Below are positions 1-64,000 of a stretch of DNA of 64,000 bases, in pieces. The stretch's first letter is position 1. Each line of letters begins with the position of its first letter. This DNA comes from Scytonema sp. UIC 10036 (GTDB taxonomy: Bacteria > Cyanobacteriota > Cyanobacteriia > Cyanobacteriales > Nostocaceae): positions 1-64,000 of the forward strand of contig NZ_WJFC01000017.1 of the NCBI RefSeq assembly GCF_009725235.1, written 5' to 3'. A program made the position numbers and the translations under genes. The notes under the pieces are model-generated. The model saw nothing but the letters and a program-made list of their open reading frames with translations, was not told the DNA's origin and ran no database searches.

Positions 1-80
1 CCTTAATCCCCCCTTGGAAAGGGGGGAAACAAGAAAAATTCAGTTCCCTCCCCTTGGAAAGGGGAGGGTTAGGGTGGGGT
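1..80. repeat. Interspersed G/C-run repeat
   Basis: Two imperfect modules of C-run, TTGGAAA, G-run follow each other, ending in the AGGGTTAGGGTGGGGT motif. The same family is seen at 32262-32346, at 33806-33852 and inside a coding sequence at 6955-7008. It is a dispersed intergenic repeat able to fold into hairpins; the left end may lie outside the window. Confidence 0.75.
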
Positions 81-245
81 AAAAAATATTTGATACATCA
101 ATCATGACTTTTAAAACATCCTCTAAGGAAAGTGCGATTGATTCGTTAATTACAAACACGACTGAACACAAGTTTTTGGTACATCTTTCTAATACCTAAT
201 GATTAGAGCGGGTACTACCAGCACACTTATTTACTTTTTTAAGTT

Positions 246-2111
246 ATGAGCGCTAAATCTTTTCCTATCAACAAAAGTAAGGCGAAAAAGGAAAAACTTC
301 ATACCCGAAGGAAGTTCACACCAGATCGGAACAGTCCTCTGAGCTCTGAATCCAGTTCTGGCATTTTTGCTTCAACTCAGTCATCTTTAACCCCCTCGCC
401 CGTTACGAATAACCAGTTAAATCCACAATCGGATTTTGTATCTGTCTCCGTAGCTTCTGCAATAGTCAAAATGCTGGAAAACATGGGAGTGCAATATGCA
501 TTTGGTGTATCGGGGGGGGCTATCGTACCACTGTGGCATGCTTTGCAACATAGCTCAATTCGGGTTTTTCACTTTCGTCATGAAGTAGGAGCAGCTTTTG
601 CAGCTGCTGAGGCGTACTTTGTTAGCGATCGCCCCGTCGTAGTCTTTACCACCACTGGTCCGGGAATCACGAATGCGTTAACTGGGCTATTTGCTGCACG
701 TTGGGAAGGAGCAAAGGTCATTTTTCTCTCTGCTTCCACCTCAACATCGCAGCGCGGTCGATGGTCTCTCCAAGAAACCAGCACTTATACGATGCCTAGC
801 ACGGGTATTTTTACAAAAGAACCATTATTTCATTACGCGGCTACTGTTGAATCCGGTGATGAACTCCCACAAATCTGTCAACGGCTAGCGAGAGGCTTAA
901 CCCAATTAGGTGGCTTTGTCGCTCATTTAAGTATCCCTACCAATATTCAAACGAGCTCAGTCAATACGTCCTTACCACAGGTCAGTTTGTCTTTTGCTTC
1001 TGCGATCGCCACTGAAGAAACCATTTCAAAATGTGCAGACTTGTTATTACAAGGAGCATTTGCCATTTGGGTTGGCTTTGGTGCTCGCTTTGCCGCAGCA
1101 GAAATTCGCCTACTGGCTGAGAGAACGAAAGCCATGGTGATGTGTTCGCCACGAGGCAAGGGTATTTTCCCTGAGAACCATCCTCAATTTGTGGGCGTTA
1201 CAGGCTTTGCTGGGCATAAGTCGGTTTTAGAATATATGCGAGAGTACCGTCCTGTACGGACGCTAGTCTTGGGAACACGTCTTGGTGAATTTACCTCTTT
1301 TTGGAATCCTGCAATGATACCTTCCCAAGGTCTTGTGCATGTTGACATCGACCCACAGGTTCCTGGAAGTGCATATCCATTTGCCGAGACCTTTGCAATT
1401 CAGTCTGATGTAAGATTGTTTGTCAAGGAGTTGCTAAAGCACTTAAGCGAGGAGCAAAATCAGTCAAAGACCATATCGCGATCGCAACCTAAGCGTCATG
1501 TTATCAATCCACGCTCACACAGTCAGGTGCGACCGGAAGTACTGATGAATGCTATCCAACAGATTATTGTTGAGGGAAGCGATGCTGTGGTTATGGCTGA
1601 GGGAGGAAACTCATTTGCTTGGGCAATTCACCTACTGCGATTTACTCAACCAGGTCGTTTTCGAGTCAGTACAGGGTTTTCATCTATGGGTCATATGACC
1701 ACAGGCGTTGTTGGTGCTGCGATCGCCCATCACGGTAAAGCCGTGACGATTGTTGGGGATGGTGCGATGCTGATGAACAATGAGGTCAGTACAGCTGTAA
1801 GTTACCAAATTCCTGCTGTTTGGATTGTACTGAATGACGGGCGTTACAATATGTGCGCTCAAGGCTTGAATATGCAGGGTTACGAGGGTATGGATACAGC
1901 GATCGCCCAGGCGGATTTTGTCAAAATTGCTTGTGGTCTGGGAGCTACAGGTATCCGCGTCACAAGAGAGTCTGAGATACAAGCAGCATTAGAGAAAGCA
2001 ATGAACTCAACGAGTCCGGTTGTTGTTGACGTAATTATCGATCCAACTCAACTAGCACCCATTGGAGGTCGCATTCAAAGTTTGATTTCTCAAGGCGCTA
2101 CAAATTTATAA
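246..2111 (+). CDS. ThDP-dependent enzyme, acetolactate synthase/ScyA-like
   Basis: A 621-residue thiamine-diphosphate enzyme of the acetolactate synthase fold. Residues 1-60 are a Ser/Lys-rich extension not typical of housekeeping IlvB. The pyrimidine-binding domain follows, with the probable catalytic glutamate at Glu113 in HFRHEVGA, then the central domain, then the PP-binding domain with VGDGAM (Asp505) and a later NDGRYN that fits the ThDP/Mg site. Family members join two carbonyl compounds after decarboxylating a 2-oxo acid; ScyA of the scytonemin pathway is one such C-C bond former. The next gene starts 35 bp downstream and is KAS III-like, so the pair probably builds a specialised metabolite. 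Substrates cannot be read from sequence, and no ilvN-type regulatory subunit is adjacent, which argues against a valine-pathway role. Confidence 0.85.
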   Translation: MSAKSFPINKSKAKKEKLHTRRKFTPDRNSPLSSESSSGIFASTQSSLTPSPVTNNQLNPQSDFVSVSVASAIVKMLENMGVQYAFGVSGGAIVPLWHALQHSSIRVFHFRHEVGAAFAAAEAYFVSDRPVVVFTTTGPGITNALTGLFAARWEGAKVIFLSASTSTSQRGRWSLQETSTYTMPSTGIFTKEPLFHYAATVESGDELPQICQRLARGLTQLGGFVAHLSIPTNIQTSSVNTSLPQVSLSFASAIATEETISKCADLLLQGAFAIWVGFGARFAAAEIRLLAERTKAMVMCSPRGKGIFPENHPQFVGVTGFAGHKSVLEYMREYRPVRTLVLGTRLGEFTSFWNPAMIPSQGLVHVDIDPQVPGSAYPFAETFAIQSDVRLFVKELLKHLSEEQNQSKTISRSQPKRHVINPRSHSQVRPEVLMNAIQQIIVEGSDAVVMAEGGNSFAWAIHLLRFTQPGRFRVSTGFSSMGHMTTGVVGAAIAHHGKAVTIVGDGAMLMNNEVSTAVSYQIPAVWIVLNDGRYNMCAQGLNMQGYEGMDTAIAQADFVKIACGLGATGIRVTRESEIQAALEKAMNSTSPVVVDVIIDPTQLAPIGGRIQSLISQGATNL

Positions 2112-2146
2112 CAAATTTCCAACCAATTCCTGAAAGGAGATTTATC

Positions 2147-3268
2147 ATGGTATACCAGCCAGTCGGTATTCGCTCGCTTGCATTGAGCATGCCAAGCATC
2201 AAGCGTACAAACGATTACTACAGACAAAAATACCCCGATATGATTGCTACTGCTGAGCAAAAAAGTTTAGCGAGGCTCTTTTCGCTTGCTAACTCAGCCC
2301 CCAGCAACGAATTTGACCAAGAAATGATGCCCTATCTCCAAGACCCTTTTCGTGGTACAATTGAACGCAGAGTACTCGGTTCAGACGAATCTTCGCTAAC
2401 ACTAGAGTATAAGGCTGCAAAAGATGCCATTGAAGCCGCTAAGCTTTCTCCCCACGAAATTGACCTCATGATTGTTGCTTCGCTAATTGCAGAGCAAATC
2501 GTACCAGGTAATGCTGCTGCACTTGCTGCTCAATTAGGTCTGACGGGCGCTGCGTGGAATCTGGATTCTATGTGCTCAAATGCCATTGTCGCACTCCAAA
2601 CTGCCGGTGCATTAGTGCGAGCGGGAGAGTACCGTAATGTATTGGTGGTTCTCTCATGTACATATTCTCGCTTTATTGAAGAAACTGATACCCTCTCCTG
2701 GTTTACTGGCGATGGAGCAGGAGCTTTTGTAGTCAGTTCGCTTGAATCAAACCAGGGAATTCTTGGCACTAAAATTGTTCATACCGCCGAGACTTGTGGT
2801 GCTTTCTTCAGCGAACTTACAAAAGATGCTTGGGGTCAAGAGCGGATTTTCCTAAGGACAGGGAAGAACGCAAACAAAGTACTCAGTAACATGGCTGTAC
2901 CTTCTATACGTACTTGCTGTGAAGGTGCTGTTGCTGCTGCGGGTGTGACCTTAGATCGAATCAACTTTTTTGCTTTCAACACACCCACAGCTTGGTATGC
3001 AAACCTTTGTGCGCGTGCATTAGGCATCGAGATGGAACGTACAATCAACCTTTATCCCCAGTATGGAAACATTGGTCCAGTACTTCCTCTTAGTAATCTA
3101 TACCACGCTGCAAAATTGGGCAAAATAAAAGAAAACGACTTAGTTCTTATCTATACCATTGGCTCAGTATCCAATGCTGGTGCGACTGTCATGCGCTGGG
3201 GCGATGTCGCATTAGGTCCTTATCCTTGCCCTCCCCTCAAAGAATCTCAATCATCAAAGCTAGGATAA
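2147..3268 (+). CDS. Ketoacyl-ACP synthase III (FabH)-like enzyme
   Basis: A 373-residue thiolase-fold protein. The nucleophile is Cys143 in DSMCSNA and the C-terminal YGNIGP supplies the conserved Asn. Where ordinary FabH has its catalytic His (HQAN), this protein reads FNTPTAWY, so the usual Cys-His-Asn triad looks altered; that suggests an acyl-transfer or decarboxylation-independent condensation role rather than fatty acid initiation. AAAGGAG stands just before the ATG. It follows the ThDP enzyme by 35 bp and is presumably co-transcribed. The last few codons and the stop lie inside a 54-bp segment duplicated from the tail of the WD40 gene downstream (3657-3710), so the C-terminus was probably remodelled by that duplication. 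Confidence 0.85.
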   Translation: MVYQPVGIRSLALSMPSIKRTNDYYRQKYPDMIATAEQKSLARLFSLANSAPSNEFDQEMMPYLQDPFRGTIERRVLGSDESSLTLEYKAAKDAIEAAKLSPHEIDLMIVASLIAEQIVPGNAAALAAQLGLTGAAWNLDSMCSNAIVALQTAGALVRAGEYRNVLVVLSCTYSRFIEETDTLSWFTGDGAGAFVVSSLESNQGILGTKIVHTAETCGAFFSELTKDAWGQERIFLRTGKNANKVLSNMAVPSIRTCCEGAVAAAGVTLDRINFFAFNTPTAWYANLCARALGIEMERTINLYPQYGNIGPVLPLSNLYHAAKLGKIKENDLVLIYTIGSVSNAGATVMRWGDVALGPYPCPPLKESQSSKLG

Positions 3269-3314
3269 GATTCAACCGCTCCCAAAGCTTTTAGGGTTTC
3301 AACAGTTGCCTCTA
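3261..3314. repeat. Duplicated 54-bp tail of the NB-ARC-WD40 gene
   Basis: This segment matches 3657-3710, the 3' end of the WD40 gene, with only a few differences; both begin CTAGGATAAGATTCAAC. It is a direct repeat about 396 bp apart and supplies the stop codon of the KAS III gene. Confidence 0.85.
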
Positions 3315-3339
3315 AAATTTCACGTATCATAGGGGGAGT

Positions 3340-3524
3340 GAGAATCCCGTTGCTGCACAAATTCCTTGGTTCCATAACTGCGTCATTTTAGACAAAATTA
3401 AAAACAATCTTGAGCGTGAATGGTATGAACAAAAAACAATAGAAAATAGCTAGAATTACCAACTATTGAACAGTTGGAAGCTGAGTTGGAAGGAGTTTCT
3501 GTAGAAATTGAAGATAAGGAATAA
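3340..3524 (+). pseudogene. YhcG/DUF1016-like nuclease remnant
   Basis: Reading + from 3340 gives a stretch containing QIPWFHNCVILDKIK and EREWYEQKTIEN, then TAG at about 3450. A frame shift later, ELPTIEQLEAELEGV runs to a stop at 3522-3524. Both pieces resemble parts of the DUF1016 (YhcG, PD-(D/E)xK-type) family: the conserved WxHN...LDK...REWY block and the acidic C-terminal tail. The middle is missing, so this is a deletion remnant. The assignment rests on remembered family motifs. Confidence 0.6.
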
Positions 3525-3591
3525 TATCGTGTCCGCTTAAAGACTGCTTCAAATTAATTCAAACCATTCTTAGGCTTATCCTCTCCTTATC

Positions 3592-3628
3592 TTCCTCTGC
3601 GTTCTCTGCGCCTCTGCGGTTTTTTATT
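3592..3628. repeat. Interspersed CTCTGCG-type repeat
   Basis: The CCTCTGCG/TTCTCTGCG/CCTCTGCGG pattern ending in a T-run is a dispersed intergenic repeat. Related copies lie at 33567-33600 and 36836-36875. This copy is just past the 3' end of the WD40 gene. Confidence 0.65.
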
Positions 3629-3640
3629 TAACCCTCAAAA

Positions 3641-6600
3641 TTATTGTGGTGAACCACTAGGATAAGATTCAACTGCTCCCAAAGCTTTCAGGGTTTCAAC
3701 AGTTGCCTCATTTAGACCTGTAACACCAGTGATGTTCATACCCTCGTAAGGTCTTTTATCTCTGAGAGTTTGAACGCAATCACCCGTCAACACATCCCAA
3801 AGTTTAATACTGCCATCATGGCTACCACTAGCGATCGCATCACCTTTTGGGCTGAAAGTAACTGACCAAACCCAACCCGTGTGTCCCTGTAAAATTTTGA
3901 GACATTCACCCGTGCTCACATACCACAGCCTTACTGTATAATCATCACTGCTACTTGCTAATACCTGAGAATCAGGACTGAAGGCAACTGACCGAACCCA
4001 ACCCGCGTGTCCTTGCAAAGTTTTCAAGCACTCACCTGTACGGATATCCCATAGTTTCAATGTCTTATCTTCACTGGCACTTGCCAGAATGAAACCATTA
4101 GGGCTAAATGCAATTGAATATATTCGATTGGTATGCCCTTGTAAAGTTTTAAGACATTGACCTGTGTGGATATCCCAGAGTTTCACTGTATGGTCATCAC
4201 TACCACTTGCTAGAATGCGATCGTCTACACTGAAAGCGACAGTAAATATGCGGTTAGAATGCCCTTGCAGAATTTTGAAAGATTGACCCGTGCTGATATC
4301 CCATAATTTGACTGCTTGGTCTTCACCGCCACTAGCAAGAACCTGACTCGTAGGGCTAAAAGCAACTGATAGGACTCCACCAGTGTGACCTCGCAAAGTC
4401 TTAAAACATTGACCCGTGCTGATATTCCACAGCTTCACTGTTTGGTCATCACTACTACTGGCAAGGATGTTTCTATCTGGACTGAAAGTTATTGACCATA
4501 CCTTATTACTATGCCCTTTTAAGGTTCTAAAACATTTTCCTGTACTGCTGTTCCATAACCTCACCTTGCCATCATTAGTACCGCTAGCGAGCTTAGTACC
4601 TTGAGGACTGAATCCTACTGAAAATACCCAATTGGCATAACCTTGTATGGTTTTGAGACAGTGACCGCTCTTTACCTCCCAAATTTTTATTTCTTGGTCG
4701 AAAGTGCCACTAGCAAGTATAGTACCTTGAGGACTAAAAGCGACTGACAATACCCGATTACTATGATCTGCCAATATCCGGAAGCATTGGTCAGTGCGAC
4801 AATCCCAAAGCCTGACTGTTTGGTCATTACTGCTACTTGCTAATACCTGACCATCCGGACTAAAGGCAATTGACCAAAGCCCACTGCTATGTCCTGGTAA
4901 AGTTTTGAGGCATTCACCAGTACTTATATCCCACAACTTTACAGTATGGTCATCACTGGCGCTTGCTAGGATGTGACTGTTTTTCAGAGAGTAAGCAACT
5001 GACTGTACTCGCTTTGTGTGACCGTGTAGAGTTTTGAGGAGTTGAGCAGTACTTGTATCCCACAGCTTTATAGTGGAGTCATGACTACCACTTGCCAGAG
5101 TATAGCCATCCGGACTAAAGACGACAGAGAATACCCAGTTGGTGTGTCCTGTAAGATTTTTATAAACCTGACCAGTACTTACGTTCCACAACTTCACGGT
5201 GTGGTCTTCACTGCCGCTTGCTAGAATATGACCATCAGGACTGAATGCTACAGAGAATACTGTGCCGCTATGACCTTCTAAATTTCTCAGACAGTAACCG
5301 TTGCTGGTATCCCATAGCTTAATTGTTTGGTCTTCACTTCCACTCACAAGAGTCTTACCATCAGGACTGAAGCAGACCGACCAAACCCAACCTTTATGTC
5401 CTTTGCAAATGAGCAATTGTTGACCATCTGCAACTTGGTACAAGTGAATCTCACCATTTGTATCTCCTGCAGCCAAAAGTTTACCATTAGGACTAAAGGT
5501 GACTGATAAAATTGCTCCGAAACTTTCAACAAAAGCCAACTTAGCCAAATTGGCATGAGCAAAATTTACATTGTGCAATTCTACACATCGTAAATCTGCT
5601 TGCGAAATATTTAGGTAAGAGAAATCATAGCCGCTTAGATCGGTCTCCAGTTGCTTGAGTAGATTGAAAACATTTCCCCCCGTATACCCCGGTTCTAATG
5701 GAGATTCTTTTCGCAGTTTGGTTATAATTTGAGTCAGGTTTTTTGCCATGTCTTTTTTGCTTCTTAAATCCGTTAGTAGACCATCAATCACTGGTTGAAG
5801 GATGAGGCGAATTTGAGTTTGTCGTACATAATCTTTTGCAGTCGTCTTAATAAGAGCATGGCTTCTAAAAAGCTTGATATTTTGCGTTGCAATTTCTTGG
5901 CAAACTTGCTCTACCAATTGATTGGTCACATACTCCATTAACACGGGTTGTAGTGTGAAGAGTGAGAGAGGGTTTTTAATAAGTGTAGCTTTCTCGAGTA
6001 GCGATCGCTGTACTAAAGACTCTAGAGCATCCAGTAATTTTTGTAGTGGTATTCGCGATACGATATCTTCTCGTAATTCTGATAATGAAATTGGCTCGCG
6101 ATTAATTGCCAACCAGTACATGATGTCCTTTTCTAAATCTGACAAGCGTGAAAACTGCTGGTCTAAAAGCTCGTGAATGCTACCAAAGACAGCTGTCTCT
6201 TGTCTGAGAAATTCAGAAACATCACCATTAAAAAGATCTAGTATCGTCGTTGCTACTATCTTTAAGGCTAAGACGTTACCTGCATAATGCTCGACTAATG
6301 TTGTCAATTCTGACTTTGAGCCACCGAGCCCCTTAACTTCCAAAATTTTTTGTCCTGCTACCGCCTCTACACCACCCAGTTGTAATGAACGAACAGAGAG
6401 AGCTTGTCCTTCAAGTGATGCTACCTCTTTGGGTTTTTCTCGAGATGTTAATATCAAGCAACTTTGATGAATTTCTTGACCCACCCGTTTGATGAGTAAC
6501 CCATAATCCTCATAGCCTTCTCGATAGAATCCTGCGCGATCGCCACTTCGCAAAATGGTTTCAGTATTATCAAGTACTATAAGACAGCGGTGTTTGAGTA

Positions 6601-7321
6601 AATACTCAATCAGTTGTGAGATTCTACTGTTGACGCTTTTTGGTAAATCATTTTCTGAAACCTCCAAGTTGGAGAAAAATTGAATCAAGGTAGCAAGGAT
6701 TTCAAAAAGTGGCGGGGAATTGTGGAGACTTCGCCAGATAACGTACTCAAACGATCCTTGAATTTGTTGCGCTAGCTTGGCTGCAATAGAAGTTTTTCCA
6801 ATTCCCCCCATTCCCAATAGTGCTACCAATCGACAGCGATCGTTTATCAGCCATTGTTCTAGTATGTTGAGTTCTGCTGTGCGTCCGTAGAACATAGAGA
6901 CATCGATCTGTTCTCCCCAGTCTGCGCCCCTGTGAAATACCTCCTGAGCAAGGGGAGCATCCCCCTTTAATCCCCCCTTACCAAGGGGGGAAAAAGGGGG
7001 GTTTGAATTTTGGATTGAATTCTCTGAGGTTTTTTCCCCTCCCTCTGCGCTCTTAGATTTGCGCCAGAACCGCTCTAGAGCCGAGCGAAAGTTGCTTTTG
7101 CTGACTTTTTCGCCCAGTGCTTGGGTAAGCAGTTTCCAAAGTTCAGGACCCACATGTTGCTTTACATACGCCACTGAGTATCTCGCTTCAGAAGCAATTT
7201 GCTCGTAGGTCAGATTCTCCCAAGAGCCTTTGAGGATAGCGATTTCTACTTGACTCAACCGTCTTCCTACGTTCACGAACGCGGCTTCATCAGCAACTTC
7301 CAACGCTTCCTCAAAGTTCAT
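3641..7321 (-). CDS. HTH-NB-ARC-WD40 STAND protein
   Basis: About 1226 residues from the preferred ATG at 7321 (MNFEEALEV); an in-frame ATG at 7351 would add ten residues. Domains in order: an N-terminal helix-turn-helix of the type found in vWA-MoxR-associated (VMAP) proteins (residues ~1-85); a linker containing an in-frame intergenic repeat (~105-125); an NB-ARC/STAND NTPase with P-loop GMGGIGKT near residue 175 and Walker B CLIVLDNTE; a winged-helix/helical arm; then about fourteen WD40 repeats (LASGSxDxTVKLWD) forming propellers to the C-terminus. Such proteins are inactive ATPases that oligomerise when the WD40 part binds a ligand. No enzymatic effector domain is visible, so it likely acts through a partner; the neighbouring caspase and CHAT genes are candidates (inference). 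Confidence 0.9.
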   Translation of the reverse strand: MNFEEALEVADEAAFVNVGRRLSQVEIAILKGSWENLTYEQIASEARYSVAYVKQHVGPELWKLLTQALGEKVSKSNFRSALERFWRKSKSAEGGEKTSENSIQNSNPPFSPLGKGGLKGDAPLAQEVFHRGADWGEQIDVSMFYGRTAELNILEQWLINDRCRLVALLGMGGIGKTSIAAKLAQQIQGSFEYVIWRSLHNSPPLFEILATLIQFFSNLEVSENDLPKSVNSRISQLIEYLLKHRCLIVLDNTETILRSGDRAGFYREGYEDYGLLIKRVGQEIHQSCLILTSREKPKEVASLEGQALSVRSLQLGGVEAVAGQKILEVKGLGGSKSELTTLVEHYAGNVLALKIVATTILDLFNGDVSEFLRQETAVFGSIHELLDQQFSRLSDLEKDIMYWLAINREPISLSELREDIVSRIPLQKLLDALESLVQRSLLEKATLIKNPLSLFTLQPVLMEYVTNQLVEQVCQEIATQNIKLFRSHALIKTTAKDYVRQTQIRLILQPVIDGLLTDLRSKKDMAKNLTQIITKLRKESPLEPGYTGGNVFNLLKQLETDLSGYDFSYLNISQADLRCVELHNVNFAHANLAKLAFVESFGAILSVTFSPNGKLLAAGDTNGEIHLYQVADGQQLLICKGHKGWVWSVCFSPDGKTLVSGSEDQTIKLWDTSNGYCLRNLEGHSGTVFSVAFSPDGHILASGSEDHTVKLWNVSTGQVYKNLTGHTNWVFSVVFSPDGYTLASGSHDSTIKLWDTSTAQLLKTLHGHTKRVQSVAYSLKNSHILASASDDHTVKLWDISTGECLKTLPGHSSGLWSIAFSPDGQVLASSSNDQTVRLWDCRTDQCFRILADHSNRVLSVAFSPQGTILASGTFDQEIKIWEVKSGHCLKTIQGYANWVFSVGFSPQGTKLASGTNDGKVRLWNSSTGKCFRTLKGHSNKVWSITFSPDRNILASSSDDQTVKLWNISTGQCFKTLRGHTGGVLSVAFSPTSQVLASGGEDQAVKLWDISTGQSFKILQGHSNRIFTVAFSVDDRILASGSDDHTVKLWDIHTGQCLKTLQGHTNRIYSIAFSPNGFILASASEDKTLKLWDIRTGECLKTLQGHAGWVRSVAFSPDSQVLASSSDDYTVRLWYVSTGECLKILQGHTGWVWSVTFSPKGDAIASGSHDGSIKLWDVLTGDCVQTLRDKRPYEGMNITGVTGLNEATVETLKALGAVESYPSGSPQ
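6955..7008. repeat. Interspersed repeat inside a coding sequence
   Basis: The intergenic G/C-run repeat (CCCCTTTAATCCCCCC ... GGGGGG) is embedded in frame in the HTH-NB-ARC linker. It encodes a Pro/Gly-rich stretch including PPFSPLGKGGLKGD. No stop is introduced, so it acts as an added flexible linker. Confidence 0.8.
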
Positions 7322-7360
7322 AGCGTATTTATTATGTAGGTGTTTATGCAAACTTTATCA

Positions 7361-7435
7361 TAGAAGTAACTTTATCGGAACTTTACCGGAACTTTACTGT
7401 ATCGATAATTAGTGGTGATCGCTCTACACTAGGTA
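7361..7435. promoter_or_regulatory. Conserved element, copy A, 11-bp phased repeats
   Basis: Forty bases upstream of the NB-ARC-WD40 start. On the minus strand it contains TAAAGTTCCGG, TAAAGTTCCGA, TAAAGTTACTT in tandem at 11-bp spacing, preceded by AATTATCGATACAG and a GCGATCACC motif. A closely matching ~75-bp copy occurs at 20850-20925. One-helical-turn direct repeats are typical of PhoB/OmpR-type or SARP-type activator sites. The binder is unknown. Confidence 0.65.
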
Positions 7436-8257
7436 TGAGAAGTCAGTAAAACTACTGCTATATGAAGAATTTAAATGAAAAAATCAATAAAATTTGGTTT
7501 TCCTTGATAGTCAATTTTAACAAACCTGTATTTGTCAATCAAAAATTTTGCTTACAACTATAGGACTGAGGTATTATACAAACTGAGCATCATATGAATC
7601 CCTGAAATCTTGTTTCAAACTGCTGGCAACTATCTAAGAGATAGGTTGCTAACTACTTGTTTTCCTTCTGAAAAAATCAAACTTTAATGCTTAAAAACTT
7701 CACTGAATATTCGTTTTTTATGCCAATGTGTAAGTTATAGAAACTTGTATGAGTTTTAGAGAACGGAATTGGCAGAAATCAGGGTTATTCAACAGAGCTT
7801 AGTCAAATACTTTGGAGATATCAAAGCTCCAAAATTAGAACGACATAAAACAATATCAACTGACAAACATTTTAGCCATCTTGATTTTACGTACTGCCTG
7901 CAAAAAGCTCAGTAGGCGGGCAAAAGTCAGTATCCCTAATCCAAGCTTCACCCCTACCTTGATTTGCTTTCTCTCAGTGTCCAGTGATTTCTGCCCCTTG
8001 TTAAAGTTTGAATTTAAAATTGCTGAGATGCGTTTACCCTGATTTTTTCTATCTTTCAAAGTGCATAAGTTAATATTGCTTGCACCTATATATTTATAAG
8101 TGAAGAGAAAAATTTTTCCATAGTTGAATCAGCTCTATTCAACCCGTGGAAAGCACCTCTACACAATCCGTCCTTTGTCAAGACATTCGGTTCACAGGTA
8201 AAAACTTACCATTTTGGGCGCAGAGCAAAATCTACTAAATTAACGAAGGCATTTCTT
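7436..8257. other. Gene-poor AT-rich interval
   Basis: No convincing gene. A minus-strand 67-codon open frame (7856-8059) lacks recognisable motifs and is not called. The interval would have to hold the promoter of the caspase gene, but no strong promoter could be assigned. Confidence 0.5.
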
Positions 8258-8353
8258 ATGTCCACTCGACCAACTGACCCTCTTTTTCCGTTTCAGTGGT
8301 ATGTGTTCAACGATGGTATGCACAGCAATTGCCTTGTAACAATTAGCGTTTGA
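8258..8353 (+). pseudogene. Short ORF, subtilase N-terminus-like remnant
   Basis: A 31-codon frame, MSTRPTDPLFPFQWYVFND..., ending in TGA 53 bp before the caspase gene. PTDPLFPFQWYxFN resembles the DPLFxxQWHLxNTG start of secreted subtilisin-like proteases. It could be a truncated protease gene next to the caspase gene or a real small peptide. The similarity is judged by eye and is weak. Confidence 0.35.
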
Positions 8354-8406
8354 AAAACTGGTGAACAATAAAATTTCTTTCAGATTGAATTGCAAGAGGT
8401 CAAGTT

Positions 8407-10479
8407 ATGGTAAGCAATAATGCAGCCAACAATCATAAATGGGCATTGCTAATAGGTATTAATAAATATCCCAAATTGCCTGAGCATAAGCAACTAAGGG
8501 GCTGTGAAAACGACGTAAAGTTAATCAACAAAGTTCTGCAAGAAAACTTTAGCTTTCCAGAAAACCAAATCACTCGATTGTTTGACGAGGAAGCAACTCG
8601 ACAAAACATCCTGAAGGCTTTACAAGAATTGGTAGACCGAGTAAACCGCAATGATATTGTAGTTATTCATTACAGTGGACATGGTTCCCGGATGACCGAT
8701 CGCGAGAGAGACAAACCAGATGGCATGGACGAAACTATCATGCCTTACGATAGTGGACGCGATCCCCATGAAAACCGCGATATCACTGACGATGAACTCT
8801 ACAAATGGTTGTTACGTTTGAGCGAAAAGACTCCGTACATAACCCTCATTTTTGACTCCTGTCATTCAGGGGGAATTGTCCGCGATCCCTTCGGAGCTAG
8901 AGATCGCTGGGTTGAACCTGACACTCGTCCAATCGAGCAACTTCCGCTATCGCAAGTGTCTGCGACTCGCAGTAGTGGAGGAACGCGAGATATCGGTTCT
9001 AGCGGCTGGTTGCCGATGAGCGATCGCTATATTCTCATTGCTGGTTGTAGTGCTGAGGAGTCAGCTTGGGAATACTCGAAACGAGAAGGTAATAGTCAAA
9101 TCGATCACGGCGCTTTGACGTACTTCTTATGCCGAGAATTACGCTCAGCTCAATCAGGCACAACTTACCGAGATATTTTTCAACCTGTCAGCATCCAAGT
9201 GACGGCAAATAAATCCGTTCAGCACCCACAAATCGAGGGAGCGCAGGATCGGGAGTTGTTCAACGTGCATGATATTGAACCTATACGCTTTGTATCCATT
9301 GTCGAGCGCAAACATAACAAAGTCATTTTACGCGCTGGCGCGGCTCATGGCATGACGGAGAAATCAGAATGGGCAATTTACCCTGAAGCAACCAAGCAAA
9401 TTGACAAAGAAACTCTTAAACTGGGCAAAGTAAAAATTACTGCTGTTCGTGCTGTCACATCTGATGCTGAGATTCTGGAAGAGAATTCAGTCGGTGCGAT
9501 CGCTGTAGGAACTCGGGCAATAGAAGAAGCTCATTTTTACGGGGAAATGCGCTTAAAGGTGAACATCCAAGTACCGACTGACTATGATGTGGCAAAAAAA
9601 GACTTGATTGAGCGAATTAAAGAGTCGAAATTACTACACTTTGCTCAGGAGGACGAAATTGCTGATGCAATGGTATACCTTATCGCACCCCGCTCCCAAG
9701 TAGGTGCTGATGCTCCTGTGCCTCAGTTGGGAGCCGTAAATCAACCAACTTGGGTTGTAGTTGGGAATGGTGGTCAGGTAGCCGCGCCGATTCGTCCTGT
9801 AGACGAGGCTGGCGCTACAGCTATGCTGCGAGAAAACTTAGAAAAAATTGTGCGATATAAGTCAGTATTAGCTTTAAAGAACCCCAACTCCCAAAGCTTA
9901 CTCAAAAACAAAGTGAAACTGACTCTCAAGCGACAAGCTTTTGATGGCAGCTATGTAGAAGCTCAACTAAAGAATGATAGTGGACAAATTGTGTTTGAAG
10001 ATGGCGATCGCTTAATTATGGAGATCGAAAATCTTCACAATAAGCCTATATACATTTATATCCTCGACTTAGGATTAGCTTCTGGTGTGGAGCAGATATA
10101 CCCTGTTATGGGTGCTAGTCAAGAATTCCATACTGGTAAACACAGCATTGGTCTACGCCAAGGCGAAGAGATAAAACTGTATGTGCCAGAAACATTCCCC
10201 TATGTGCCATTTCCTCACAATGGTTCCCCAGCGGGAGGAGTTGAAACTTTCAAACTCTTTGCCACAACTTACCCAACTGATTTCAGTTGGTTGCTACAAG
10301 AAGGCGTGCGAATGGTACTTGGGGAGCAACAACCGAATCAGAACAAGCCCTTAGAACAGTTACTGAGTATGGCGCTAACAGGTAATGGGAATCGGGAAGT
10401 ACGGCGGAACAATATCCCAGCAGATGAAGAATGGACTACGGTAGAAATTTCTTTCTTGCTGCGGCGCAAAATTCGCTAG
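8407..10479 (+). CDS. Caspase-like protease (peptidase C14, orthocaspase)
   Basis: A 690-residue protein. The N-terminal p20-like domain (residues ~10-290) starts WALLIGINKYP and carries the dyad His92 in HYSGHGSR and Cys152 in FDSCHSGG; both are present, so it should be active, with the Arg/Lys specificity usual for bacterial orthocaspases. The region up to ~470 is of unknown fold. Residues ~500-690 resemble a DUF4384-like beta domain (GDRLIMEIEN ... IYILDLG ... LYVPE). There is no signal peptide or membrane span, so it is cytoplasmic. CAAGAGGTCAAGTT precedes the ATG. It lies ahead of a TPR-CHAT protease on the same strand, suggesting two related cysteine proteases acting as effectors in one system. 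Confidence 0.92.
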   Translation: MVSNNAANNHKWALLIGINKYPKLPEHKQLRGCENDVKLINKVLQENFSFPENQITRLFDEEATRQNILKALQELVDRVNRNDIVVIHYSGHGSRMTDRERDKPDGMDETIMPYDSGRDPHENRDITDDELYKWLLRLSEKTPYITLIFDSCHSGGIVRDPFGARDRWVEPDTRPIEQLPLSQVSATRSSGGTRDIGSSGWLPMSDRYILIAGCSAEESAWEYSKREGNSQIDHGALTYFLCRELRSAQSGTTYRDIFQPVSIQVTANKSVQHPQIEGAQDRELFNVHDIEPIRFVSIVERKHNKVILRAGAAHGMTEKSEWAIYPEATKQIDKETLKLGKVKITAVRAVTSDAEILEENSVGAIAVGTRAIEEAHFYGEMRLKVNIQVPTDYDVAKKDLIERIKESKLLHFAQEDEIADAMVYLIAPRSQVGADAPVPQLGAVNQPTWVVVGNGGQVAAPIRPVDEAGATAMLRENLEKIVRYKSVLALKNPNSQSLLKNKVKLTLKRQAFDGSYVEAQLKNDSGQIVFEDGDRLIMEIENLHNKPIYIYILDLGLASGVEQIYPVMGASQEFHTGKHSIGLRQGEEIKLYVPETFPYVPFPHNGSPAGGVETFKLFATTYPTDFSWLLQEGVRMVLGEQQPNQNKPLEQLLSMALTGNGNREVRRNNIPADEEWTTVEISFLLRRKIR

Positions 10480-10671
10480 GTGAAGCTTGAGGTTTTTTCT
10501 ACTCTTACTGAGTTGCATTCAAAGATCTTACTTTTGAGATTGAGTGTAGAGTGTGGTGAGGTCTCATACCCTACACTTAGCCCTCTGGAACGATCTGTTG
10601 TAACGCAATTTCTTCTCAGCTACGAAACAGTGTTGTCGGCGGGCAAAGATTTTGAGATAAGAAATCACTAA
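10480..10671 (+). CDS. Possible small protein after the caspase gene
   Basis: A 63-codon frame starts with GTG on the base after the caspase stop and ends 50 bp before the TPR-CHAT gene. No family is recognised. It is amphipathic and helix-prone (SPLERSVVTQFLLSYE). The abutting start favours translational coupling, but no Shine-Dalgarno can be separated from the upstream gene. It may be a chance frame. Confidence 0.3.
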   Translation: MKLEVFSTLTELHSKILLLRLSVECGEVSYPTLSPLERSVVTQFLLSYETVLSAGKDFEIRNH

Positions 10672-10721
10672 GGATTTTCAAGAATTGATAATTACTAACC
10701 TTTGCAATTGAGGGTATCAAA

Positions 10722-13700
10722 ATGCATGCAGATGACGCAGATCGTTTAAATGTATATCTCCAGTTTTTACTAGAGGTATTGCAAGCAATAGCAGATAGGG
10801 GAGGCAACGAGCAGGTTGTGTACCCTTTGTTGGAAGCAAATATAGATAAGCTTAATTTAAATTTAGCAGAAGTGTTACGACATTGGGCAACAAACGAACT
10901 TACGAGAGTTGCGCCAGATGAAGCACAAGATATTGCCGGAAATATCCTAATCTTTAGCGCTCTTATTCAGCAATTTCCCTTGGGTAACAGAGCCAATAAT
11001 ATAGAAATTGCTATTGCTGGCTATGAAATGGCACTCATTGTTTTTACCCGCGATGAGATCCCTGAAGACTGGGCAATGACGCAAAGTAATATGGGGACTG
11101 CCTACCGTGACAGAATCATTGGCAATCGAGCAGAGAATATTGAAAAAGCGATCGCTATCCACACTGCCGTTTTGGAAGTTAGAACCCGTGGCTCTGAAGA
11201 ATGGGCAGGAACACAAATGAATTTGGGTGCTGCCTATTTGGGCAGAATAGTTGGTAATACGGCAGACAACCTTGAAAAAGCCATTGATGCTTTCACCGCT
11301 GCGTTGGAAGTTTTTACTCGTGACAAGTTCCCTCAGCAAAGGGTGATGATACAAAATAATTTGGGTGTTGCCTACCGTAACAGAATTATTGGGGATCGAG
11401 CGGATAATATTGAAAAAGCGATCGCTACCGGCACTGATGCTTTGGAAGTTTGTACCTCTCATCAGGTGCATCAACAATGGGCAGCAATGGCACAAATTAC
11501 TTTGGGAAATGCCTACTCTGAGAGAATACGTGGCAACAGAGCGGATAATCTTGAAGAAGCTATCCAAGCATACACTGCTGCATTGGAATTTTATACTCGC
11601 GATACATTCCCTCAACCATGGGCAATGATACAAAATAATCTGGGGAATGTCTATCTTTTTAGAATACTTGGCGATCGAGCAGACGATGTTGAAAAAGCGA
11701 TCACTGCTTGTAATGCCGCGTTGGAAGTTAGAAGCCGTGACGCCTTCCCCCTAGATTGGGCTGAAACACAAAATAATTTAGGGAATGCCTACCTTGAGAG
11801 AATATTCGGCGAGAAAGCACAGAATATCGAAAGAGCGATCGCTGTCTATACCGATGCATTGAACGTTTACACCCGCAACTCCTTTCCTCAACGATGGGCG
11901 TTAATACAGAATAATCTGGGTGTTATCTACCGTAACAGAATAGTCGGTGATAAAGGAGACAATCTTGAAAGAGCGATTGCTGCTTGCAACGCCGCATTGG
12001 AAGTTTATACCTGCGACGCCTTCCCCCAACCATGGGCAGCAACACAAAATACTCTGGCAAGTGCTTACTATGAGAGAATACTTGGGGATCGAGCAGACAA
12101 TCTTGAAAGAGCGATCGCTGCTTGCAACGAGGTACTGAAAGTTTACACCTCTGAATCCTTCCCCGAATATTGGGCAACTACGCAAGATAATTTGGGAAAT
12201 GCTTACCGTAAAAGAATACTTGGCGATGAAGCTGAGAATATTGAACTTGCGATCGAGGCTTTCACTGCTGCGTTGAAAGTTAGAACCCGCGAAGACTTGC
12301 CTCAATATTGGGCAATGACGCAAATTAATCTGGGGACTGCCTACCGTGACAGAAAATTTGGTGATGAAGCTGAGAATATTCAACTTGCGATCAATGCTTT
12401 CACTGATGTATTAGAAGTATTAACCCCCAATTCCTCCCCTTATTCTTGGGCTGCAGCGCAAAATAATCTGGGAGGTGCTTGTTGGAGGATGAGAGAACAT
12501 CGCAACACAGGTGAGAATATCGTAAGAGCATTCCAAGCATACAGCGCCGCTTTGGAAGTTTACACCCGCGATGCTTTCCCCATAAATTATGTGGAAACTA
12601 AATATAATCTAGGCACTCTTTACCAAGATGGACAGCGGTTCACTGATGCTTACGCCACCTTTCGAGATGCCATTGAAACAGTAGAATTGCTGCGAGAGGA
12701 AATTATTTCTGGGTCGGAGACAAAACGCCGACAAGCAGAACAATGGCAACTGCTTTATCTCCACATGGTAGAAATTTGCCTAGCACAGGGCAACATTACT
12801 AAAGCAATAGAATATGCTGAACGGAGCAAAACCCGCAACTTAGTTGAACTTATCCTCAACCGTGACTCTGAAACTATTTTTCCTACAGATGTCGTTCAGC
12901 AACTAAAACAACTGCGAAATGAAATTGCCATAGGACAAGATAAAATTCAAAATGGCACAGCAATAAATCCCAGAGCTTTAGCCCAACATCTTCAGGAATT
13001 GCGACAGCAGCGCAATGAATTGCAAGACAAATATTTGCTAATTGGTTCTAGCTTTAATTTAAAGCAGTTTCAAGCCAATTTGAATGAACAGACTGCGATT
13101 ATCCAGTGGTATATTACCACCACGGGCTGTGAGACTTTTATTATAACTCGTAGCCATCTCCAAAGACTAAATACATCCAAGCAGGATAGCCTGAGAAATG
13201 ATTTGCTGGACTATTTTCAAAAGTATTTTACTGACTACTATCAAAACAGAACTGCGTGGAGCAATAGTTTCAACTCTCACTTCACTCATTTAGCTACAAT
13301 ATTACAAATAGAAGATATCCTCGATAAGATACCAAAATCTTGCTCGTGTCTTATCCTCATTCCTCATGTATTCCTACACCTATTTCCTCTACACGCACTC
13401 CCGTTACCTAATGGACAATTCTTGTTTGAACAATTCTCAAATGGTGTAAGTTATGCTCCAAGTTGCCAACTTTTACAACAGATACAAGAACGAGAACGCC
13501 CAAATTTCCAATCTATTTTTGCAATTCAAAACCCAACAGAAGACCTTGGATATACCAACGTGGAAGTAGAAAATATTTTGCCTCTGTTCTCTTCTCACCA
13601 AGTGTTGTCCAAAAGCCAAGCTACCAAAGCATCTATCGCTCAAGCTCTACCAAACCTACAACAGGTGAATTATCTTCACTTCTCTTGTCACGGTTATTTT

Positions 13701-14297
13701 AACCTTGACTCTCCTGAAAGTTCTTTCCTGCTGCTAGCAGATGCATATGTCTCTTCTTCTCCTGCTGATGCTGACCCCGAAAAATATCTCAAAACCCCGG
13801 ATGGAAGAATCATAGATTTAAGCAAATGCTTGACTTTAGGTAATCTTTTTGAGCGAGATTTTAACCTTAATCAATGCCGTCTTGTCATTCTTTCTGCTTG
13901 CGAAACAGGTATGACAGACATTCTTAGTGTGAGCGATGAATATATTGGTTTACCTAGTGGCTTTCTCTATGCTGGAAGTTCCTGTGTAGTCAGTAGTCTG
14001 TGGACAGTCAACGATAAATCTACAGCATATTTGATGATAAAATTCTTGCAGAATCTCCAAGAAGCTTTTACTCTCGGTCAAGATGTTTCCATAGCAGTAG
14101 CACTAAACCAAGCGCAAAAGTGGCTGCGGGATATAACGTGGGAAGATTTAGAAAAATGGCAAAGTTCTTTACAGCCTCTAGATATCACCAAAGATCGTGA
14201 GGTTAGAGTAAACAGACCGCAATCAGAAAATTTAACGAGCAATAAACCATTTGAATCTCCTTATTATTGGGCTGCATTTACTGCTATTGGCAAGTAA
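10722..14297 (+). CDS. TPR-CHAT protease
   Basis: A 1191-residue protein. Residues ~70-660 are about twelve TPR units of ~47-48 residues with the recurring core WAxxQNNLGxAYxxRIxGDxAxNIExAI; nearly every unit repeats that pattern. A coiled-coil-like segment follows (~690-780), then a C-terminal CHAT domain (~860-1191) with the dyad His990 in FSCHGYF and Cys1060 in LSACETG. CHAT proteases are caspase relatives that cut specific partners when the TPR part is triggered, as in the TPR-CHAT of type III-E CRISPR; no CRISPR genes are nearby here. The strong nucleotide similarity between TPR units implies recent internal expansion. Confidence 0.93.
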   Translation: MHADDADRLNVYLQFLLEVLQAIADRGGNEQVVYPLLEANIDKLNLNLAEVLRHWATNELTRVAPDEAQDIAGNILIFSALIQQFPLGNRANNIEIAIAGYEMALIVFTRDEIPEDWAMTQSNMGTAYRDRIIGNRAENIEKAIAIHTAVLEVRTRGSEEWAGTQMNLGAAYLGRIVGNTADNLEKAIDAFTAALEVFTRDKFPQQRVMIQNNLGVAYRNRIIGDRADNIEKAIATGTDALEVCTSHQVHQQWAAMAQITLGNAYSERIRGNRADNLEEAIQAYTAALEFYTRDTFPQPWAMIQNNLGNVYLFRILGDRADDVEKAITACNAALEVRSRDAFPLDWAETQNNLGNAYLERIFGEKAQNIERAIAVYTDALNVYTRNSFPQRWALIQNNLGVIYRNRIVGDKGDNLERAIAACNAALEVYTCDAFPQPWAATQNTLASAYYERILGDRADNLERAIAACNEVLKVYTSESFPEYWATTQDNLGNAYRKRILGDEAENIELAIEAFTAALKVRTREDLPQYWAMTQINLGTAYRDRKFGDEAENIQLAINAFTDVLEVLTPNSSPYSWAAAQNNLGGACWRMREHRNTGENIVRAFQAYSAALEVYTRDAFPINYVETKYNLGTLYQDGQRFTDAYATFRDAIETVELLREEIISGSETKRRQAEQWQLLYLHMVEICLAQGNITKAIEYAERSKTRNLVELILNRDSETIFPTDVVQQLKQLRNEIAIGQDKIQNGTAINPRALAQHLQELRQQRNELQDKYLLIGSSFNLKQFQANLNEQTAIIQWYITTTGCETFIITRSHLQRLNTSKQDSLRNDLLDYFQKYFTDYYQNRTAWSNSFNSHFTHLATILQIEDILDKIPKSCSCLILIPHVFLHLFPLHALPLPNGQFLFEQFSNGVSYAPSCQLLQQIQERERPNFQSIFAIQNPTEDLGYTNVEVENILPLFSSHQVLSKSQATKASIAQALPNLQQVNYLHFSCHGYFNLDSPESSFLLLADAYVSSSPADADPEKYLKTPDGRIIDLSKCLTLGNLFERDFNLNQCRLVILSACETGMTDILSVSDEYIGLPSGFLYAGSSCVVSSLWTVNDKSTAYLMIKFLQNLQEAFTLGQDVSIAVALNQAQKWLRDITWEDLEKWQSSLQPLDITKDREVRVNRPQSENLTSNKPFESPYYWAAFTAIGK

Positions 14298-14872
14298 ATT
14301 GTAATACTTTTTTCACCTCGCCCATTTTCGCCACTGCAATTCATTACGAATAGCTGATCCCTGATGTGAAGATTAGGTGAACATTATATGAACTTTTAAG
14401 ACCTTATCTGTATCGACAAGCATGAATTGCTCTCATAAACTATGTTTAGATTTGCCATGCTTAAGGAGGCAATGCAAGAATTCTGTTGTATCAGACCATG
14501 AACAGTATTAACAGAGATCGTAAAGGCTCTGACAGTCCGATCGCATAATAATTGTCAGGTTGATAGAGTTAATTGTGGCAATGGATTTTACCTATAGGCT
14601 GATCAGAATGGAGGAGCGCAAATTGTTACAAGCCTTCCTGAGAATGTAAAAATTTTTATTACTGATATAAACCCAAATGGTTGGGCAAAAATTAAATATC
14701 TGAGATTTAATGAAAACAAGGTTGAGTTTTGAGTTTATACCATATTTTTAAATTGCGAGATTAATCTAAATAAAGTGAAATAATTATGTCATATCCTTTA
14801 TTGCAATTTTGATTTTTCTACGTACTTTCGTTCATTGCTTAGCGAACTTCTGCTATTACTTGGATAGATTTT
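14298..14872. other. Intergenic region, no gene seen
   Basis: 575 bp between the TPR-CHAT and TerB-like genes. No credible coding frame. Holds a degenerate copy of the 11-bp-phased element (14376-14450) and must contain the promoter for the TerB-like/AAA pair. Confidence 0.6.
14376..14450. promoter_or_regulatory. Degenerate element, copy B
   Basis: GAACATTATAT, GAACTTTTAAG, ACCTTATCTGT follow at 11-bp steps and lead into TGTATCGAC and TTGCTCT, paralleling GAACTTTACCG ... CTGTATCGATA ... CGCTCT of copy A in the same orientation. Similarity is clearly lower than between copies A and C. Confidence 0.35.
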
Positions 14873-15724
14873 ATGAACACTAACCTAATTGGCTCTAATT
14901 TTGAAAAACTGTTGTCGCCAGTAATTGAAGAGGCTCTCAGCCAACCCGATATCACACCTCCTTCAGTCTTTCTGGCAAATTTGGTCATAGTGTTGGTTTA
15001 TGTCACAAAAGTTAATCCTTCAATAGACAATATCAAGAAAGAACAGTTAATCTCAACTCTCACTCAACTTAGTACTTTAGAAAATAAGTCAGATAAAATA
15101 GCACGGTTACTTTTAGAAAAAATAAGCAATAATCCTGTTAAAGCCGCAGAGTTTACCAAAGCTCGAGTATCAAGCTTAACAGCGCCGTATTCTGGTTCAG
15201 AAAAACTACTGTTGATAAGTCTTTGCTACAAAATATTGGCAGCAATGGGAATAATGGATGACCGTAAGAAGCAGGAATTGAGGAAACTTGCTGATTGGAT
15301 GGGAATTGAGCAATACATAGCAGTTTTGGAAACTGGGTTCGACGAGCGCGGAACTATAACACCAACAGCACGGGCTGAGATCCAATCTTTCCTGAAAGAA
15401 GATCAACTCGATAATTTGGGAAATTCATTTGTCAGGGTGGCTTTTGATATGCTGGAGGGTAACTCCACAAAATTGAAACATCAAGAGATCCCCGGATACC
15501 TCGAACAATCTCCAGACACAGCAAAAATTCCTCCACAACCTAAATCGATCCCTATCTCAACAGAGATTTCCACACCTAACGAACCAACTCCAAAGAGAGA
15601 AAAAATTCCCACAAATGCCACCAAACCTAGTGACATTTTTCCTTGGGAACCCAAAACAAAAACCCTCTCAAAACAAACAAGCTCGATTTCGGTAGAAGAC
15701 GCTACAGGCAAAGCTGATTTTTAG
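14873..15724 (+). CDS. TerB-like helical protein
   Basis: 283 residues. Two similar helical halves fit a TerB-like fold: residues ~28-75 (VFLANLVIVLVYVTKVNPSI...) and ~105-150 (KLLLISLCYKILAAMGIMDDR...LADWMGI). The usual acidic metal-binding residues after each ALAxxDG turn are mostly replaced, so metal binding is doubtful. Residues ~200-283 are a Pro/Thr-rich tail. The stop is 9 bp before the AAA ATPase start, so the two are co-transcribed. TerB proteins occur with vWA proteins and ATPases in Ter-type stress systems, which matches the convergent vWA genes. Family placement rests on pattern, not a profile search. Confidence 0.6.
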   Translation: MNTNLIGSNFEKLLSPVIEEALSQPDITPPSVFLANLVIVLVYVTKVNPSIDNIKKEQLISTLTQLSTLENKSDKIARLLLEKISNNPVKAAEFTKARVSSLTAPYSGSEKLLLISLCYKILAAMGIMDDRKKQELRKLADWMGIEQYIAVLETGFDERGTITPTARAEIQSFLKEDQLDNLGNSFVRVAFDMLEGNSTKLKHQEIPGYLEQSPDTAKIPPQPKSIPISTEISTPNEPTPKREKIPTNATKPSDIFPWEPKTKTLSKQTSSISVEDATGKADF

Positions 15725-15733
15725 TAACTAACT

Positions 15734-17392
15734 ATGGAACAACTACCTTACGATAAATGTAAAAGTGACCTTCAGGATTTATTACGCTCACAATACCCTC
15801 TCATTTTTTTACGTTCCCCAGAAGAGAGCCGAGCCATGAGGTGTGTGATCGAAGCCCACCAATCCCTTATTTCTGACTCAAAGGAGATTAGAGATGGTAA
15901 ACTTGTTAGATGGAGCGGTTTAAAACACTTTGAGCACCTTTCAATGGACTCAAAGGACAAAAGTAAATACTTCTGGGAAAAGTTAGATTCTCCCTCTGAT
16001 TCAAAAGCCCCTATTCAGAAAGCCCTGAATTTCTTAGACGAGCAGTTGCAAAGCAAAGATGATTCCCAAGCTGACAGGCAACATACTTACCTTTTACCAG
16101 AATGGTCAACGTTTATAAAACCTGATACTGATAAAGAAGCTCGCCAGCTTAAGGAATTAGTTATTGCCTTAGATCAAAAAAGACCCAGACCAAGAATGAG
16201 TTTAATTGTTGTGGGTGCATATTGGTCGATTCCAGTGATCCTTCGTAACAGCGTTCATATTTTAGATTTAGCTTTACCAAATGCTGAAGAACTCTATGAA
16301 AGTGTATTCCAAGTAGCTGCTGACAAAAAATTGATTAGTCATGATATTGCCAAAAGTCTCTCAAAACAAGCTCAAGGAATGCCATTCCAAGCAGCAGAGC
16401 AAGTAGGAAGGCTAATCAAAACACGTGATTTATGGTTAAACCCTCAAGAAGCAGGTCGGCTACTTGTAGAAGTCAAAAAACAAGAAATTAGGAAAACTGG
16501 AGTTTTGGAATATGATGCTCCTCAAGGGCAGGGGTTTCAGAATGTTGGGGGCTTAGAAGAAATTAAAAAATGGGTTAAAGAACGCAAAAAATGGTTTGAG
16601 CAAGATACTCTTCAACCTAAGCTCCGTCCGCGTGCTATCCTCTTGGAAGGTTATCCTGGGTGCGGGAAGACATTTATTGCTAAGGCGATCGCACAGGAAT
16701 GGGGAGTCCCACAAATTAACTTTGAAATTTCGCGTTTGCAAGCCAAGTACGTAGGTGAATCAGAAAGTAATACATATCAGGCATTGAGAGCAATTGAAGC
16801 GTCAGCGCCTAACCTCCTATTTATAGATGAAATTGAAAAAGCTTTTTCTGGAGTTGGGGGCGACAGTTCGGGAGTTTCGACGCGGCAGTTTGGTATGTTC
16901 TTATCTTGGTTGAATGACCACAACTATCCTATCTTTGTGATAGCCACTTCTAACGATCGAAGCAAGCTTCCTCCTGAACTATTTAGAGCAGGCCGCTTCG
17001 ATGAAATTTTTATCGTTATGCCACCAAACACCAAGGAACGTAGGGAGATCATCCAGACGAAAGCTAAGTATTATGAACTCCTCTCACCTATTGATGAAAG
17101 TACTCTCAATGACCTAGCAAACAAAACTAGGGGATTTTCGGGAGCCGAGTTGGATAAACTTGTGAAAGAAACAGTTTATTGGTCAGATGGTTTATCACCA
17201 ACTCACAATGACTGGATAGAGGTTGTAAAAACAATCCAACCCCAGTATCTTACACCCAAAATGCAAACTCTATTGAATAATTATTTGAAACTGATAGATA
17301 GCAAGGGTGGAAGATCTGCTTCATCTGTTGATGATGAAGATCCAGATTTTCCAAAAAACCTCATAATGCAAGAATATAATTATCCAAGTTAA
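15734..17392 (+). CDS. AAA ATPase, CDC48/Ycf46-like
   Basis: 552 residues. The N-terminal third (residues ~15-250) resembles the non-catalytic AAA-like part of Ycf46-type proteins. The AAA core has Walker A GYPGCGKT (306-313), Walker B FIDEIE with Asp365/Glu366, sensor-1 ATSN and the second region of homology FRAGRFDE with arginine fingers, then the helical lid GFSGAELDKLV. This is the classic AAA clade, not a MoxR-type AAA+. It should unfold or remodel a protein partner. It follows the TerB-like gene by 9 bp and ends convergently with the vWA cassettes, the set expected for an ATPase-vWA chaperone switch. Confidence 0.9.
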   Translation: MEQLPYDKCKSDLQDLLRSQYPLIFLRSPEESRAMRCVIEAHQSLISDSKEIRDGKLVRWSGLKHFEHLSMDSKDKSKYFWEKLDSPSDSKAPIQKALNFLDEQLQSKDDSQADRQHTYLLPEWSTFIKPDTDKEARQLKELVIALDQKRPRPRMSLIVVGAYWSIPVILRNSVHILDLALPNAEELYESVFQVAADKKLISHDIAKSLSKQAQGMPFQAAEQVGRLIKTRDLWLNPQEAGRLLVEVKKQEIRKTGVLEYDAPQGQGFQNVGGLEEIKKWVKERKKWFEQDTLQPKLRPRAILLEGYPGCGKTFIAKAIAQEWGVPQINFEISRLQAKYVGESESNTYQALRAIEASAPNLLFIDEIEKAFSGVGGDSSGVSTRQFGMFLSWLNDHNYPIFVIATSNDRSKLPPELFRAGRFDEIFIVMPPNTKERREIIQTKAKYYELLSPIDESTLNDLANKTRGFSGAELDKLVKETVYWSDGLSPTHNDWIEVVKTIQPQYLTPKMQTLLNNYLKLIDSKGGRSASSVDDEDPDFPKNLIMQEYNYPS

Positions 17393-17403
17393 TTGGTGAC
17401 CAA

Positions 17404-17429
17404 CGTACATAGCTGCTAAGCTATGTACG
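17404..17429. terminator. Perfect hairpin between convergent operons
   Basis: CGTACATAGCT, loop GCTA, AGCTATGTACG: an 11-bp perfect stem 12 bp after the AAA gene stop. No long T-run follows, so it may be a weak or bidirectional terminator or an mRNA-stabilising hairpin. Confidence 0.6.
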
Positions 17430-17478
17430 CTCTCAAGAGATCTTCCACACCTGTTGTAGTTAGCCTATCACTCCCACT

Positions 17479-17563
17479 CCTGCGAGGAATCCTGTGAGAA
17501 ATCCTGTGAGGATAAATATCCCTCCCAATCCTGTGAGGAATCCTGTGAGGAATCCTGTGAGGA
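17479..17563. repeat. 12-bp tandem repeat AATCCTGTGAGG
   Basis: CCTGTGAGGAAT-type units recur about six times, interrupted once by a TAAATATCCCTCC segment. It lies between the convergent AAA and vWA operons, resembles the short tandemly repeated repetitive sequences of heterocystous cyanobacteria, and has no evident coding role. Confidence 0.75.
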
Positions 17564-17678
17564 TAGATATTTTACACTCCACCATGTTAATACAACTACG
17601 GCACCAACTAAAAATTCCATCTTGTCTCCCTAGAATAATATTATTGTTTTCTACTAAATTGACTCAAAAATCTTACTG

Positions 17679-17999
17679 CTACAAGGACTGCGGTTGTTCT
17701 ATTTGCTTAGTAGTTTCACGCTCATCGGATTCCTCCTCTTCTAAAGCGTAACTTTCAATGTTCTTACTAGCTTCCTCTTGTGAAACTCTTTTTTCTAGAG
17801 CTATTTCGGCAGCTTGCGCTATTTTTTCTCCAAAAGGTTTTTCATTCTTTATATACTCAAGCATCTTTGTAAAGATTTCATTTTTAGATAAATGACTGTG
17901 CCGATCAAAAACAGGTCTGAGAGTTTCCAGAAAAGATTCAAGAGCCAATTGTGGATTGACTTTTTTAACTATTTCCCAAGCTTTATCTACGATATTCAT
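17679..17999 (-). CDS. Small helical partner protein, copy 2
   Basis: 106 residues beginning MNIVDKAWEIVKKVNPQ. It is a paralogue of the protein at 18621-18947 along its length: MNIVDKAWE start, ESFLE.L.P.F, NEK.FGE..AQAA, EEAS. All-helical, with an acidic, low-complexity C-terminus. No known family recognised. It follows the dead vWA copy, so it is the second half of a duplicated vWA-helical cassette. Conservation with its paralogue after duplication suggests it is or recently was functional, perhaps as an adaptor for the vWA protein. Confidence 0.75.
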   Translation of the reverse strand: MNIVDKAWEIVKKVNPQLALESFLETLRPVFDRHSHLSKNEIFTKMLEYIKNEKPFGEKIAQAAEIALEKRVSQEEASKNIESYALEEEESDERETTKQIEQPQSL

Positions 18000-18069
18000 A
18001 GATTTTTTACCTCAATTTGACAACTGTATTAATCAGGGATAAAGAAAACTGCAACTTAACCTTAGTGTC

Positions 18070-18513
18070 TCACATCTCGTCTTTTTCCAAGCTGTAAATA
18101 AAACTCTTTGAATCAAGAATTGCGTTGAGCAGTACTTCTGATATGCTCATTTTTTCCATGTCCTCCATCGAAACTGTCTCGCATATATCAAACTTTGCTC
18201 CAGCTCTTTGTAGTTCATCATCTAGGTGTTTGAGAAATTGAGCCACTTGCGGATCTGTGCCTACTTAGATAAAAGAAATTGCTCGCTCTTCATCCCTTTC
18301 CATTTGCCCAGAAGCCTCAATAATCATTTTCTTCAGTGCTTCAGGATTGTCTAGTTCACCATTTGTTACCACCAAAATGGTTTCACCATTGGGTTTAGTC
18401 TGACCAACAGCTTTGCGCTCAAAACAGCTATTTGTTGCATCTTTGAGTAAACTTGCCATATGAGTCCTACCGGAGGGATCATTCCTAATTTCTCGTGTTC
18501 CGTCTATACACAT
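18070..18513 (-). pseudogene. Dead vWA-domain copy
   Basis: The frame from 18513 matches the middle of the neighbouring vWA protein (NDPSGxTxMASxLKDATNS, GETILVVT) but has lost the N-terminal part carrying the DxSxS metal site. TDGEPDD has become TNGELDN, and a CAA-to-TAA change at 18265-18267 stops it at AISFI. In the same frame the rest of the domain continues intact (VGTDPQVAQFLKHLDDEL ... EVLLNAILD) to TGA at 18070-18072. Truncation, loss of metal ligands and a nonsense codon all mark it as non-functional. Confidence 0.88.
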
Positions 18514-18620
18514 TTATAGCCCATCGCACTGTTACAGATAAAGCGCGAGCTATCGCGTAATACATATTTTTTGCCCTCTCTATAAGAATACTACGATTAA
18601 TCTGCCTAATTTTACATTTT

Positions 18621-18947
18621 TTAAGTATTTTGCATTAATATCTCCTCTTGGTTGCGTTCTGGCTGCTCTTCTTCCTCTGTTTCCAAATTGTTGTAACTAC
18701 TTTCAACCTCCTTGCTTGCTTCTTCCATTGAAACTGGATTATTTAAGGCATAGGCAGCGGCTTGCGCTAATATTTCTCCAAAGAGTTTCTCATTCTTGAT
18801 AGCTTCAAGCATCTTTGTCATAAGCTCGTCGTCAGACAAATCCTTGTTCTCCTCAAAAATAGGTTTGAGCTTTTCTAAAAAAGATTCAATTATTAAATCA
18901 GGGGATACGTTTTTCAGCATTTCCCATGCTTTGTCCACTATATTCAT
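18621..18947 (-). CDS. Small helical partner protein, copy 1
   Basis: 108 residues from ATG 18947 (MNIVDKAWEMLKNVSP); an in-frame start further upstream exists, but alignment with copy 2 and the overlap with the vWA gene favour 18947. All-helical, with a strongly acidic tail (ETEEEEQPE). It lies about 40 bp downstream of an intact vWA gene on the same strand. Function unknown; consistent pairing with a vWA gene in both cassettes indicates that the two proteins work together. Confidence 0.78.
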   Translation of the reverse strand: MNIVDKAWEMLKNVSPDLIIESFLEKLKPIFEENKDLSDDELMTKMLEAIKNEKLFGEILAQAAAYALNNPVSMEEASKEVESSYNNLETEEEEQPERNQEEILMQNT

Positions 18948-18987
18948 AGATATTTGTCTCCAAGTAACAGCTTCAGTAAACACCTTT

Positions 18988-19593
18988 TTAGTCAAGAATC
19001 GCGTTCAGCAGCACTTCTGATAGGCTCATTTCTTCCATATCCTCCATCGTAACTGTATCGCATATATCAAACTTTGCTCCATTGCTTTGTAGTTTGTCAT
19101 CTAGGTGTTTGAGAAATTGAGTTGCTTGCGGATCTGTGCCAACTTGGATAAAAGAAATTGCTAGCTCTTCATCCCGTTCCATTCGCCCAGAAGCCGCAAT
19201 AATCACTTTCTCCAGTGCGTCGGGATCGTCTGGTTCACCATCTGTTACTACCAAAATGGTTTCACCTGCGGGTTTAGTCTGACCAGTAGCTTTGCGCTCA
19301 AAATAGCTATTTGTTGCATCTTTGAGTACACTTGCCATATCAGTGCTACCGGAGGGATCATTTTCTTGAAAAATTTGTTTTACCTTACTTGATGTCACAT
19401 TGTCGTAACGTTTATATCTGCTTGAAAACAGATAAACTGTGATCCCATCTGGGTCAAATTGTTCGCATTTACTTGCTAAAGCAAAAGTTGACTCTTGTGC
19501 TGTCAACCATCTACTTCTACCACCCGGTTGGTCTGGAGTAGACATACTACCACTTTTATCAATAATGATGGTGTAGTCACGGTTTTCTAACAT
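18988..19593 (-). CDS. vWA-domain protein (TerY-like), copy 2
   Basis: 201 residues, essentially one von Willebrand A domain. The MIDAS is complete: DKSGS (Asp12, Ser14, Ser16), the Thr of SGSTDMAS, and the Asp of VTDGEPDD. It is soluble, with no signal peptide, like the TerY/TerF vWA proteins of Ter systems. It is a close paralogue of the protein at 19645-20265, and the stop/start gap between them is 51 bp. It likely binds a protein ligand in a metal-dependent way as part of the AAA-TerB set encoded convergently. Confidence 0.9.
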   Translation of the reverse strand: MLENRDYTIIIDKSGSMSTPDQPGGRSRWLTAQESTFALASKCEQFDPDGITVYLFSSRYKRYDNVTSSKVKQIFQENDPSGSTDMASVLKDATNSYFERKATGQTKPAGETILVVTDGEPDDPDALEKVIIAASGRMERDEELAISFIQVGTDPQATQFLKHLDDKLQSNGAKFDICDTVTMEDMEEMSLSEVLLNAILD

Positions 19594-19644
19594 ATCTCAC
19601 ATCTCCTGTTTCATAGGTGCTGATTATGTTATCGCTGTACATCT

Positions 19645-20265
19645 TTAATCATGGATTGCGTTTAACAGGACGTCTGTAAGGCTCATATCTTCCAAATCAT
19701 CTAGGGTAACTGTGTCACAAATGTCAAATTTCGCGCCCTCTTCTTGCAGTTGATTGTCCAATATCTTAAGGAATTTGGTTGCCTGGGGATCTGAGCCAAC
19801 TTGAATCATTGAAATTGCCAGTTCTTCATCCCGTTCTATTTGACGTGATGCCTTGACAAGCGTCTCCATCACAGCTTTACAATCGTCTGGCTCTCCATCT
19901 GTCATCACTAAAATAGTTTCACCTTCAAGCTGGCTGTGTCCAGTAGCCTTACGCTGAAAGTAGTTATTTATCGCATCCTCAAGTACAGATGCAAGGTTAG
20001 TTCTGCCGGTCGGCTCGTTTTCTTGGAAAATTTGTGTAACTTTACTCGAGGTTACTTTGTCATACCTTTGAAAGCGTCCTGAAAAAACATAAACAGTAAT
20101 ACCGTCTGGATCTAACTGTTCGCACTTTCTTGCTAGAGCTAAGGTAGACTCTTGAACTATGTCCCATCTACTTCTTCCACCCGATTGGTCTGGGGTAGAC
20201 ATACTACCACTTTTGTCAATGATTAAAGTGTAGTCGCGATTTCTTTTATTTTCTAGCGAAGTCAT
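19645..20265 (-). CDS. vWA-domain protein (TerY-like), copy 1
   Basis: 206 residues and the first gene of the minus-strand cassette array. The MIDAS residues are Asp17, Ser19, Ser21 (DKSGSMS), the Thr in TGRTNLAS and the Asp in MTDGEPDD. The core RDYTxIIDKSGSMSTPDQ is almost identical to copy 2, with differences mainly at surface positions. A full vWA fold with nothing appended points to a regulatory binding subunit. The upstream 0.9 kb is non-coding and separates it from the divergent GH26 gene, so a shared control region is possible. Confidence 0.9.
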   Translation of the reverse strand: MTSLENKRNRDYTLIIDKSGSMSTPDQSGGRSRWDIVQESTLALARKCEQLDPDGITVYVFSGRFQRYDKVTSSKVTQIFQENEPTGRTNLASVLEDAINNYFQRKATGHSQLEGETILVMTDGEPDDCKAVMETLVKASRQIERDEELAISMIQVGSDPQATKFLKILDNQLQEEGAKFDICDTVTLDDLEDMSLTDVLLNAIHD

Positions 20266-20849
20266 AACATTAGTTAATCATCAAAACTTTCAGAACTAGA
20301 ATTATGCATGAGCAAAGGCATCTGGAATTAAAAGGCAACAGGCAACAGGGAACAGACTGTAACATATGGGGATTTAAACCCCAACCTACACGGCGAACTT
20401 ATAGAAGAGGGGGTTTTAGACCCCTCTAAAACAGGGAACTGGAACGATCTCACATGAATGCTTTTACGAAGTAAAAGCATCCCTGTTCCCCGTTCCCCGT
20501 TCCCTTCTTCGATAAATTTTTCATCAGAAAATCCTAAATGAATTTATTAAATTATCTAATTACTCAAGCAGTAACGAGAAAAATCAAGAAACATTTCTTG
20601 AAGAATTCCAGCCAGTATTTGTTACAGGTTAGGGGAAATAAATTCTCATAATCTTCATCTAGATAAGGGTTCGGGTATTTGTGACAGATAGGCAGTTTTG
20701 ACAAAGTGTAGAATAGCTTATTGAAGCCTGAGTTGATCTGATTACCCATTTTTTGAAGAAGTCAGGAAATCGCCAAATCATGGTGAGGAATTTCGTATTA
20801 ATTTTTTATTTGAATTTTTCATTGAGTAGAAGTTTGAGTTGCCTTTTAT
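20266..20849. other. Intergenic region with small repeats
   Basis: No credible gene. It contains GGCAACAGGCAACAGGG and CCCTGTTCCCCGTTCCCC tracts of a dispersed repeat, and a perfect hairpin at 20458-20480 (ATGCTTTTAC, GAA, GTAAAAGCAT). A minus-strand 61-codon frame (20564-20749) has no recognisable features. Confidence 0.6.
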
Positions 20850-20925
20850 AGCTAGTGTAGACCGATCACTATAAATTATAAATATAGTAAAATTCCGGTA
20901 AAGTTCCGGTGAAGTTACTTCTATA
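20850..20925. promoter_or_regulatory. Conserved element, copy C, 11-bp phased repeats
   Basis: On the + strand: AGCTAGTGTAGACCGATCAC, then AATATAG, then TAAAATTCCGG, TAAAGTTCCGG, TGAAGTTACTT at 11-bp steps. Aligned with the minus strand of 7361-7435 it matches at roughly four of five positions over ~75 bp. It points towards the GH26 gene, about 280 bp away, and lies in the divergent region of the vWA operon. Confidence 0.65.
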
Positions 20926-21204
20926 GCAATCCTAGTTGAATTGTGAGAGAATACGTAGTAATCTTGTCCAGACTCAAGGTCAAATTTAATTTATCCATAG
21001 CGATTATAAATCGCGGCTATACAGACGAAACCTGCCTCCGCAGAACTGTACAAAGAAACCAACTTGTGATACTTATCTTTTGGCTCTTGTTTATTAACTT
21101 TTAGCTGACAATCGCCCAACTTGGTACAGAAGTCAACCTTAGTTAAACTCATCTCAAACAGTTTTTGCAACATAACTAAAAGTGTAGTTCCTCAGGAGAA
21201 TTTT

Positions 21205-22677
21205 ATGGTGACCTCAATTCGCGTCAATGCTGGTGGAGGAGCGATCGGAATCTATGGCTCAGATGCCTACTACAGTGGCGGTCAAACCGCGTCGAGCAAC
21301 GCTCCCGTCGATGGTAGCGGTGTCTATTACCCGGCAAATCAGGAAGTTTATCAAACCGAACGGTACGGCACCTTCACCTACACCTTTACGAACTTGACCC
21401 CGAACGTCATCCATACTGTCAAGCTTCACTTTAACGAACACTATTGGAGTTCAGTAGGGAAGCGCAAATTTAACGTTGCGATTAACGGTACGCGAGTTTT
21501 GTGGGATTATGATATTTTCTCCCAAACTGGGGGCATCAATAAGGCGATCGCTGAAGAATTTGTGGTAACCTCAAATGCCAGGGGGCAGATTGTAGTGGAC
21601 TTCACACCGGGCGCTGCCGATCGACCCTCAGTGAGCGGCTTTGAAATCAACCAGGGCACCCGTCCGCATAACAATATGCTCTTAGGCTGCTTCCCTGGCT
21701 ACGCCAATATCAACGACATGGAATCCTGGTTGGGTAAAAAGCACGCCGTGCAGGTCATGTTTACAAGCTGGGACCCGAACAACAAGCAGGACACTTTCAC
21801 CAGGATGAAAAATATCTGGGATAGTAGGAACGTACCTATAGTGACGTGGGAGGTCTTCACTGACGACAAAAATCGCTATGCACCGCCGAATATCGACGCG
21901 CTGATTGCCAACGGCAACTACGATCGCTATTTAAACGATTGGGCTGATAGTATGAAGAGCTTTCTCGCAGGTTCTGGCGGTGTATACGGTGATGCTGACG
22001 ACCGCCGTGTCTACCTGCGGTTTGCCCATGAGATGAACGGCGACTGGTACCCCTGGTCTGCCAGTTATAAAAACTCCCAGAACACGCCTACTGACTATAT
22101 CAATATGTGGCGACATGTTTGGACGGTCTTCAAAAATAAAGGTATCGATAGTAATCATTTGCAGTGGATGTGGGCACCTATGAACGTCGATGTTGGTACG
22201 CCGCTCCACAAAGCTGAGTCTTACTGGCCAGGTGATAGCTATGTTGATTGGGTCGGTATTGACGCCTACAACTGGGGCACCAGCCAGTCTTGGTCAAATT
22301 GGACACCTCCCATTGCGCTGCTGGATGACATGATTAACCGCCTCTCAGGCTACGGCAAGCCCCTAGCAATCCCAGAGTATGGCACAAGCAGCGTTAACTA
22401 CGGTAGTAACAATGTTGGCGCAAAGGGTCAGTGGATTGTAGAAATATTCGACTATCTCTCGGTCAAACCCCAGATTAAAATGCTTTGTTACTTCAATATC
22501 GATAAAGAGACGGACTGGGCTATCTTTGGTGGAGGTCGTGGCGACAGCACTCACACCATAGGCTCGACCGTCTACCAGGTTTACTCTACTTACAAAGCAC
22601 GAATTGGCGCAAACTATATCATCCCTGGCGGTACCAGCCCCCAACTCCTGACAGATGCTCAGTTCAAAGGTTTGTAG
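21205..22677 (+). CDS. Malectin-like plus GH26 glycoside hydrolase
   Basis: 490 residues from ATG 21205 (MVTSIRVNAGG), chosen because CAGGAGAA lies just upstream; an earlier in-frame ATG at 21121 lacks this. Residues ~1-150 are a malectin-type carbohydrate-binding beta-sandwich (RVNAGGGAIG ... FNEHYW ... VSGFEIN). Residues ~160-470 form a GH26 (endo-mannanase/related) barrel with acid/base Glu276 in FAHEMNGDW and nucleophile Glu391 in IPEYGTS. No classical signal peptide is seen, although a polysaccharide substrate is expected; export may be non-classical, or the enzyme may act on internal polymer. It is flanked by unrelated conflict-type genes. Confidence 0.9.
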   Translation: MVTSIRVNAGGGAIGIYGSDAYYSGGQTASSNAPVDGSGVYYPANQEVYQTERYGTFTYTFTNLTPNVIHTVKLHFNEHYWSSVGKRKFNVAINGTRVLWDYDIFSQTGGINKAIAEEFVVTSNARGQIVVDFTPGAADRPSVSGFEINQGTRPHNNMLLGCFPGYANINDMESWLGKKHAVQVMFTSWDPNNKQDTFTRMKNIWDSRNVPIVTWEVFTDDKNRYAPPNIDALIANGNYDRYLNDWADSMKSFLAGSGGVYGDADDRRVYLRFAHEMNGDWYPWSASYKNSQNTPTDYINMWRHVWTVFKNKGIDSNHLQWMWAPMNVDVGTPLHKAESYWPGDSYVDWVGIDAYNWGTSQSWSNWTPPIALLDDMINRLSGYGKPLAIPEYGTSSVNYGSNNVGAKGQWIVEIFDYLSVKPQIKMLCYFNIDKETDWAIFGGGRGDSTHTIGSTVYQVYSTYKARIGANYIIPGGTSPQLLTDAQFKGL

Positions 22678-22704
22678 AGATTAGATAGTTCGGGGAATTG
22701 AAAC

Positions 22705-25700
22705 TCATTTTTGAATTCCGATACCGTTACAGAGAGTGCGATCGCTCTCACTAATATTGGGGTTAGTTTCCAGATAATCGCGCACCCAATCGCAACCATA
22801 TGCCATTACCTTATCTAGATCGACAACTCGATCCAAATTCCACAGAATCACTGTCTTGTCCTCACTTGCTGAGGCGAGCTTTTTACTGTCAGGACTGAAA
22901 GCAACTCCCCAAACCTTACCACTGTGTCCATTAAGAGTAGCCAGTAAAACAGGCAACTTGCCTGTCTCCACTTTCCACACTTTGACGGTTTTGTCTGCAC
23001 TTGCTGAAGCAATCATCTTGCCATCGGGACTGAAAGCCACTTCAAAAACCGTAGCCCCATGTCCTTCAAGAGTGGTCAGTAAAGTACCGTCTCGCTTCCA
23101 GAGTTTGACCGTCTTGTCGTCACTTGCAGAAGCAATTATATTGCCGCAGGGGCTGATTGCAAGTCCCCAAACCCCTGCTTTGTGCCCCTCAAGCGTTTTC
23201 AGCAAAGTGCCGTTTTTGTTCCACAGTTTCACCGTATTGTCTGCACTGACCGAGGAAATCATCTCACCGTCAGGGCTAAAAGCAACATCCCAAATCGGTT
23301 GTAGATGCCCCTCAAGAGTTTTCAACAAGGTACCGTTTTTGTTCCATAGTTTTACAGTGCTGTCCCAACCCGCCGAAGCGATAGTCTTCCCGTCGGGGCT
23401 GATTGCAACTCCCCAATTACCAGTTTTGTGTCCCTTAAGAGTATTTAGCAAAGTGCCATCTTTGTTCCACAGTTTGACTGTGTTGTCCAAGCCCACCGAT
23501 GCGATCGCACTACCGTCGGGACTGAAAACGACTCCATAAACTGCAATTTTACTATCGAGCGTCACAGGTAAAATACCATCCTGCTTCCAGAGTTTTAAAG
23601 TTCCATCGTCACTTCCTGAGGCAACTACCTTACCATCAGGACTGATTGCAACTCCGATAACCGGAGCAGTATGACCTCTGAAAGTCGTTAGCAAAGCACT
23701 ATTTAGTTTCCAAAGTTTGATAGTCTTGTCTCCAACCGAGGCTAAAGTTTTGCCATCAGGACTAAAAGTGACTCCCCAAATCCGATCGCTATGTCCATTA
23801 AGCGTAGTCAACAAACTGCCGTCTTTGTTCCAGAGCTTGAGAGTGTTATCCCAACTTACCGAAGCTAGAGTTTTCCCGTCAGGGCTGAAAGCAACTCCCG
23901 AAACGGGAGCTTGATGTCCCTCCAGAGTTTTTAGCAACGTGCCATCCTTGTTCCACAGTTTAACAGTGGTGTCTCCACTAGCCGAGGCAAGAGTCTTACC
24001 GTCAGGGCTGAAAGCAACATCCCAAACTACACTTTTATGCCGAGCGAGCGTGGTCAACAGCGCGCCGTTCTTATTCCATAGTTTGATAGTGCTGTCCCCA
24101 CTAGCCGAGGCGATGGTATTCCCGTCGGGGCTAAAAGCAACTGCCTGAACCGAAGTTCCATGTCCCTTAAAGGTAGCTAATAAGGTAGGTATCCTCCCCG
24201 ACACTTTCCAGAGTTTCACACTACTGTCATCACTTGTTGAAGCAATTATGTTGCCGTCAGGGCTAAAAGCAACATCTAAAACCCCAGCCTCATGTTCCTT
24301 AAGAGTAGCGATCGCCGTGCCGTCCCGCTTCCATAGTTTAATAGTCTTGTCTGCACTTGCTGAAGCTAGAGTCTCACCGTCCGGGCTGAAAGCAACTTTG
24401 TAAACCGTACCCTTGTGCCCCTGTAGGGTTGTCAGCAACATACCCTCTTTGCTCCACAGTTTGACGCTATAGTCATCACTTGTTGAAGCAATTATGTTGC
24501 CATCTGGGCTAAAAGCTGAGCTTTTAACTTCACTGTTGTGCCCTAACAAGCGGTTGTACTCTACCGCCCCATAAACTGCCCGCCGGAGTACTAATTCAAC
24601 CTGATTCTGAGTTTTTGCGTCCACCATACCTAACTTTTGCAGTTTTCGCCTCGCCCTGATTGCTTCTATAAGCGCATCCAACTTTTGATTTGAGGCAAAT
24701 AGCGCTGCTGATGATTCGCTAATAGCTTTGACTTCACTTTGGGCTGAATTCTGCCATTGCCACCAAGCTCCCCCAGCTAGCATCAAGGCTACTAGCGAAC
24801 CACCAGTCAGCCCAAAAGTAATTAGCTGTCGTCTCTGCCTCTGTTTTTGCTGCTCTTGTTTCTGCCTTTTGATGCTAGCGGTAATAAAATCTCGCGCTCG
24901 TGGTGTTAGTTCATCTCCCCGTTGTTTGTACCAATCTTCTGCTACGGCTAGCCGCGTTCCTTGCAACAAGGCTTGTGGATTTTGATGACTATTTTCCCAG
25001 TCACGTACATCTTGCTTGAACCTTTCTTGCCAAATCCGAAACTCACGGTTAGTTGTTATCCACTTTCGCAGAGTGCCCCATTCCCGAATTAATGCTTCAT
25101 GAACAATTTCTACTGTTTCTATTTTCTCAGTTTCATCCCACCCAGTCACCACTAAACGCGCATCAGCCAAGCGTTGGACTAAATCCCAATTTTCTTCCCC
25201 CACCTCAGCGCGAGTTGCCACACGTTTGGTGTCTTCCGTTCCTTCCCCAGGATGCACTAACTGAATAAATACCTGTTCAGCTTGTTGTTTCTCCACAGCA
25301 GATAGCGGATTTAAGACAAACGAAGCATATTTTGCTAAAGCTTTTTCTAAACCGCCAATTTCTTCATAAGCCTTGTGAGTCAAATACCAATTATTCTGTT
25401 TCGACCAGAGTTGAGTTAAGGCAAACTCCAGCATTGGTAAACGACCAGGGTGATTGCCCACATCATTAATGAGTTTACTTGTTAACCCCTCCTCCAGTTC
25501 CACCTTCATTTTTAAAGCTGGTTTTTCAATCGCATCTCGCAATTCCTCAGAATCCATTAGAGTCAGTAACAATGGGGAGTATTGCTGCAAAGCCTTTCCC
25601 ATGGAGCGATCGTCAAGCACAATTCCCAAAAAATCTGCTCGCAACGTCAATACCAGCGTAAACGTTTGAGCATATCTTACAGCTAAAAGCAATGACTTTA

Positions 25701-27333
25701 AAAAACTGTGGCGTTCTTCCTGAGTAGCAAGAGTGTAAAGTTCTTCAAACTGGTCTGCTACTAACACCAAACGCCGATATCCTGAGGAACTAATAATATT
25801 TTCGATACAATAATGTAATACTGTTTCATCACGTCGCAAGTTAACCTCAGATTCTAGTTCCGCTAAAGAGCTGTTCTGTTCTCCTGATGCTTTTGTTTGT
25901 ATTTTTACCAGAGTCTGGTAATATTTACTCAATGCTACAGCCAAAGCATCAAAAGGATTTTTTCCCGGACGAAAACTGATTATTTCTACATTCCCAGTAG
26001 CTTCTAAACGAGGAATCAACCCTGCAAACACCACAGAAGACTTTCCACTCCCAGAAGCACCAACTACAGGAACTAACGAGTTGCTGTTAACAGCTTCCAC
26101 TAACTTACCAATAAACTTCTCCCTACCAAAAAAGAAATCTGCGTTTTCCTGGCGAAATGCAGATAAACCTTGATAAGGACACTCAGGAAGTTCGCCAGAA
26201 ATTCCTCCCAAATCTTCCCAACTCGGTGGAGCGAGAGTGGTATTTTGACAGATAATTGGCAACCAGCTAACCCCCGGTAACTGCTTGGCAATATCTTTGT
26301 CATCTGCAAGTTCACAGAGCTTATCTCTGGCTTGTCGGACTGAATTAAATAAAGATTCCCCTTGGGAAAAAGAACTTAAAAAATATTGGAGAAATTTTTG
26401 TGCTAATTTATCTGGTACTTCTTCGCGCCAGACAATGATGTAGGGAAGATTTAAGTCTGCCAATTGTTTTGCTAAACCCAGACCATTACAAGAATTGAAT
26501 ATGGCTAATTTTAAACCTTTGTTAATTGCTGCTCTCAGGGTTCTTTTGATTTCTTCTAAACTTAAACTATCTTTGGGATTAATATTGATGACACCTTTTT
26601 GACCATCATCTTGAGTTTCGCTATGACCTGCAAAAAACAGAATGTCGCAAGGTTCTTCCCAAAGAGCGTTAAAATCTGAACGATTTGGTTCAGTAAGAAA
26701 GATGAGTTCTGCTGCTCGTTTCTGTAATTTTTGGAGCAATTCTTTATCTGTACTGGTGTCAATATTTGTACTATCTCCAAAAATACTGAGAATCCTAGCT
26801 CTTCTAATTTTACCAGCAATTGATGATTCCTCAAATGCGGCAGGACTGGCAATACAAGATTGAAAACAGACAGCCGCTTCACAAGAAAACTTTTGAGCCA
26901 AAAAATCCCATTCTTGCCAAGGGAGTCGATGTAAGATGTCCTTAGTTGTGTGTGATGCAATTTTCTCAGTATGAACAACCAAACGAATTTCTTGCTGGGG
27001 ATTTTGTGGCAGTGCTTGCTTTAATTCTAACTCAATAGGGTGAAGCCACTGATGAAGTTGATGGCGTAAACGCTCAACTGAATGATGACAATCAGTTTTG
27101 GATACATGAGTGACTTGGCTATTTTTAAACTTGCCTCTAGAATGGCTCAGTAACGAGTAGTATTGCTCTTTCCAACGTTGATAAAAAACTGGAATTTCCT
27201 CATCTGGAGATAATTGCAGTTCTAGTTGTGTGAGATTACACTCTGCATTTGCTAACGTTACCTTAAGATTGATTTTACTAAACCCGCGCTCAAAGTTACC
27301 ATCGCCAAATTCCAAATTTACCCATACTTCCAT
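22705..27333 (-). CDS. CHAT-STAND-WD40 protein
   Basis: 1542 residues. The N-terminal CHAT protease domain carries His237 (FFAGHSE) and Cys282 (FNSCNG). A STAND-type ATPase follows, with Walker A GASGSGKS (425-432) and downstream LVADQFEELY. A hydrophobic span near residue 840 (LTGGSLVALMLAGGAWW) could anchor it to the membrane. WD40 repeats run from ~920 to ~1500 (about fourteen, VAFSPDGKTLASxSxDxTVKLW), ending in the conserved CDWVRDYL ... SDRTLC tail. Here effector, switch and sensor are one chain: ligand binding by the propellers should drive ATP-dependent assembly and activate the protease. Confidence 0.93.
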   Translation of the reverse strand: MEVWVNLEFGDGNFERGFSKINLKVTLANAECNLTQLELQLSPDEEIPVFYQRWKEQYYSLLSHSRGKFKNSQVTHVSKTDCHHSVERLRHQLHQWLHPIELELKQALPQNPQQEIRLVVHTEKIASHTTKDILHRLPWQEWDFLAQKFSCEAAVCFQSCIASPAAFEESSIAGKIRRARILSIFGDSTNIDTSTDKELLQKLQKRAAELIFLTEPNRSDFNALWEEPCDILFFAGHSETQDDGQKGVININPKDSLSLEEIKRTLRAAINKGLKLAIFNSCNGLGLAKQLADLNLPYIIVWREEVPDKLAQKFLQYFLSSFSQGESLFNSVRQARDKLCELADDKDIAKQLPGVSWLPIICQNTTLAPPSWEDLGGISGELPECPYQGLSAFRQENADFFFGREKFIGKLVEAVNSNSLVPVVGASGSGKSSVVFAGLIPRLEATGNVEIISFRPGKNPFDALAVALSKYYQTLVKIQTKASGEQNSSLAELESEVNLRRDETVLHYCIENIISSSGYRRLVLVADQFEELYTLATQEERHSFLKSLLLAVRYAQTFTLVLTLRADFLGIVLDDRSMGKALQQYSPLLLTLMDSEELRDAIEKPALKMKVELEEGLTSKLINDVGNHPGRLPMLEFALTQLWSKQNNWYLTHKAYEEIGGLEKALAKYASFVLNPLSAVEKQQAEQVFIQLVHPGEGTEDTKRVATRAEVGEENWDLVQRLADARLVVTGWDETEKIETVEIVHEALIREWGTLRKWITTNREFRIWQERFKQDVRDWENSHQNPQALLQGTRLAVAEDWYKQRGDELTPRARDFITASIKRQKQEQQKQRQRRQLITFGLTGGSLVALMLAGGAWWQWQNSAQSEVKAISESSAALFASNQKLDALIEAIRARRKLQKLGMVDAKTQNQVELVLRRAVYGAVEYNRLLGHNSEVKSSAFSPDGNIIASTSDDYSVKLWSKEGMLLTTLQGHKGTVYKVAFSPDGETLASASADKTIKLWKRDGTAIATLKEHEAGVLDVAFSPDGNIIASTSDDSSVKLWKVSGRIPTLLATFKGHGTSVQAVAFSPDGNTIASASGDSTIKLWNKNGALLTTLARHKSVVWDVAFSPDGKTLASASGDTTVKLWNKDGTLLKTLEGHQAPVSGVAFSPDGKTLASVSWDNTLKLWNKDGSLLTTLNGHSDRIWGVTFSPDGKTLASVGDKTIKLWKLNSALLTTFRGHTAPVIGVAISPDGKVVASGSDDGTLKLWKQDGILPVTLDSKIAVYGVVFSPDGSAIASVGLDNTVKLWNKDGTLLNTLKGHKTGNWGVAISPDGKTIASAGWDSTVKLWNKNGTLLKTLEGHLQPIWDVAFSPDGEMISSVSADNTVKLWNKNGTLLKTLEGHKAGVWGLAISPCGNIIASASDDKTVKLWKRDGTLLTTLEGHGATVFEVAFSPDGKMIASASADKTVKVWKVETGKLPVLLATLNGHSGKVWGVAFSPDSKKLASASEDKTVILWNLDRVVDLDKVMAYGCDWVRDYLETNPNISESDRTLCNGIGIQK

Positions 27334-27725
27334 ATACCACCACTCTAAGTTAGTTCACTTACCCATCACTATTTTTTTAGCAGACAGTATTTTTCTGCTA
27401 GCCTCTTCCACTGCTTTCTGCCAAGCAAATCGCTATTCTTTTGGTTCCAGTTTTATCAGCTGTCTGACTTAAAATTCACTAATAGGAAGGTTCGTACTCT
27501 TTTACACATTAGTTTTTATTTTTAAGAAAAATATTAAGCTCTATTTTGAATAGTATATAGATACTCGCTGTGTTTTAATATCAATATAAGACAATCTCCT
27601 GTACTTTGTACCTATACTTAAGTACAGTTTTGAACTATCAAAAAGACTGGTTGCGAACAAAGTATAGTGGTGTTGGAATGGTTGCCCACTCTTAACGGTA
27701 AACCTTTTGATATACCAAGCTCAAA
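27334..27725. other. Intergenic region, nothing recognised
   Basis: About 390 bp, AT-rich, between the start of the CHAT-STAND-WD40 gene and the end of the methyltransferase gene. It must carry the promoter of the former. No clear repeat, RNA or gene was seen. Confidence 0.5.
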
Positions 27726-28538
27726 TTATACTAAATTAGATGGGCTGACCCTGTTAACACCAGATGTTACCTGGTTAATCCAACCAATGTATTTTGTTTC
27801 TACATTTTCAAATTGAGCTGCCTTCATCCAATCATCTACGCTCCCTGCCGCATAAACTTTTGAATAAGGTTCTTGAAAAATTCTGATTAACCATCCCGCA
27901 TGACGTAACCGTTTTTGATTTCCATCTAAAATAATCAATTGTCCGCCCGGTTTAATTAAGCGGAAACACTCTTGTAAAATTAGCTGAGAAATATTGGGTG
28001 GCGTTTCGTGTAATAAAAAGGATGCTGTCACTAAATCAAAAGAAGCTTCTTCTAAATTGGTAGTTTCGGCAAGTCCATGCAGCCATTGTATGTTTACTGC
28101 CGCTTGCTGCGCTTTGTAATCTGCTACAACTAGCATATATGGCGACAAATCCAATCCTATGACTTCTGCTTGCGGAAAATTTTGCTTTAGCATCAACGTG
28201 CTGGAACCCGTACCGCATCCAAGATCGAGAATCCTTGTTGGCTGAGACTTAATTGCAGCTATTAACTGCTTGCGAATCCGAATCTCGTTAGGTGGCGAAG
28301 CAAATGCCGTGACAATATCATAAGTTATAGCTGCTACACAATTAAGGTAACCACCTTCAATACCATGAAAATTCTGACTGCTGTAATATTGTGGATAAAT
28401 TAGGTTGGTTTTTCGGAAGCGATCGCTCTGGGATTGCCAATCTACAGTTTCGTAAAAACGGAGTTTGTCTTCTCCAATTAGGAGGCGAATTATAAACTTG
28501 AGTACAAGTTGTCTGATAGAGTTCTGATTGATTGACAC
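27726..28538 (-). CDS. SAM-dependent methyltransferase
   Basis: 270 residues from a GTG start at 28538. The class I fold is shown by motif I LDLGCGTGSS, then acidic loop GLDLS, and the later ASFLLHETP and LIKPGGQLIILDGN. These are typical of UbiE/Methyltransf_25 type enzymes acting on small molecules. The substrate is unknown. It is divergent from the small membrane protein gene, with only ~20 bp between the start codons. Confidence 0.88.
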   Translation of the reverse strand: MSINQNSIRQLVLKFIIRLLIGEDKLRFYETVDWQSQSDRFRKTNLIYPQYYSSQNFHGIEGGYLNCVAAITYDIVTAFASPPNEIRIRKQLIAAIKSQPTRILDLGCGTGSSTLMLKQNFPQAEVIGLDLSPYMLVVADYKAQQAAVNIQWLHGLAETTNLEEASFDLVTASFLLHETPPNISQLILQECFRLIKPGGQLIILDGNQKRLRHAGWLIRIFQEPYSKVYAAGSVDDWMKAAQFENVETKYIGWINQVTSGVNRVSPSNLV

Positions 28539-28557
28539 AGTATCTCACCCTAATCAC

Positions 28558-28866
28558 ATGGATTTCAAGTCTGTCAGGAACAAATTCTCTACTCTTATAA
28601 AAGTTATATCCATAATTCTTATGGTAAGTGCAATGGGATTGGAATTGTGGAATCTTTATGCACAACTCACGAACAGCCAGGTCCCAGAGACGCTTACTCC
28701 CGTTTTTTGGGTTGAGCGTTTTGCCGTTACGATCCATTTCGTTGAAGGAATTATTGCAGCTTTTTACGCACCTTCAAGAAACAAAATGCCAATACAATAT
28801 GGCACTTATACTTTTTTCGTAGGTACAGTGGGGTTGTTAGAACTGTTTGGCAAGGAGGATGATTAA
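28558..28866 (+). CDS. Small membrane protein, three predicted spans
   Basis: 102 residues from ATG 28558 (MDFKSVRNKF). Hydrophobic segments at ~12-30 (KVISIILMVSAMGLELW), ~52-70 (FAVTIHFVEGIIAAFYA) and ~80-97 (YTFFVGTVGLLELF) suggest three membrane helices. No family is recognised. It may share a promoter region with the divergent methyltransferase, and it ends 40 bp before the TetR operators. Confidence 0.65.
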   Translation: MDFKSVRNKFSTLIKVISIILMVSAMGLELWNLYAQLTNSQVPETLTPVFWVERFAVTIHFVEGIIAAFYAPSRNKMPIQYGTYTFFVGTVGLLELFGKEDD

Positions 28867-28905
28867 CTATCCTCCCAAAGATAGAGAATTACCTCTTGAT
28901 TAAAA

Positions 28906-28955
28906 ACCGTCTAGACGGTATAGTAATCTTATGGTTAGTACACCGCCTAGACGGT
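28906..28955. promoter_or_regulatory. Paired TetR-type operators
   Basis: ACCGTCTAGACGGT (28906-28919) is a perfect 14-bp palindrome; ACCGCCTAGACGGT (28942-28955) repeats it with one mismatch, exactly 36 bp further on. Both are followed by ATAGT and lie upstream of the tetR start. They are the expected sites for the encoded repressor, controlling tetR itself and the P450-MFS genes. Confidence 0.85.
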
Positions 28956-29016
28956 ATAGTTCAGCGACTAGGTAATGTGCTACTTCCTAACCGCTTTGAG
29001 AACAACCTCTGTTCCT

Positions 29017-29586
29017 ATGATTGGTACTAAGAAGTCAAAAGCACGCTCAGCAACTCGTCATGCTCTCCTACAAGCCGCCAGTCAAGTTGTTCTGGATAAG
29101 AGCGTGGAAGCATTAACTCTGGATGCAGTAGCTCAGCAAGCTGGAGTCAGCAAAGGGGGGCTACTTTATCACTTCCCCAACAAGGATGCATTAATTGCAG
29201 GCTTAATCGAACAATTGGTGCTTGATTTTGAAACTATTTTGCAAGAGGAGTTCGATCGTGATGCAGACCCTGGTACACCCGGTCAGTGGGTCAGAGCGTA
29301 TGTACGAGCAACCCTGCGATCGCATCAGCAATCGCTTGCTTTAGTTGCGAGTTTATCTACAGTAGTCGCCACGAATCCAGAGTTGCTACAACCCGTTCAG
29401 GCTTATGAACAACGCTGGCGGCAAAAACTGGAAACGAGTGGAATTGACCCTGTACGGGCAACTATCATTCAGTTAGCGATCGATGGATTGTGGTTTGCTG
29501 AGACTTTCCGGTTAGGGACACTTGATGAGCCATTACGAACTCAAGTTGTGGATGCGCTGTTAGCGATGGCACAAGAACACGATTGA
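29017..29586 (+). CDS. TetR-family repressor
   Basis: 189 residues from ATG 29017 (MIGTKKSKARSATR); an upstream in-frame ATG would add fourteen residues of atypical sequence. The N-terminal HTH is clear: ALTLDAVAQQAGVSKGGLLYHFPNKDALI. The C-terminal half is a TetR_C-type ligand-binding helical domain. Two palindromes upstream are its likely operators. Downstream on the same strand lie a cytochrome P450 and an MFS exporter, a usual arrangement for inducible detoxification or export of a small molecule. Confidence 0.92.
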   Translation: MIGTKKSKARSATRHALLQAASQVVLDKSVEALTLDAVAQQAGVSKGGLLYHFPNKDALIAGLIEQLVLDFETILQEEFDRDADPGTPGQWVRAYVRATLRSHQQSLALVASLSTVVATNPELLQPVQAYEQRWRQKLETSGIDPVRATIIQLAIDGLWFAETFRLGTLDEPLRTQVVDALLAMAQEHD

Positions 29587-29708
29587 TGTAACGAGATTTT
29601 GTTTCATTTGCGTGTTTGCACAACCGATGAACGTCTGCTTGATGCAACATTCATCCGGTTAATTTGACCTGTGAATTTTCTTGATGTTTAGATTCTAGGA
29701 GATACAAA

Positions 29709-30851
29709 ATGCAATTGAATCAACAGTCGATCGACAAAAAGCAAAACTCCCAACTCTTCGGCAACCCCTTTCCTTGGTATGCCAAGATGCGTCGCGAATC
29801 TCCCGTCTTTTACGATCCTACTCGCGAAAGTTGGGTGATATTCAGTTACCAGGATGTCAAGCATGTACTTAGCGATTGGCACACATTCTCGTCCAAAGTT
29901 CCGCATCCCCCTGAACAGACTGACTTCACCCAAAGCCTCAACTTTACCGATCCACCCAAACATCGATCGCTCCGCACGTTGGTAGCGCAAGTGTTCACAC
30001 AGCGGCGTGTCGAGTTACTTGCACCACGGATGACTGAGATTACCCATGAACTCATCGATCGCGTACAAGGACAAGGGCGGATGGACTTTATTCATGATTT
30101 CAGCACACCCTTACCTGTAATCGTCATTGCTGAGATTCTAGGCATTCCCGTTGAAGAGCGTGAGGATTTCAAGCACTGGTCAGACGGTATTGTCGCAGAA
30201 GATCTCTCTGCGTATCGGGCAATGGGTGATTACTTCCGCCATCTGTTAGAGCAACGACGGGGTAAGCCCGGTAACGATTTGGTCAGCGATCTAATTGCGG
30301 CTCATGAGGGAAGCGAAAAGCTCTCCGCTCAAGAACTTGTGGATTTCTGCATGGTGCTGCTGGTAGCTGGTAATGAAACTACGACAAACCTGCTGGCAAA
30401 TGCGATCGTCTGTTTCCATGAGTACCCAAAAGCGTATGAGCGACTAAAGAATGAACGAGCCTTGCTACCCTTGGCAATTGAAGAGGTTCTGCGCTACCGC
30501 TCACCTGCCCAAATCATTCCTCGCTTCACGAAAGTTGAAACCCAAATTGGTAACCAAACGATTCGAGCAGGACAACTGATTCTAGTCTGCCTGGGATCGG
30601 CAAACCGGGATGAACAGCAGTTTGAGCGGGCGGATGAGTTTGCAATTGACCGTCAACCAAATGAACATGTTGCTTTTGGCAATGGCATTCACTTTTGCTT
30701 GGGAGCGCCTCTCGCTCGGCTGGAAGCCACAATCGGGTTGCAGGCAGTCATGGAGCGGCTACCAAATTTGCGAATCGAACCGGGTGCAGTGTTAGAGTTT
30801 GTTTCTTCTCAAGATGTGCATGGCTTGAAAGCACTACCAGTTCTGTTCTAG
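29709..30851 (+). CDS. Cytochrome P450 (bacterial class I)
   Basis: 380 residues, soluble, as usual for bacterial P450s. The I-helix has VAGNETTTN, the K-helix ExxR motif is EEVLRYR, and the heme loop FGNGIHFCLGAPLAR places the thiolate at Cys330. AGGAG stands before the ATG. The heme motif and length fit CYP107-like hydroxylases of macrolides or similar hydrophobic compounds. Electron partners (ferredoxin and reductase) are not encoded nearby. It follows tetR by about 120 bp. Confidence 0.93.
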   Translation: MQLNQQSIDKKQNSQLFGNPFPWYAKMRRESPVFYDPTRESWVIFSYQDVKHVLSDWHTFSSKVPHPPEQTDFTQSLNFTDPPKHRSLRTLVAQVFTQRRVELLAPRMTEITHELIDRVQGQGRMDFIHDFSTPLPVIVIAEILGIPVEEREDFKHWSDGIVAEDLSAYRAMGDYFRHLLEQRRGKPGNDLVSDLIAAHEGSEKLSAQELVDFCMVLLVAGNETTTNLLANAIVCFHEYPKAYERLKNERALLPLAIEEVLRYRSPAQIIPRFTKVETQIGNQTIRAGQLILVCLGSANRDEQQFERADEFAIDRQPNEHVAFGNGIHFCLGAPLARLEATIGLQAVMERLPNLRIEPGAVLEFVSSQDVHGLKALPVLF

Positions 30852-30918
30852 TGAATCGGCTCGAAAAGGCTATTTCACGAAAATTCCCTTCCAATTGTTA
30901 GGAGGTGAGGAGTAGAAG

Positions 30919-30962
30919 TGATGCAGCAGCCAAATATTTCTCTTAACTGCTGCATCATTTTA
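30919..30962 (+). terminator. Intrinsic terminator after the P450 gene
   Basis: TGATGCAGCAG, an 18-base loop, CTGCTGCATCA: an 11-bp perfect stem followed by TTTTA. It lies 68 bp after the P450 stop and before the MFS gene, so full read-through into the transporter is not certain. Confidence 0.75.
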
Positions 30963-31014
30963 TAACGAACATTCGATTAAAAAAAGTGTTTCCGATTTCA
31001 TTGATGAGGAACAG

Positions 31015-32217
31015 ATGGCGAAGCATCCATTACAAATCCCCAACTTTCGTCTGCTCTGGCTGGGACAATCACTTATTCTCTGTGCTGTACAGTTCTGGGT
31101 TGTGGCATTGACTTGGCTTGTATTGCAGAAAACTGGATCGGGAGTGGCAATCGGGACTGTCTTACTAGCAGCAGCAGTTCCACGGGCATTACTTACATTA
31201 GTTGGGGGAGCCTTGAGCGATCGCTTATCACCCTATCGAATTGCTACATTCTCTGCCATCACTAACACAATTCTCGTTGGCACTGTCGCTGCTCTATTAT
31301 GGTACGATACCATCCAATTTCAATACCTGATTATTGTTGCAGGAGTATTTGGTATATCAGACGCCTTCTTGTATCCAGCAACGCTTTCAGCATTACCACG
31401 ACTGATTGACAAGTCTTTGTTGATGAAAGCCAATGCCTTGATGCAGGGCGGAGAGCAAATTACCAACGTAATCGGATCTGCGGCTGCAGGGCTTGCCATT
31501 GGTACTTTTGGATTGCCGATAGCGTTCACCATTAACACCGTACTGTTCGCCTTGGGAGGACTATTTCTCTACTTCATCCGCCAACCTAAGAATGTACAAA
31601 ATTCATCAACGACTCCTTCCATTCAACAGCTATTAGGTGAAATTGCAGAAGGAATACGCTATGCCTGGAAGAATCCTCCCATCCGCATCAGCCTATTAAT
31701 TACTGCCATGTTAAATCTTGCCACCTTAGGACCTTTAGTAGTGGGTGTAGCGAAACTTGTTGAACTTCGATTTGGGGGAAGTGCAACCACGTATGGCTAT
31801 ATACAAGCAGCTTTCGGAGTTGGTGCATTTCTGGGTGTGCTTGCGGCGAGTCAAATTAACTCTGTAAAAACTCCTCGAATGACATTGGTGCTACTAGCTT
31901 ATGGTTTGGGTATTGGAACTACGGGACTGGGATTTGTGCAGCAAGCGTGGATGGCGTATGGCTTGATTGCGCTCATGGGATTAGGCGGCGGGTTTGTCAG
32001 CGTAATTGCGATCGGCTGGCTCCAAGAACAAACTGTTGCTGAAATGCAAGGAAGAATGATGGGCTTACTAACCTTTACCGCTGTTGCTCTCGATCCGTTT
32101 TCACAAGCAGCTTCAGGATTTCTGATGGACATCAATCTCACACTTATGTTTGTTGTCGCAGGAGCCACAATGCTGTTAACCGCAGTCATAACCCCATTCA
32201 GTTCAACCAATATTTGA
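31015..32217 (+). CDS. MFS exporter
   Basis: 400 residues with about twelve hydrophobic spans. The N-terminus (NFRLLWLGQSLILCAVQFWVV) and the cytoplasmic loop GGALSDRLSPYR are typical of the EntS/MFS_3 drug-efflux group. It has its own upstream gap of 164 bp with a terminator in it. By position it probably exports the substrate or product of the P450 under TetR control (inference). Confidence 0.88.
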   Translation: MAKHPLQIPNFRLLWLGQSLILCAVQFWVVALTWLVLQKTGSGVAIGTVLLAAAVPRALLTLVGGALSDRLSPYRIATFSAITNTILVGTVAALLWYDTIQFQYLIIVAGVFGISDAFLYPATLSALPRLIDKSLLMKANALMQGGEQITNVIGSAAAGLAIGTFGLPIAFTINTVLFALGGLFLYFIRQPKNVQNSSTTPSIQQLLGEIAEGIRYAWKNPPIRISLLITAMLNLATLGPLVVGVAKLVELRFGGSATTYGYIQAAFGVGAFLGVLAASQINSVKTPRMTLVLLAYGLGIGTTGLGFVQQAWMAYGLIALMGLGGGFVSVIAIGWLQEQTVAEMQGRMMGLLTFTAVALDPFSQAASGFLMDINLTLMFVVAGATMLLTAVITPFSSTNI

Positions 32218-32261
32218 TTTAGCGTTATAGTTAATCAACCAAAGTTTTATTCTTAAATTTA

Positions 32262-32346
32262 CCCCACCCTAACCCTCCCCTTGTAAAAGGGGAGGGAACT
32301 GGAAATCTAATTTCCCCCCTTTATAAGGGGGGATTAAGGGGGGTAA
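32262..32346. repeat. Interspersed G/C-run repeat
   Basis: CCCCACCCTAACCCTCCCCT ... AGGGGAGGG followed by CCCCCCTTTATAAGGGGGG and GGGGGG. This is the reverse-oriented counterpart of the copy at 1-80 and can form two hairpins. Confidence 0.75.
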
Positions 32347-32476
32347 GGAGAAATACCACAGATGGTGGAGTTTTTTCTATGCATCTTCATCTGAAAACGG
32401 TACTACTACCATTAAGTAGAGTCAAAGAAATTTGAAAAAATTCTTTATATCAAATTAGAATGCGCTCTAATGTGTG

Positions 32477-33013
32477 TTAATTGTCAACTTTTTGACTTTT
32501 CTCTAGGTAGTGATGAACACCCTTGCTTACCTGTAGTATGTTCGGTCTGATATTCTTGCTTAGGAAATCCTCAACCGTGTGCCCTACCATCCCTGCAAGC
32601 ATCTGAGGAATCCCCTTAATCTGCTTGGTATCGATGACGATCTCCCCACGGGTTTCAATTAGAGTACCGCGATCGGCTTCTTTAAAGTAGTGAACACCAG
32701 CACAACGGACTGCTTCGGTGAAAGCGTGTGTCTTGATATACCACTTGGCAGTGAATTCGGACTCGTTCCAGGTAGCGATATCAGTCCACGAGAGCATTGT
32801 CTCACTTAGTACGGCACGCGCCACGGCTGGAATCTCACCGCCGCCATGCCACTCGTTCACAAAGTCAATGCGATCGCCCTTCTCAGTACGCGATTTGACT
32901 TCAATGTGTCGCACATTGGGTAAGTAGGGTACAAGTTCGACAAGCTTGTCGCGGTACGTAGCATAAACCAGCGGACGTGGAAAGGGAATGTAGGTTTCGG
33001 CAGAGATAAGCAT
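32477..33013 (-). CDS. SRPBCC/START-like lipid-binding protein
   Basis: 178 residues. The pattern ISAETYIPFPRPLVYATYRDKL...VPYLPNVRHIEV at the N-terminus, alternating strands, and a long C-terminal helix fit the SRPBCC (polyketide cyclase/CoxG-like) hydrophobic-pocket fold. No catalytic motif is evident. It is isolated between repeats, so no operon context helps. Confidence 0.7.
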   Translation of the reverse strand: MLISAETYIPFPRPLVYATYRDKLVELVPYLPNVRHIEVKSRTEKGDRIDFVNEWHGGGEIPAVARAVLSETMLSWTDIATWNESEFTAKWYIKTHAFTEAVRCAGVHYFKEADRGTLIETRGEIVIDTKQIKGIPQMLAGMVGHTVEDFLSKNIRPNILQVSKGVHHYLEKSQKVDN

Positions 33014-33342
33014 GGGTAAACACAGGTCTATTTATGTTTTATTTTATACAGAACTTATAGCAATTGAGTGCTTTTCATCTAGCTCGCAAGCAGGACGTAC
33101 TGTATATTTAGGATATTATTGGTTGTTAGAATAGTGCTATTTTTTTAGGAAGCAGTCGGTAACTAATTTGCCATTTTGTCAAAAATGTTAGATATCTTAA
33201 ATATTTTAGACCTAAAACCAGAATAAATTTTCTGTTTTTATTTTGTGTTTAGCTTCTTTATGTCTAAAGATATATAATTTTTCTAAACTTGGTAAATTGT
33301 TTCAATACCTAAAAATATATAGTCATCCTCAATAAGTTGTAA

Positions 33343-33561
33343 CAAAAGCGGCTCGTACATAAACCCAAAGAACTACCTTTCTTAGAAGCAATTTGCTGGC
33401 AAATAGAGGATGTTTATCAGTTCACTTCAGAGGAAATGCTGAGTCGCTACGAACGAGGTTGGAGATACCGAGAGATATTTAACAACCTTGAGGGTGAAGA
33501 ACTTAATTTTCTCAAGGAACTTGCACAACGCTATCACTCTTGGCTGCTTGTTGAGCTATGA
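33343..33561 (+). pseudogene. Truncated conserved hypothetical, no start codon
   Basis: An open frame of 72 codons (KPKELPFLEAICWQIEDVY ... ERGWRYREIFNNLEGEE ... SWLLVEL) with protein-like composition but no ATG at its 5' end; the frame opens straight after a TAA. It reads like the whole body of a small cyanobacterial protein whose start was lost, or whose translation begins at an internal Met (MLSRYERG). Family not recognised. Confidence 0.5.
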
Positions 33562-33566
33562 AGTTT

Positions 33567-33600
33567 CTTCGCGCTCTTTGCGTCTTTGCGGTTAATAATT
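33567..33600. repeat. Interspersed TTCGCGCTCTTTGCG repeat
   Basis: Same family as 3592-3628 and 36836-36875 (TCTTTGCGTCTTTGCGG then AT-rich). Directly follows the truncated frame. Confidence 0.65.
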
Positions 33601-33805
33601 TTTACCTGTCAAATAAGACTGCTATACTAGTATTACTATCAGCAAGTCCAAGTTCAATTACTTGCCTAACACTGAAAAACTTAAATTTCGATTTGGGGTT
33701 TCTAAATCCATTAGACTAGATTTATCTGATAGCGATATGATACCACTTCTTTTAGATTAAGCTAAAGAAATATACAGCAGATTTCAACTTGGTGAGGTAC
33801 AAAAA

Positions 33806-33852
33806 TTACCCCCCTCTGTCCCCCCTTGCTAAGGGGGGATGACAGGGGGTGT
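33806..33852. repeat. Interspersed G/C-run repeat
   Basis: ACCCCCCTCTGTCCCCCC, TTGCTAA, GGGGGGATGACAGGGGGT: an almost perfect hairpin, 54 bp upstream of the AraC gene. It could be a transcription barrier or simply a dispersed repeat. Confidence 0.75.
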
Positions 33853-33905
33853 ACTTCATTTAGATGCAAAGCGCTGTAAAGAGCACCTAAATAAAAACCT
33901 GCACC

Positions 33906-34802
33906 ATGCAGTTGCACAGCAATATTAATTTAATCGATCCAAAAACTGGGCAGCGTTTTCCATCTGCACCAGACCAATCCGTGGTTCTGTCAAGTGTTCA
34001 AGCAGGATGGCGTACTCATCTGACTCTTGAAGTCCAGCGATTGAACCCCATGGAACTGCCAGAACACTATATCGAAGGTCATCGATTAATTATTAATTTG
34101 GGAAGTTCGGTGCGTTTTGGCTGGCGAACAGGTGGGCAAACCCATGAAGCTATCCTCCCCCCAGGAGGATTTTGCTTGCAATCTAACGGTGAGACGAATG
34201 CTCCCTTTTGGCAAGATGAAATGACGGTGGCTGCAATTGCCATCAAGCCTGAGTTCATTGAAACCATCCTTGAAGACCGAACTCCGGATGCTATTGATAC
34301 CTTTGCAGAAAGACGCTGTATCGGAGATGAACTAGCTTACAACTATTCAAGGGCGCTCGCTTCCGAACTTGCCACACCAGGTGAACCTCTCTATGCAGAA
34401 ACACTATCACTTGCTTTTACGCTGCATTTATTAAACAGTCATAGCCGCAAAGGCAAAAAGCCGTTAAGCCCAAAAGGGAAATTGTCTGCAACCCAACTGC
34501 GTGATGCGATCGCAATAGCCCGGACACAACTTGGAACAGAGCTAAACTTAAGCATATTAGCAAATGCAGCCCAAGTGTCTGAATTTCATTTTTCCCGCAT
34601 GTTCAAAAAAACCACAGGCATAGCACCCCATCAATTTGTCCTGCGCCTGCGACTTGAACGAGCACAAGCACTGATTAAAACAAGTCAAATGCCCCTGTCA
34701 GATGTTGCGATCGCCGTTGGTTTTTTCGACCAAGCACACTTTACAAATGTCTTCAAACGTGCTTTCGGCATGACTCCACGAGCTTTTGCTAAAGCGCTTT
34801 AA
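33906..34802 (+). CDS. AraC-family transcriptional regulator
   Basis: 298 residues. The N-terminal ~180 residues form a cupin-like sensing domain. The C-terminal double HTH is complete: LSILANAAQVSEFHFSRMFK and LSDVAIAVGFFDQAHFTNVFKRAFGMTPRAF. It activates or represses by ligand binding; the obvious target is the exported hydrolase gene 130 bp downstream on the same strand. Confidence 0.92.
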   Translation: MQLHSNINLIDPKTGQRFPSAPDQSVVLSSVQAGWRTHLTLEVQRLNPMELPEHYIEGHRLIINLGSSVRFGWRTGGQTHEAILPPGGFCLQSNGETNAPFWQDEMTVAAIAIKPEFIETILEDRTPDAIDTFAERRCIGDELAYNYSRALASELATPGEPLYAETLSLAFTLHLLNSHSRKGKKPLSPKGKLSATQLRDAIAIARTQLGTELNLSILANAAQVSEFHFSRMFKKTTGIAPHQFVLRLRLERAQALIKTSQMPLSDVAIAVGFFDQAHFTNVFKRAFGMTPRAFAKAL

Positions 34803-34931
34803 AAACTGAGCAAGATTTTCCAATTTTTTCCCGGCAGCCTCCTGAGATTATTTAGCTATCGGCAAACAACAAAGCCGACTTGAGCCATCAATCCAAAAAT
34901 CAAAAACCAGAAAATCTTAGGAAAAACAGCC

Positions 34932-35975
34932 ATGCTTTCAGTGAAAAAATTTGCCTTAACAACACTCACACTGGCTTCTGTTAGTTTGTTGACTTTGCCC
35001 CAAATGAGCAATGCCCAACGGCAAAAAATTGGAGAATCTCCCATGCCTAATGTTACCGAAACTGCCACAACAAACAAGATGACTGTCCGGAAAGTTCAGT
35101 TTCTCAGTCAGGGTACAAAAGTGGTAGGTAATCTCTATCTTCCTACAACTATGACTCAAGGAGCAAAGCCAGCAGTTGTTGTGGTTGGTCCTCAGTCAAG
35201 CGTCAAAGAACAAGTGCCCGCAGTTTATGCTCGTCGATTAGCCTCCGAAGGATTTGTTGCCCTCACTTTCGACCATCGTACCTTTGGTGAAAGTTCAGGT
35301 TTACCCCGCCAATTTGAAAACCCTGAAATGAAGGTTCAGGACATTCACAATGCAGTTACATTTTTGCGTGCATTACCTGAAGTGAAGCAAAATGCCGTGG
35401 GTTTGCTGGGTGTTTGTTCGGGTGGTGGTTACTCCGCCAAAGCAGCTGCAATGGATAAATCGATTAATGCTCTTGTGACTGTGGCAGGTTTTTATCATGA
35501 CCCCCAAGTGATGCGGCAATGGCTCGGCGATAACTATGAAGCGCGTGTCAAAATGGGAAGAGAAGCTCGTATTAAGTATGAAAAAACTGGTCAAATTGAT
35601 TACATGACCAATGTAGACCCAAAAAACCAAAACGTGGCAATGCCCGGTCAGGAAGCTTATGACTATTACGGCACGAACCGTGGTTCGCAACCCGGTTGGG
35701 TCAATCGTTCAGCAGTGATGTTCTTTGAGCCTTTCTTGCAATTTAATGCCATTAATGCAGGCCGCGATATTAAAGCTCCTACTTTAGTCATTCACTCAGA
35801 TACCGCTTTAGTTCCAGATGGTGCGCGTCGCTTCTTTAATAGCATCCCAACCAAGCAGAAAAATCTACACTGGATGACCACAGAAAATCACATTGCATTT
35901 TACGACCAACCAGAGGTTGTGGAAGAAGCAGCTAGTAAGGCAACAGCATGGCTCAAACAAACTTTGGGTGTTTAA
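34932..35975 (+). CDS. Exported alpha/beta hydrolase, dienelactone hydrolase-like
   Basis: 347 residues with a signal peptide (KKFALTTLTLASVSLLTLPQMSNAQ, cleavage near residue 32). The alpha/beta core has the nucleophile elbow GVCSGG, where Cys rather than Ser stands at the centre, as in dienelactone hydrolases. The acid is probably in VIHSDTALVPDG and the His is in TENHIAFYDQ. Upstream AraC regulator suggests inducible expression. Its stop overlaps the stop of the convergent MtfA-like gene by three bases. Confidence 0.85.
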   Translation: MLSVKKFALTTLTLASVSLLTLPQMSNAQRQKIGESPMPNVTETATTNKMTVRKVQFLSQGTKVVGNLYLPTTMTQGAKPAVVVVGPQSSVKEQVPAVYARRLASEGFVALTFDHRTFGESSGLPRQFENPEMKVQDIHNAVTFLRALPEVKQNAVGLLGVCSGGGYSAKAAAMDKSINALVTVAGFYHDPQVMRQWLGDNYEARVKMGREARIKYEKTGQIDYMTNVDPKNQNVAMPGQEAYDYYGTNRGSQPGWVNRSAVMFFEPFLQFNAINAGRDIKAPTLVIHSDTALVPDGARRFFNSIPTKQKNLHWMTTENHIAFYDQPEVVEEAASKATAWLKQTLGV

Positions 35976-36796
35976 ATCCATTGCACGGGATTTAGGTGAT
36001 AGTAGCGTTTCAAGAGATCGTATAATGCTGGGTGCTGATGCAATAATTGCTGGGGTTTTTCAAAAAACGTTTCAGTTGCTACGGCAAAAAATTCTGCAGG
36101 ATTCGTTGCACCATAACTATCTATGACAGTCTTGACTCCTTGTTGAACATCTTGACAAAGTTGTTGATATTCTGCTGCCATCACCTTAGCCCAAATGGGA
36201 TAATCTGACTTTTGTTGCAAAATAGGAACGCCTTCTGCTTTACCATCCTCTTGATCTAACTGGTGGGCAAATTCATGCAAAACAACGTTATGTCCATCTC
36301 TCCAGTTCCCAGTATCTAGCTTCACCTGTTCCCAAGACAAGACCACTTGATCTCTACTCCACGATTCTCCCAATCTTGCCACACGTCTTTCTTCAACAAC
36401 ATAATCGCTAACTGCAGTGGTTTCTTTGACTAAATAAGTGCTTGGATAAATGAGAATTGAACGAAGTTTAGGAAAGTATTCTCCTCTGTCATTTAGCAAA
36501 AGCAAGCAAGCGATCGCAGCAATAACTATCTTCATTTCTTGCGTAACCTCTAACCCTCCACAACCAATAAATTGTTTTTCTGCTAAGAACACTTGAATAT
36601 GTCCCTGCAAACGTCTTCGTTCGCTAGGGGAAAGGCGGAGGTAAATAGGAAGATTGTTCTCCATAATAGCGTTCCAAAGCGCAGGAAAAGAACGACGTTT
36701 GATACTGTTTCTGCGTACTTTGGTTAAAAAGGGGCTAATAAAAATTCCTGTAAGAATTAGTCCAACAATTAAAAAAACAAGAATCGCTGCAGTCAT
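35972..36796 (-). CDS. MtfA/M90-type zinc peptidase
   Basis: About 274 residues from ATG 36796 (MTAAILVFLIVG). The frame stays open upstream, but those residues (KTRRARRKV) are encoded by the dispersed repeat at 36836-36875, so the shorter start is preferred. An N-terminal membrane helix is followed by the gluzincin motif HEFAHQLDQEDG, with the distal zinc ligand probably in the FFAVATETFF glutamate. E. coli MtfA regulates glucose uptake by binding Mlc; the cyanobacterial target is unknown. Confidence 0.85.
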   Translation of the reverse strand: MTAAILVFLIVGLILTGIFISPFLTKVRRNSIKRRSFPALWNAIMENNLPIYLRLSPSERRRLQGHIQVFLAEKQFIGCGGLEVTQEMKIVIAAIACLLLLNDRGEYFPKLRSILIYPSTYLVKETTAVSDYVVEERRVARLGESWSRDQVVLSWEQVKLDTGNWRDGHNVVLHEFAHQLDQEDGKAEGVPILQQKSDYPIWAKVMAAEYQQLCQDVQQGVKTVIDSYGATNPAEFFAVATETFFEKPQQLLHQHPALYDLLKRYYHLNPVQWI

Positions 36797-36835
36797 AAGA
36801 CGGAAACTTTTCAGACATCCTCTAATCGTAACTTT

Positions 36836-36875
36836 CCTTCGCGCTCTTCGCGTCTTCGCGGTTCCAAAATAATTT
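36836..36875. repeat. Interspersed TTCGCGCTCTTCGCG repeat
   Basis: Third copy of the family at 3592 and 33567. It overlaps the upstream extension of the MtfA-like frame. A GC hairpin (CCCCGG ... CCGGG) stands just beyond, around 36912. Confidence 0.65.
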
Positions 36876-37038
36876 TTTAACCACAAAGACGAGCCAGTGC
36901 GTTAGACGGGTTCCCCGGCTTGAAGCTCCGGGCGTCGCAAAGAGCACGAAGAAAATACTTGAAGAAATTACTACAGAATAGGTACAAGTAGCGGTAGAAT
37001 TAATACCCAGCCCGCATCTATCACTATTATCAACGCCC

Positions 37039-38550
37039 ATGCTCTGCGACTACCTGCAACTCATTCTGACTGCCCGCGTGTACGATGTTGCCCAAGAAAC
37101 GCCACTGGAGTATGCTCCCAATCTATCCGCAAGATTAAACAACAAAGTTTTACTGAAGCGGGAAGATATGCAGTCAGTCTTTTCCTTCAAGTTGCGAGGT
37201 GCATATAACAAGATGGCAAATTTGCCACCGGATATGCTAGCACAAGGTGTCATTGCTGCATCCGCCGGAAATCATGCCCAAGGTGTTGCCCTTGGTGCGC
37301 GGAGGCTGGGTACACAGGCTATTATCGTTATGCCAGTCACCACACCCCAGGTGAAAGTAGATGCAGTCAAAGCCCGTGGGGGAGAAGTGGTGTTGCATGG
37401 AGACACCTATGATGATGCTTATGCTTTTGCCCGTCAATTAGAGACGGAAAAAGGGCTGACTTTTATTCACCCTTTTGACGATCCCTATGTGATAGCAGGA
37501 CAGGGTACTATTGGAATGGAAATTTTACGGCAATGCCAGCAACCCATCCATGCTATTTTTGTGGCAATTGGCGGGGGTGGATTAATTTCTGGGATTGCAG
37601 CATACGTAAAACGGATACGTCCGGAAATTAAAATTATTGGTGTTGAACCAATTGATGCCGATGCCATGCATCAATCTCTGAAAGCCGGACATCGGGTGCG
37701 CTTACCTCAAGTGGGTTTGTTTGCAGACGGTGTTGCAGTGCGACAAGTGGGTGAAGAAACTTTTAGTCTGTGTCAGCAGTATGTAGATGACATTATTTTG
37801 GTTGATACAGACGATACTTGTGCCGCAATTAAAGATGTGTTTGAGGATACACGATCTATTCTAGAACCAGCAGGTGCGTTAGCGATCGCAGGTGCTAAAG
37901 CCTACGTAGAACGGGAACAAATCCAGGGACAAACATTAATTCCTGTTGCTTGCGGTGCTAACATGAACTTCGATCGTCTCCGCTTTGTCGCAGAACGGGC
38001 AGAGTTAGGTGAACGCCGTGAAGCTATTTTTGCCGTTACAATTCCTGAAGAACGAGGCAGCCTCCGCAAGTTTTGTGAATGTATTGGAAGACGCAATCTG
38101 ACAGAATTTAATTATCGCATTGCGGATGACGAAGAAGCACATATTTTTGTAGGCGTACAAATTGAAAACCGTGCCGATGCAGCAAAGATGCTTGCAACTT
38201 TTAACAGTTGTGGGTTTAAAACCTTTGACTTAACCGATGACGAACTCACTAAATTGCACTTGCGGCATATGGTAGGTGGGAGATCTCCCCTCGCTCAGAA
38301 TGAATTACTCTACCGTTTTGAGTTTCCCGAACGTCCCGGTGCATTGATGAAATTTGTCAGTTCTATGAGTCCCGACTGGAATATCAGCTTGTTTCATTAC
38401 CGCAATAACGGGGCAGATTACGGGCGAATTGTTGTCGGAATGCAAGTGCCTCCTCATGAAATGGAAGAGTGGCAAGCGTTTCTTGATACTCTCGGCTATC
38501 GTTATTGGGATGAAAGCCAGAATCCTGCTTATAAACTGTTTTTGGGGTAG
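37039..38550 (+). CDS. ilvA: Threonine ammonia-lyase, biosynthetic
   Basis: 503 residues, the length of full biosynthetic IlvA. It converts L-threonine to 2-oxobutanoate and ammonia, the first step of isoleucine synthesis. The PLP lysine is Lys51 in FKLRGAYNKM; the phosphate-binding loop GGGGLISG and SAGNHAQG are present. Two ACT-like regulatory domains follow at ~325-395 and ~415-500 (IPEERGSLRKFC, FPERPGALMKFV), so isoleucine feedback is expected. Cytoplasmic tetramer. This is the clearest core-metabolism gene in the window and stands alone. Confidence 0.97.
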   Translation: MLCDYLQLILTARVYDVAQETPLEYAPNLSARLNNKVLLKREDMQSVFSFKLRGAYNKMANLPPDMLAQGVIAASAGNHAQGVALGARRLGTQAIIVMPVTTPQVKVDAVKARGGEVVLHGDTYDDAYAFARQLETEKGLTFIHPFDDPYVIAGQGTIGMEILRQCQQPIHAIFVAIGGGGLISGIAAYVKRIRPEIKIIGVEPIDADAMHQSLKAGHRVRLPQVGLFADGVAVRQVGEETFSLCQQYVDDIILVDTDDTCAAIKDVFEDTRSILEPAGALAIAGAKAYVEREQIQGQTLIPVACGANMNFDRLRFVAERAELGERREAIFAVTIPEERGSLRKFCECIGRRNLTEFNYRIADDEEAHIFVGVQIENRADAAKMLATFNSCGFKTFDLTDDELTKLHLRHMVGGRSPLAQNELLYRFEFPERPGALMKFVSSMSPDWNISLFHYRNNGADYGRIVVGMQVPPHEMEEWQAFLDTLGYRYWDESQNPAYKLFLG

Positions 38551-38643
38551 GGTTAGTTTCTTGGTTGATGGCGATCGTGACTTCTCATATCAATTTTTGT
38601 AGCAGAATGCACTAAATCGCTCGAATTTAAAAAAGCTACCTGG

Positions 38644-39105
38644 TTGGCAAAAACTCCAAATGAAGCTTACAGTCAAGCTTGCCAGTTTGTAGATGAGTTT
38701 GAAACAAGTCAAGACCAATTAAGACGCTTCATGGAAAATTATCAGGTTCTAAAACCTTTATATTTAATGATTATGTACCTTTCTAGTTGGGATAAATATA
38801 ATTCTTACCTTGAAAATCTTAAGAATAAACGATGTCCGGAGAATTTTTTGGGAATTGAATTTTGGAATGGATTTGATTTTGAGATAGTTAATCGTTTAGA
38901 GGCAGAAGGATTGTTAGAAATCTCGACAACCAAAAAAACGTTGAGAATGAATTTTGAAGGTATGAGACAAGCGAGAAATTTTCTAATGCAGATTAATCTT
39001 GATGGAGTAGAAACGCTACTAGAACAGCGAGAATATCATGAAGAATATATTAACTGCGAAAGACTATTAGATATTACGAGCAAGCACCAAGAAGAGGAAG
39101 AGTAA
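38644..39105 (+). CDS. Hypothetical, DUF6429-like
   Basis: About 153 residues from a TTG at 38644; the frame is open back to 38581 without an ATG, so the true start is uncertain and the 5' end may be damaged. The block LYLMIMYLSSW ... WNGFDFEIVNRLEAEGLLE ... LRMNFEGMRQA resembles DUF6429-type small helical proteins of mobile-element regions. It ends 3 bp before the convergent nuclease gene. Confidence 0.5.
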   Translation: MAKTPNEAYSQACQFVDEFETSQDQLRRFMENYQVLKPLYLMIMYLSSWDKYNSYLENLKNKRCPENFLGIEFWNGFDFEIVNRLEAEGLLEISTTKKTLRMNFEGMRQARNFLMQINLDGVETLLEQREYHEEYINCERLLDITSKHQEEEE

Positions 39106-39108
39106 ATA

Positions 39109-39576
39109 TTATCTAAACTGCCGCCAATCAATCCGATCCAGAAGTGAGAGTTTTGGCAGTTCCTTTACAGATAAATAGTATGTATCAGTCTTTGCTAGTA
39201 CATCAACTAAAGTTAAGAGATGAATGCTAACTTGTTCAAGATACGGATGTTTAAACAAACGTTGTCTAAATGTTTCTTTGTATCCTATACCTGCCAGCAT
39301 AACGCTACACACTGCACGGTGGTACATTATGTCAGCATACAAAAGCTTTGCGTGCTCAACATCAAGTTCCAATTGACTAAGCTTGCTTTGAAAATGGATT
39401 AAACCTCCATCCTCTCGATAAAGTACCCCATCGATACCGCCATCCGAACCAAGAGGACCGGGCTGAAAACCTAAAACCTCTGCAAAAGCGCGGCCAAGTT
39501 CCTGTTTACGTTGCGGGCTTGTATTTACAATTCCTAAAGCAAGGTTATACGCAATATATTGCTCCATATAATGCAA
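39109..39576 (-). CDS. Mrr-like restriction endonuclease fold protein
   Basis: 155 residues from TTG 39576, or 152 from ATG 39567. GSDGGIDGV (Asp49) ... IHFQSKLS (Gln63, Lys65) is the D-(x)n-QxK catalytic arrangement of Mrr-type PD-(D/E)xK nucleases. It is shorter than Mrr (no N-terminal winged helix) and its start abuts the stop of the upstream gene, so it is translationally coupled to that protein, which may supply target recognition or control. A defence or genome-maintenance role is inferred. Confidence 0.65.
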   Translation of the reverse strand: MHYMEQYIAYNLALGIVNTSPQRKQELGRAFAEVLGFQPGPLGSDGGIDGVLYREDGGLIHFQSKLSQLELDVEHAKLLYADIMYHRAVCSVMLAGIGYKETFRQRLFKHPYLEQVSIHLLTLVDVLAKTDTYYLSVKELPKLSLLDRIDWRQFR

Positions 39577-40074
39577 TTAATCCCAAATGGCAGATGCAGT
39601 GTTCAGCTTGACTAGACGAGAGTAAAGCAAATCAATTCCGGCATTTAGATAAATAAACTGTGCATCTTGGATACGAGAATCAAAAAGGATGTCAAGAGTA
39701 GATTCGTCAATCTCGAATAATACATTCTCTTCATCGTTTACTATGGCTTCAATTTTTGTTCTCAGGAAATGAACTGATACTTGGTTCCGTTTTGCCTCGT
39801 GATACGCATAAGCAAATGCCATGTTCAGTAAAATCTTTTGTTCTGCACGCAATCGATCTTGTAATTCATGGAGCTTTATCTTGCCCTCTCGTCCAATACG
39901 TACCGATATCGGTCTCATAGTTCCTTCACGAAGTGATTCACGAGCAGCGGACTTTACCATTTCTCCAATATACTCTTCTTGCCTCTGTAGTAATTCCTCT
40001 TTGCTTCGTGCAAGGCTTGGATCTCTTTGTTTTCGAGGCGGTAGGCTCGAAGGTTGCTGCTGAATTTGCGCCAT
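39577..40074 (-). CDS. Unknown partner of the Mrr-like nuclease
   Basis: 165 residues. The N-terminal 45 residues are basic and disordered-looking (SSLPPRKQRDPSLARSKEE); the rest is helical (RDRLRAEQKILLNMAFAYAYHEAKR) with an acidic C-terminus. No family recognised. It is the first gene of a two-gene operon with the nuclease; a 20-bp tandem repeat stands 17 bp upstream of its start. It could be an antitoxin-like controller or recognition subunit (inference). Confidence 0.65.
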   Translation of the reverse strand: MAQIQQQPSSLPPRKQRDPSLARSKEELLQRQEEYIGEMVKSAARESLREGTMRPISVRIGREGKIKLHELQDRLRAEQKILLNMAFAYAYHEAKRNQVSVHFLRTKIEAIVNDEENVLFEIDESTLDILFDSRIQDAQFIYLNAGIDLLYSRLVKLNTASAIWD

Positions 40075-40090
40075 TTTTGTTACTGTACAT

Positions 40091-40170
40091 GGGTAATGTA
40101 ATTCTTAAGTAGGTAATGTAGTTCTTAAGTAGGTAATGTGGATCTATTGTAGGTAATGTAGTTCTTAAGT
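40091..40170. repeat. Four 20-bp direct repeats upstream of the nuclease operon
   Basis: AGGTAATGTAGTTCTTAAGT at 40111-40130 and 40151-40170, with variants at 40091-40110 and (more diverged) 40131-40150. The spacing is exactly 20 bp. Lying just upstream of the two-gene nuclease operon, they look like an iterated operator for autoregulation; a tandem duplication without function is the alternative. Confidence 0.8.
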
Positions 40171-40337
40171 AACTGTCATAAGCTCTGAAAACCGTTAAGG
40201 CATGGGAGTATTATAATCTCGGAGTGTAGCTTCATTACACAAGCGTGTTATTACCAATTCCTATAATGTTTGATAAATTTCAACAAAAGATAGTCATTTT
40301 TGACGATTATATTCGTTACAAACAGGATAGTAGGCTG

Positions 40338-40964
40338 TCAAGATTGAATTGATGGGTAAAGACGCTGGAGCTTGATCCGTGCATCAGCAGTTGTAAATTG
40401 CCAATTAATAATACGAGAATCAAGATTTCGTTTTTGTTCCCAAGCGTAGATCTCTCGTTGCAAAGAATCTTTATCAGGAATGCGACGGTCGAGGCATTGA
40501 TTCGCTAAAACGCTGAATTCAATCTCTGCCATATTCAACCAACTACCATGTTTTGGAGTATAATGAAAATCTAGTTTGTCAAGTATACGTTTCGCCTCGG
40601 CAGGTTCAAAAGCCTGGTAAAGAGACGAAGGAACATGAGTATTAAGTTGGTCGTGAACAACTGTAATGAGTGCAGCATCAGGATAACGCACATCTACTAG
40701 ATATTTCATTTGTTGAGCATAATCAAGTTTGGTACGTCGGTCAGTTACCTCTACATGTCGCCATCCAACTAAAGGTTCAGAAAACATAAAAATATTACAA
40801 ACTCCGTTCCTTTCATACTGATAGTCATAGCGTTGATTTTGCCCAGGCTCCATTGGTAGCGGTTCAAGAGTTTCTTGTACCAACTGTTTACTACTTTCAT
40901 CAAAACAAACGACTGGGCGCAAAGGGTCATAGGGACGAGTATACACGTCTAAGACATCTTCCAT
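40338..40964 (-). CDS. IS630 transposase, catalytic part (second frame)
   Basis: The DDE nuclease domain: Asp in CFDESS, Asp in VVHDQLNTH and Glu in LNMAEIE. It overlaps the first frame by 16 bp, and in the upstream part of this frame, before any ATG, coding sequence continues (KPWLKESWVIPPEANPEF), so the natural product is a fusion made by frameshifting, not an independent protein starting at MEDVL. Confidence 0.9.
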   Translation of the reverse strand: MEDVLDVYTRPYDPLRPVVCFDESSKQLVQETLEPLPMEPGQNQRYDYQYERNGVCNIFMFSEPLVGWRHVEVTDRRTKLDYAQQMKYLVDVRYPDAALITVVHDQLNTHVPSSLYQAFEPAEAKRILDKLDFHYTPKHGSWLNMAEIEFSVLANQCLDRRIPDKDSLQREIYAWEQKRNLDSRIINWQFTTADARIKLQRLYPSIQS

Positions 40965-41476
40965 GTGGTAGACAAATTCTGGATTGGCTTCTGGTGGAAT
41001 AACCCATGATTCCTTGAGCCAAGGTTTAAGTTCGTTTTTTTTAATGTCTGTCTCACAGTTTCGTGGGAGATACTTTCAACTATTTCTAGTTCGACTAAGC
41101 GCTGGGCTAAAAGACGCAATGTCCAACGAGTTCGTCCGGATGGCGCTTGGCTGCAAGCAATAGCAATTAAATGTGCTTCTTGTTCACCATCAAGTTTGTG
41201 ATTCTTACTTTTAATTTGCGATGTTTGTCGGCTCAGGGCTGCTTCTACTCCAAGTTCAACAAATAATCGACGTACACGTTCAATTGTCGGTATACTGATA
41301 TCTAATGCAATACTTATTGCTTCATCTGTCCAACCTCCCAACTCACTACTGGTATCAGCCTTTAACAGGATTCGTGCATGATTGACTTTGTAGGCTGGCG
41401 ATTTACCCTTCTTTGTCAACTGTTCTAGAATTTGCCTTTCTTCTGGTGTCAGCTTCACAATATACTTCTTACTCAT
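40949..41476 (-). CDS. IS630 transposase, DNA-binding part (first frame)
   Basis: The N-terminal HTH region (TDEAISIALDISIPTIERVRRLF) and a second HTH (TRWTLRLLAQRLVELEIVESISHETV). After QTLKK the frame runs through A8 (complement of 41035-41042), beyond which homology continues in the other frame, while this frame drifts into an unrelated tail. Eight A residues are a classical slippage site. Confidence 0.9.
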   Translation of the reverse strand: MSKKYIVKLTPEERQILEQLTKKGKSPAYKVNHARILLKADTSSELGGWTDEAISIALDISIPTIERVRRLFVELGVEAALSRQTSQIKSKNHKLDGEQEAHLIAIACSQAPSGRTRWTLRLLAQRLVELEIVESISHETVRQTLKKTNLNLGSRNHGLFHQKPIQNLSTTWKMS

Positions 41477-41570
41477 TGGATTACTTGCGGATATAACCGC
41501 GAGCGCTTAGGCTTAGTTTTTATTTAGTTTATCCCTTTTCGTTACCCATCAAACTAACTTTGACAGCCTA

Positions 41571-42066
41571 ATAGTCTAGTTAGCAAATGTTATGAATTTT
41601 AGCTTCGGAGAATAAATTTTTCTTGAGTTTATTAGTGGTGACTATTAGAATCTGATGATTTTATTGTAAATTAGAAATTAACAAGCATTGCTCAAAGTAG
41701 AAAAATTAGCCCACATTTCTTACAAGTTAAGCGACTGGATTCACCGGAATCTTTACTGAGAATAGATTTTGAGCATTTTTGGTGAGTCAGATTTTGGTGA
41801 GCGTGTGAAACGCAGAAATCTAAGTTTTACAAAGCGTTGAGAAACGTTGTGATAAATCCGGGTTAGCTTTTAGGTGTTGAATTCCGAAAAAAATGTGAGG
41901 GATGTCAGTTTTTGTTTTTCCAGAATACATGAGTGTGATTTGGAAAAAGACCGGAAAATCCCGTTTGATAAAAAGAGCTTCTAGGTGCTCAAATTAAATA
42001 TTTAATAGTTCAGCTATTTCTGTCAAATGACAATTTCAGAAAGAGTTCTGTAGAGAGGCGAATACA
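41571..42066. other. Intergenic region, no gene seen
   Basis: About 500 bp between IS630 and tnsA. Two TTTTGGTGAG direct repeats occur near 41775-41801. Transposon ends with TnsB sites would be expected next to tnsA, but none could be identified with confidence. Confidence 0.4.
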
Positions 42067-42876
42067 ATGGCTGACAGTACTCACTCGACAACTTCTTCAG
42101 TTATCGAAAAACGTCTAAAACAAGGTAGAGGTCAAGGACGTGGGGCCGACTATAAACCGTGGCTGACGATTCAAGATGTCAGTTCGATTGGTTTAAGCAA
42201 AAGGATTTTGGGAATCACAACGCGGAGAAGACATGAGTTTTTCAGTCAAATCGAAAGCAATTATTTTTATATCTTAGATTGGGCAAAAAATGTCACGGAT
42301 ATAAGAGAACAATACCCAATGCTGCCATTATCAGAAACTTTAGAAATTGCGGCAAATATTGGTGTGGCTCACCCAATCTTACCAAAAACTAAAGAACCGA
42401 TTGTGATGACTACGGACTTTTACATAGAAGTTCAACAAAATCTGGGTGTTTGCTATCAAGCTCGCACAGTTAAACCGGAAAATCAACTGGATGATAAACG
42501 AACCATAGAGAAGTTAGAGATCGAACGTCAATATTGGGAGCGAAGAAATATTAGCTGGGGGATTGTAACTGAACATGATATTCCTCTAGAAGTAGTGAAA
42601 AATCTTAAATGGATACGTGTTGGCGTTGATTGGGATGCACTCGGATTGTCAAAAGACTCAGTCAAACAAGCCAAAAAACTTTTAAGTCAATATTTGACTC
42701 AAAGTCAGGACACATTAACTGACATTTGTTCGAGGTGTGATGTCGAACATGGTTTGAAAACAGGTGGCAGCTTAGCAATTGTTAGAAATATGTTGCAAAC
42801 ACGAGAATTAATAGTTGATTTACATCAACCAATTCACTCTAGAAAAAAACTTGTAATTATTAAAACTCAATTTTAA
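42067..42876 (+). CDS. tnsA: TnsA endonuclease of a Tn7-like element
   Basis: 269 residues. The N-terminal GRGADYKPWLTIQD, EFFSQIESNYFYILDW, DIREQYPMLP and VMTTDFYIE, CYQARTVKP blocks are those of the TnsA nuclease domain; the Glu, Asp and Lys of the active site all appear present (in QIESNY, TTDF and TVKP). The C-terminal winged-helix TnsC-binding half follows. TnsA cuts the 5' ends of Tn7-like transposons. No tnsB or tnsC is beside it: the next genes are psb34 and an RRM protein, so it is an orphan of a lost element or domesticated. Confidence 0.85.
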   Translation: MADSTHSTTSSVIEKRLKQGRGQGRGADYKPWLTIQDVSSIGLSKRILGITTRRRHEFFSQIESNYFYILDWAKNVTDIREQYPMLPLSETLEIAANIGVAHPILPKTKEPIVMTTDFYIEVQQNLGVCYQARTVKPENQLDDKRTIEKLEIERQYWERRNISWGIVTEHDIPLEVVKNLKWIRVGVDWDALGLSKDSVKQAKKLLSQYLTQSQDTLTDICSRCDVEHGLKTGGSLAIVRNMLQTRELIVDLHQPIHSRKKLVIIKTQF

Positions 42877-43272
42877 CGACCATGGGTTGCTTAATCTAAC
42901 TAGACTGACCGAGCGCAACTGAGGTGATTTGTATGCTATCAGTTAACCAAATAATTTGTTGGCACAGTGATAATAAACTAGATAGAGTTATTTATACAGG
43001 ACTTACGCAACTAGCATAAAGTGAGGGCGAGCAGGCAGAGCAAATACCTCTCTCACATGACTTGCATGCGGGTAGTATAGGGGATTTGCGCTTCAAGGTC
43101 TGCTGACAGACAGGCGATTTGGTTATGATTTCCCATTGCCGCCCTTGAGTTAGGAAGCAATCATTAATTTACGAGAATGCCCGGTCTAGTAACTGAGCTT
43201 TTTTTTTTATTATTCGTGGGTTTCAGCATTGTTATATTTATTTACATAAGTTAATAAATAAGGAAACGAGCT

Positions 43273-43443
43273 ATGTACACCACTGTTAACGAAGATGGCG
43301 TTCTCAACAACTATCCAACCGAGCCAAAAATGCACTTTGCTGAATACCCTGCAATTTGGGAACAGCGTCAATATGTTATCCAAGGCGTGTTTGCTACATT
43401 ACTTGTTGTTACTCTCGTTCTGGTTGCTTTTAGTGCTAGTTAA
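43273..43443 (+). CDS. psb34: Photosystem II assembly protein Psb34
   Basis: 56 residues, MYTTVNEDGVLNNYPTEPKM followed by AEYP, and one C-terminal membrane helix (GVFATLLVVTLVLVAFSAS). This matches the Hlip-related Psb34 (ssl1498) family, which binds CP47-containing photosystem II assembly intermediates. GGAAACGAG precedes the ATG. A TTTACATAAGTTAATAAA stretch 15-32 bp upstream of the ATG loosely resembles the high-light HLR1 box of RpaB. A terminator hairpin follows. It is a core photosynthesis gene between a Tn7-type remnant and an RRM gene. Confidence 0.88.
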   Translation: MYTTVNEDGVLNNYPTEPKMHFAEYPAIWEQRQYVIQGVFATLLVVTLVLVAFSAS

Positions 43444-43480
43444 GAAGAGTGATTTCGCTATTAAAAACTCTCATCTTTTC

Positions 43481-43507
43481 TCCCCGGCTTGATGGCTGGG
43501 GCTTTTG
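43481..43507 (+). terminator. Intrinsic terminator after psb34
   Basis: CCCCGGC, loop TTGAT, GGCTGGGG followed by CTTTT: a seven-pair stem with one G-T pair, 38 bp after the psb34 stop. Confidence 0.65.
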
Positions 43508-43722
43508 CATTGAAGGAGCGTTATCTAAAAGTAACTGCGATCGCTCTTGAAAGGCAGTTACGTAAGTCCAGTCAATAATTAAACAACCGTTAACCACGTA
43601 AATTCTAATTTTGTGTTACGCTAAATTTTTAGGATTAAATTCGGTACGCAGTTTGTTTTTATCTACTGACAAGTGTTTCTCCGAATCTAACTCTCTACAC
43701 CGTATGATTCTGGAGATGTTTT

Positions 43723-44034
43723 ATGTCAATTTATGTTGGTAATCTATCCTATGAGGTTGGAGAAAATGACCTCAAGCAAGTTTTTGCCGAGTATGGAACT
43801 GTTAAAAACGTCCAAGTCCCTACAGATAGAGAAACGGGTCGTCCGCGAGGTTTCGCGTTTGTAGAAATGTCATCAGATGCAGAAGAAACAGCAGCAATTG
43901 AGGGTCTTGACGGTGCTGAATGGATGGGTCGCGACCTCAAGGTGAATAAGGCTAAGCCCAAGGAAGATAGAGGTTCTTCGTTTGGTGGTGGTAGACGGGG
44001 AAATGGTGGTAGCGGATATTCCAAACGTTACTAA
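43723..44034 (+). CDS. rbp: RRM RNA-binding protein
   Basis: 103 residues: one RNA recognition motif with RNP2 IYVGNL (3-8) and RNP1 RGFAFVEM (42-49), then a short Gly-rich tail (FGGGRRGNGGSG). Cyanobacterial Rbp proteins of this type bind mRNA, are often induced by cold, and help localise photosystem mRNAs. GGAGATGTTTT stands before the ATG, and the 5' region is AT-rich as in cold-regulated copies. Confidence 0.95.
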   Translation: MSIYVGNLSYEVGENDLKQVFAEYGTVKNVQVPTDRETGRPRGFAFVEMSSDAEETAAIEGLDGAEWMGRDLKVNKAKPKEDRGSSFGGGRRGNGGSGYSKRY

Positions 44035-44206
44035 GCTTTGAAATCAATAAGGTATTGTATACTAAAGGAAATATTTTAGCGCGGCTGTAGAGTTCGGAAC
44101 TCAAATTTTTGGAGTGGTTGCTTAAAGCGAGTTTTAGTCAAGTCAATGGCTTGTCAGAGCGCAGTTAAAGCAACACAACCCATGGTACTAATCGGGAGAG
44201 AGTTCA

Positions 44207-47200
44207 ATGATTGCTCTAGCTGGGATCGCCATCCAAAGCAAAATCTATTCAAGTTCAGCATCTGTTGTGTACCGGGGTATCAGGGTGCAGGATGGTCGGG
44301 CAATCATCGTCAAACTACTTAAGCAAGATTATCCCTCTCCTGAAGAACTCATTCGCTATAGGCAGGAATATGAAATTACCCGTTCCCTCAAAGAGGAAGG
44401 AGTCATCAAAGCATATAGTCAGCAAGACTATCAGCGCACGCTCGTTATTCTCTTGGAAGATTTCGGTGGAGAATCTATCGAAAGATGGATGCGGCAGCAA
44501 CCAAACTATTGTCCTATACCTTTATCCAATTTCTTACGATTAGCAATCGATATCACAGATATTTTGGGCAGAATTCATGCTGGTGGAGTCATTCACAAAG
44601 ATATCAATCCTGGCAACATCGTCCTGAATCCGAATACTGGCGTTGTCAAAATTATTGACTTTGGTATTGCCACCCGCTTTAACCGCACCAATCCGACGTT
44701 CAAAAGTCCCCATGTGTTAGAAGGCACGCTTGCCTATTTGTCGCCAGAGCAAACCGGGCGGATGAACCGGATGCTCGACTATCGCACCGATTTCTACTCG
44801 CTGGGCGTAACGTTCTACGAACTGTTAACTGGACAGCTACCGTTCCCCACTCAAGACATCCTGGAGCTAGTTCATTGCCATATTGCCAAACCGCCGATTC
44901 CTCCGCATGAATTGAACGCCACGATTCCCAAACCCATTTCAGGCATAATTTTGAAGTTAATGGCGAAAAATGCGGAGGATCGCTATCAAAGTGCCTGGGG
45001 CATCAAAGCGGATCTAGAACGCTTTGCTCAACAACTGGCAGAAATCGGTCAGATCAATGCCATGTCGTTGGGACTGCAAGATGTTTCAGAACAGTTTTGC
45101 ATTCCTCAAAAACTGTATGGACGAGAAGCGGAGACTAAAGCATTATTGGCGGCGTTTGACAGAGTGGTTAGAAAAGAGACGTTTGGCGAAATTTGTCAAC
45201 TAGAGTCAGGCATAGAAAATGCTCAATTCAATGTCCAACTCATGCTCGTTGCTGGTTACGCTGGCGTTGGCAAAACAGCATTGGTGCAAGAACTCTATAA
45301 ACCCATCACAGCAAAGCACGGCTATTTCATATCGGGTAAATTTGACCAATTCAGGCGCAATATTCCCTACAGCGCCATTGTGGATGCCTTGCAAAAGTTG
45401 GTGCAGCAACTTCTGGGGGAACCGGATGAGCAAGTGCAACAGTGGCAAGAGCGTCTGCTCTCAGCTTTAGGAAGCAATGGGCAAATCATTATTGATGTCA
45501 TTCCTGAAGTTGAATTAATTATTGGCAAACAGCCACCCGTACCCGAAGTTGGAGCAACTGAAGCTCAAAATCGCTTTAATCGAATCTTTCAAAATTTTGT
45601 GCGGGTGTTTTGTTCAAAAGAACATCCCCTGGTCATCTTCTTAGACGATTTACAATGGTTCGACTCCGCGACGCTGAAGTTAATCGAGTTAATATTACTC
45701 GACGAGCAGACACAATATCTATTTTTGATTGGAGCCTATCGAGACTCGGAAGTGGCTCCAACGCATCCATTGGTATTAACGCTCTTAGAACTGCAAAAAC
45801 AAGGGGCAGTGCTTCAGGAGATAATCCTGAAACCCTTAGCGTTGGAATCGTTGAATCAATTGATTGCCGAGACGCTAGATTGCAATACTGACACCGTTCG
45901 TTCCCTAGCCCAATTAGTGTTACGTAAAACCGAGGGCAACCCTTTCTTTGCCGGTGAATTTTTGCGAATGCTGTATAGCGAAAATCTGTTGAAATTTGAT
46001 GCACAACAGTTGAACTGGCAGTGGGATATTACTCAGATTCAAGCCCGAAATATAACCGATAATGTGGTAGAGTTGCTGTTGCTCCAGTTGAAGAAACTGC
46101 CGGAACAAACACGGCAAATTCTCCGCTTAGCCGCTTGTGTTGGATCTGAATTTGATTTAGAAACGTTAGCGATCGCTTGTGAAAAATCGCCGAAAGTAAT
46201 TTCTCTAGATTTACTAGCTGCAATACAAGCTGGATTAATTCAACCTCTATCTGAATTAGACGAAAACTTGTTAGTTCAAGACTACAAGTTTCTGCACGAT
46301 CGGGTACAGCAAGCTGCTTATGCTTTGATTGATGAGTCGCACAAACAAGCTGTTCATCTCCAAATCGGTCGCAATTTACTCGAAAAAACTTCACCAGAGC
46401 AACGATCCGATCGGTTGTTTGAAATCATCGATCATCTCAATCAAGGACTTGAGCTAGTCACTGCTCGATCGGAACGAACTGAAATTGCCAGATTGAATTT
46501 AATGGCAGGTCAGAAAGCAAAGGCAGCAACGGCTTATGAACCAGCTTTTAAGTATTTCACTACAGGGTTTAAACTCCTCAATTCAGAGAGTTGGCAGAGT
46601 GAGTATGACCTGACCTTAGCGCTGTATTCACAAGCAGCAGAAGCGGCGTATCTCCAGGGTCGCTTTGATGAGATGGAACAGTTGGTAGAAGTGGTACTCG
46701 ATCGCGCTAAGACAGTGGTTGACAAAGTGCAGGTTTACGATAGCAGAATTCAAAGATATTTGTCACAGGGCAACCTGAAAGAAGCACTTAAAATTGGATT
46801 GGAAGTGTTAAAGCTCCTGGAAGTAAACTTACTAGAAACTCCAAGTCAGTTAGATGTTCAAAAAGAATTGGAGTCAACGGCTGCACTATTAACTGGAAGA
46901 GAAATCGAAGACTTAATTAATTTACCAAAGATGACCGCACCAGAACCGCGCTCAGCAATGTATATCCTGGCGAATATCATGGGTGCTGCATATACGGTGT
47001 CATCAGAACTGATGATGCTGATTGCTTGCAAAATGGTGAATTTATCAATCAACTACGGCAATGCTACTTGGTCACCACCGAGTTATGCTGCCTACGGATT
47101 TGTTTTATGTGGAGTTGTTCAAGACATTGAACTCGGCTATAAATTTGGTCAATTGGCTCTAAGCTTGGTAGAACGATTGGATACCAAAAAAGGCAAGGCT

Positions 47201-50200
47201 AAAGCATTACAGATATTTAGTGAAAATGTCATGCAGTGGAAGGTACATCTTAGGAAAGTAATACCATTTCTGGTTGATACTTATCAAAACGGAGTGGAAA
47301 CTGGAGACTTTGAATTCGCTGGCTATGCTTTATATAATGTATGTTGTCGCTCGTTTTTTGTTGGTGAGGAACTCACCCAATTGGAACAAAAAACGGCAAC
47401 CTACAGCAAAGCGAGCGGACAAATCAGACGAGAAAATCCCTCGACTTGGATTGCAATAGTGTGGCAGACCATTCTTAATTTGTTAGATAGGTCTCTTAAT
47501 CCTAGTCGCTTAGTTGGTCGGGTGTGTAATGAAGAGCAGGCATTACCACACGCCCTTGCAGTTAAAGATGGAATTGCAATTCAAATGCTATATCTGCACA
47601 AAGTTATACTGTGTTATCTATTTGAAGAATATTATCAAGCTGTACAGACTGCTATTTTGGCAAGGAAACATTTTGAAGAAGCGTCAGCAATAAAGTTTTT
47701 ACCTGTATTCTGTTTCTACCATTCTCTAGCGCTTTTGAGCCTATTGCTTGATGCTTCAAACTCTGAAAAAGTAGCTTGGCTAAACTGTGTTAACACCAAC
47801 CAAGAAAAAATGCAGAAATGGGCAGAACACGCCCCAATGAATTATCTACATAAATTTTATCTAGTCGAGGCAGAGAAAGCGCGAGTCTTAGGGCAATTTC
47901 TTGAGGCTGAAGAGTTTTATGAACGGGCGATCGCAGGTGCTGCTGAAAATGAGTATATTCAGGAAGAAGCATTAGCTTATGAATTAGCGGCTAAACATTA
48001 TCTGGCGCGAGGTCGGGAAAAGATTGCTCAGACCTACATGAAAGAGGCGCACTATTGCTACGATCGCTGGGGCGCAACTGCTAAAGTTAAAGACTTAGAA
48101 AAACGCTATCCACAGTTCTTTTCCCAGTCGTCTAGAGCCGCTTCCGCATCAGTTCCTATTACTGCTGAAACTATCACTAATCCCTTCCATACTGCTTTCG
48201 ATTTAGCAGCAGTGATGAAAGCTTCACAGGCGATTTCTCGTGAAATTGAACTGAAGCAATTGCTGCGATCGCTGATGCAAACTTTAATTGAGAATGCTGG
48301 CGCACAAACCGGATATCTGATTTTAGAAAACTCAGGAGAATGGTCGATTGAAGCGGCTTGTGAACTCAATGCCGATGAGAATGCTTGTGCGACTCAGGTG
48401 TTACAGTCTATTTCAATTGCCGATCGATTGCCAGAATCAATCATTCAATATGTGATTCGGACTCTGAAGCCTGTCGCCTTAAATGATGCGACTCGTGAAG
48501 GTGCTTTTATTAATGAGCCATACATTCAACAGAACCAGCCTCAATCTATTTTCTGTTTGCCGTTGCTGAATCAAGCCAAGCTGGTCGGTGTATTGTATTT
48601 AGAAAATCGGTTAGCAGCTGGAGTATTTACACCAGAGCGATCGCAGGTCTTGCAGCTATTATCGACTCAAGCAGCGATCGCTATCGAAAATGCCAACCTT
48701 TACTCAGAACTGCGGGCTAAGGAAAGCAAGATCACCCAGTTCCTCGAAGCGATTCCGGTGGGAATTGCGATCGTGGATGCGACGGGTTGCCCTTACTATG
48801 CCAACCAATGCGGCAATCAACTCCTGGGCAAAGAAACTGATACTTCCATAGCACCGGAGCAGATACCAGAGGCTTATCAGCTTTATGTAGCGGGAACGGA
48901 TCAAATCTATCCAGCGGAGAGCTTGCCTACTGTGCGGGCATTAAGGGGCGAACGCATTAGGACTGAAGATATAGAAATTCGTCGAGATCGTGTCTCAATT
49001 CTAATTGAGGCACGGGGAACACCAGTTTTTGATCGACAAGGCAATATCACTTATGCGATCGCTACCTTTCAGGACATTACAGAGCGCAAACAAGCCGAGA
49101 AACTCCTAGCCGACTACAACTGCACTTTAGAGCAACAGGTCGCAGAACGAACTGCTGCGTTACGACAAAGTGAAGCCAATTACCGTAACCTGATCCAAAC
49201 TGCGAATTCAGTCATCATTCGCTACGATCCGCAAGGACGGATTCGATACATCAACGATTATGGGGTAAAACTCCTAGGTTATGAAGAACATGAGATTTTA
49301 GGGCGAACCTTATTTGAAACCATCATTCCAGAAGCCGAACTCTCTGGACGCGATGTGAGACCCATGGTCCACGATTTACTTCGTAATCCTCAATCGTACC
49401 CGCAAGGCGAAGGTGAAAATCTGTGTCGAGACGGACGGCGAGTTTGGATGGCCTGGTCGAATCAAGCCATCTTCAATGACCAGGGAGATGTCGTTGAAAT
49501 CTTATCGGTTGGCAATGACACTACCCAACGTAGACAAGCAGAAGAGGCACTACAACGCAGTGAGGCCAAGTTCCGAACTATCTTTGAAAACTCGCAGGTT
49601 GGCATCTACCGCACCCGCCTCTCGGATGGATTAATTCTCGATGCCAATCAACGCTTTGCCAATCTGTTTGGCTTTGATTCACCAGAGGAGATTATTGGGC
49701 TGGAACACACCATCGGCTTTTTTGTAAATCCCAGAGATCGCCAACACGCCATTGAGGTGATGAAGCGGGATGGGGAAGTGCGAAGCTATGAAGTACAGAT
49801 GCGAAAACGAGATGGGACATTGTTCTGGGGACTTTCCTCTTCTTATTTGAATGTAGACGATGACTACATCGAAGGGGTGATTGCGGATATTAGCGATCGC
49901 AAACGAGCAGAAGTCGCTCTACAAACGAGTGAAGAACGACTACGCTTAGCATTAACCGCTTCAAATCAAGGACTCTACGATCTCGATTTAAAAACTGAAG
50001 AAAGAATTGTTAACCCAGAATACGCTTTAATGCTGGGTTACAATCCAGCAACATTCCACGAAACCATTTCTGAATGGATTGCTCGTTTGCATCCTGATGA
50101 CAGAGAATCAGTTGTCGCAACCTACCGTGCTTACATTGCTGGAGAAATCCCCAGCTATCAAGTAGAGTGTCGCCAGCGTACCCAGGATGGTCAGTGGAAA

Positions 50201-50923
50201 TGGACTCTTTCTGTTGGCAAAATTGTTGCCTGGGACGAATCAGGTCAACCCATGCGGATGTTGGGAACCCACGTTGACATTAACGATCGCAAGCAAGCAG
50301 AAGCAGCCTCGATTTTAGAAGAACGCAACCGCATGGCGCGTGAAATTCACGACACACTCGCTCAGGCGTTTACAGGCATTCTGGCTCAGGTGGGAGCTGC
50401 AAAACAGGTGCTAACGGATGATTTAGAAGCAACTCAGGCACACCTAGACCTGATCAAAGAATTGGCGCGAACTGGACTGACTGAAGCGCGGCGATCGGTA
50501 ATTGCGCTCCGTCCTCAGCTTTTGGAGGAGGGCAGTTTACAGAGCGCTCTCCATCGTCTCATCGCTCAAATCAGGGCTGCTGCAACTGACACCACCTTAT
50601 ATTATGAGATTGAGGGTGCAGTGTATTCTCTGCCCACTGAAGTCGAGAATAACTTACTACGGATTGGGCAGGAAGCATTAACTAATGCGATTAGATACGC
50701 CAATGCTGACGAAATTCGAGTGGAGCTAGTCTACGATCGCGACCAGTTTTGCTTGCGCGTGAGAGACAATGGACAGGGCTTTGGAGTTGGAAGTGTTTCA
50801 GCCTCTCTTGGTTTTGGCTTACTCGGCATGAGCGAACGGGCAGAGCGCATCGGCGCACAACTCACGATTAGGAGTCAACCTGGACAAGGAACAGAAATTA
50901 TTGTCACCGTCAATTGGGAGTAG
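44207..50923 (+). CDS. Giant Ser/Thr kinase-AAA-GAF-PAS-histidine kinase
   Basis: 2238 residues, a multi-kinase of the type common in filamentous cyanobacteria. Order: Ser/Thr kinase (~10-270, HKDINPGN and DFGIA present); AAA_16 ATPase with P-loop AGYAGVGKT (~349-357); a long helical/TPR-like region (~620-1310); GAF (~1350-1500); four PAS/PAC modules (~1510-2020); HisKA_3 dimerisation with phosphoacceptor His2048 in MAREIHDTLAQ; and HATPase with DNGQGFG and GLLGMSER. No membrane span, so it senses in the cytoplasm. The response regulator starts 7 bp after its stop. Phosphotransfer to that regulator is the expected output. Confidence 0.95.
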   Translation: MIALAGIAIQSKIYSSSASVVYRGIRVQDGRAIIVKLLKQDYPSPEELIRYRQEYEITRSLKEEGVIKAYSQQDYQRTLVILLEDFGGESIERWMRQQPNYCPIPLSNFLRLAIDITDILGRIHAGGVIHKDINPGNIVLNPNTGVVKIIDFGIATRFNRTNPTFKSPHVLEGTLAYLSPEQTGRMNRMLDYRTDFYSLGVTFYELLTGQLPFPTQDILELVHCHIAKPPIPPHELNATIPKPISGIILKLMAKNAEDRYQSAWGIKADLERFAQQLAEIGQINAMSLGLQDVSEQFCIPQKLYGREAETKALLAAFDRVVRKETFGEICQLESGIENAQFNVQLMLVAGYAGVGKTALVQELYKPITAKHGYFISGKFDQFRRNIPYSAIVDALQKLVQQLLGEPDEQVQQWQERLLSALGSNGQIIIDVIPEVELIIGKQPPVPEVGATEAQNRFNRIFQNFVRVFCSKEHPLVIFLDDLQWFDSATLKLIELILLDEQTQYLFLIGAYRDSEVAPTHPLVLTLLELQKQGAVLQEIILKPLALESLNQLIAETLDCNTDTVRSLAQLVLRKTEGNPFFAGEFLRMLYSENLLKFDAQQLNWQWDITQIQARNITDNVVELLLLQLKKLPEQTRQILRLAACVGSEFDLETLAIACEKSPKVISLDLLAAIQAGLIQPLSELDENLLVQDYKFLHDRVQQAAYALIDESHKQAVHLQIGRNLLEKTSPEQRSDRLFEIIDHLNQGLELVTARSERTEIARLNLMAGQKAKAATAYEPAFKYFTTGFKLLNSESWQSEYDLTLALYSQAAEAAYLQGRFDEMEQLVEVVLDRAKTVVDKVQVYDSRIQRYLSQGNLKEALKIGLEVLKLLEVNLLETPSQLDVQKELESTAALLTGREIEDLINLPKMTAPEPRSAMYILANIMGAAYTVSSELMMLIACKMVNLSINYGNATWSPPSYAAYGFVLCGVVQDIELGYKFGQLALSLVERLDTKKGKAKALQIFSENVMQWKVHLRKVIPFLVDTYQNGVETGDFEFAGYALYNVCCRSFFVGEELTQLEQKTATYSKASGQIRRENPSTWIAIVWQTILNLLDRSLNPSRLVGRVCNEEQALPHALAVKDGIAIQMLYLHKVILCYLFEEYYQAVQTAILARKHFEEASAIKFLPVFCFYHSLALLSLLLDASNSEKVAWLNCVNTNQEKMQKWAEHAPMNYLHKFYLVEAEKARVLGQFLEAEEFYERAIAGAAENEYIQEEALAYELAAKHYLARGREKIAQTYMKEAHYCYDRWGATAKVKDLEKRYPQFFSQSSRAASASVPITAETITNPFHTAFDLAAVMKASQAISREIELKQLLRSLMQTLIENAGAQTGYLILENSGEWSIEAACELNADENACATQVLQSISIADRLPESIIQYVIRTLKPVALNDATREGAFINEPYIQQNQPQSIFCLPLLNQAKLVGVLYLENRLAAGVFTPERSQVLQLLSTQAAIAIENANLYSELRAKESKITQFLEAIPVGIAIVDATGCPYYANQCGNQLLGKETDTSIAPEQIPEAYQLYVAGTDQIYPAESLPTVRALRGERIRTEDIEIRRDRVSILIEARGTPVFDRQGNITYAIATFQDITERKQAEKLLADYNCTLEQQVAERTAALRQSEANYRNLIQTANSVIIRYDPQGRIRYINDYGVKLLGYEEHEILGRTLFETIIPEAELSGRDVRPMVHDLLRNPQSYPQGEGENLCRDGRRVWMAWSNQAIFNDQGDVVEILSVGNDTTQRRQAEEALQRSEAKFRTIFENSQVGIYRTRLSDGLILDANQRFANLFGFDSPEEIIGLEHTIGFFVNPRDRQHAIEVMKRDGEVRSYEVQMRKRDGTLFWGLSSSYLNVDDDYIEGVIADISDRKRAEVALQTSEERLRLALTASNQGLYDLDLKTEERIVNPEYALMLGYNPATFHETISEWIARLHPDDRESVVATYRAYIAGEIPSYQVECRQRTQDGQWKWTLSVGKIVAWDESGQPMRMLGTHVDINDRKQAEAASILEERNRMAREIHDTLAQAFTGILAQVGAAKQVLTDDLEATQAHLDLIKELARTGLTEARRSVIALRPQLLEEGSLQSALHRLIAQIRAAATDTTLYYEIEGAVYSLPTEVENNLLRIGQEALTNAIRYANADEIRVELVYDRDQFCLRVRDNGQGFGVGSVSASLGFGLLGMSERAERIGAQLTIRSQPGQGTEIIVTVNWE

Positions 50924-50930
50924 CGTCACG

Positions 50931-51566
50931 ATGAGCCAAGCCATAACCATTCGGGTTCTGATTGCAGACGATCATGCTATTTTTCGGCAAGGATTAGCCA
51001 CGATTATTAACCGTGACCCAGATATGCAGGTGATTGCCCAAGCTGAAAATGGTGAACAGGCGATCGCCGCCTTTCGGGAACACCAACCAGATGTAACGCT
51101 AATGGATCTGCGAATGCCTGAAGTGGAAGGAGTTGCCGCCATTGGTGCAATTTGTGCTACTGTTAAATCTGCTCGGATTATTGTACTGACCACGTATGAT
51201 AGTGACGAAGATATTTACCGGGGATTGCAGGCAGGCGCAAAAGGATACCTGTTGAAAGAAACTGAACCGGACGAACTTCTTAATGCCATTCGTACCGTTC
51301 ATCGGGGTCAGAAGTACATTCCGCCCGATGTGGGAGCAAAGTTGGTACAGCGGCTCAGCAATCCAGAACTGAGTGAACGAGAACTGGCGGTACTCCGTTC
51401 ACTGGCACAGGGGATGAGTAATGCTGATATTGCGGCTGCTTTGAGCATCGGTGAAGGCACGGTTAAATCTCATGTTAATCGGATTTTGAATAAGCTAGAT
51501 GTCAGCGATAAACTGGGTACAGCTTGCGCTTCGCGAACGCACTCAAGCTGTGATTGTTGCCGTTAA
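50931..51566 (+). CDS. NarL-type response regulator with altered C-terminus
   Basis: 211 residues from ATG 50931 (MSQAITIRVLIADDH). The receiver domain carries Asp59 (LMDLRMPE) as phosphoacceptor, DD near the N-terminus and a Lys in GYLLKETEPD. The LuxR-type HTH (LSERELAVLRSLAQG ... GEGTVKSHVNRILNKL) is intact. After NKLDVSD the protein ends in an odd KLGTACASRTHSSCDCCR; the family-typical RTQAVIVAVKRGI lies in another frame directly downstream. A ~28-nt insertion including TTGCGCTTCGCGAACGC explains both. Only the last helix should be lost, so DNA binding may be weakened or kept. Confidence 0.88.
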   Translation: MSQAITIRVLIADDHAIFRQGLATIINRDPDMQVIAQAENGEQAIAAFREHQPDVTLMDLRMPEVEGVAAIGAICATVKSARIIVLTTYDSDEDIYRGLQAGAKGYLLKETEPDELLNAIRTVHRGQKYIPPDVGAKLVQRLSNPELSERELAVLRSLAQGMSNADIAAALSIGEGTVKSHVNRILNKLDVSDKLGTACASRTHSSCDCCR

Positions 51567-51610
51567 ACGCGGCATTGTTAATTTATAGGATGTACTTTCG
51601 ATAGAATTGG

Positions 51611-51738
51611 GATTCTAACTTGAGTTAGAGCCAGCCTTCTACTCCACGATGGCATGGTTACTCTATCAATTTATACTGTAAAAATTTTAACTTGCTGTAG
51701 ACGACAGCTTGAAGGCGATCTCCTATATTGAACTTATT
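51611..51738. repeat. ~128-bp direct repeat, copy 1
   Basis: Matches 57050-57177 at about nine of ten positions (shared core includes GATGGCATGGTTACTCTATC and GACGACAGCTTGAAGGCGAT). It lies about 92 bp before the isochorismatase-like start; copy 2 lies about 71 bp before the DsbA-like start. No coding potential seen. Confidence 0.85.
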
Positions 51739-51830
51739 CTGAAAGAAGCTGAGTACTAGAACTGGACACGCCCCAGATAGCTAGGAAAAAATGACATTGA
51801 TTGAATTTGAATAAAAAAGGAGATAAACCC

Positions 51831-52511
51831 ATGAGCCACACCATCGACACAATGATCGATCCCAACGACGCCGTGCTGCTGCTGATCGATCATCAGAGCG
51901 GACTATTCCAACTTGTGCGTGACATCGAACTCCCAGTCCTCCGCTCCAATGTCACGGCGCTCGCCAAGATTTCCCGACTCGCCAAGATTCCGACATTCAC
52001 GACTGCTTCGGTGCCCGATGGTCCCAATGGTCCCCTAATTCCCGAAATCCACCAGCACAATCCTGAAGCGGTTTACATTCCGCGCACAGGACAGATTAAC
52101 GCCTGGGATAACCCAGCTTGGGTAGATGCTATCGAGAAGACCGGGCGAAAGACTCTCCTCATCGCCGGAACTCTCACCAGTGTGTGCATGGCGTTTCCGA
52201 CGCTGAGCGCACTGGCCGCTGGTTACAAGGTCTTCACGATCATTGACGCTTCTGGCAACTGGAGCCAGATGGCGACCGACCTCACTCTGGCCCGCGTCGT
52301 CCAGGCGGGAGCCATGCCCATCGACGCTTACGCAGTAATGAGCGAACTCATGAACACGTGGAACCGTCCGGACGCAATGGAGTTTGCCGCTGTTGCGGTT
52401 GACCACATCGTGCCGCCTTACCGCGCCCTGATGGAGAGCTATGACAAAGCTCAATCCGTGCAACGAGATGGACGAGAGACCAAGCTCGATCGGCAAATGG
52501 CACCTGTGTAA
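51831..52511 (+). CDS. Isochorismatase-family hydrolase (YcaC-like)
   Basis: 226 residues from ATG 51831, preceded by AAAAAGGAGATAAACC. The alpha/beta cysteine hydrolase fold has Asp20 in LLIDHQSG and the nucleophile Cys119 in TSVCMAFP. It most resembles YcaC-type hydrolases of unknown amide substrate rather than true isochorismatase. Codons are markedly G/C-rich at third positions and HIP1 octamers are absent, unlike most neighbours, so recent transfer from a high-GC bacterium is likely. The 128-bp repeat lies upstream. Confidence 0.88.
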
Positions 52512-52603
52512 AAGCACCTAATTGCAACGCGCACGCACAAAATAAAAAAAGGGAAGGTGAGGAGTTGGTTATCAGTGTGACTTGAAGAAGATTCTGGCCA
52601 GGT

Positions 52604-52654
52604 TGTCCAACTTTACCTTCCAAAAAGAGATGTCCAACTTTACCTTCCAAAAAG
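52604..52654. repeat. Paired 24-bp direct repeats
   Basis: TGTCCAACTTTACCTTCCAA with AAAG, at 52604-52627 and 52631-52654, identical, 27 bp apart, just 3' of the broken tniQ. Direct repeats of this size beginning TGT are typical of TnsB-binding sites at Tn7-like transposon ends. Confidence 0.7.
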
Positions 52655-52679
52655 GTGGAAGAAATAACATGAAGAAAAA

Positions 52680-53329
52680 TTAAAGGAAAAGTTGACTCGG
52701 AGTAATATTAAAACAACGGAAAACTTCAGAGAGAAAATGTAAAGAAACGCCTCTTCTATAAGCATTGTCACAGCGTTGAGGATTAGCAATTAAGTAGGAG
52801 CTAAGCCAAAAGGAAAAAGAAAGGTCTTTTAACTCCTGTTCATCAAGATGCGCGCAACGTTCATGGAGGTACAAATAGACATCTTTAAACTGAGGACGTT
52901 TTGATAAAGAAGGTGTAATCGCAATGAACTCTTGTAGGTAAGAGACGTTTCGTTGATAACTCTCAAAATATTTTACCGAGAAAAAATGATTAGCCAAATT
53001 AAGGGGAGGCTTTCTTTGATCTAACCATTCTCCACAATGAGAACAATATCCCGGTTGGCAAAAATTTAACATTTTTTGATGGCAATAGGGGCAGGTATTT
53101 TCTAAAAAAATCCGATGTTGGGGACAAAATTTAACAGATGCAATTAACCAGAGTAAGGGAATATAAATAACTTCCCCTTGCTCTCGCCAGACTTGATAAC
53201 AATAAGGACACCAAGCACAAGAAGGTTTCAAAAAAGGCTCTACTGACTCAAAGACTTTCAGCCAACTCACTAAAGTTAAAAAGCTTAAATCTTGACGAGA
53301 TGTTAACTGTTCTATAGCCGAAACAATAA
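52680..53329 (-). pseudogene. tniQ: TniQ/TnsD-like gene split by a MITE
   Basis: The frame from the GTG at 53270 gives 196 residues with zinc-ribbon features of TniQ: CAWCPYCYQVWREQ, VKFCPQHRIFLENTCPYCHQ and GYCSHCGEWLD. Coding sequence continues upstream in frame (AIEQLTSRQDLSFLTLVS) to the edge of a 187-bp inverted-repeat element at 53330. Beyond the element (53517 on) a further fragment, KTVSKIDIQYF, fits in frame. TniQ directs target choice in Tn7-like and CAST elements. The full N-terminus is not found, so the gene is broken. Confidence 0.8.
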
Positions 53330-53516
53330 GGTTCTTCCGTACTTAGTGGGCTAAATTATCAATAAGCTTCGTATCTGAACCTGATTGTATGGGATTTCAA
53401 TGCGGTGATTAAGTGCTTTATGGATCGATCTAGCTTAGATAATGCTTAAAAAGCTGACTACACAAAGCTTTCAAAAAAGTTTTATATGAAATTAGCCCAC
53501 TAAGTACGGAAGAACC
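53330..53516. mobile_element. 187-bp MITE with 25-bp terminal inverted repeats
   Basis: The left end GGTTCTTCCGTACTTAGTGG (from 53330) is repeated inverted at 53491-53516 with near-perfect identity. No coding capacity. It sits within the tniQ frame. The GGxTCTTCCGTA end resembles ISL3-family termini. No clear target duplication was found. Confidence 0.85.
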
Positions 53517-53877
53517 GAAATATTGAATATCGATTTTAGAGACAGTTTTTAAAGTCGATGTAGCATCCTGTTGTCATAGTCTCCGTAGACAACACACTTT
53601 GTCAAGATAAAGAAGAAAGTAAAACTGTTGGTTATATCAGGGCAACCGTATCTAAATTACTCTTGAGCGCAACTAAGATTAAGACCCAAAGAAAAATCAG
53701 GATTTATCGTTTGATTTACTTCCCAAGTCTTAATGCGATCGCTAAAATCTTTGTCAACAAGCAGAGCTTAATGACATTATTTTTGAGCTTATTGAGAATA
53801 GGCTAATCTTATTGACATGATGCGCCTGCCCTGGGGAAGATGGTGAGCAGATCCTAGAAATGTTTGGTAACTAAAAT
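53517..53877. other. Remnant 5' part of tniQ and non-coding DNA
   Basis: Only a short stretch near 53517-53560 fits the tniQ frame. The remainder holds an inverted motif TTGTCATAG ... TAGACAACA near 53570-53590 and nothing else recognised. Confidence 0.4.
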
Positions 53878-54444
53878 TCAAAAATCCAAAGCAGAGATAG
53901 CGTTTTGCTTCTGCTTCTCAGTTACCCCTAGATAACGCTCCAAAGCTGCCAAAGTCCGATGCCCGGAAATCTCCTGTATATGGCGCAACGGTATCCCCGC
54001 ATCACTCATCCTGGTTAACGCCGTCCTCCTGAAACTGTGGGTACTAACGCCCTCAATGCCCAGCCGCGTACAGGTATCTCTGAGGATTTTGTCAGCACTA
54101 ACCTTGTGGATATGCCCCAACCCATGCCGCCCCGGAAACAAAAACTCCTTGCGGCGGTTAGGGTTGTACTCTTCTAAATATTGCCTTAGTTTCGGATGCA
54201 CTTGGATTTCCCTGGTGTCTCGCTTGCCTTTGGTGTTGACGCTACGCAGCACCAACACCCCCCTGACACCATTGCTGCCAAACACATCATTTACTGCCAA
54301 CGTACAGGCTTCGTTAATTCGGCAAGCAGCATAAAGACACACGCCAAACAGAGCGCGATCGCGCGGGTTGACAAACCCCTCGTTAAATAGGAGATTAATT
54401 TGGTCGGGCGTAAGGATTTCTGCCCTGCCGAAGCGGTTTATTTT
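53878..54444 (-). pseudogene. Tyrosine recombinase/integrase lacking its start codon
   Basis: The catalytic domain is full: Arg in CRINEA, HSFRR, the His in SGHRT and Tyr in ALERYLGV, i.e. the R-HxxR-H-Y set. The frame continues upstream of the first GTG (54342) with related sequence (KINRFGRAEILTPDQINLLF) up to a TAG at 54445-54447 where ATG would be expected. So the natural start is lost, or translation begins at the internal GTG to give 154 residues missing about 35. Short integrases of this kind occur in cyanobacterial genomic islands. Confidence 0.7.
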
Positions 54445-54451
54445 CTAGGGT

Positions 54452-54565
54452 CTAGCCTACACGATCTAAGAAAAGATAGAGGGCATCAGTGACAGTAGGG
54501 TGTAAACGCGCGTTCTGGGCGTGGGCAAGAATGTTTTTCATGGTTCTTGCTAGATTTATATGCAT
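54452..54565 (-). CDS. Possible 37-residue peptide upstream of the integrase
   Basis: MHINLARTMKNILAHAQNAR ... LYLFLDRVG, ending just before the integrase frame. AAGGGCG lies upstream of the ATG. Helical, no family known; may be the leftover N-terminal part of the integrase or a small recombination directionality-type peptide. Confidence 0.3.
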   Translation of the reverse strand: MHINLARTMKNILAHAQNARLHPTVTDALYLFLDRVG

Positions 54566-54974
54566 TTCAACGCCCTTTTTCTCACCTGAGTTCGACGTAA
54601 CTAATATCTTGCACCTACACACTCGTTGGGTGAGGCTATACAAACGAAGCTTGCTTACGCAGGCTAGAAATCTATATTTTTCGTCTTATTGATAAAAATA
54701 TATGTTTATTAAAAATTTGGGTATTCAGTATTAATACTTTAATGCAAGATGTGAGGTAAGAAAAATAGTCAGAGGAGAAAATTTTAGGCATGGAAGTATA
54801 AACACAACTCCGCTGCGCCGTTTGAGATGAATTAAAGTAGAAATTGTGTGAATTGAAAAGTTGACTTTAAGGATGCACGACTAGACAATAATTAAAGCGT
54901 TGATGTCCTCTTCATACAAATTAATTTCTGGTAACGCTGCTAAATCTTCTGGAGTTAGATTCAAGTCAGGTTTT
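54566..54974. other. Intergenic region, nothing recognised
   Basis: About 400 bp, AT-rich, between the integrase remnant and the IS982 fragment. No repeats or convincing frames. Confidence 0.4.
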
Positions 54975-55208
54975 TTATCTTGATAAAAAAGTACATACGT
55001 GCATGGTATAGTAATCTTTAAAATTCCGATAAGATGATTGATGAAAATGAATAATTATCGTCATGACTTCACTCAAGCATAAAGTTAATTTCCGATGACG
55101 TTTTCGTTCACCACTTTCAAGCAACTCTTTTTTCCAATTTTTTTCAAATTCTTGACAGAAATCATCTACATCATAAAAAAGCTTTTCTAATTCTATATTA
55201 GTAATCAT
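54975..55208 (-). pseudogene. IS982-family transposase fragment
   Basis: 77 residues matching only the N-terminus of IS982 transposases: FYDVDDFCQEF, RKLTLCLSEVMTIIIHFHQS, YRNFKDYY. The DDE catalytic region is absent. Confidence 0.8.
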
Positions 55209-55242
55209 AGTAGAACCCCCAATTTTTTACTAATTAAACTTC

Positions 55243-55677
55243 TTACTTCAAAGAGTCTGGAGATATATTTTGGTTGTAAAGCTTTGAAATTAGTTTGGCA
55301 ATTGAAATTCTTGCTGACTTTTTATGCCGGAGAATTTTTTTGGCCATCGAAATAGCAAGCTCTGGAGAAATTGATTTTGTGATATTATCAATATCCTCAT
55401 GTAATTGGTTAATTAGTAAAGATTCTGTCATTATTTCTTTCGTTTTTAGTTCTGGTTGAATATTGGTATCAATAGCTTGAATAACTGAGTTTGATTTTGT
55501 GTCATTATCAAATTCTTCCCCAGAATCTAGCTGATGAGCTAGCTGCATTACTTTTTGAGCATATATCTTGGGAACCCGAATAGTACAAGTGTCAGGATTG
55601 TTCCAAATTGGTTTTCTACCAGCATTTTCTCGTTTTCCTCCTCGGTTGTTCTTAGATGATGCTTTGTTGTTTCTCAT
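55243..55677 (-). CDS. Island regulator-like protein with GGKRENAGRKP motif
   Basis: 144 residues. The N-terminus GGKRENAGRKPIWNNPDTCTIRVPKIYA is the basic segment plus ribbon-helix-helix-like stretch often encoded on cyanobacterial plasmids and islands; the rest is helical (ISMAKKILRHKKSARISIAKLISKLY). AATTATGATT repeats overlap and precede the start, suggesting autoregulation. Confidence 0.6.
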   Translation of the reverse strand: MRNNKASSKNNRGGKRENAGRKPIWNNPDTCTIRVPKIYAQKVMQLAHQLDSGEEFDNDTKSNSVIQAIDTNIQPELKTKEIMTESLLINQLHEDIDNITKSISPELAISMAKKILRHKKSARISIAKLISKLYNQNISPDSLK

Positions 55678-55782
55678 AATTATGATTAAATCACAAATTC
55701 ACATCTTCTTAATATACCTAAAAAAGATAATTGTAGAACCCCCTTGTTCAGCAATTATGATTTAATCACTAAATCATAATTG
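55678..55782. promoter_or_regulatory. AATTATGATTWAATCAC repeats, probable operator
   Basis: The 17-mer at 55678-55694, immediately before the start codon, recurs at 55753-55769 with one mismatch, and the second copy is part of a perfect inverted repeat (CAATTATGATTTA, ATCAC, TAAATCATAATTG, 55752-55782). Likely bound by the adjacent RHH-like protein. Confidence 0.5.
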
Positions 55783-57049
55783 AATGTCATTGATGCAGGT
55801 GATTCCATCATCTAATTGTAATAATTGTTACTTAGCACAAATCTTCAAAAGTTTATGATTAGAGACGAAAAAACACCGTTCAGATAACTTTGATTTTGTG
55901 ATAGTATCATATTCGGATAAAATCAATAGAATTCCGCTCAAGAACCACAAAAGTCCCTTCTTGCTCAGTGACTTATATCCCCCATTCCGCACCCCTACTG
56001 TCACAATCGGTTTTTTTGGATTTTTATCAACAGAAAAAGATATATTTTATACAAGAATGAAGAAATAAGCGATGGCGATCGCCAACCCCAAATCCTCAAA
56101 CGTCCAAAATTCGTAGTGTGACACTTTAGGGTGCGGAAGGTGGGTTATATGCCTGATTTTCAGTGCCGAGCTCATAGTTGTCTTGTACTATCAAGAAGGA
56201 GATTTTGATTTACTCACAAATTCATTTACTTTTTTGAGTACGACCTTACCTGGTTAATTCTCATTAATTAAAGCTTATTGATATTGAATTAAGTAACTGT
56301 TTTTTGTTACAACCCCTGCTCTGCTTTATTTTTAGGCTTTTTCTTTCAAGAAACATACTCAGTCACAGAGGGCGGTGCTACAAGTTCAAAGCCAAGAGAT
56401 TGAGCCTTTTTCTTGAGTTGGTTCACCATACGTTCGTGATATTTTTGTTCGTAGTAGTCCACTCCGGGATCGGCATACTCGCCGCCAGTTGTCCACAGGT
56501 ATACTGTGAACGGCTAACAACTGTTCTTTTTTTGAAAGGTTTCATAGCATTTGTAGGGGCGCTCTTGCGCCGCGCCCCTACGATTTGGCAATTTTTGAAA
56601 AGTCAGATTTTAAACCGTTTTTGGTATATCGGCACCTATATCGATTCCTGCTGCATTCAGGTTGATTTGCTTTAAGCTTTGCAAACTTTCCGTCTGGAGT
56701 TGGGGCTTAGTTGGTAGCATCTCTTTTCCCCCTTACACTCGCATTTAATAATTAAGAAAAATATGTGCCCCGATCTAGGTGGATACAATCATTCAATCTC
56801 CGCTCACGGGATAGCGACTCACGCCACTTCACCAATGTCTTAATCGCAGCACCTAGAACCAGGCTTACGTTCGGGCGCTTTTAGCACCACTGAAAATTAC
56901 GGTTTTCTTTTCGGGACACAATATATAGTATAACCCTACTACTTCCACCTCTGTGGCTCTCGTGTGTTTCTTTCATGCTTAACGGGGGCAAATCGCACCC
57001 GTTAGGGGCTTACGTCGAACTCAGGTTTCTTAAACGAATCGATGCGCCC
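55783..57049. other. Long region without intact genes
   Basis: About 1.27 kb holding a transposase-like remnant (56346-56511), a GC-palindrome near 56560 (GGGGCGCTCTTGCGCCGCGCCCC) and AT-rich DNA. A + strand 123-codon frame at 56304-56675 is antisense to the remnant and is not called. Confidence 0.6.
56346..56511 (-). pseudogene. C-terminal transposase-like remnant
   Basis: A frame of ~54 codons ending at 56346 reads LWTTGGEYADPGVDYYEQKY ... VNQLKKKAQSLGFELV. The DYYEQKY...L.KKA..LG.ELV pattern occurs at the C-terminus of several cyanobacterial transposases. The family is not pinned down. Confidence 0.45.
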
Positions 57050-57177
57050 GATTCTAACTTAAGTTATAGCTAGCCTTCTACTCTGCGATGGCATGGTTAC
57101 TCTATCAATTTGCACTGTAAAAAATTTAACTCGCTATAGACGACAGCTTGAAGGCGATCTCCTATATTGAATTTATG
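57050..57177. repeat. ~128-bp direct repeat, copy 2
   Basis: Partner of 51611-51738, ending about 71 bp before the DsbA-like gene. See copy 1. Confidence 0.85.
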
Positions 57178-57248
57178 CAAACAGTCATCCAGGCAATGAA
57201 TTGAGCAAGTTAATTGCAAAGTTCCATGCTTGATGCAGATTTAGAAAG

Positions 57249-57806
57249 ATGAACAACGATCGTAGCCGCAGTTCCTTACTTGTACCGCCTTCAGCCCAAG
57301 ATTGGATTCAAGGTGTGTTGAGTGCCAAGGTAGTGCTGGTGATGTATGGAGACTATCAATGCTCTAGAAGTGCGAACGTTTACAAGATGATTAAAGCGAT
57401 AAAACGAGAGCTTAGTGCTGCTTTTGGAGAAGATTATTTATGCTTCATCTTCCGTCATTTTCCACAGATTCAGATTCATCCCCAGGCGCAACGGGCAGCC
57501 CAAACCGCCGAAGTTGCCGCCGCCCAAGGACAGTTTTGGTTAATGAGCGATACTTTATTTGACCATCAACAAAGGTTGGAGAACGGTTATCTTGTCGAGT
57601 ACGCCAATGATTTAGGGCTTGACATTCCTCAATTTCTCAAAGACTTGCATAAACAAGTGCATGTCGATCGCATCAATGAAGATATCGAAGGCGGAATAGA
57701 GAGTGGAGTGACGACTACCCCAGCCCTGTTTATCAATGGAATTCAGTATACCGGGCACTGGAACACGACGGAGTTGATGGCAACCATGATTGCTGCAAGT
57801 CATTAA
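57249..57806 (+). CDS. DsbA/thioredoxin-fold protein, single-cysteine
   Basis: 185 residues, no signal peptide. The thioredoxin/DsbA fold is shown by KVVLVMYGDYQC and the cis-Pro loop GVTTTPALFINGIQY. The active site is C38-S-R-S in place of CxxC, so it cannot run an ordinary dithiol cycle; monothiol, glutathione-linked or peroxide-sensing use is likely. It resembles the thioredoxin domains fused to NhaA antiporters. The 128-bp repeat lies upstream. Confidence 0.85.
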   Translation: MNNDRSRSSLLVPPSAQDWIQGVLSAKVVLVMYGDYQCSRSANVYKMIKAIKRELSAAFGEDYLCFIFRHFPQIQIHPQAQRAAQTAEVAAAQGQFWLMSDTLFDHQQRLENGYLVEYANDLGLDIPQFLKDLHKQVHVDRINEDIEGGIESGVTTTPALFINGIQYTGHWNTTELMATMIAASH

Positions 57807-57876
57807 GGCGATCGATCCCAACTTACCTTCAAACACACTAATCGAGCGCGACTAAGTGTAGGAGCCAGCAAACATC

Positions 57877-57971
57877 AATACCCAAACCCGCCATCCCGCC
57901 CAGCTACTCCCGAAGCGATCAAGCGAATTTTGGCAGTAGCACCCAAGTACGGCATCGAATTCATCGTGTGA
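57877..57971 (+). pseudogene. Tail of a cupin-type protein
   Basis: PSRPATPEAIKRILAVAPKY then GIEFIV and stop resembles the C-terminus of cupin dioxygenase-like proteins. Only this end survives. Confidence 0.4.
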
Positions 57972-58030
57972 ATTAGAGCAATGTTCAAACCCGGCTCCTA
58001 CAACCAGAATCGTTACTCATCCTGGTTATA

Positions 58031-58090
58031 GATCGAGCGTTCGTAACAGGTAAAACGTTGATGGTAGATGGCGGGTATGTAGCGCAGTAG
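58031..58090 (+). pseudogene. Tail of a short-chain dehydrogenase
   Basis: FVTGKTLMVDGGYVAQ followed by a stop is the invariant end of classical SDR (FabG-like) enzymes. The rest of the gene is missing. Confidence 0.65.
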
Positions 58091-58319
58091 TCGAAAGGCA
58101 GTGCGAAATGTTTGACACAGCACTTCAAGCGACTCACTAAAGCGACACTGAAATCGGTTCGCTAATTCCATAAGAAACTCCATAAGAATCTGCAAGAAGT
58201 TGAGTGTTGGAACTGACTACACTCAAGTGAACTAAGACAAAGAGAACTTAGGAGTTGATGATGATGTCCAAAGTGTCTTTTACCTCACCACCACAAAACT
58301 AAAGAAAGGAATCGTTACC

Positions 58320-58790
58320 ATGAGTACCCAACCGACCGAAGTGATCAAAGAGTTTCTGGCAAATACGGCAACCGAAAAGGTCGAGGCGGCTGCCCGTCGG
58401 CTCGTCGCGGAGGACGCAACATACATTTCCCTGAATTTCGACAACCCTGAACTGAAGCAAATCTTGCCTTGGACGGGAACCTCTAAAGGTCCTCAAGCGT
58501 TCATCGATACGTTCTCCCGGGTTGAGAAATGGTGGACGATCGAGGACTTCGCCGTTACCGCCCTCTTCGGTGAAGGCGAGAACGTTGCTGTGTTCGGCAG
58601 GTTCACGTATCGCTCGGTCTCGCTGAGCAAGGCGGTGACGTCACCGTTTTCGATCCACGCAAAGGTGCGCAACGGGAAGATCGTGTACTTTCAGTTCATG
58701 GAGGATACTTTCGCGACCGCTCGCACTTTCAGCCAGAAGGGGACTTGGACCATCAAAATCGCTCCGAACCGGCCGGAGTTCGAGGTGTAA
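58320..58790 (+). CDS. NTF2/SnoaL-like protein
   Basis: 156 residues of the cone-shaped NTF2-like fold: EVIKEFLANTATEKVEAAARRLVAEDATY ... NVAVFGRFTYRS ... HAKVRNGKIVYFQFMEDT. Such proteins are isomerases, cyclases or binding proteins; no function can be assigned. High third-position G/C as in the gene at 51831. It is surrounded by remnants, so it was probably brought in on a mobile segment. Confidence 0.82.
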   Translation: MSTQPTEVIKEFLANTATEKVEAAARRLVAEDATYISLNFDNPELKQILPWTGTSKGPQAFIDTFSRVEKWWTIEDFAVTALFGEGENVAVFGRFTYRSVSLSKAVTSPFSIHAKVRNGKIVYFQFMEDTFATARTFSQKGTWTIKIAPNRPEFEV

Positions 58791-58794
58791 TAGC

Positions 58795-59001
58795 GATGAT
58801 CTGCCCCGCATTGATGTGCCGACTCTGATTATTCATGGAGATAGCGATCGCATTCTGCCACTGGAGTCCACCGCAGCAAGACTTCCAAAACTGATTAAAA
58901 ACAGTCAACTGGTTGTCATTCCTGGTGAACCACACGCGATCAACTGGACTCACGCCGATCGGGTCAATCCCGTGTTGCTGGACTTTCTTCAGCAGAAATA
59001 A
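58795..59001 (+). pseudogene. C-terminal third of an alpha/beta hydrolase
   Basis: DLPRIDVPTLIIHGDSDRIL ... ARLPKLIKNSQLVVIPGEPHAINW ... FLQQK is the acid- and His-bearing end of a haloperoxidase/esterase-type hydrolase (Asp in HGDSD, His in EPHAI). The nucleophile part is absent; homology begins right after the NTF2-like stop. Confidence 0.75.
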
Positions 59002-59074
59002 TCAGTGACCCTTTCTCCTCCGAAATTCACAGATCCTGAACTTGATCCGATTGTGTAATTGCAAACCTAAACGT

Positions 59075-59443
59075 ATGCTGATCCAAAAACTAAACGACTG
59101 TGAAGAAATTATCGCTGGAGATGGAACTGTTCTGCGCGAACTGCTTCATCCTGACAAACAAGACATCAACTTGCGTTACAGCTTGGCGTATGCGATCTTG
59201 CCTGTTGGCGAAACTTCGATTCCCCATTCTCTAAAGACTTCTGAGGTTTATTACATCATTAGCGGTGTTGGCGAAATGTCGATCGATAGCGAAGTTCGCC
59301 GCATTGAACCAGGCGATGCGGTTTACATTCCTCCAAATGCCATCCAGTTCCTTCACAACTACGGCGACGAACTCCTTGTTTTCGTTTGTCTAGTTGATCC
59401 AGCTTGGCGCAAAGAAGACGAAACGATTTATGCACCAGTCTGA
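59075..59443 (+). CDS. Small cupin-domain protein
   Basis: 122 residues from ATG 59075 (MLIQKLNDCEEI). The cupin_2 fold is clear: SIPHSLKTSEVYYIISGVGEM (motif 1) and PGDAVYIPPNAIQFLHNYG (motif 2). Two of the usual His metal ligands may be His61 and His96-type positions; metal identity and reaction are unknown. Confidence 0.82.
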   Translation: MLIQKLNDCEEIIAGDGTVLRELLHPDKQDINLRYSLAYAILPVGETSIPHSLKTSEVYYIISGVGEMSIDSEVRRIEPGDAVYIPPNAIQFLHNYGDELLVFVCLVDPAWRKEDETIYAPV

Positions 59444-59540
59444 TTCATGCAAATCTCACTGCTAGGGATGATCGATCGCGATCTTAGAAAACCCAGCCAT
59501 CGTTTTCAGTCAATGTTCATTGAAACTCTCTAGGAGCCAT

Positions 59541-59639
59541 CATGAGTACTGCTGTAGTGAATGGCGCGTCCCATGTTGTGATGGTTGCCCATGCAGATGC
59601 TGTTGCCAAGCTCATCGATTGTGCTGCAACCGCGCTATA
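59541..59639 (+). pseudogene. Short remnant with start codon
   Basis: MSTAVVNGASHVVMVAHADA ... LIDCAATAL, 32 codons. GGAGCCATC stands before the ATG. Probably the first codons of a deleted enzyme gene; family uncertain. Confidence 0.3.
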
Positions 59640-59758
59640 GACGAGGCATAAACGCATCCGGCTACAAGCATCTTCTCTAATTAGTACTTGAATCTAACCC
59701 ATTTCAAAAGAGAACAGACGAGGTTGATTTTCAAATCATATCTACAAGGAGGGATTCT

Positions 59759-60505
59759 ATGTTAACTTTTGTCTTAGTTCATGGCTCCTGGCATGATGGT
59801 TCTGCTTGGCAGGCAGTCATCGATCAACTAGAAGCAAAGGGACATCATGCTTTTGCGCCCACGATCGCTGGACATGGCAAAGGCGTGAACAAAAACGTCA
59901 ACCATGCTCAATGCACGCAATCGATCGTCGATTACATTGTGAGTAAAGACTTAAACGATATCGTTCTAGTCGGACATAGTTTCGGTGGGACAATTATTGC
60001 CAAAGTTGCTGAAGCAATCAGCGATGGCTTCGCCGGCCAAAGGCAACGCATTCGACGACTCATCTTCTTCAATGCCTTTGTCCTCAATGATGGTGAAAGC
60101 CTCAACGATAACACCCCACCGCACTCTCAAGCGTTATCGGATCGGCTAGCGAGACAATCGGGCGATCGTACGGTGATGCTACCTTTTGAGATTTGGCGAG
60201 AAGCGTTTATCAACGACGCTGACCTCGAACTGGCTCGATCGAGTTACGCACAATTATCGCCTGAACCGTATCAACCGTGGCTTGACAAGTTAGACCTGAA
60301 GCAGTTTTACTCGCTGCTCATCCCCAAAAGCTACCTCTATTGTACCGAAGACAACGTCCTTCCTCAAGGCGATTGGGGTTGGCATCCCAGAATGTCTAGC
60401 CGCTTGGGACTATTTCGGTTCGTGCAAATGCCCGGTAGTCACGAGGTCATGTTTTCTAACCCGGTTGGTTTAGCAGAAAAGATTATTGTGGCAGGACGTG
60501 ACTAG
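59759..60505 (+). CDS. Alpha/beta hydrolase, esterase type
   Basis: 248 residues. The oxyanion region FVLVHGSWHDGSAW, nucleophile elbow GHSFGG and C-terminal GSHEVMFSNP (catalytic His) match the salicylate-esterase/EstC subgroup. The acid is probably Asp in YCTEDNVLP. AAGGAGGG lies before the ATG. Soluble; substrate likely a small ester. Confidence 0.9.
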   Translation: MLTFVLVHGSWHDGSAWQAVIDQLEAKGHHAFAPTIAGHGKGVNKNVNHAQCTQSIVDYIVSKDLNDIVLVGHSFGGTIIAKVAEAISDGFAGQRQRIRRLIFFNAFVLNDGESLNDNTPPHSQALSDRLARQSGDRTVMLPFEIWREAFINDADLELARSSYAQLSPEPYQPWLDKLDLKQFYSLLIPKSYLYCTEDNVLPQGDWGWHPRMSSRLGLFRFVQMPGSHEVMFSNPVGLAEKIIVAGRD

Positions 60506-60582
60506 CAGCAGAATTTGCGATCGCCAACCCACTAATGTCGCCGTCGTACTACTAGATAAGAGAATCGTGGAGTCAAATGGAG

Positions 60583-60768
60583 TCAATCAGAGTCTATATC
60601 TCTGACAATACGCTCCAAGCACTCACTAACACTAAGGTCTGAGTCAATTGCCAAAGCTTGTAGCTTTTTCCATACTGTAGGAGTAACGACTATCATATGT
60701 CTCTCCTTCATTTCATCATAAAAAACGGGTTGGTTTTTTATTCTCTTTTTTCCTTTTTTTGGTTGCAT
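60583..60768 (-). CDS. Small RHH-like protein divergent from the TnpB-like gene
   Basis: 61 residues: a basic N-terminus (MQPKKGKKRIKNQ) and a ribbon-helix-helix-like MIVVTPTVWKKLQALA ... SVSECLERIVRD. Its start is 61 bp from the TnpB-like start on the opposite strand. Such small CopG-like genes often accompany TnpB-type genes and may regulate them. Confidence 0.65.
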   Translation of the reverse strand: MQPKKGKKRIKNQPVFYDEMKERHMIVVTPTVWKKLQALAIDSDLSVSECLERIVRDIDSD

Positions 60769-60829
60769 GATTTATTAGGTGCAGATATACTAATAAGATA
60801 GCAGACAGCAAGAAGGGAGGTGATAACTA

Positions 60830-62170
60830 ATGCTGAAGAAAAAGAAAGGTTTCAGGATTGCAACTAAAAGCGTTAAATGTAAACTTGAGCGGAATGGGTT
60901 TGATTTAAATGAAACCAAGGCAGCTTTTAACGAGGTTGTACATTTTTACTTCGCACTAGTTAACACTCATCCGTCAGGTGTCAACATACCTGTTGCGGAA
61001 GATGGGGGATGGAGATATTATGAAAAGTTAACGATAGGGTCGAAGACTGTATATCCATTCCCCTTTAACGGATTTCCTGTGCAATTTCGTCGTGCTGCTA
61101 TCAGAAAAGCTATTGGTGCTTGGCAGTCCTGGAATAGCAACTACCAGAAGTGGTTGAATCGTCCCAATCAGCAAAAACATCATAGACCGCCACTACAGCC
61201 TCGTTCTTTCAACTTCTCTCCTAGCTTTGATGCTGGGGTATGGAAAGAGGACGATGGGCAGTCTATCATACTCAAAATACTAGTTAATGGTCAGTGGAAG
61301 TGGGTTAAATTCCAATACCTTGCACCCCTAGTAGATGCCGAGTGGGTAAAAGGTTCTCCATTAGTAGTAGTAAAAGGAAATGCGGCATACATCGTTTTTC
61401 CGCTACAAAAGTATATTCCAGCAACGGGAGGAATTAAAACAATTATGGCTCAAGACTCTTTGAGAGTCTTGGGTGTAGACATGGATTTAGATCGTCATAT
61501 TGCTATATGTTCTGTCCTAGAGGTCAACGCTAAGGGCGAGGTGTTTGAGGTCACACGTCACTTCATCAAACAAACAAGCCACACTAAGCGTAGGAAGCGA
61601 CAACTAGGAAGGATAGCCAAAAAGATGCAGCAGACGGGTACTATCCACAAAGGTTTTGCATCAAAGATGTGGGAAAACTTGCACAACCGGGAGGTTGAGT
61701 TGGGTAGAGCCTACGCCAGACAAATTGTTGAGTTGGCAAAAACTTGGGGTTGTTCAGTTATTGCATTTGAACATTTGGGCAACCTCAAACCGATTCGTGG
61801 CAAATATTCCCGTCGTTCAAACCAGAAACGAGCTTACTGGTTAAAATCGTCGGTGTACCGACAAGTAAGTCGAATAGCTTACCAAGACTACGGCATCCTC
61901 ACAACAAGGGTTAACCCTCGTAATACATCGAGATTTGACCCTTGGGGTAATCCGGTCTGGCGTAGCAACGAATTCCCGAAGACCTTGTTTGATTTCCAGT
62001 CTTATGAAAAAGGGGCTAACTTCGTGGGGACGGTTAATGGCTACATTGCTCATTCTGGATTGAACGCTGCACGTAACATAGCGCTAAAAGCAATATTGCG
62101 ACACAGAACTAATCTCGTGTTTAGGACAGGTACAAAGTATCAGGCTAACTCTGCACGAGAGAAAGCCTAG
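60830..62170 (+). CDS. TnpB-like RNA-guided nuclease homologue, possibly inactive
   Basis: 446 residues with a strong GGGAGGTGATAACTA before the ATG. The RuvC-I Asp217 lies in LGVDMDLDRH and RuvC-II Glu314 in IAFEHLGNL. In RuvC-III the conserved Asp before xNAA is replaced: the sequence is HSGLNAARN, with Gly410 where Asp is expected. The CxxC zinc-ribbon of active TnpB is also absent between Glu314 and this site. No TnpA is adjacent. It may be a nuclease-dead, DNA-binding TnpB (like TldR) or use a different acidic residue. A structured RNA candidate lies directly downstream. Confidence 0.85.
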   Translation: MLKKKKGFRIATKSVKCKLERNGFDLNETKAAFNEVVHFYFALVNTHPSGVNIPVAEDGGWRYYEKLTIGSKTVYPFPFNGFPVQFRRAAIRKAIGAWQSWNSNYQKWLNRPNQQKHHRPPLQPRSFNFSPSFDAGVWKEDDGQSIILKILVNGQWKWVKFQYLAPLVDAEWVKGSPLVVVKGNAAYIVFPLQKYIPATGGIKTIMAQDSLRVLGVDMDLDRHIAICSVLEVNAKGEVFEVTRHFIKQTSHTKRRKRQLGRIAKKMQQTGTIHKGFASKMWENLHNREVELGRAYARQIVELAKTWGCSVIAFEHLGNLKPIRGKYSRRSNQKRAYWLKSSVYRQVSRIAYQDYGILTTRVNPRNTSRFDPWGNPVWRSNEFPKTLFDFQSYEKGANFVGTVNGYIAHSGLNAARNIALKAILRHRTNLVFRTGTKYQANSAREKA

Positions 62171-62218
62171 AACAGTAATGTTTTAGGTGTGCAATGAAAC
62201 TAGAACGAGAATCTGCAA

Positions 62219-62346
62219 CCTCTCACTTTCATTGTACTAGGCTTGGGTAGACTGCCTAATGGTTCCTACCGAACTACGCTCCAAGTGGTTGGGTCTACGA
62301 TCCGCTTGCTACTGGAAGCGACTACGGAGTGAGCCTAGAAAGTGAA
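62219..62346 (+). ncRNA. Candidate structured guide-type RNA after the TnpB-like gene
   Basis: CACTTT (62224-62229) and CTAGGCT (62237-62243) pair with AAAGTG (62339-62344) and AGCCTAG (62332-62338), giving a 13-pair stem with one bulge that closes ~90 nt containing further short hairpins (GGTAG...CTACC). It lies ~50 bp past the gene stop, where omega/reRNAs of TnpB systems lie. No promoter was seen; read-through from the TnpB-like gene is assumed. Confidence 0.5.
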
Positions 62347-62425
62347 GAAATGATGGTGTTTGACTCCGGTTTACTCCGTTATTTAGCTACTCATTCAACA
62401 AACAATGACCTGAAAAGGAGAAATT

Positions 62426-63982
62426 ATGACAACTACATACCATCACAATGCTGCTTTTGATTATATTGTGATTGGTGCCGGTTCAGCAGGCTGCGTTGTT
62501 GCCAACCGTCTTACAGAAGACCCTAATACTAAAGTATTGCTGCTCGAAGCGGGTAGTCCTGATACCAAGCCAGAACTTCAAGTTCCCTCAGTGTGGCCTA
62601 CTACACTCTTAGGCTCGGAAGTGGACTGGGCATACTTAACTGAAGAGGAACCTTACTTAAATAACCGCAAAATTTTATCTTCACGCGGTAAAGTCTTGGG
62701 CGGCAGCAGTTCGATTAATGGCATGATTTATATACGAGGCAATGAACGTGACTACAATAGCTGGCAAGCATTAGGTAATATTGGTTGGAGTTATCAGGAT
62801 GTCTTGCCTTACTTCAAGAAATCGGAAAACCAGCAGCGAGGAGCATCGTTATTTCACGGGGTTGATGGACCACTTAGCATCACAGATCCACTCTCTCCTG
62901 CAAAAGTGTCGCAACGCTTTGTGGAAGCCGCGATCGCACAGGGCTATGAGCAAAATCCCGACTTTAATGGCGTACAGCAGGAAGGTGCAGGACTTTACCA
63001 AGTGACCGTGAAAGATGGCAAGCGCCAAAGTACAGCAGTGGCATTTCTACGTCCGATTAAAGATCGCCCCAACTTGACTATTCAAACAGGAGCATTGGTG
63101 ACTCGTTTACTCTTTGAAGGAAAGCGCACGGTAGGGGTAGTGTATTTTCAAAACGGAACGGAGTATCAAGTTAGGGTCAACTCCGAAGTGATTTTGAGCG
63201 CTGGCACCTTCGATTCTCCTAAACTGCTCATGCTTTCTGGAATTGGACCAGCTGAACATCTGCGGGCAGTAGGCATTCCTGTAGTTTTTGATTTGCCCGG
63301 TGTCGGCCTGAATCTTCAAGATCACCCACTTGCTGTTATTGCCTACCAGTCTACTCAGGACGTGCCCCTTGCGCCAAGTAGTAATGGGGGAGAGGCTGGG
63401 TTATTTCTGCATACCAACAATAATTTAGATGCGGCACCTAATTTGCAATTTACAATTGTTCCGATTTTATATGTCGATCCTGCCTATGCACGTGAAGGTC
63501 CGGCATTCACCCTTTCCTTTTACATCACCCGTCCCGAAAGTCGTGGTAGTGTAAGACTACGTTCCTCCTCCCCCTTCGACCCACCGTTGATTTGGGTCAA
63601 CTATCTTCAGAAAGAATCTGACATGCAACTGATGGTTGAAGGACTTAAAATTTTGCGTCAAATTGTGTACTCCGATGCGTTTAATGAGTTTCGGGGTGAG
63701 GAAATTGCTCCAGGGAGTTCCGTGCATAGCGACAAAGCAATCGAAGATTATATTCGGCAAACGTGCGGTACAGCATGGCATCCTGTTGGGACGTGCAAAA
63801 TGGGTATCGATCAAATGGCGGTTGTCGATCCTCAACTCAAGGTACGGGGGATTGAAGGGTTACGAGTTGTTGATGCATCGATTATGCCAACTACGATCGC
63901 AGGAAACACAAATGCATCGGCAATTATGATTGGAGAAAAGGCTGCCGATTTGATAAAAGTTGGAACAAAATTGCCTCAATGA
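62426..63982 (+). CDS. GMC-family oxidoreductase, choline dehydrogenase-like
   Basis: 518 residues. FAD-binding Rossmann motif VIGAGSAGCVVANRL at the N-terminus; the GMC signature KVLGGSSSINGM; C-terminal HPVGTCKMG with the catalytic His and VVDASIMPTTIAGNTNASA. AAAGGAG stands before the ATG. It oxidises an alcohol, transferring electrons to FAD. No betaine-aldehyde dehydrogenase is beside it, so choline is not assured as substrate. The gene is complete within the window. Confidence 0.92.
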   Translation: MTTTYHHNAAFDYIVIGAGSAGCVVANRLTEDPNTKVLLLEAGSPDTKPELQVPSVWPTTLLGSEVDWAYLTEEEPYLNNRKILSSRGKVLGGSSSINGMIYIRGNERDYNSWQALGNIGWSYQDVLPYFKKSENQQRGASLFHGVDGPLSITDPLSPAKVSQRFVEAAIAQGYEQNPDFNGVQQEGAGLYQVTVKDGKRQSTAVAFLRPIKDRPNLTIQTGALVTRLLFEGKRTVGVVYFQNGTEYQVRVNSEVILSAGTFDSPKLLMLSGIGPAEHLRAVGIPVVFDLPGVGLNLQDHPLAVIAYQSTQDVPLAPSSNGGEAGLFLHTNNNLDAAPNLQFTIVPILYVDPAYAREGPAFTLSFYITRPESRGSVRLRSSSPFDPPLIWVNYLQKESDMQLMVEGLKILRQIVYSDAFNEFRGEEIAPGSSVHSDKAIEDYIRQTCGTAWHPVGTCKMGIDQMAVVDPQLKVRGIEGLRVVDASIMPTTIAGNTNASAIMIGEKAADLIKVGTKLPQ

Positions 63983-64000
63983 TGGTGAAAGCCTCAGAGA

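Follow-up and report, generated by a model that had tools for sequence, protein, structure and literature searches.

A mosaic of separable gene sets in a Scytonema island, with a caspase/TPR-CHAT pair beside an AAA–vWA set

A gene-dense stretch that brings together proteases, ATPases and sensor-type domains raises the question of whether its parts form one machine. We analyzed 64,000 nucleotides from Scytonema sp. UIC 10036 (contig NZ_WJFC01000017.1, positions 1 to 64,000), referred to here as the window. An earlier note had united its caspase, CHAT, TerB, AAA, vWA and STAND modules into a single sense-switch-kill system against phage or damaged-self.

Separable gene sets around a TPP/KAS III anchor

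Rather than one conserved defence system, the region combines separable gene sets in a mosaic. Module boundaries were drawn from the independent occurrence of the gene sets in other cyanobacterial genomes. The first module, a TPP enzyme, a KAS III enzyme and an NB-ARC–WD40 protein, recurs jointly without the remaining genes. The second, a caspase and a TPR-CHAT protease, also recurs as a unit, and the third consists of a TerB-like/AAA operon facing a vWA/helical-protein operon. No caspase or TPR-CHAT match was found at any of the 23 AAA-ortholog loci, and no AAA or vWA genes at any of the four caspase loci, in compared loci that span 5.3-19.5 kb, several of them cut by contig ends. The earlier note had held that a conserved neighborhood would support its single system and scattered occurrence would refute it; scattered occurrence was found, and the single-system reading therefore fails that test. 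Of the sense-switch-kill interpretation, the caspase/TPR-CHAT pair is supported as one sub-unit and the TerB-like/AAA/vWA/helical quartet as another; their union is not. Counts of whole genomes (caspase ortholog in 4/208, AAA ortholog in 13/217, overlap 0) are weakly informative because only 0.24 shared genomes would be expected by chance. We consider it somewhat more probable than not that the caspase/TPR-CHAT pair lies beside a separate AAA–vWA set whose TerB-like protein is likely docked to the AAA ring by its tail.

The anchor neighborhood, which lies outside the machine, begins with the TPP-dependent enzyme (246..2111, + strand; Pfam TPP_enzyme N, M and C) and the KAS III-like enzyme (2147..3268, +; ACP_syn_III). 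Homologs of the two adjoin each other in L151, L188 and L199-L206. The NB-ARC–WD40 protein (3641..7351, −) belongs to this anchor. A homolog of its residues 144-580 lies at most about 1.5 kb from KAS III in four of eight further KAS III loci, and TPP, KAS III and NB-ARC genes are present without the other window modules in four of the eight. At the anchor the homolog is also present in L188, as well as in L151, where the contig end truncates it. The NB-ARC and WD40 assignments are borne out by profile matches (NB-ARC, 47.1 bits) and the P-loop GMGGIGKT, while the HTH domain of the earlier description was recognized by eye only. The L188 anchor carries TerB, TPR-CHAT, NB-ARC, GTPase and dynamin-like genes, and that of L151 carries GTPases, TPR-CHAT, caspase and CHAT genes; the neighborhood hosts differing conflict-type genes from genome to genome. 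In the window, both the caspase/TPR-CHAT and the AAA–vWA sets adjoin it, and cross-talk between them is unsupported by co-occurrence.

Two further genes sit inside the supposed conflict island. One encodes a malectin–GH26 protein (21121-22677, +). The other encodes the CHAT–nSTAND1–WD40 protein (22705..27333, −), confirmed by profile matches to nSTAND1 (E 3.7e-113) and CHAT (38.7 bits). Homologs of its CHAT-like N-terminal part were found at one of four caspase loci, one of 23 AAA loci and one of 80 control loci, and it is an independent neighbor. The region shows that a domain-rich cyanobacterial "conflict island" can be a mosaic; if effectors were assigned by co-location alone, they would be tied to the wrong machine.

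The AAA–vWA set and its candidate docking tail

The AAA gene (15734..17392, +) gives PF00004 AAA as its best match (99 bits, E 3.5e-28), in a single stretch at residues 302-427, with the Walker A motif GYPGCGKT from residue 306. Its closest solved relatives are VCP/p97 chains. A MoxR identity was rejected on both counts, and, judged by sequence, the protein is p97-like rather than MoxR. Its N-terminal region can be partly aligned with paralogs of about 500 aa, which we take to be Ycf46-like and which occur at 34-37% identity in all ten genomes searched.

The operon partner of the AAA gene (14873..15724, +) encodes a helical protein for which the label "TerB-like" is unproven; its C-terminal tail reads KPSDIF...ATGKADF. 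It has one detected relative, P0002 (46% identity), and its structure model has a pLDDT of 42. TerB itself is not supported as an identity: the protein has no Pfam match even at E<=10, whereas two true TerB proteins (L052, L188) match PF05099 in a control search. Comparison with a TerB-containing family by hhalign gave probabilities of 0.8% and 0.4%, from shallow profiles. The proposed TerB-like/AAA operon retains its AAA gene with Walker A and loses profile support for TerB.

The AAA gene lies beside a vWA-type gene in 22 of 23 loci. In 21, a protein of 369-478 aa with a vWA-type motif is encoded upstream of AAA, and L119 brings the total to 22. Five of these upstream proteins were run against Pfam; those of L107 and L110 pass the VWA_2 cut-off, and those of L106, L112 and L115 match below it. 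A tblastn search with the vWA of the window or of L119 matched one of the 23 AAA loci, L119 itself, and missed the type-A vWA proteins; the vWA partners are therefore only distant kin. L119, from Symploca sp. SIO2E6, is the sole other complete quartet known. It is a diverged version with a vWA gene, a fusion of the TerB-like domain to AAA, and a convergent helical gene, at 22% (TerB-like), 51% (AAA) and 50% (vWA) identity to the window. The AAA tree does not group the two.

At 20 of the 23 AAA loci, an adaptor whose acidic-Phe tail resembles that of the TerB-like protein is encoded directly upstream. The motif [ADPGYF][DE]F, at most two residues from the C-terminus, occurs in 20 of the 23 upstream ORFs and in 5 of 1502 control ORFs. 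No part of this count was blind, as the likeness had been spotted visually before the motif was defined. Aligned with the adaptor tails of L107, L110 and L111, which are closely related and are treated as a single case, the window tail scores 70-80, equaled by none of 2000 shuffles; 219 of 2000 shuffles were as good for L105 and 564 of 2000 for L112. P0002 retains KPSDIF but ends in AYFD and misses the motif. The tail is common to the TerB-like protein and the type-A adaptors, and their N-terminal parts have no detectable similarity. We infer from these sequences that the acidic-Phe tail may be a docking tail, portable among adaptors that can be exchanged for one another. The new part is this tail-end peptide, which would likely plug each of two otherwise different partner proteins into the predicted motor.

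The tail could instead be a client signal or MIDAS ligand. In that case the vWA protein would grip its acidic residue, and the adaptor itself would be unfolded or recycled by the AAA motor. The tail does terminate in Asp/Glu-Phe, nearly all loci with the tail-bearing gene also have a vWA-type gene, and Kaur et al. (2020, PMC7159879) report peptide binding by vWA MIDAS sites in MoxR–vWA pairs. However, L119, in which the TerB-like domain and AAA form a fusion, lacks the tail but keeps the vWA protein. Docking to AAA therefore fits better, and we regard the ligand explanation as somewhat unlikely.

Facing the AAA operon are convergent vWA and helical genes on the − strand. vWA2 (18988..19593) and vWA1 (19645..20265) consist of the vWA domain alone (201 and 206 aa), with intact MIDAS motifs (DKSGS, a GRTN/GSTD stretch and TDG). 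They match VWA_2 and the TerF-like vWA family PF10138 (33.5 and 31.4 bits; cut-off 29.4). A third, decayed copy (about 18112..18483) begins at the equivalent of vWA2 residue 78, and so lacks residues 1-77 and the first MIDAS motif, and contains an in-frame stop; it is 80% identical to vWA2 by tblastn and 89% identical to it in DNA over 377 bases. Small helical proteins 1 (18621..18950) and 2 (17679..17999; 106 aa) are 56% identical, and the 3' end of the latter gene lies 287 bases past the AAA stop. The duplicated convergent vWA-helical cassettes of the earlier note are thus real in their convergence and in two intact vWA genes, with one cassette holding the decayed vWA. In the tree, vWA2 groups with P0004 and P0005 within the Nostocales downstream-copy clade; vWA1, on a long branch, lies outside this clade, with the upstream copies nearest by path. 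Related Nostocales vWA pairs had no AAA, TerB-like or helical gene in 80 sampled loci, and the tie of the window's vWA genes to the AAA operon could therefore be recent or accidental.

The helical family has ten database matches, including the window's own two. The model of helical protein 2 is a four-helix fold (pLDDT 77-85 over residues 1-70). Family members also adjoin other AAA+vWA pairs, in L161 with kinase, FHA and PP2C genes and in L162 with a kinase; a 4-kb contig with a helical-family gene (L160) had no AAA or vWA match.

Another explanation, in our view somewhat unlikely, makes the AAA–vWA set not a conflict system but a chaperone for housekeeping or stress, serving Ycf46-like CO2 or redox regulation or CbbQO-like enzyme repair. 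The presence of the related paralogs in every genome searched and the wide distribution of close kin of the vWA pair in Nostocales (~80% identity) are in line with this, as is the role of Ycf46 in CO2 use reported by Jiang et al. 2015, as cited in PMC12172450. However, the AAA ortholog is patchy (14/388 and 13/217 genomes in two surveys), both the TerB-like protein and the helical proteins are rare, and type-A operons contain GTPase-like genes, whose double-GTPase matches stay under the Pfam cut-off in the one operon examined.

For the docking-tail reading, we envisage the AAA protein as a p97-like hexameric unfoldase or remodeller. The C-terminal tail would dock the adaptor onto it, and the adaptor would bring or sense a client. 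The MIDAS vWA protein would capture the client or the acidic tail, and the helical protein could serve AAA–vWA pairs as a regulator or accessory subunit. Only tentatively do we extend this to cyanobacterial MoxR-free AAA–vWA motors in general, which may take interchangeable adaptors through the portable tail, so that swapping the tail-bearing domain re-aims the motor to other signals. One version would employ GTPases and a membrane vWA protein; the other would pair a helical adaptor with a small helical subunit dedicated to it.

The caspase/TPR-CHAT pair

The two proteases of the note are both supported. The caspase-domain protease (C14; 8407..10479, +; Pfam E 1.8e-32) has its His motif SGHG from residue 90 and its Cys motif DSCHSG from residue 150. 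The TPR-CHAT protease (10722..14297, +; Pfam CHAT E 5.3e-52) has FSCHG from residue 987 and LSACETG from residue 1057. Their pairing exceeds chance: a TPR-CHAT gene adjoins or lies near the caspase in 4/4 caspase loci against 3/80 control loci (Fisher p 1.8e-5). By analogy with the type III-B cascade, TPR-CHAT might sense a signal and then activate the caspase through cleavage or assembly. Identity between the window's TPR-CHAT and those at the four caspase loci is just 23-26%.

A chance meeting of unrelated neighbors in a gene-rich hotspot would agree with the abundance of TPR-CHAT genes (a match at 1e-150 in 74/208 genomes) and with the absence of a caspase from all 16 loci with a window-type TPR-CHAT; set against the enrichment at caspase loci, we consider it improbable. 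Least credible, and very unlikely in our judgment, is the single system, in which an AAA–vWA–TerB-like sensor would activate both proteases and so bring about the death of infected or damaged cells. Physical closeness within 24 kb and intact active-site motifs speak for it, as do the FtsH-type MoxR–vWA ternary systems, with effectors resembling caspases, described by Kaur et al. (2020, PMC7159879). The unlinked AAA and caspase loci speak against it, and no effector-associated domain (EAD) is among the family matches listed.

Relation to known systems

In 2024, Steens et al. reportedly described a type III-B cascade in which a SAVED-CHAT acts on a prokaryotic caspase. The window likewise has CHAT and caspase genes in one locus, both with catalytic motifs, but its CHAT carries TPR repeats, SAVED is not among the 16 families listed for it up to E 0.1, and no CRISPR genes are among the window genes scanned. 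The type III-E Craspase protein Csx29 shares the TPR-CHAT architecture, whereas the match of the window protein to NCBIfam NF041237 is weak (61 bits; cut-off 300). The pair therefore offers a setting for asking if CHAT proteases activate caspases outside CRISPR.

The Ycf46-like paralogs are comparable as related AAA proteins at 34-37% identity, but the window's AAA family is a separate, fully supported clade with a differing neighborhood. Ter and TerY-P type systems have TerB and TerF-like vWA components. The window's vWA proteins match the TerF-like family, and the helical family also occurs in the kinase/PP2C/FHA/vWA locus L161; unlike in Ter systems, the "TerB-like" protein does not match TerB.

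The MoxR–vWA ternary conflict systems include VMAP, iSTAND, FtsH and beta-propeller types (Kaur et al. 2020, PMC7159879), with iSTAND2/TERNS3 also placed among them (PMC8195603). In cyanobacteria, these systems and the window alike bring three components together in a neighborhood, of which one is an AAA+ ATPase and another a vWA protein. The VMAP-type logic invoked earlier is not borne out: VMAP has no match among the Pfam matches listed for ten window proteins, and the AAA is not MoxR. Two FtsH-type AAA domains with MoxR characterize the FtsH type, whereas the window's AAA protein has one PF00004 stretch and the genes scanned include no MoxR. Additional small helical proteins have been described for this type (PMC7159879), and the window also has helical genes. 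The window differs from these systems in its p97-like AAA, in a vWA protein that consists of a 200-aa domain and carries no fused effector, and in a third component that is a helical protein with a tail common to other adaptors. If the docking-tail reading is true, it would add a non-MoxR branch to the AAA–vWA switches that are believed to define thresholds in bacteria with a multicellular organization, and supply a short, testable peptide rule for partner choice by AAA–vWA motors.

Gene content of the window and the single-island claim

Translation and Pfam searches confirmed the named genes of the window (NB-ARC–WD40, caspase, TPR-CHAT, AAA, two vWA and CHAT–nSTAND1–WD40), all with intact motifs. 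The earlier note had united caspase, CHAT, TerB, AAA, vWA and STAND modules in one island. This single unit was not borne out, as none of the 23 AAA-ortholog loci contains a caspase or TPR-CHAT match. The TerB identity of the protein encoded at 14873-15724 (+) must also be abandoned; Pfam, PADLOC and NCBIfam searches all failed to match this protein, and its hhalign comparison with a TerB-containing family was unsupportive. We keep "TerB-like" as a label only. Regarding the proposed duplicated vWA cassettes, two intact genes stand (vWA1, 19645-20265, and vWA2, 18988-19593, both on the minus strand), whereas a third copy (approximately 18112-18483, −) has decayed, with a missing start and an in-frame stop, and is ruled out as a functional gene. 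The decayed copy lies between the genes of two helical proteins (17679-17999 and 18621-18950, −), each just over 100 aa long and 56% identical to one another.

The gene for a malectin–GH26 protein separates the vWA genes from the CHAT–STAND gene. By eye, short tandem copies of a AATCCTGTGAGG-like unit are seen at 17480-17570, in the gap on which the AAA and helical genes converge. Farther along, the window encodes a TnsA endonuclease (42067-42876), a short ORF that matches TniQ (52680-53270) and a phage-type integrase (53878-54342), which may be what is left of a mobile element, Tn7-like or otherwise. In the region 44207-51566, the gene for a 2238-aa kinase–AAA–GAF–PAS–histidine kinase precedes one for a LuxR-type response regulator.

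Caspase, TPR-CHAT and the TPP/KAS III anchor

Caspase orthologs were detected in 4 of 208 genomes (E ≤ 1e-90), and all four loci include a TPR-CHAT gene, either adjacent or, in genome G010, about 3.5 kb away. The control set of 80 loci, 60 of which span at least 20 kb, has a TPR-CHAT match in 3 (Fisher p 1.8e-5). What recurs is a combination of two kinds of protein and not one orthologous pair, because the TPR-CHATs partnering these caspases are only 23-26% identical to that of the window, and all 16 window-type TPR-CHAT loci, which were those fetched out of matches in 74 of 208 genomes, are without a caspase. An AAA match in one of these 16 loci (L186, 31% identity) is a paralog and not the ortholog. 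In the type III-B cascade, which Steens and colleagues are said to have described in 2024, CHAT reportedly acts on a caspase. By analogy, CHAT might switch on the caspase here as well.

KAS III homologs gave nine matches (E ≤ 1e-100) in 5 of 12 genomes, a non-random sample drawn from genomes in which caspase, TPR-CHAT, AAA or vWA genes had been found. Eight of the nine loci were examined, from five genomes (three in G747 and two in G754). A TPP enzyme adjoins KAS III in all eight, an NB-ARC–WD40 homolog is also present in four, and no caspase, CHAT, AAA or vWA match was found in any of them. The same anchor is accompanied by other genes in L188 (genome G789), namely a true TerB protein (PF05099; L188:11814-12203) immediately upstream of a TPR-CHAT gene of the window type (63% identity), together with NB-ARC, GTPase and dynamin-like proteins. 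At L151 (genome G792), it is accompanied by GTPases, a different TPR-CHAT, a caspase that shares 82% identity with that of the window and a CHAT protein. These two loci hold other conflict-type genes at the same anchor, and we infer that genes of this class are gained and lost there.

The AAA operon, its vWA partners and the adaptor tail

A search of 388 genomes of the order at E ≤ 1e-90 found strong orthologs of the AAA protein (15734-17392, +) in 14. At E ≤ 1e-80, 13 of 217 genomes from one family had an ortholog, as did 5 of 386 from the phylum and 2 of 20 from the family to which Symploca sp. SIO2E6 belongs. The sets overlap, giving 22 distinct genomes and 23 loci, and the counts for the order, the 217-genome family and the phylum may be low because the best three to six candidates per genome were scored. 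These orthologs form one clade in the tree, apart from paralogs of about 500 aa, which we take to be Ycf46-like. The motif scan placed a 369-478-aa protein with a vWA-type motif upstream of AAA in 21 of the 23 loci; L134 is the sole locus without a vWA-type protein. Among five of these upstream proteins searched with Pfam, two exceeded the VWA_2 cut-off (L107, L110) and three were below it (L106, L112, L115). The vWA proteins of type-A loci, which have another adaptor upstream of AAA, were unmatched by tblastn with the vWA proteins of the window or of the Symploca locus, and are thus at best distant kin of them.

The window's adaptor, the 283-aa TerB-like protein encoded upstream of AAA, gave one weak hit in PHROG (E 4.8e-5), to an uncharacterized family, and an AF2 model with a pLDDT of 42. 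Among 5.8 billion proteins, a word-limited search returned one relative (P0002, 46% identity), which keeps the KPSDIF stretch and ends in AYFD. A scan of genome contigs for the TerB-like pattern matched 60 stretches, none of which was confirmed. A tail of the [ADPGYF][DE]F type ends the ORF next upstream of AAA in 20 of 23 loci, compared with 5 of 1502 control ORFs from 80 vWA loci; these counts are descriptive, because the likeness was spotted by eye before the motif was written. The exceptions are L118 (adaptor ORF not found), L119 (a fusion) and L134 (rearranged). Alignment against shuffled sequences is a better control. The last 45 residues of the window's adaptor, KPSDIF included, align with those of L107, L110 and L111, three close kin, at scores that none of 2000 shuffles reached, and the likeness to the adaptors of L105 and L112 was not above 2000 shuffles. 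The N-terminal parts differ: that of the window is helical in the poor model, and type-A adaptors, one of which was searched in Pfam with no match, share a YPEDYF stretch.

The set of TerB-like, AAA, vWA and helical genes recurs in L119 (contig G255:C952, Symploca sp. SIO2E6), which carries a vWA gene (50% identity to vWA2), a 771-aa TerB-like–AAA fusion and a helical gene. The fusion has 22% identity to the window in the TerB-like domain and 51% in AAA, and the tail is absent. Its helical gene is convergent and about 260 bases downstream, and the window's is likewise convergent, 287 bases beyond the AAA stop. Both AAA proteins are long branches in the tree and do not group together.

The helical family has ten matches in the protein database, two being the window's own. 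Of 217 genomes from one family, a single one carries it, as a degraded fragment, and the order has it in 4 of 330 genomes (G255, G131, G163 twice, and G005, where it is that same fragment). In L161 (genome G163, positions 765-9649) and L162 (genome G131, 2025-9760), the helical protein has an AAA of another kind (AAA_2) and another vWA as neighbours; L161 also contains kinase, FHA and PP2C genes, and L162 contains a kinase gene. The other G163 copy, on a 4-kb contig (L160), has neither an AAA nor a vWA match. The weak G005 fragment (L159:5379-5561, E 2.6e-4, one stop) has a TPR-CHAT gene some 440 bases away. Foldseek searches with the helical model gave a best E of 1.2, and the MIT-domain matches (E 1.6-4.7) were not significant.

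The genome scan yielded 219 vWA relatives. In the best 80 of these loci, ORF clustering showed two vWA genes in 71, three in 6 and one in 3; a gene of about 131 aa lies downstream of the pair in 69, and AAA, TerB-like and helical genes are absent from all 80. The L009 copy of the small gene has repeated SIFGG-type motifs. A tree that took in 28 of the 71 two-gene loci grouped vWA2 with P0004 and P0005 inside the clade of downstream copies, among vWA proteins of heterocyst-forming cyanobacteria. vWA1 falls outside this clade and is nearest by path to the upstream copies; its branch is long and its position uncertain. A common vWA pair therefore seems to have been taken into this gene set, helical genes occupying the position of the third gene. 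P0005 and the helical protein P0128 lie on 1524-base contigs from a single source, which are probably one and the same.

Plasmid searches gave no match for the caspase or AAA (tblastn, 1e-60), nor, at the limits used, for the TerB-like or helical protein (tblastn) or the TerB-like/AAA operon (megablast); vWA matched three records in other contexts (tblastn). Scans of viral contigs for vWA, helical and AAA genes gave none that was confirmed. Searches of open-licence literature returned no title or abstract opening that describes the AAA/adaptor/vWA family.

Proposed mechanism and comparison with known systems

We slightly favor a mosaic region in which the TerB-like protein plugs into the AAA ring via a C-terminal tail that also occurs on unrelated adaptors. 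The AAA protein would be a putative remodelling motor on which the tail may dock the adaptor, and the vWA and helical proteins might help to choose or hold the client. The broader proposal, that cyanobacteria contain MoxR-free AAA–vWA motors with adaptors made interchangeable by a portable docking tail, is tentative, and we lean against it. Both readings are weakened slightly by the merely distant kinship of the type-A vWA proteins and by a tail count that was not blind.

Type-A operons (L105-L118, L128-L135) comprise GTPase-like genes, a vWA-type protein, a tail-bearing adaptor and AAA, with a radical-SAM-type gene in several loci; that of L107 includes a large protein with a peptidoglycan-binding domain. 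The motif scan found at least one GTPase-like gene in 15 of the 23 AAA loci, and in the one type-A operon searched, the double-GTPase Pfam matches were under the cut-off. The 4Fe-4S/radical-SAM-type gene was noted by eye in several type-A operons and checked in L134.

Compared with the MoxR–vWA systems described by Kaur et al. 2020 (PMC7159879), the window set does not conform with respect to MoxR, VMAP and effector fusion. The same paper describes its GTPase-centric systems as nearly absent from cyanobacteria. The type-A operons may be a cyanobacterial counterpart of these GTPase-centric conflict systems.
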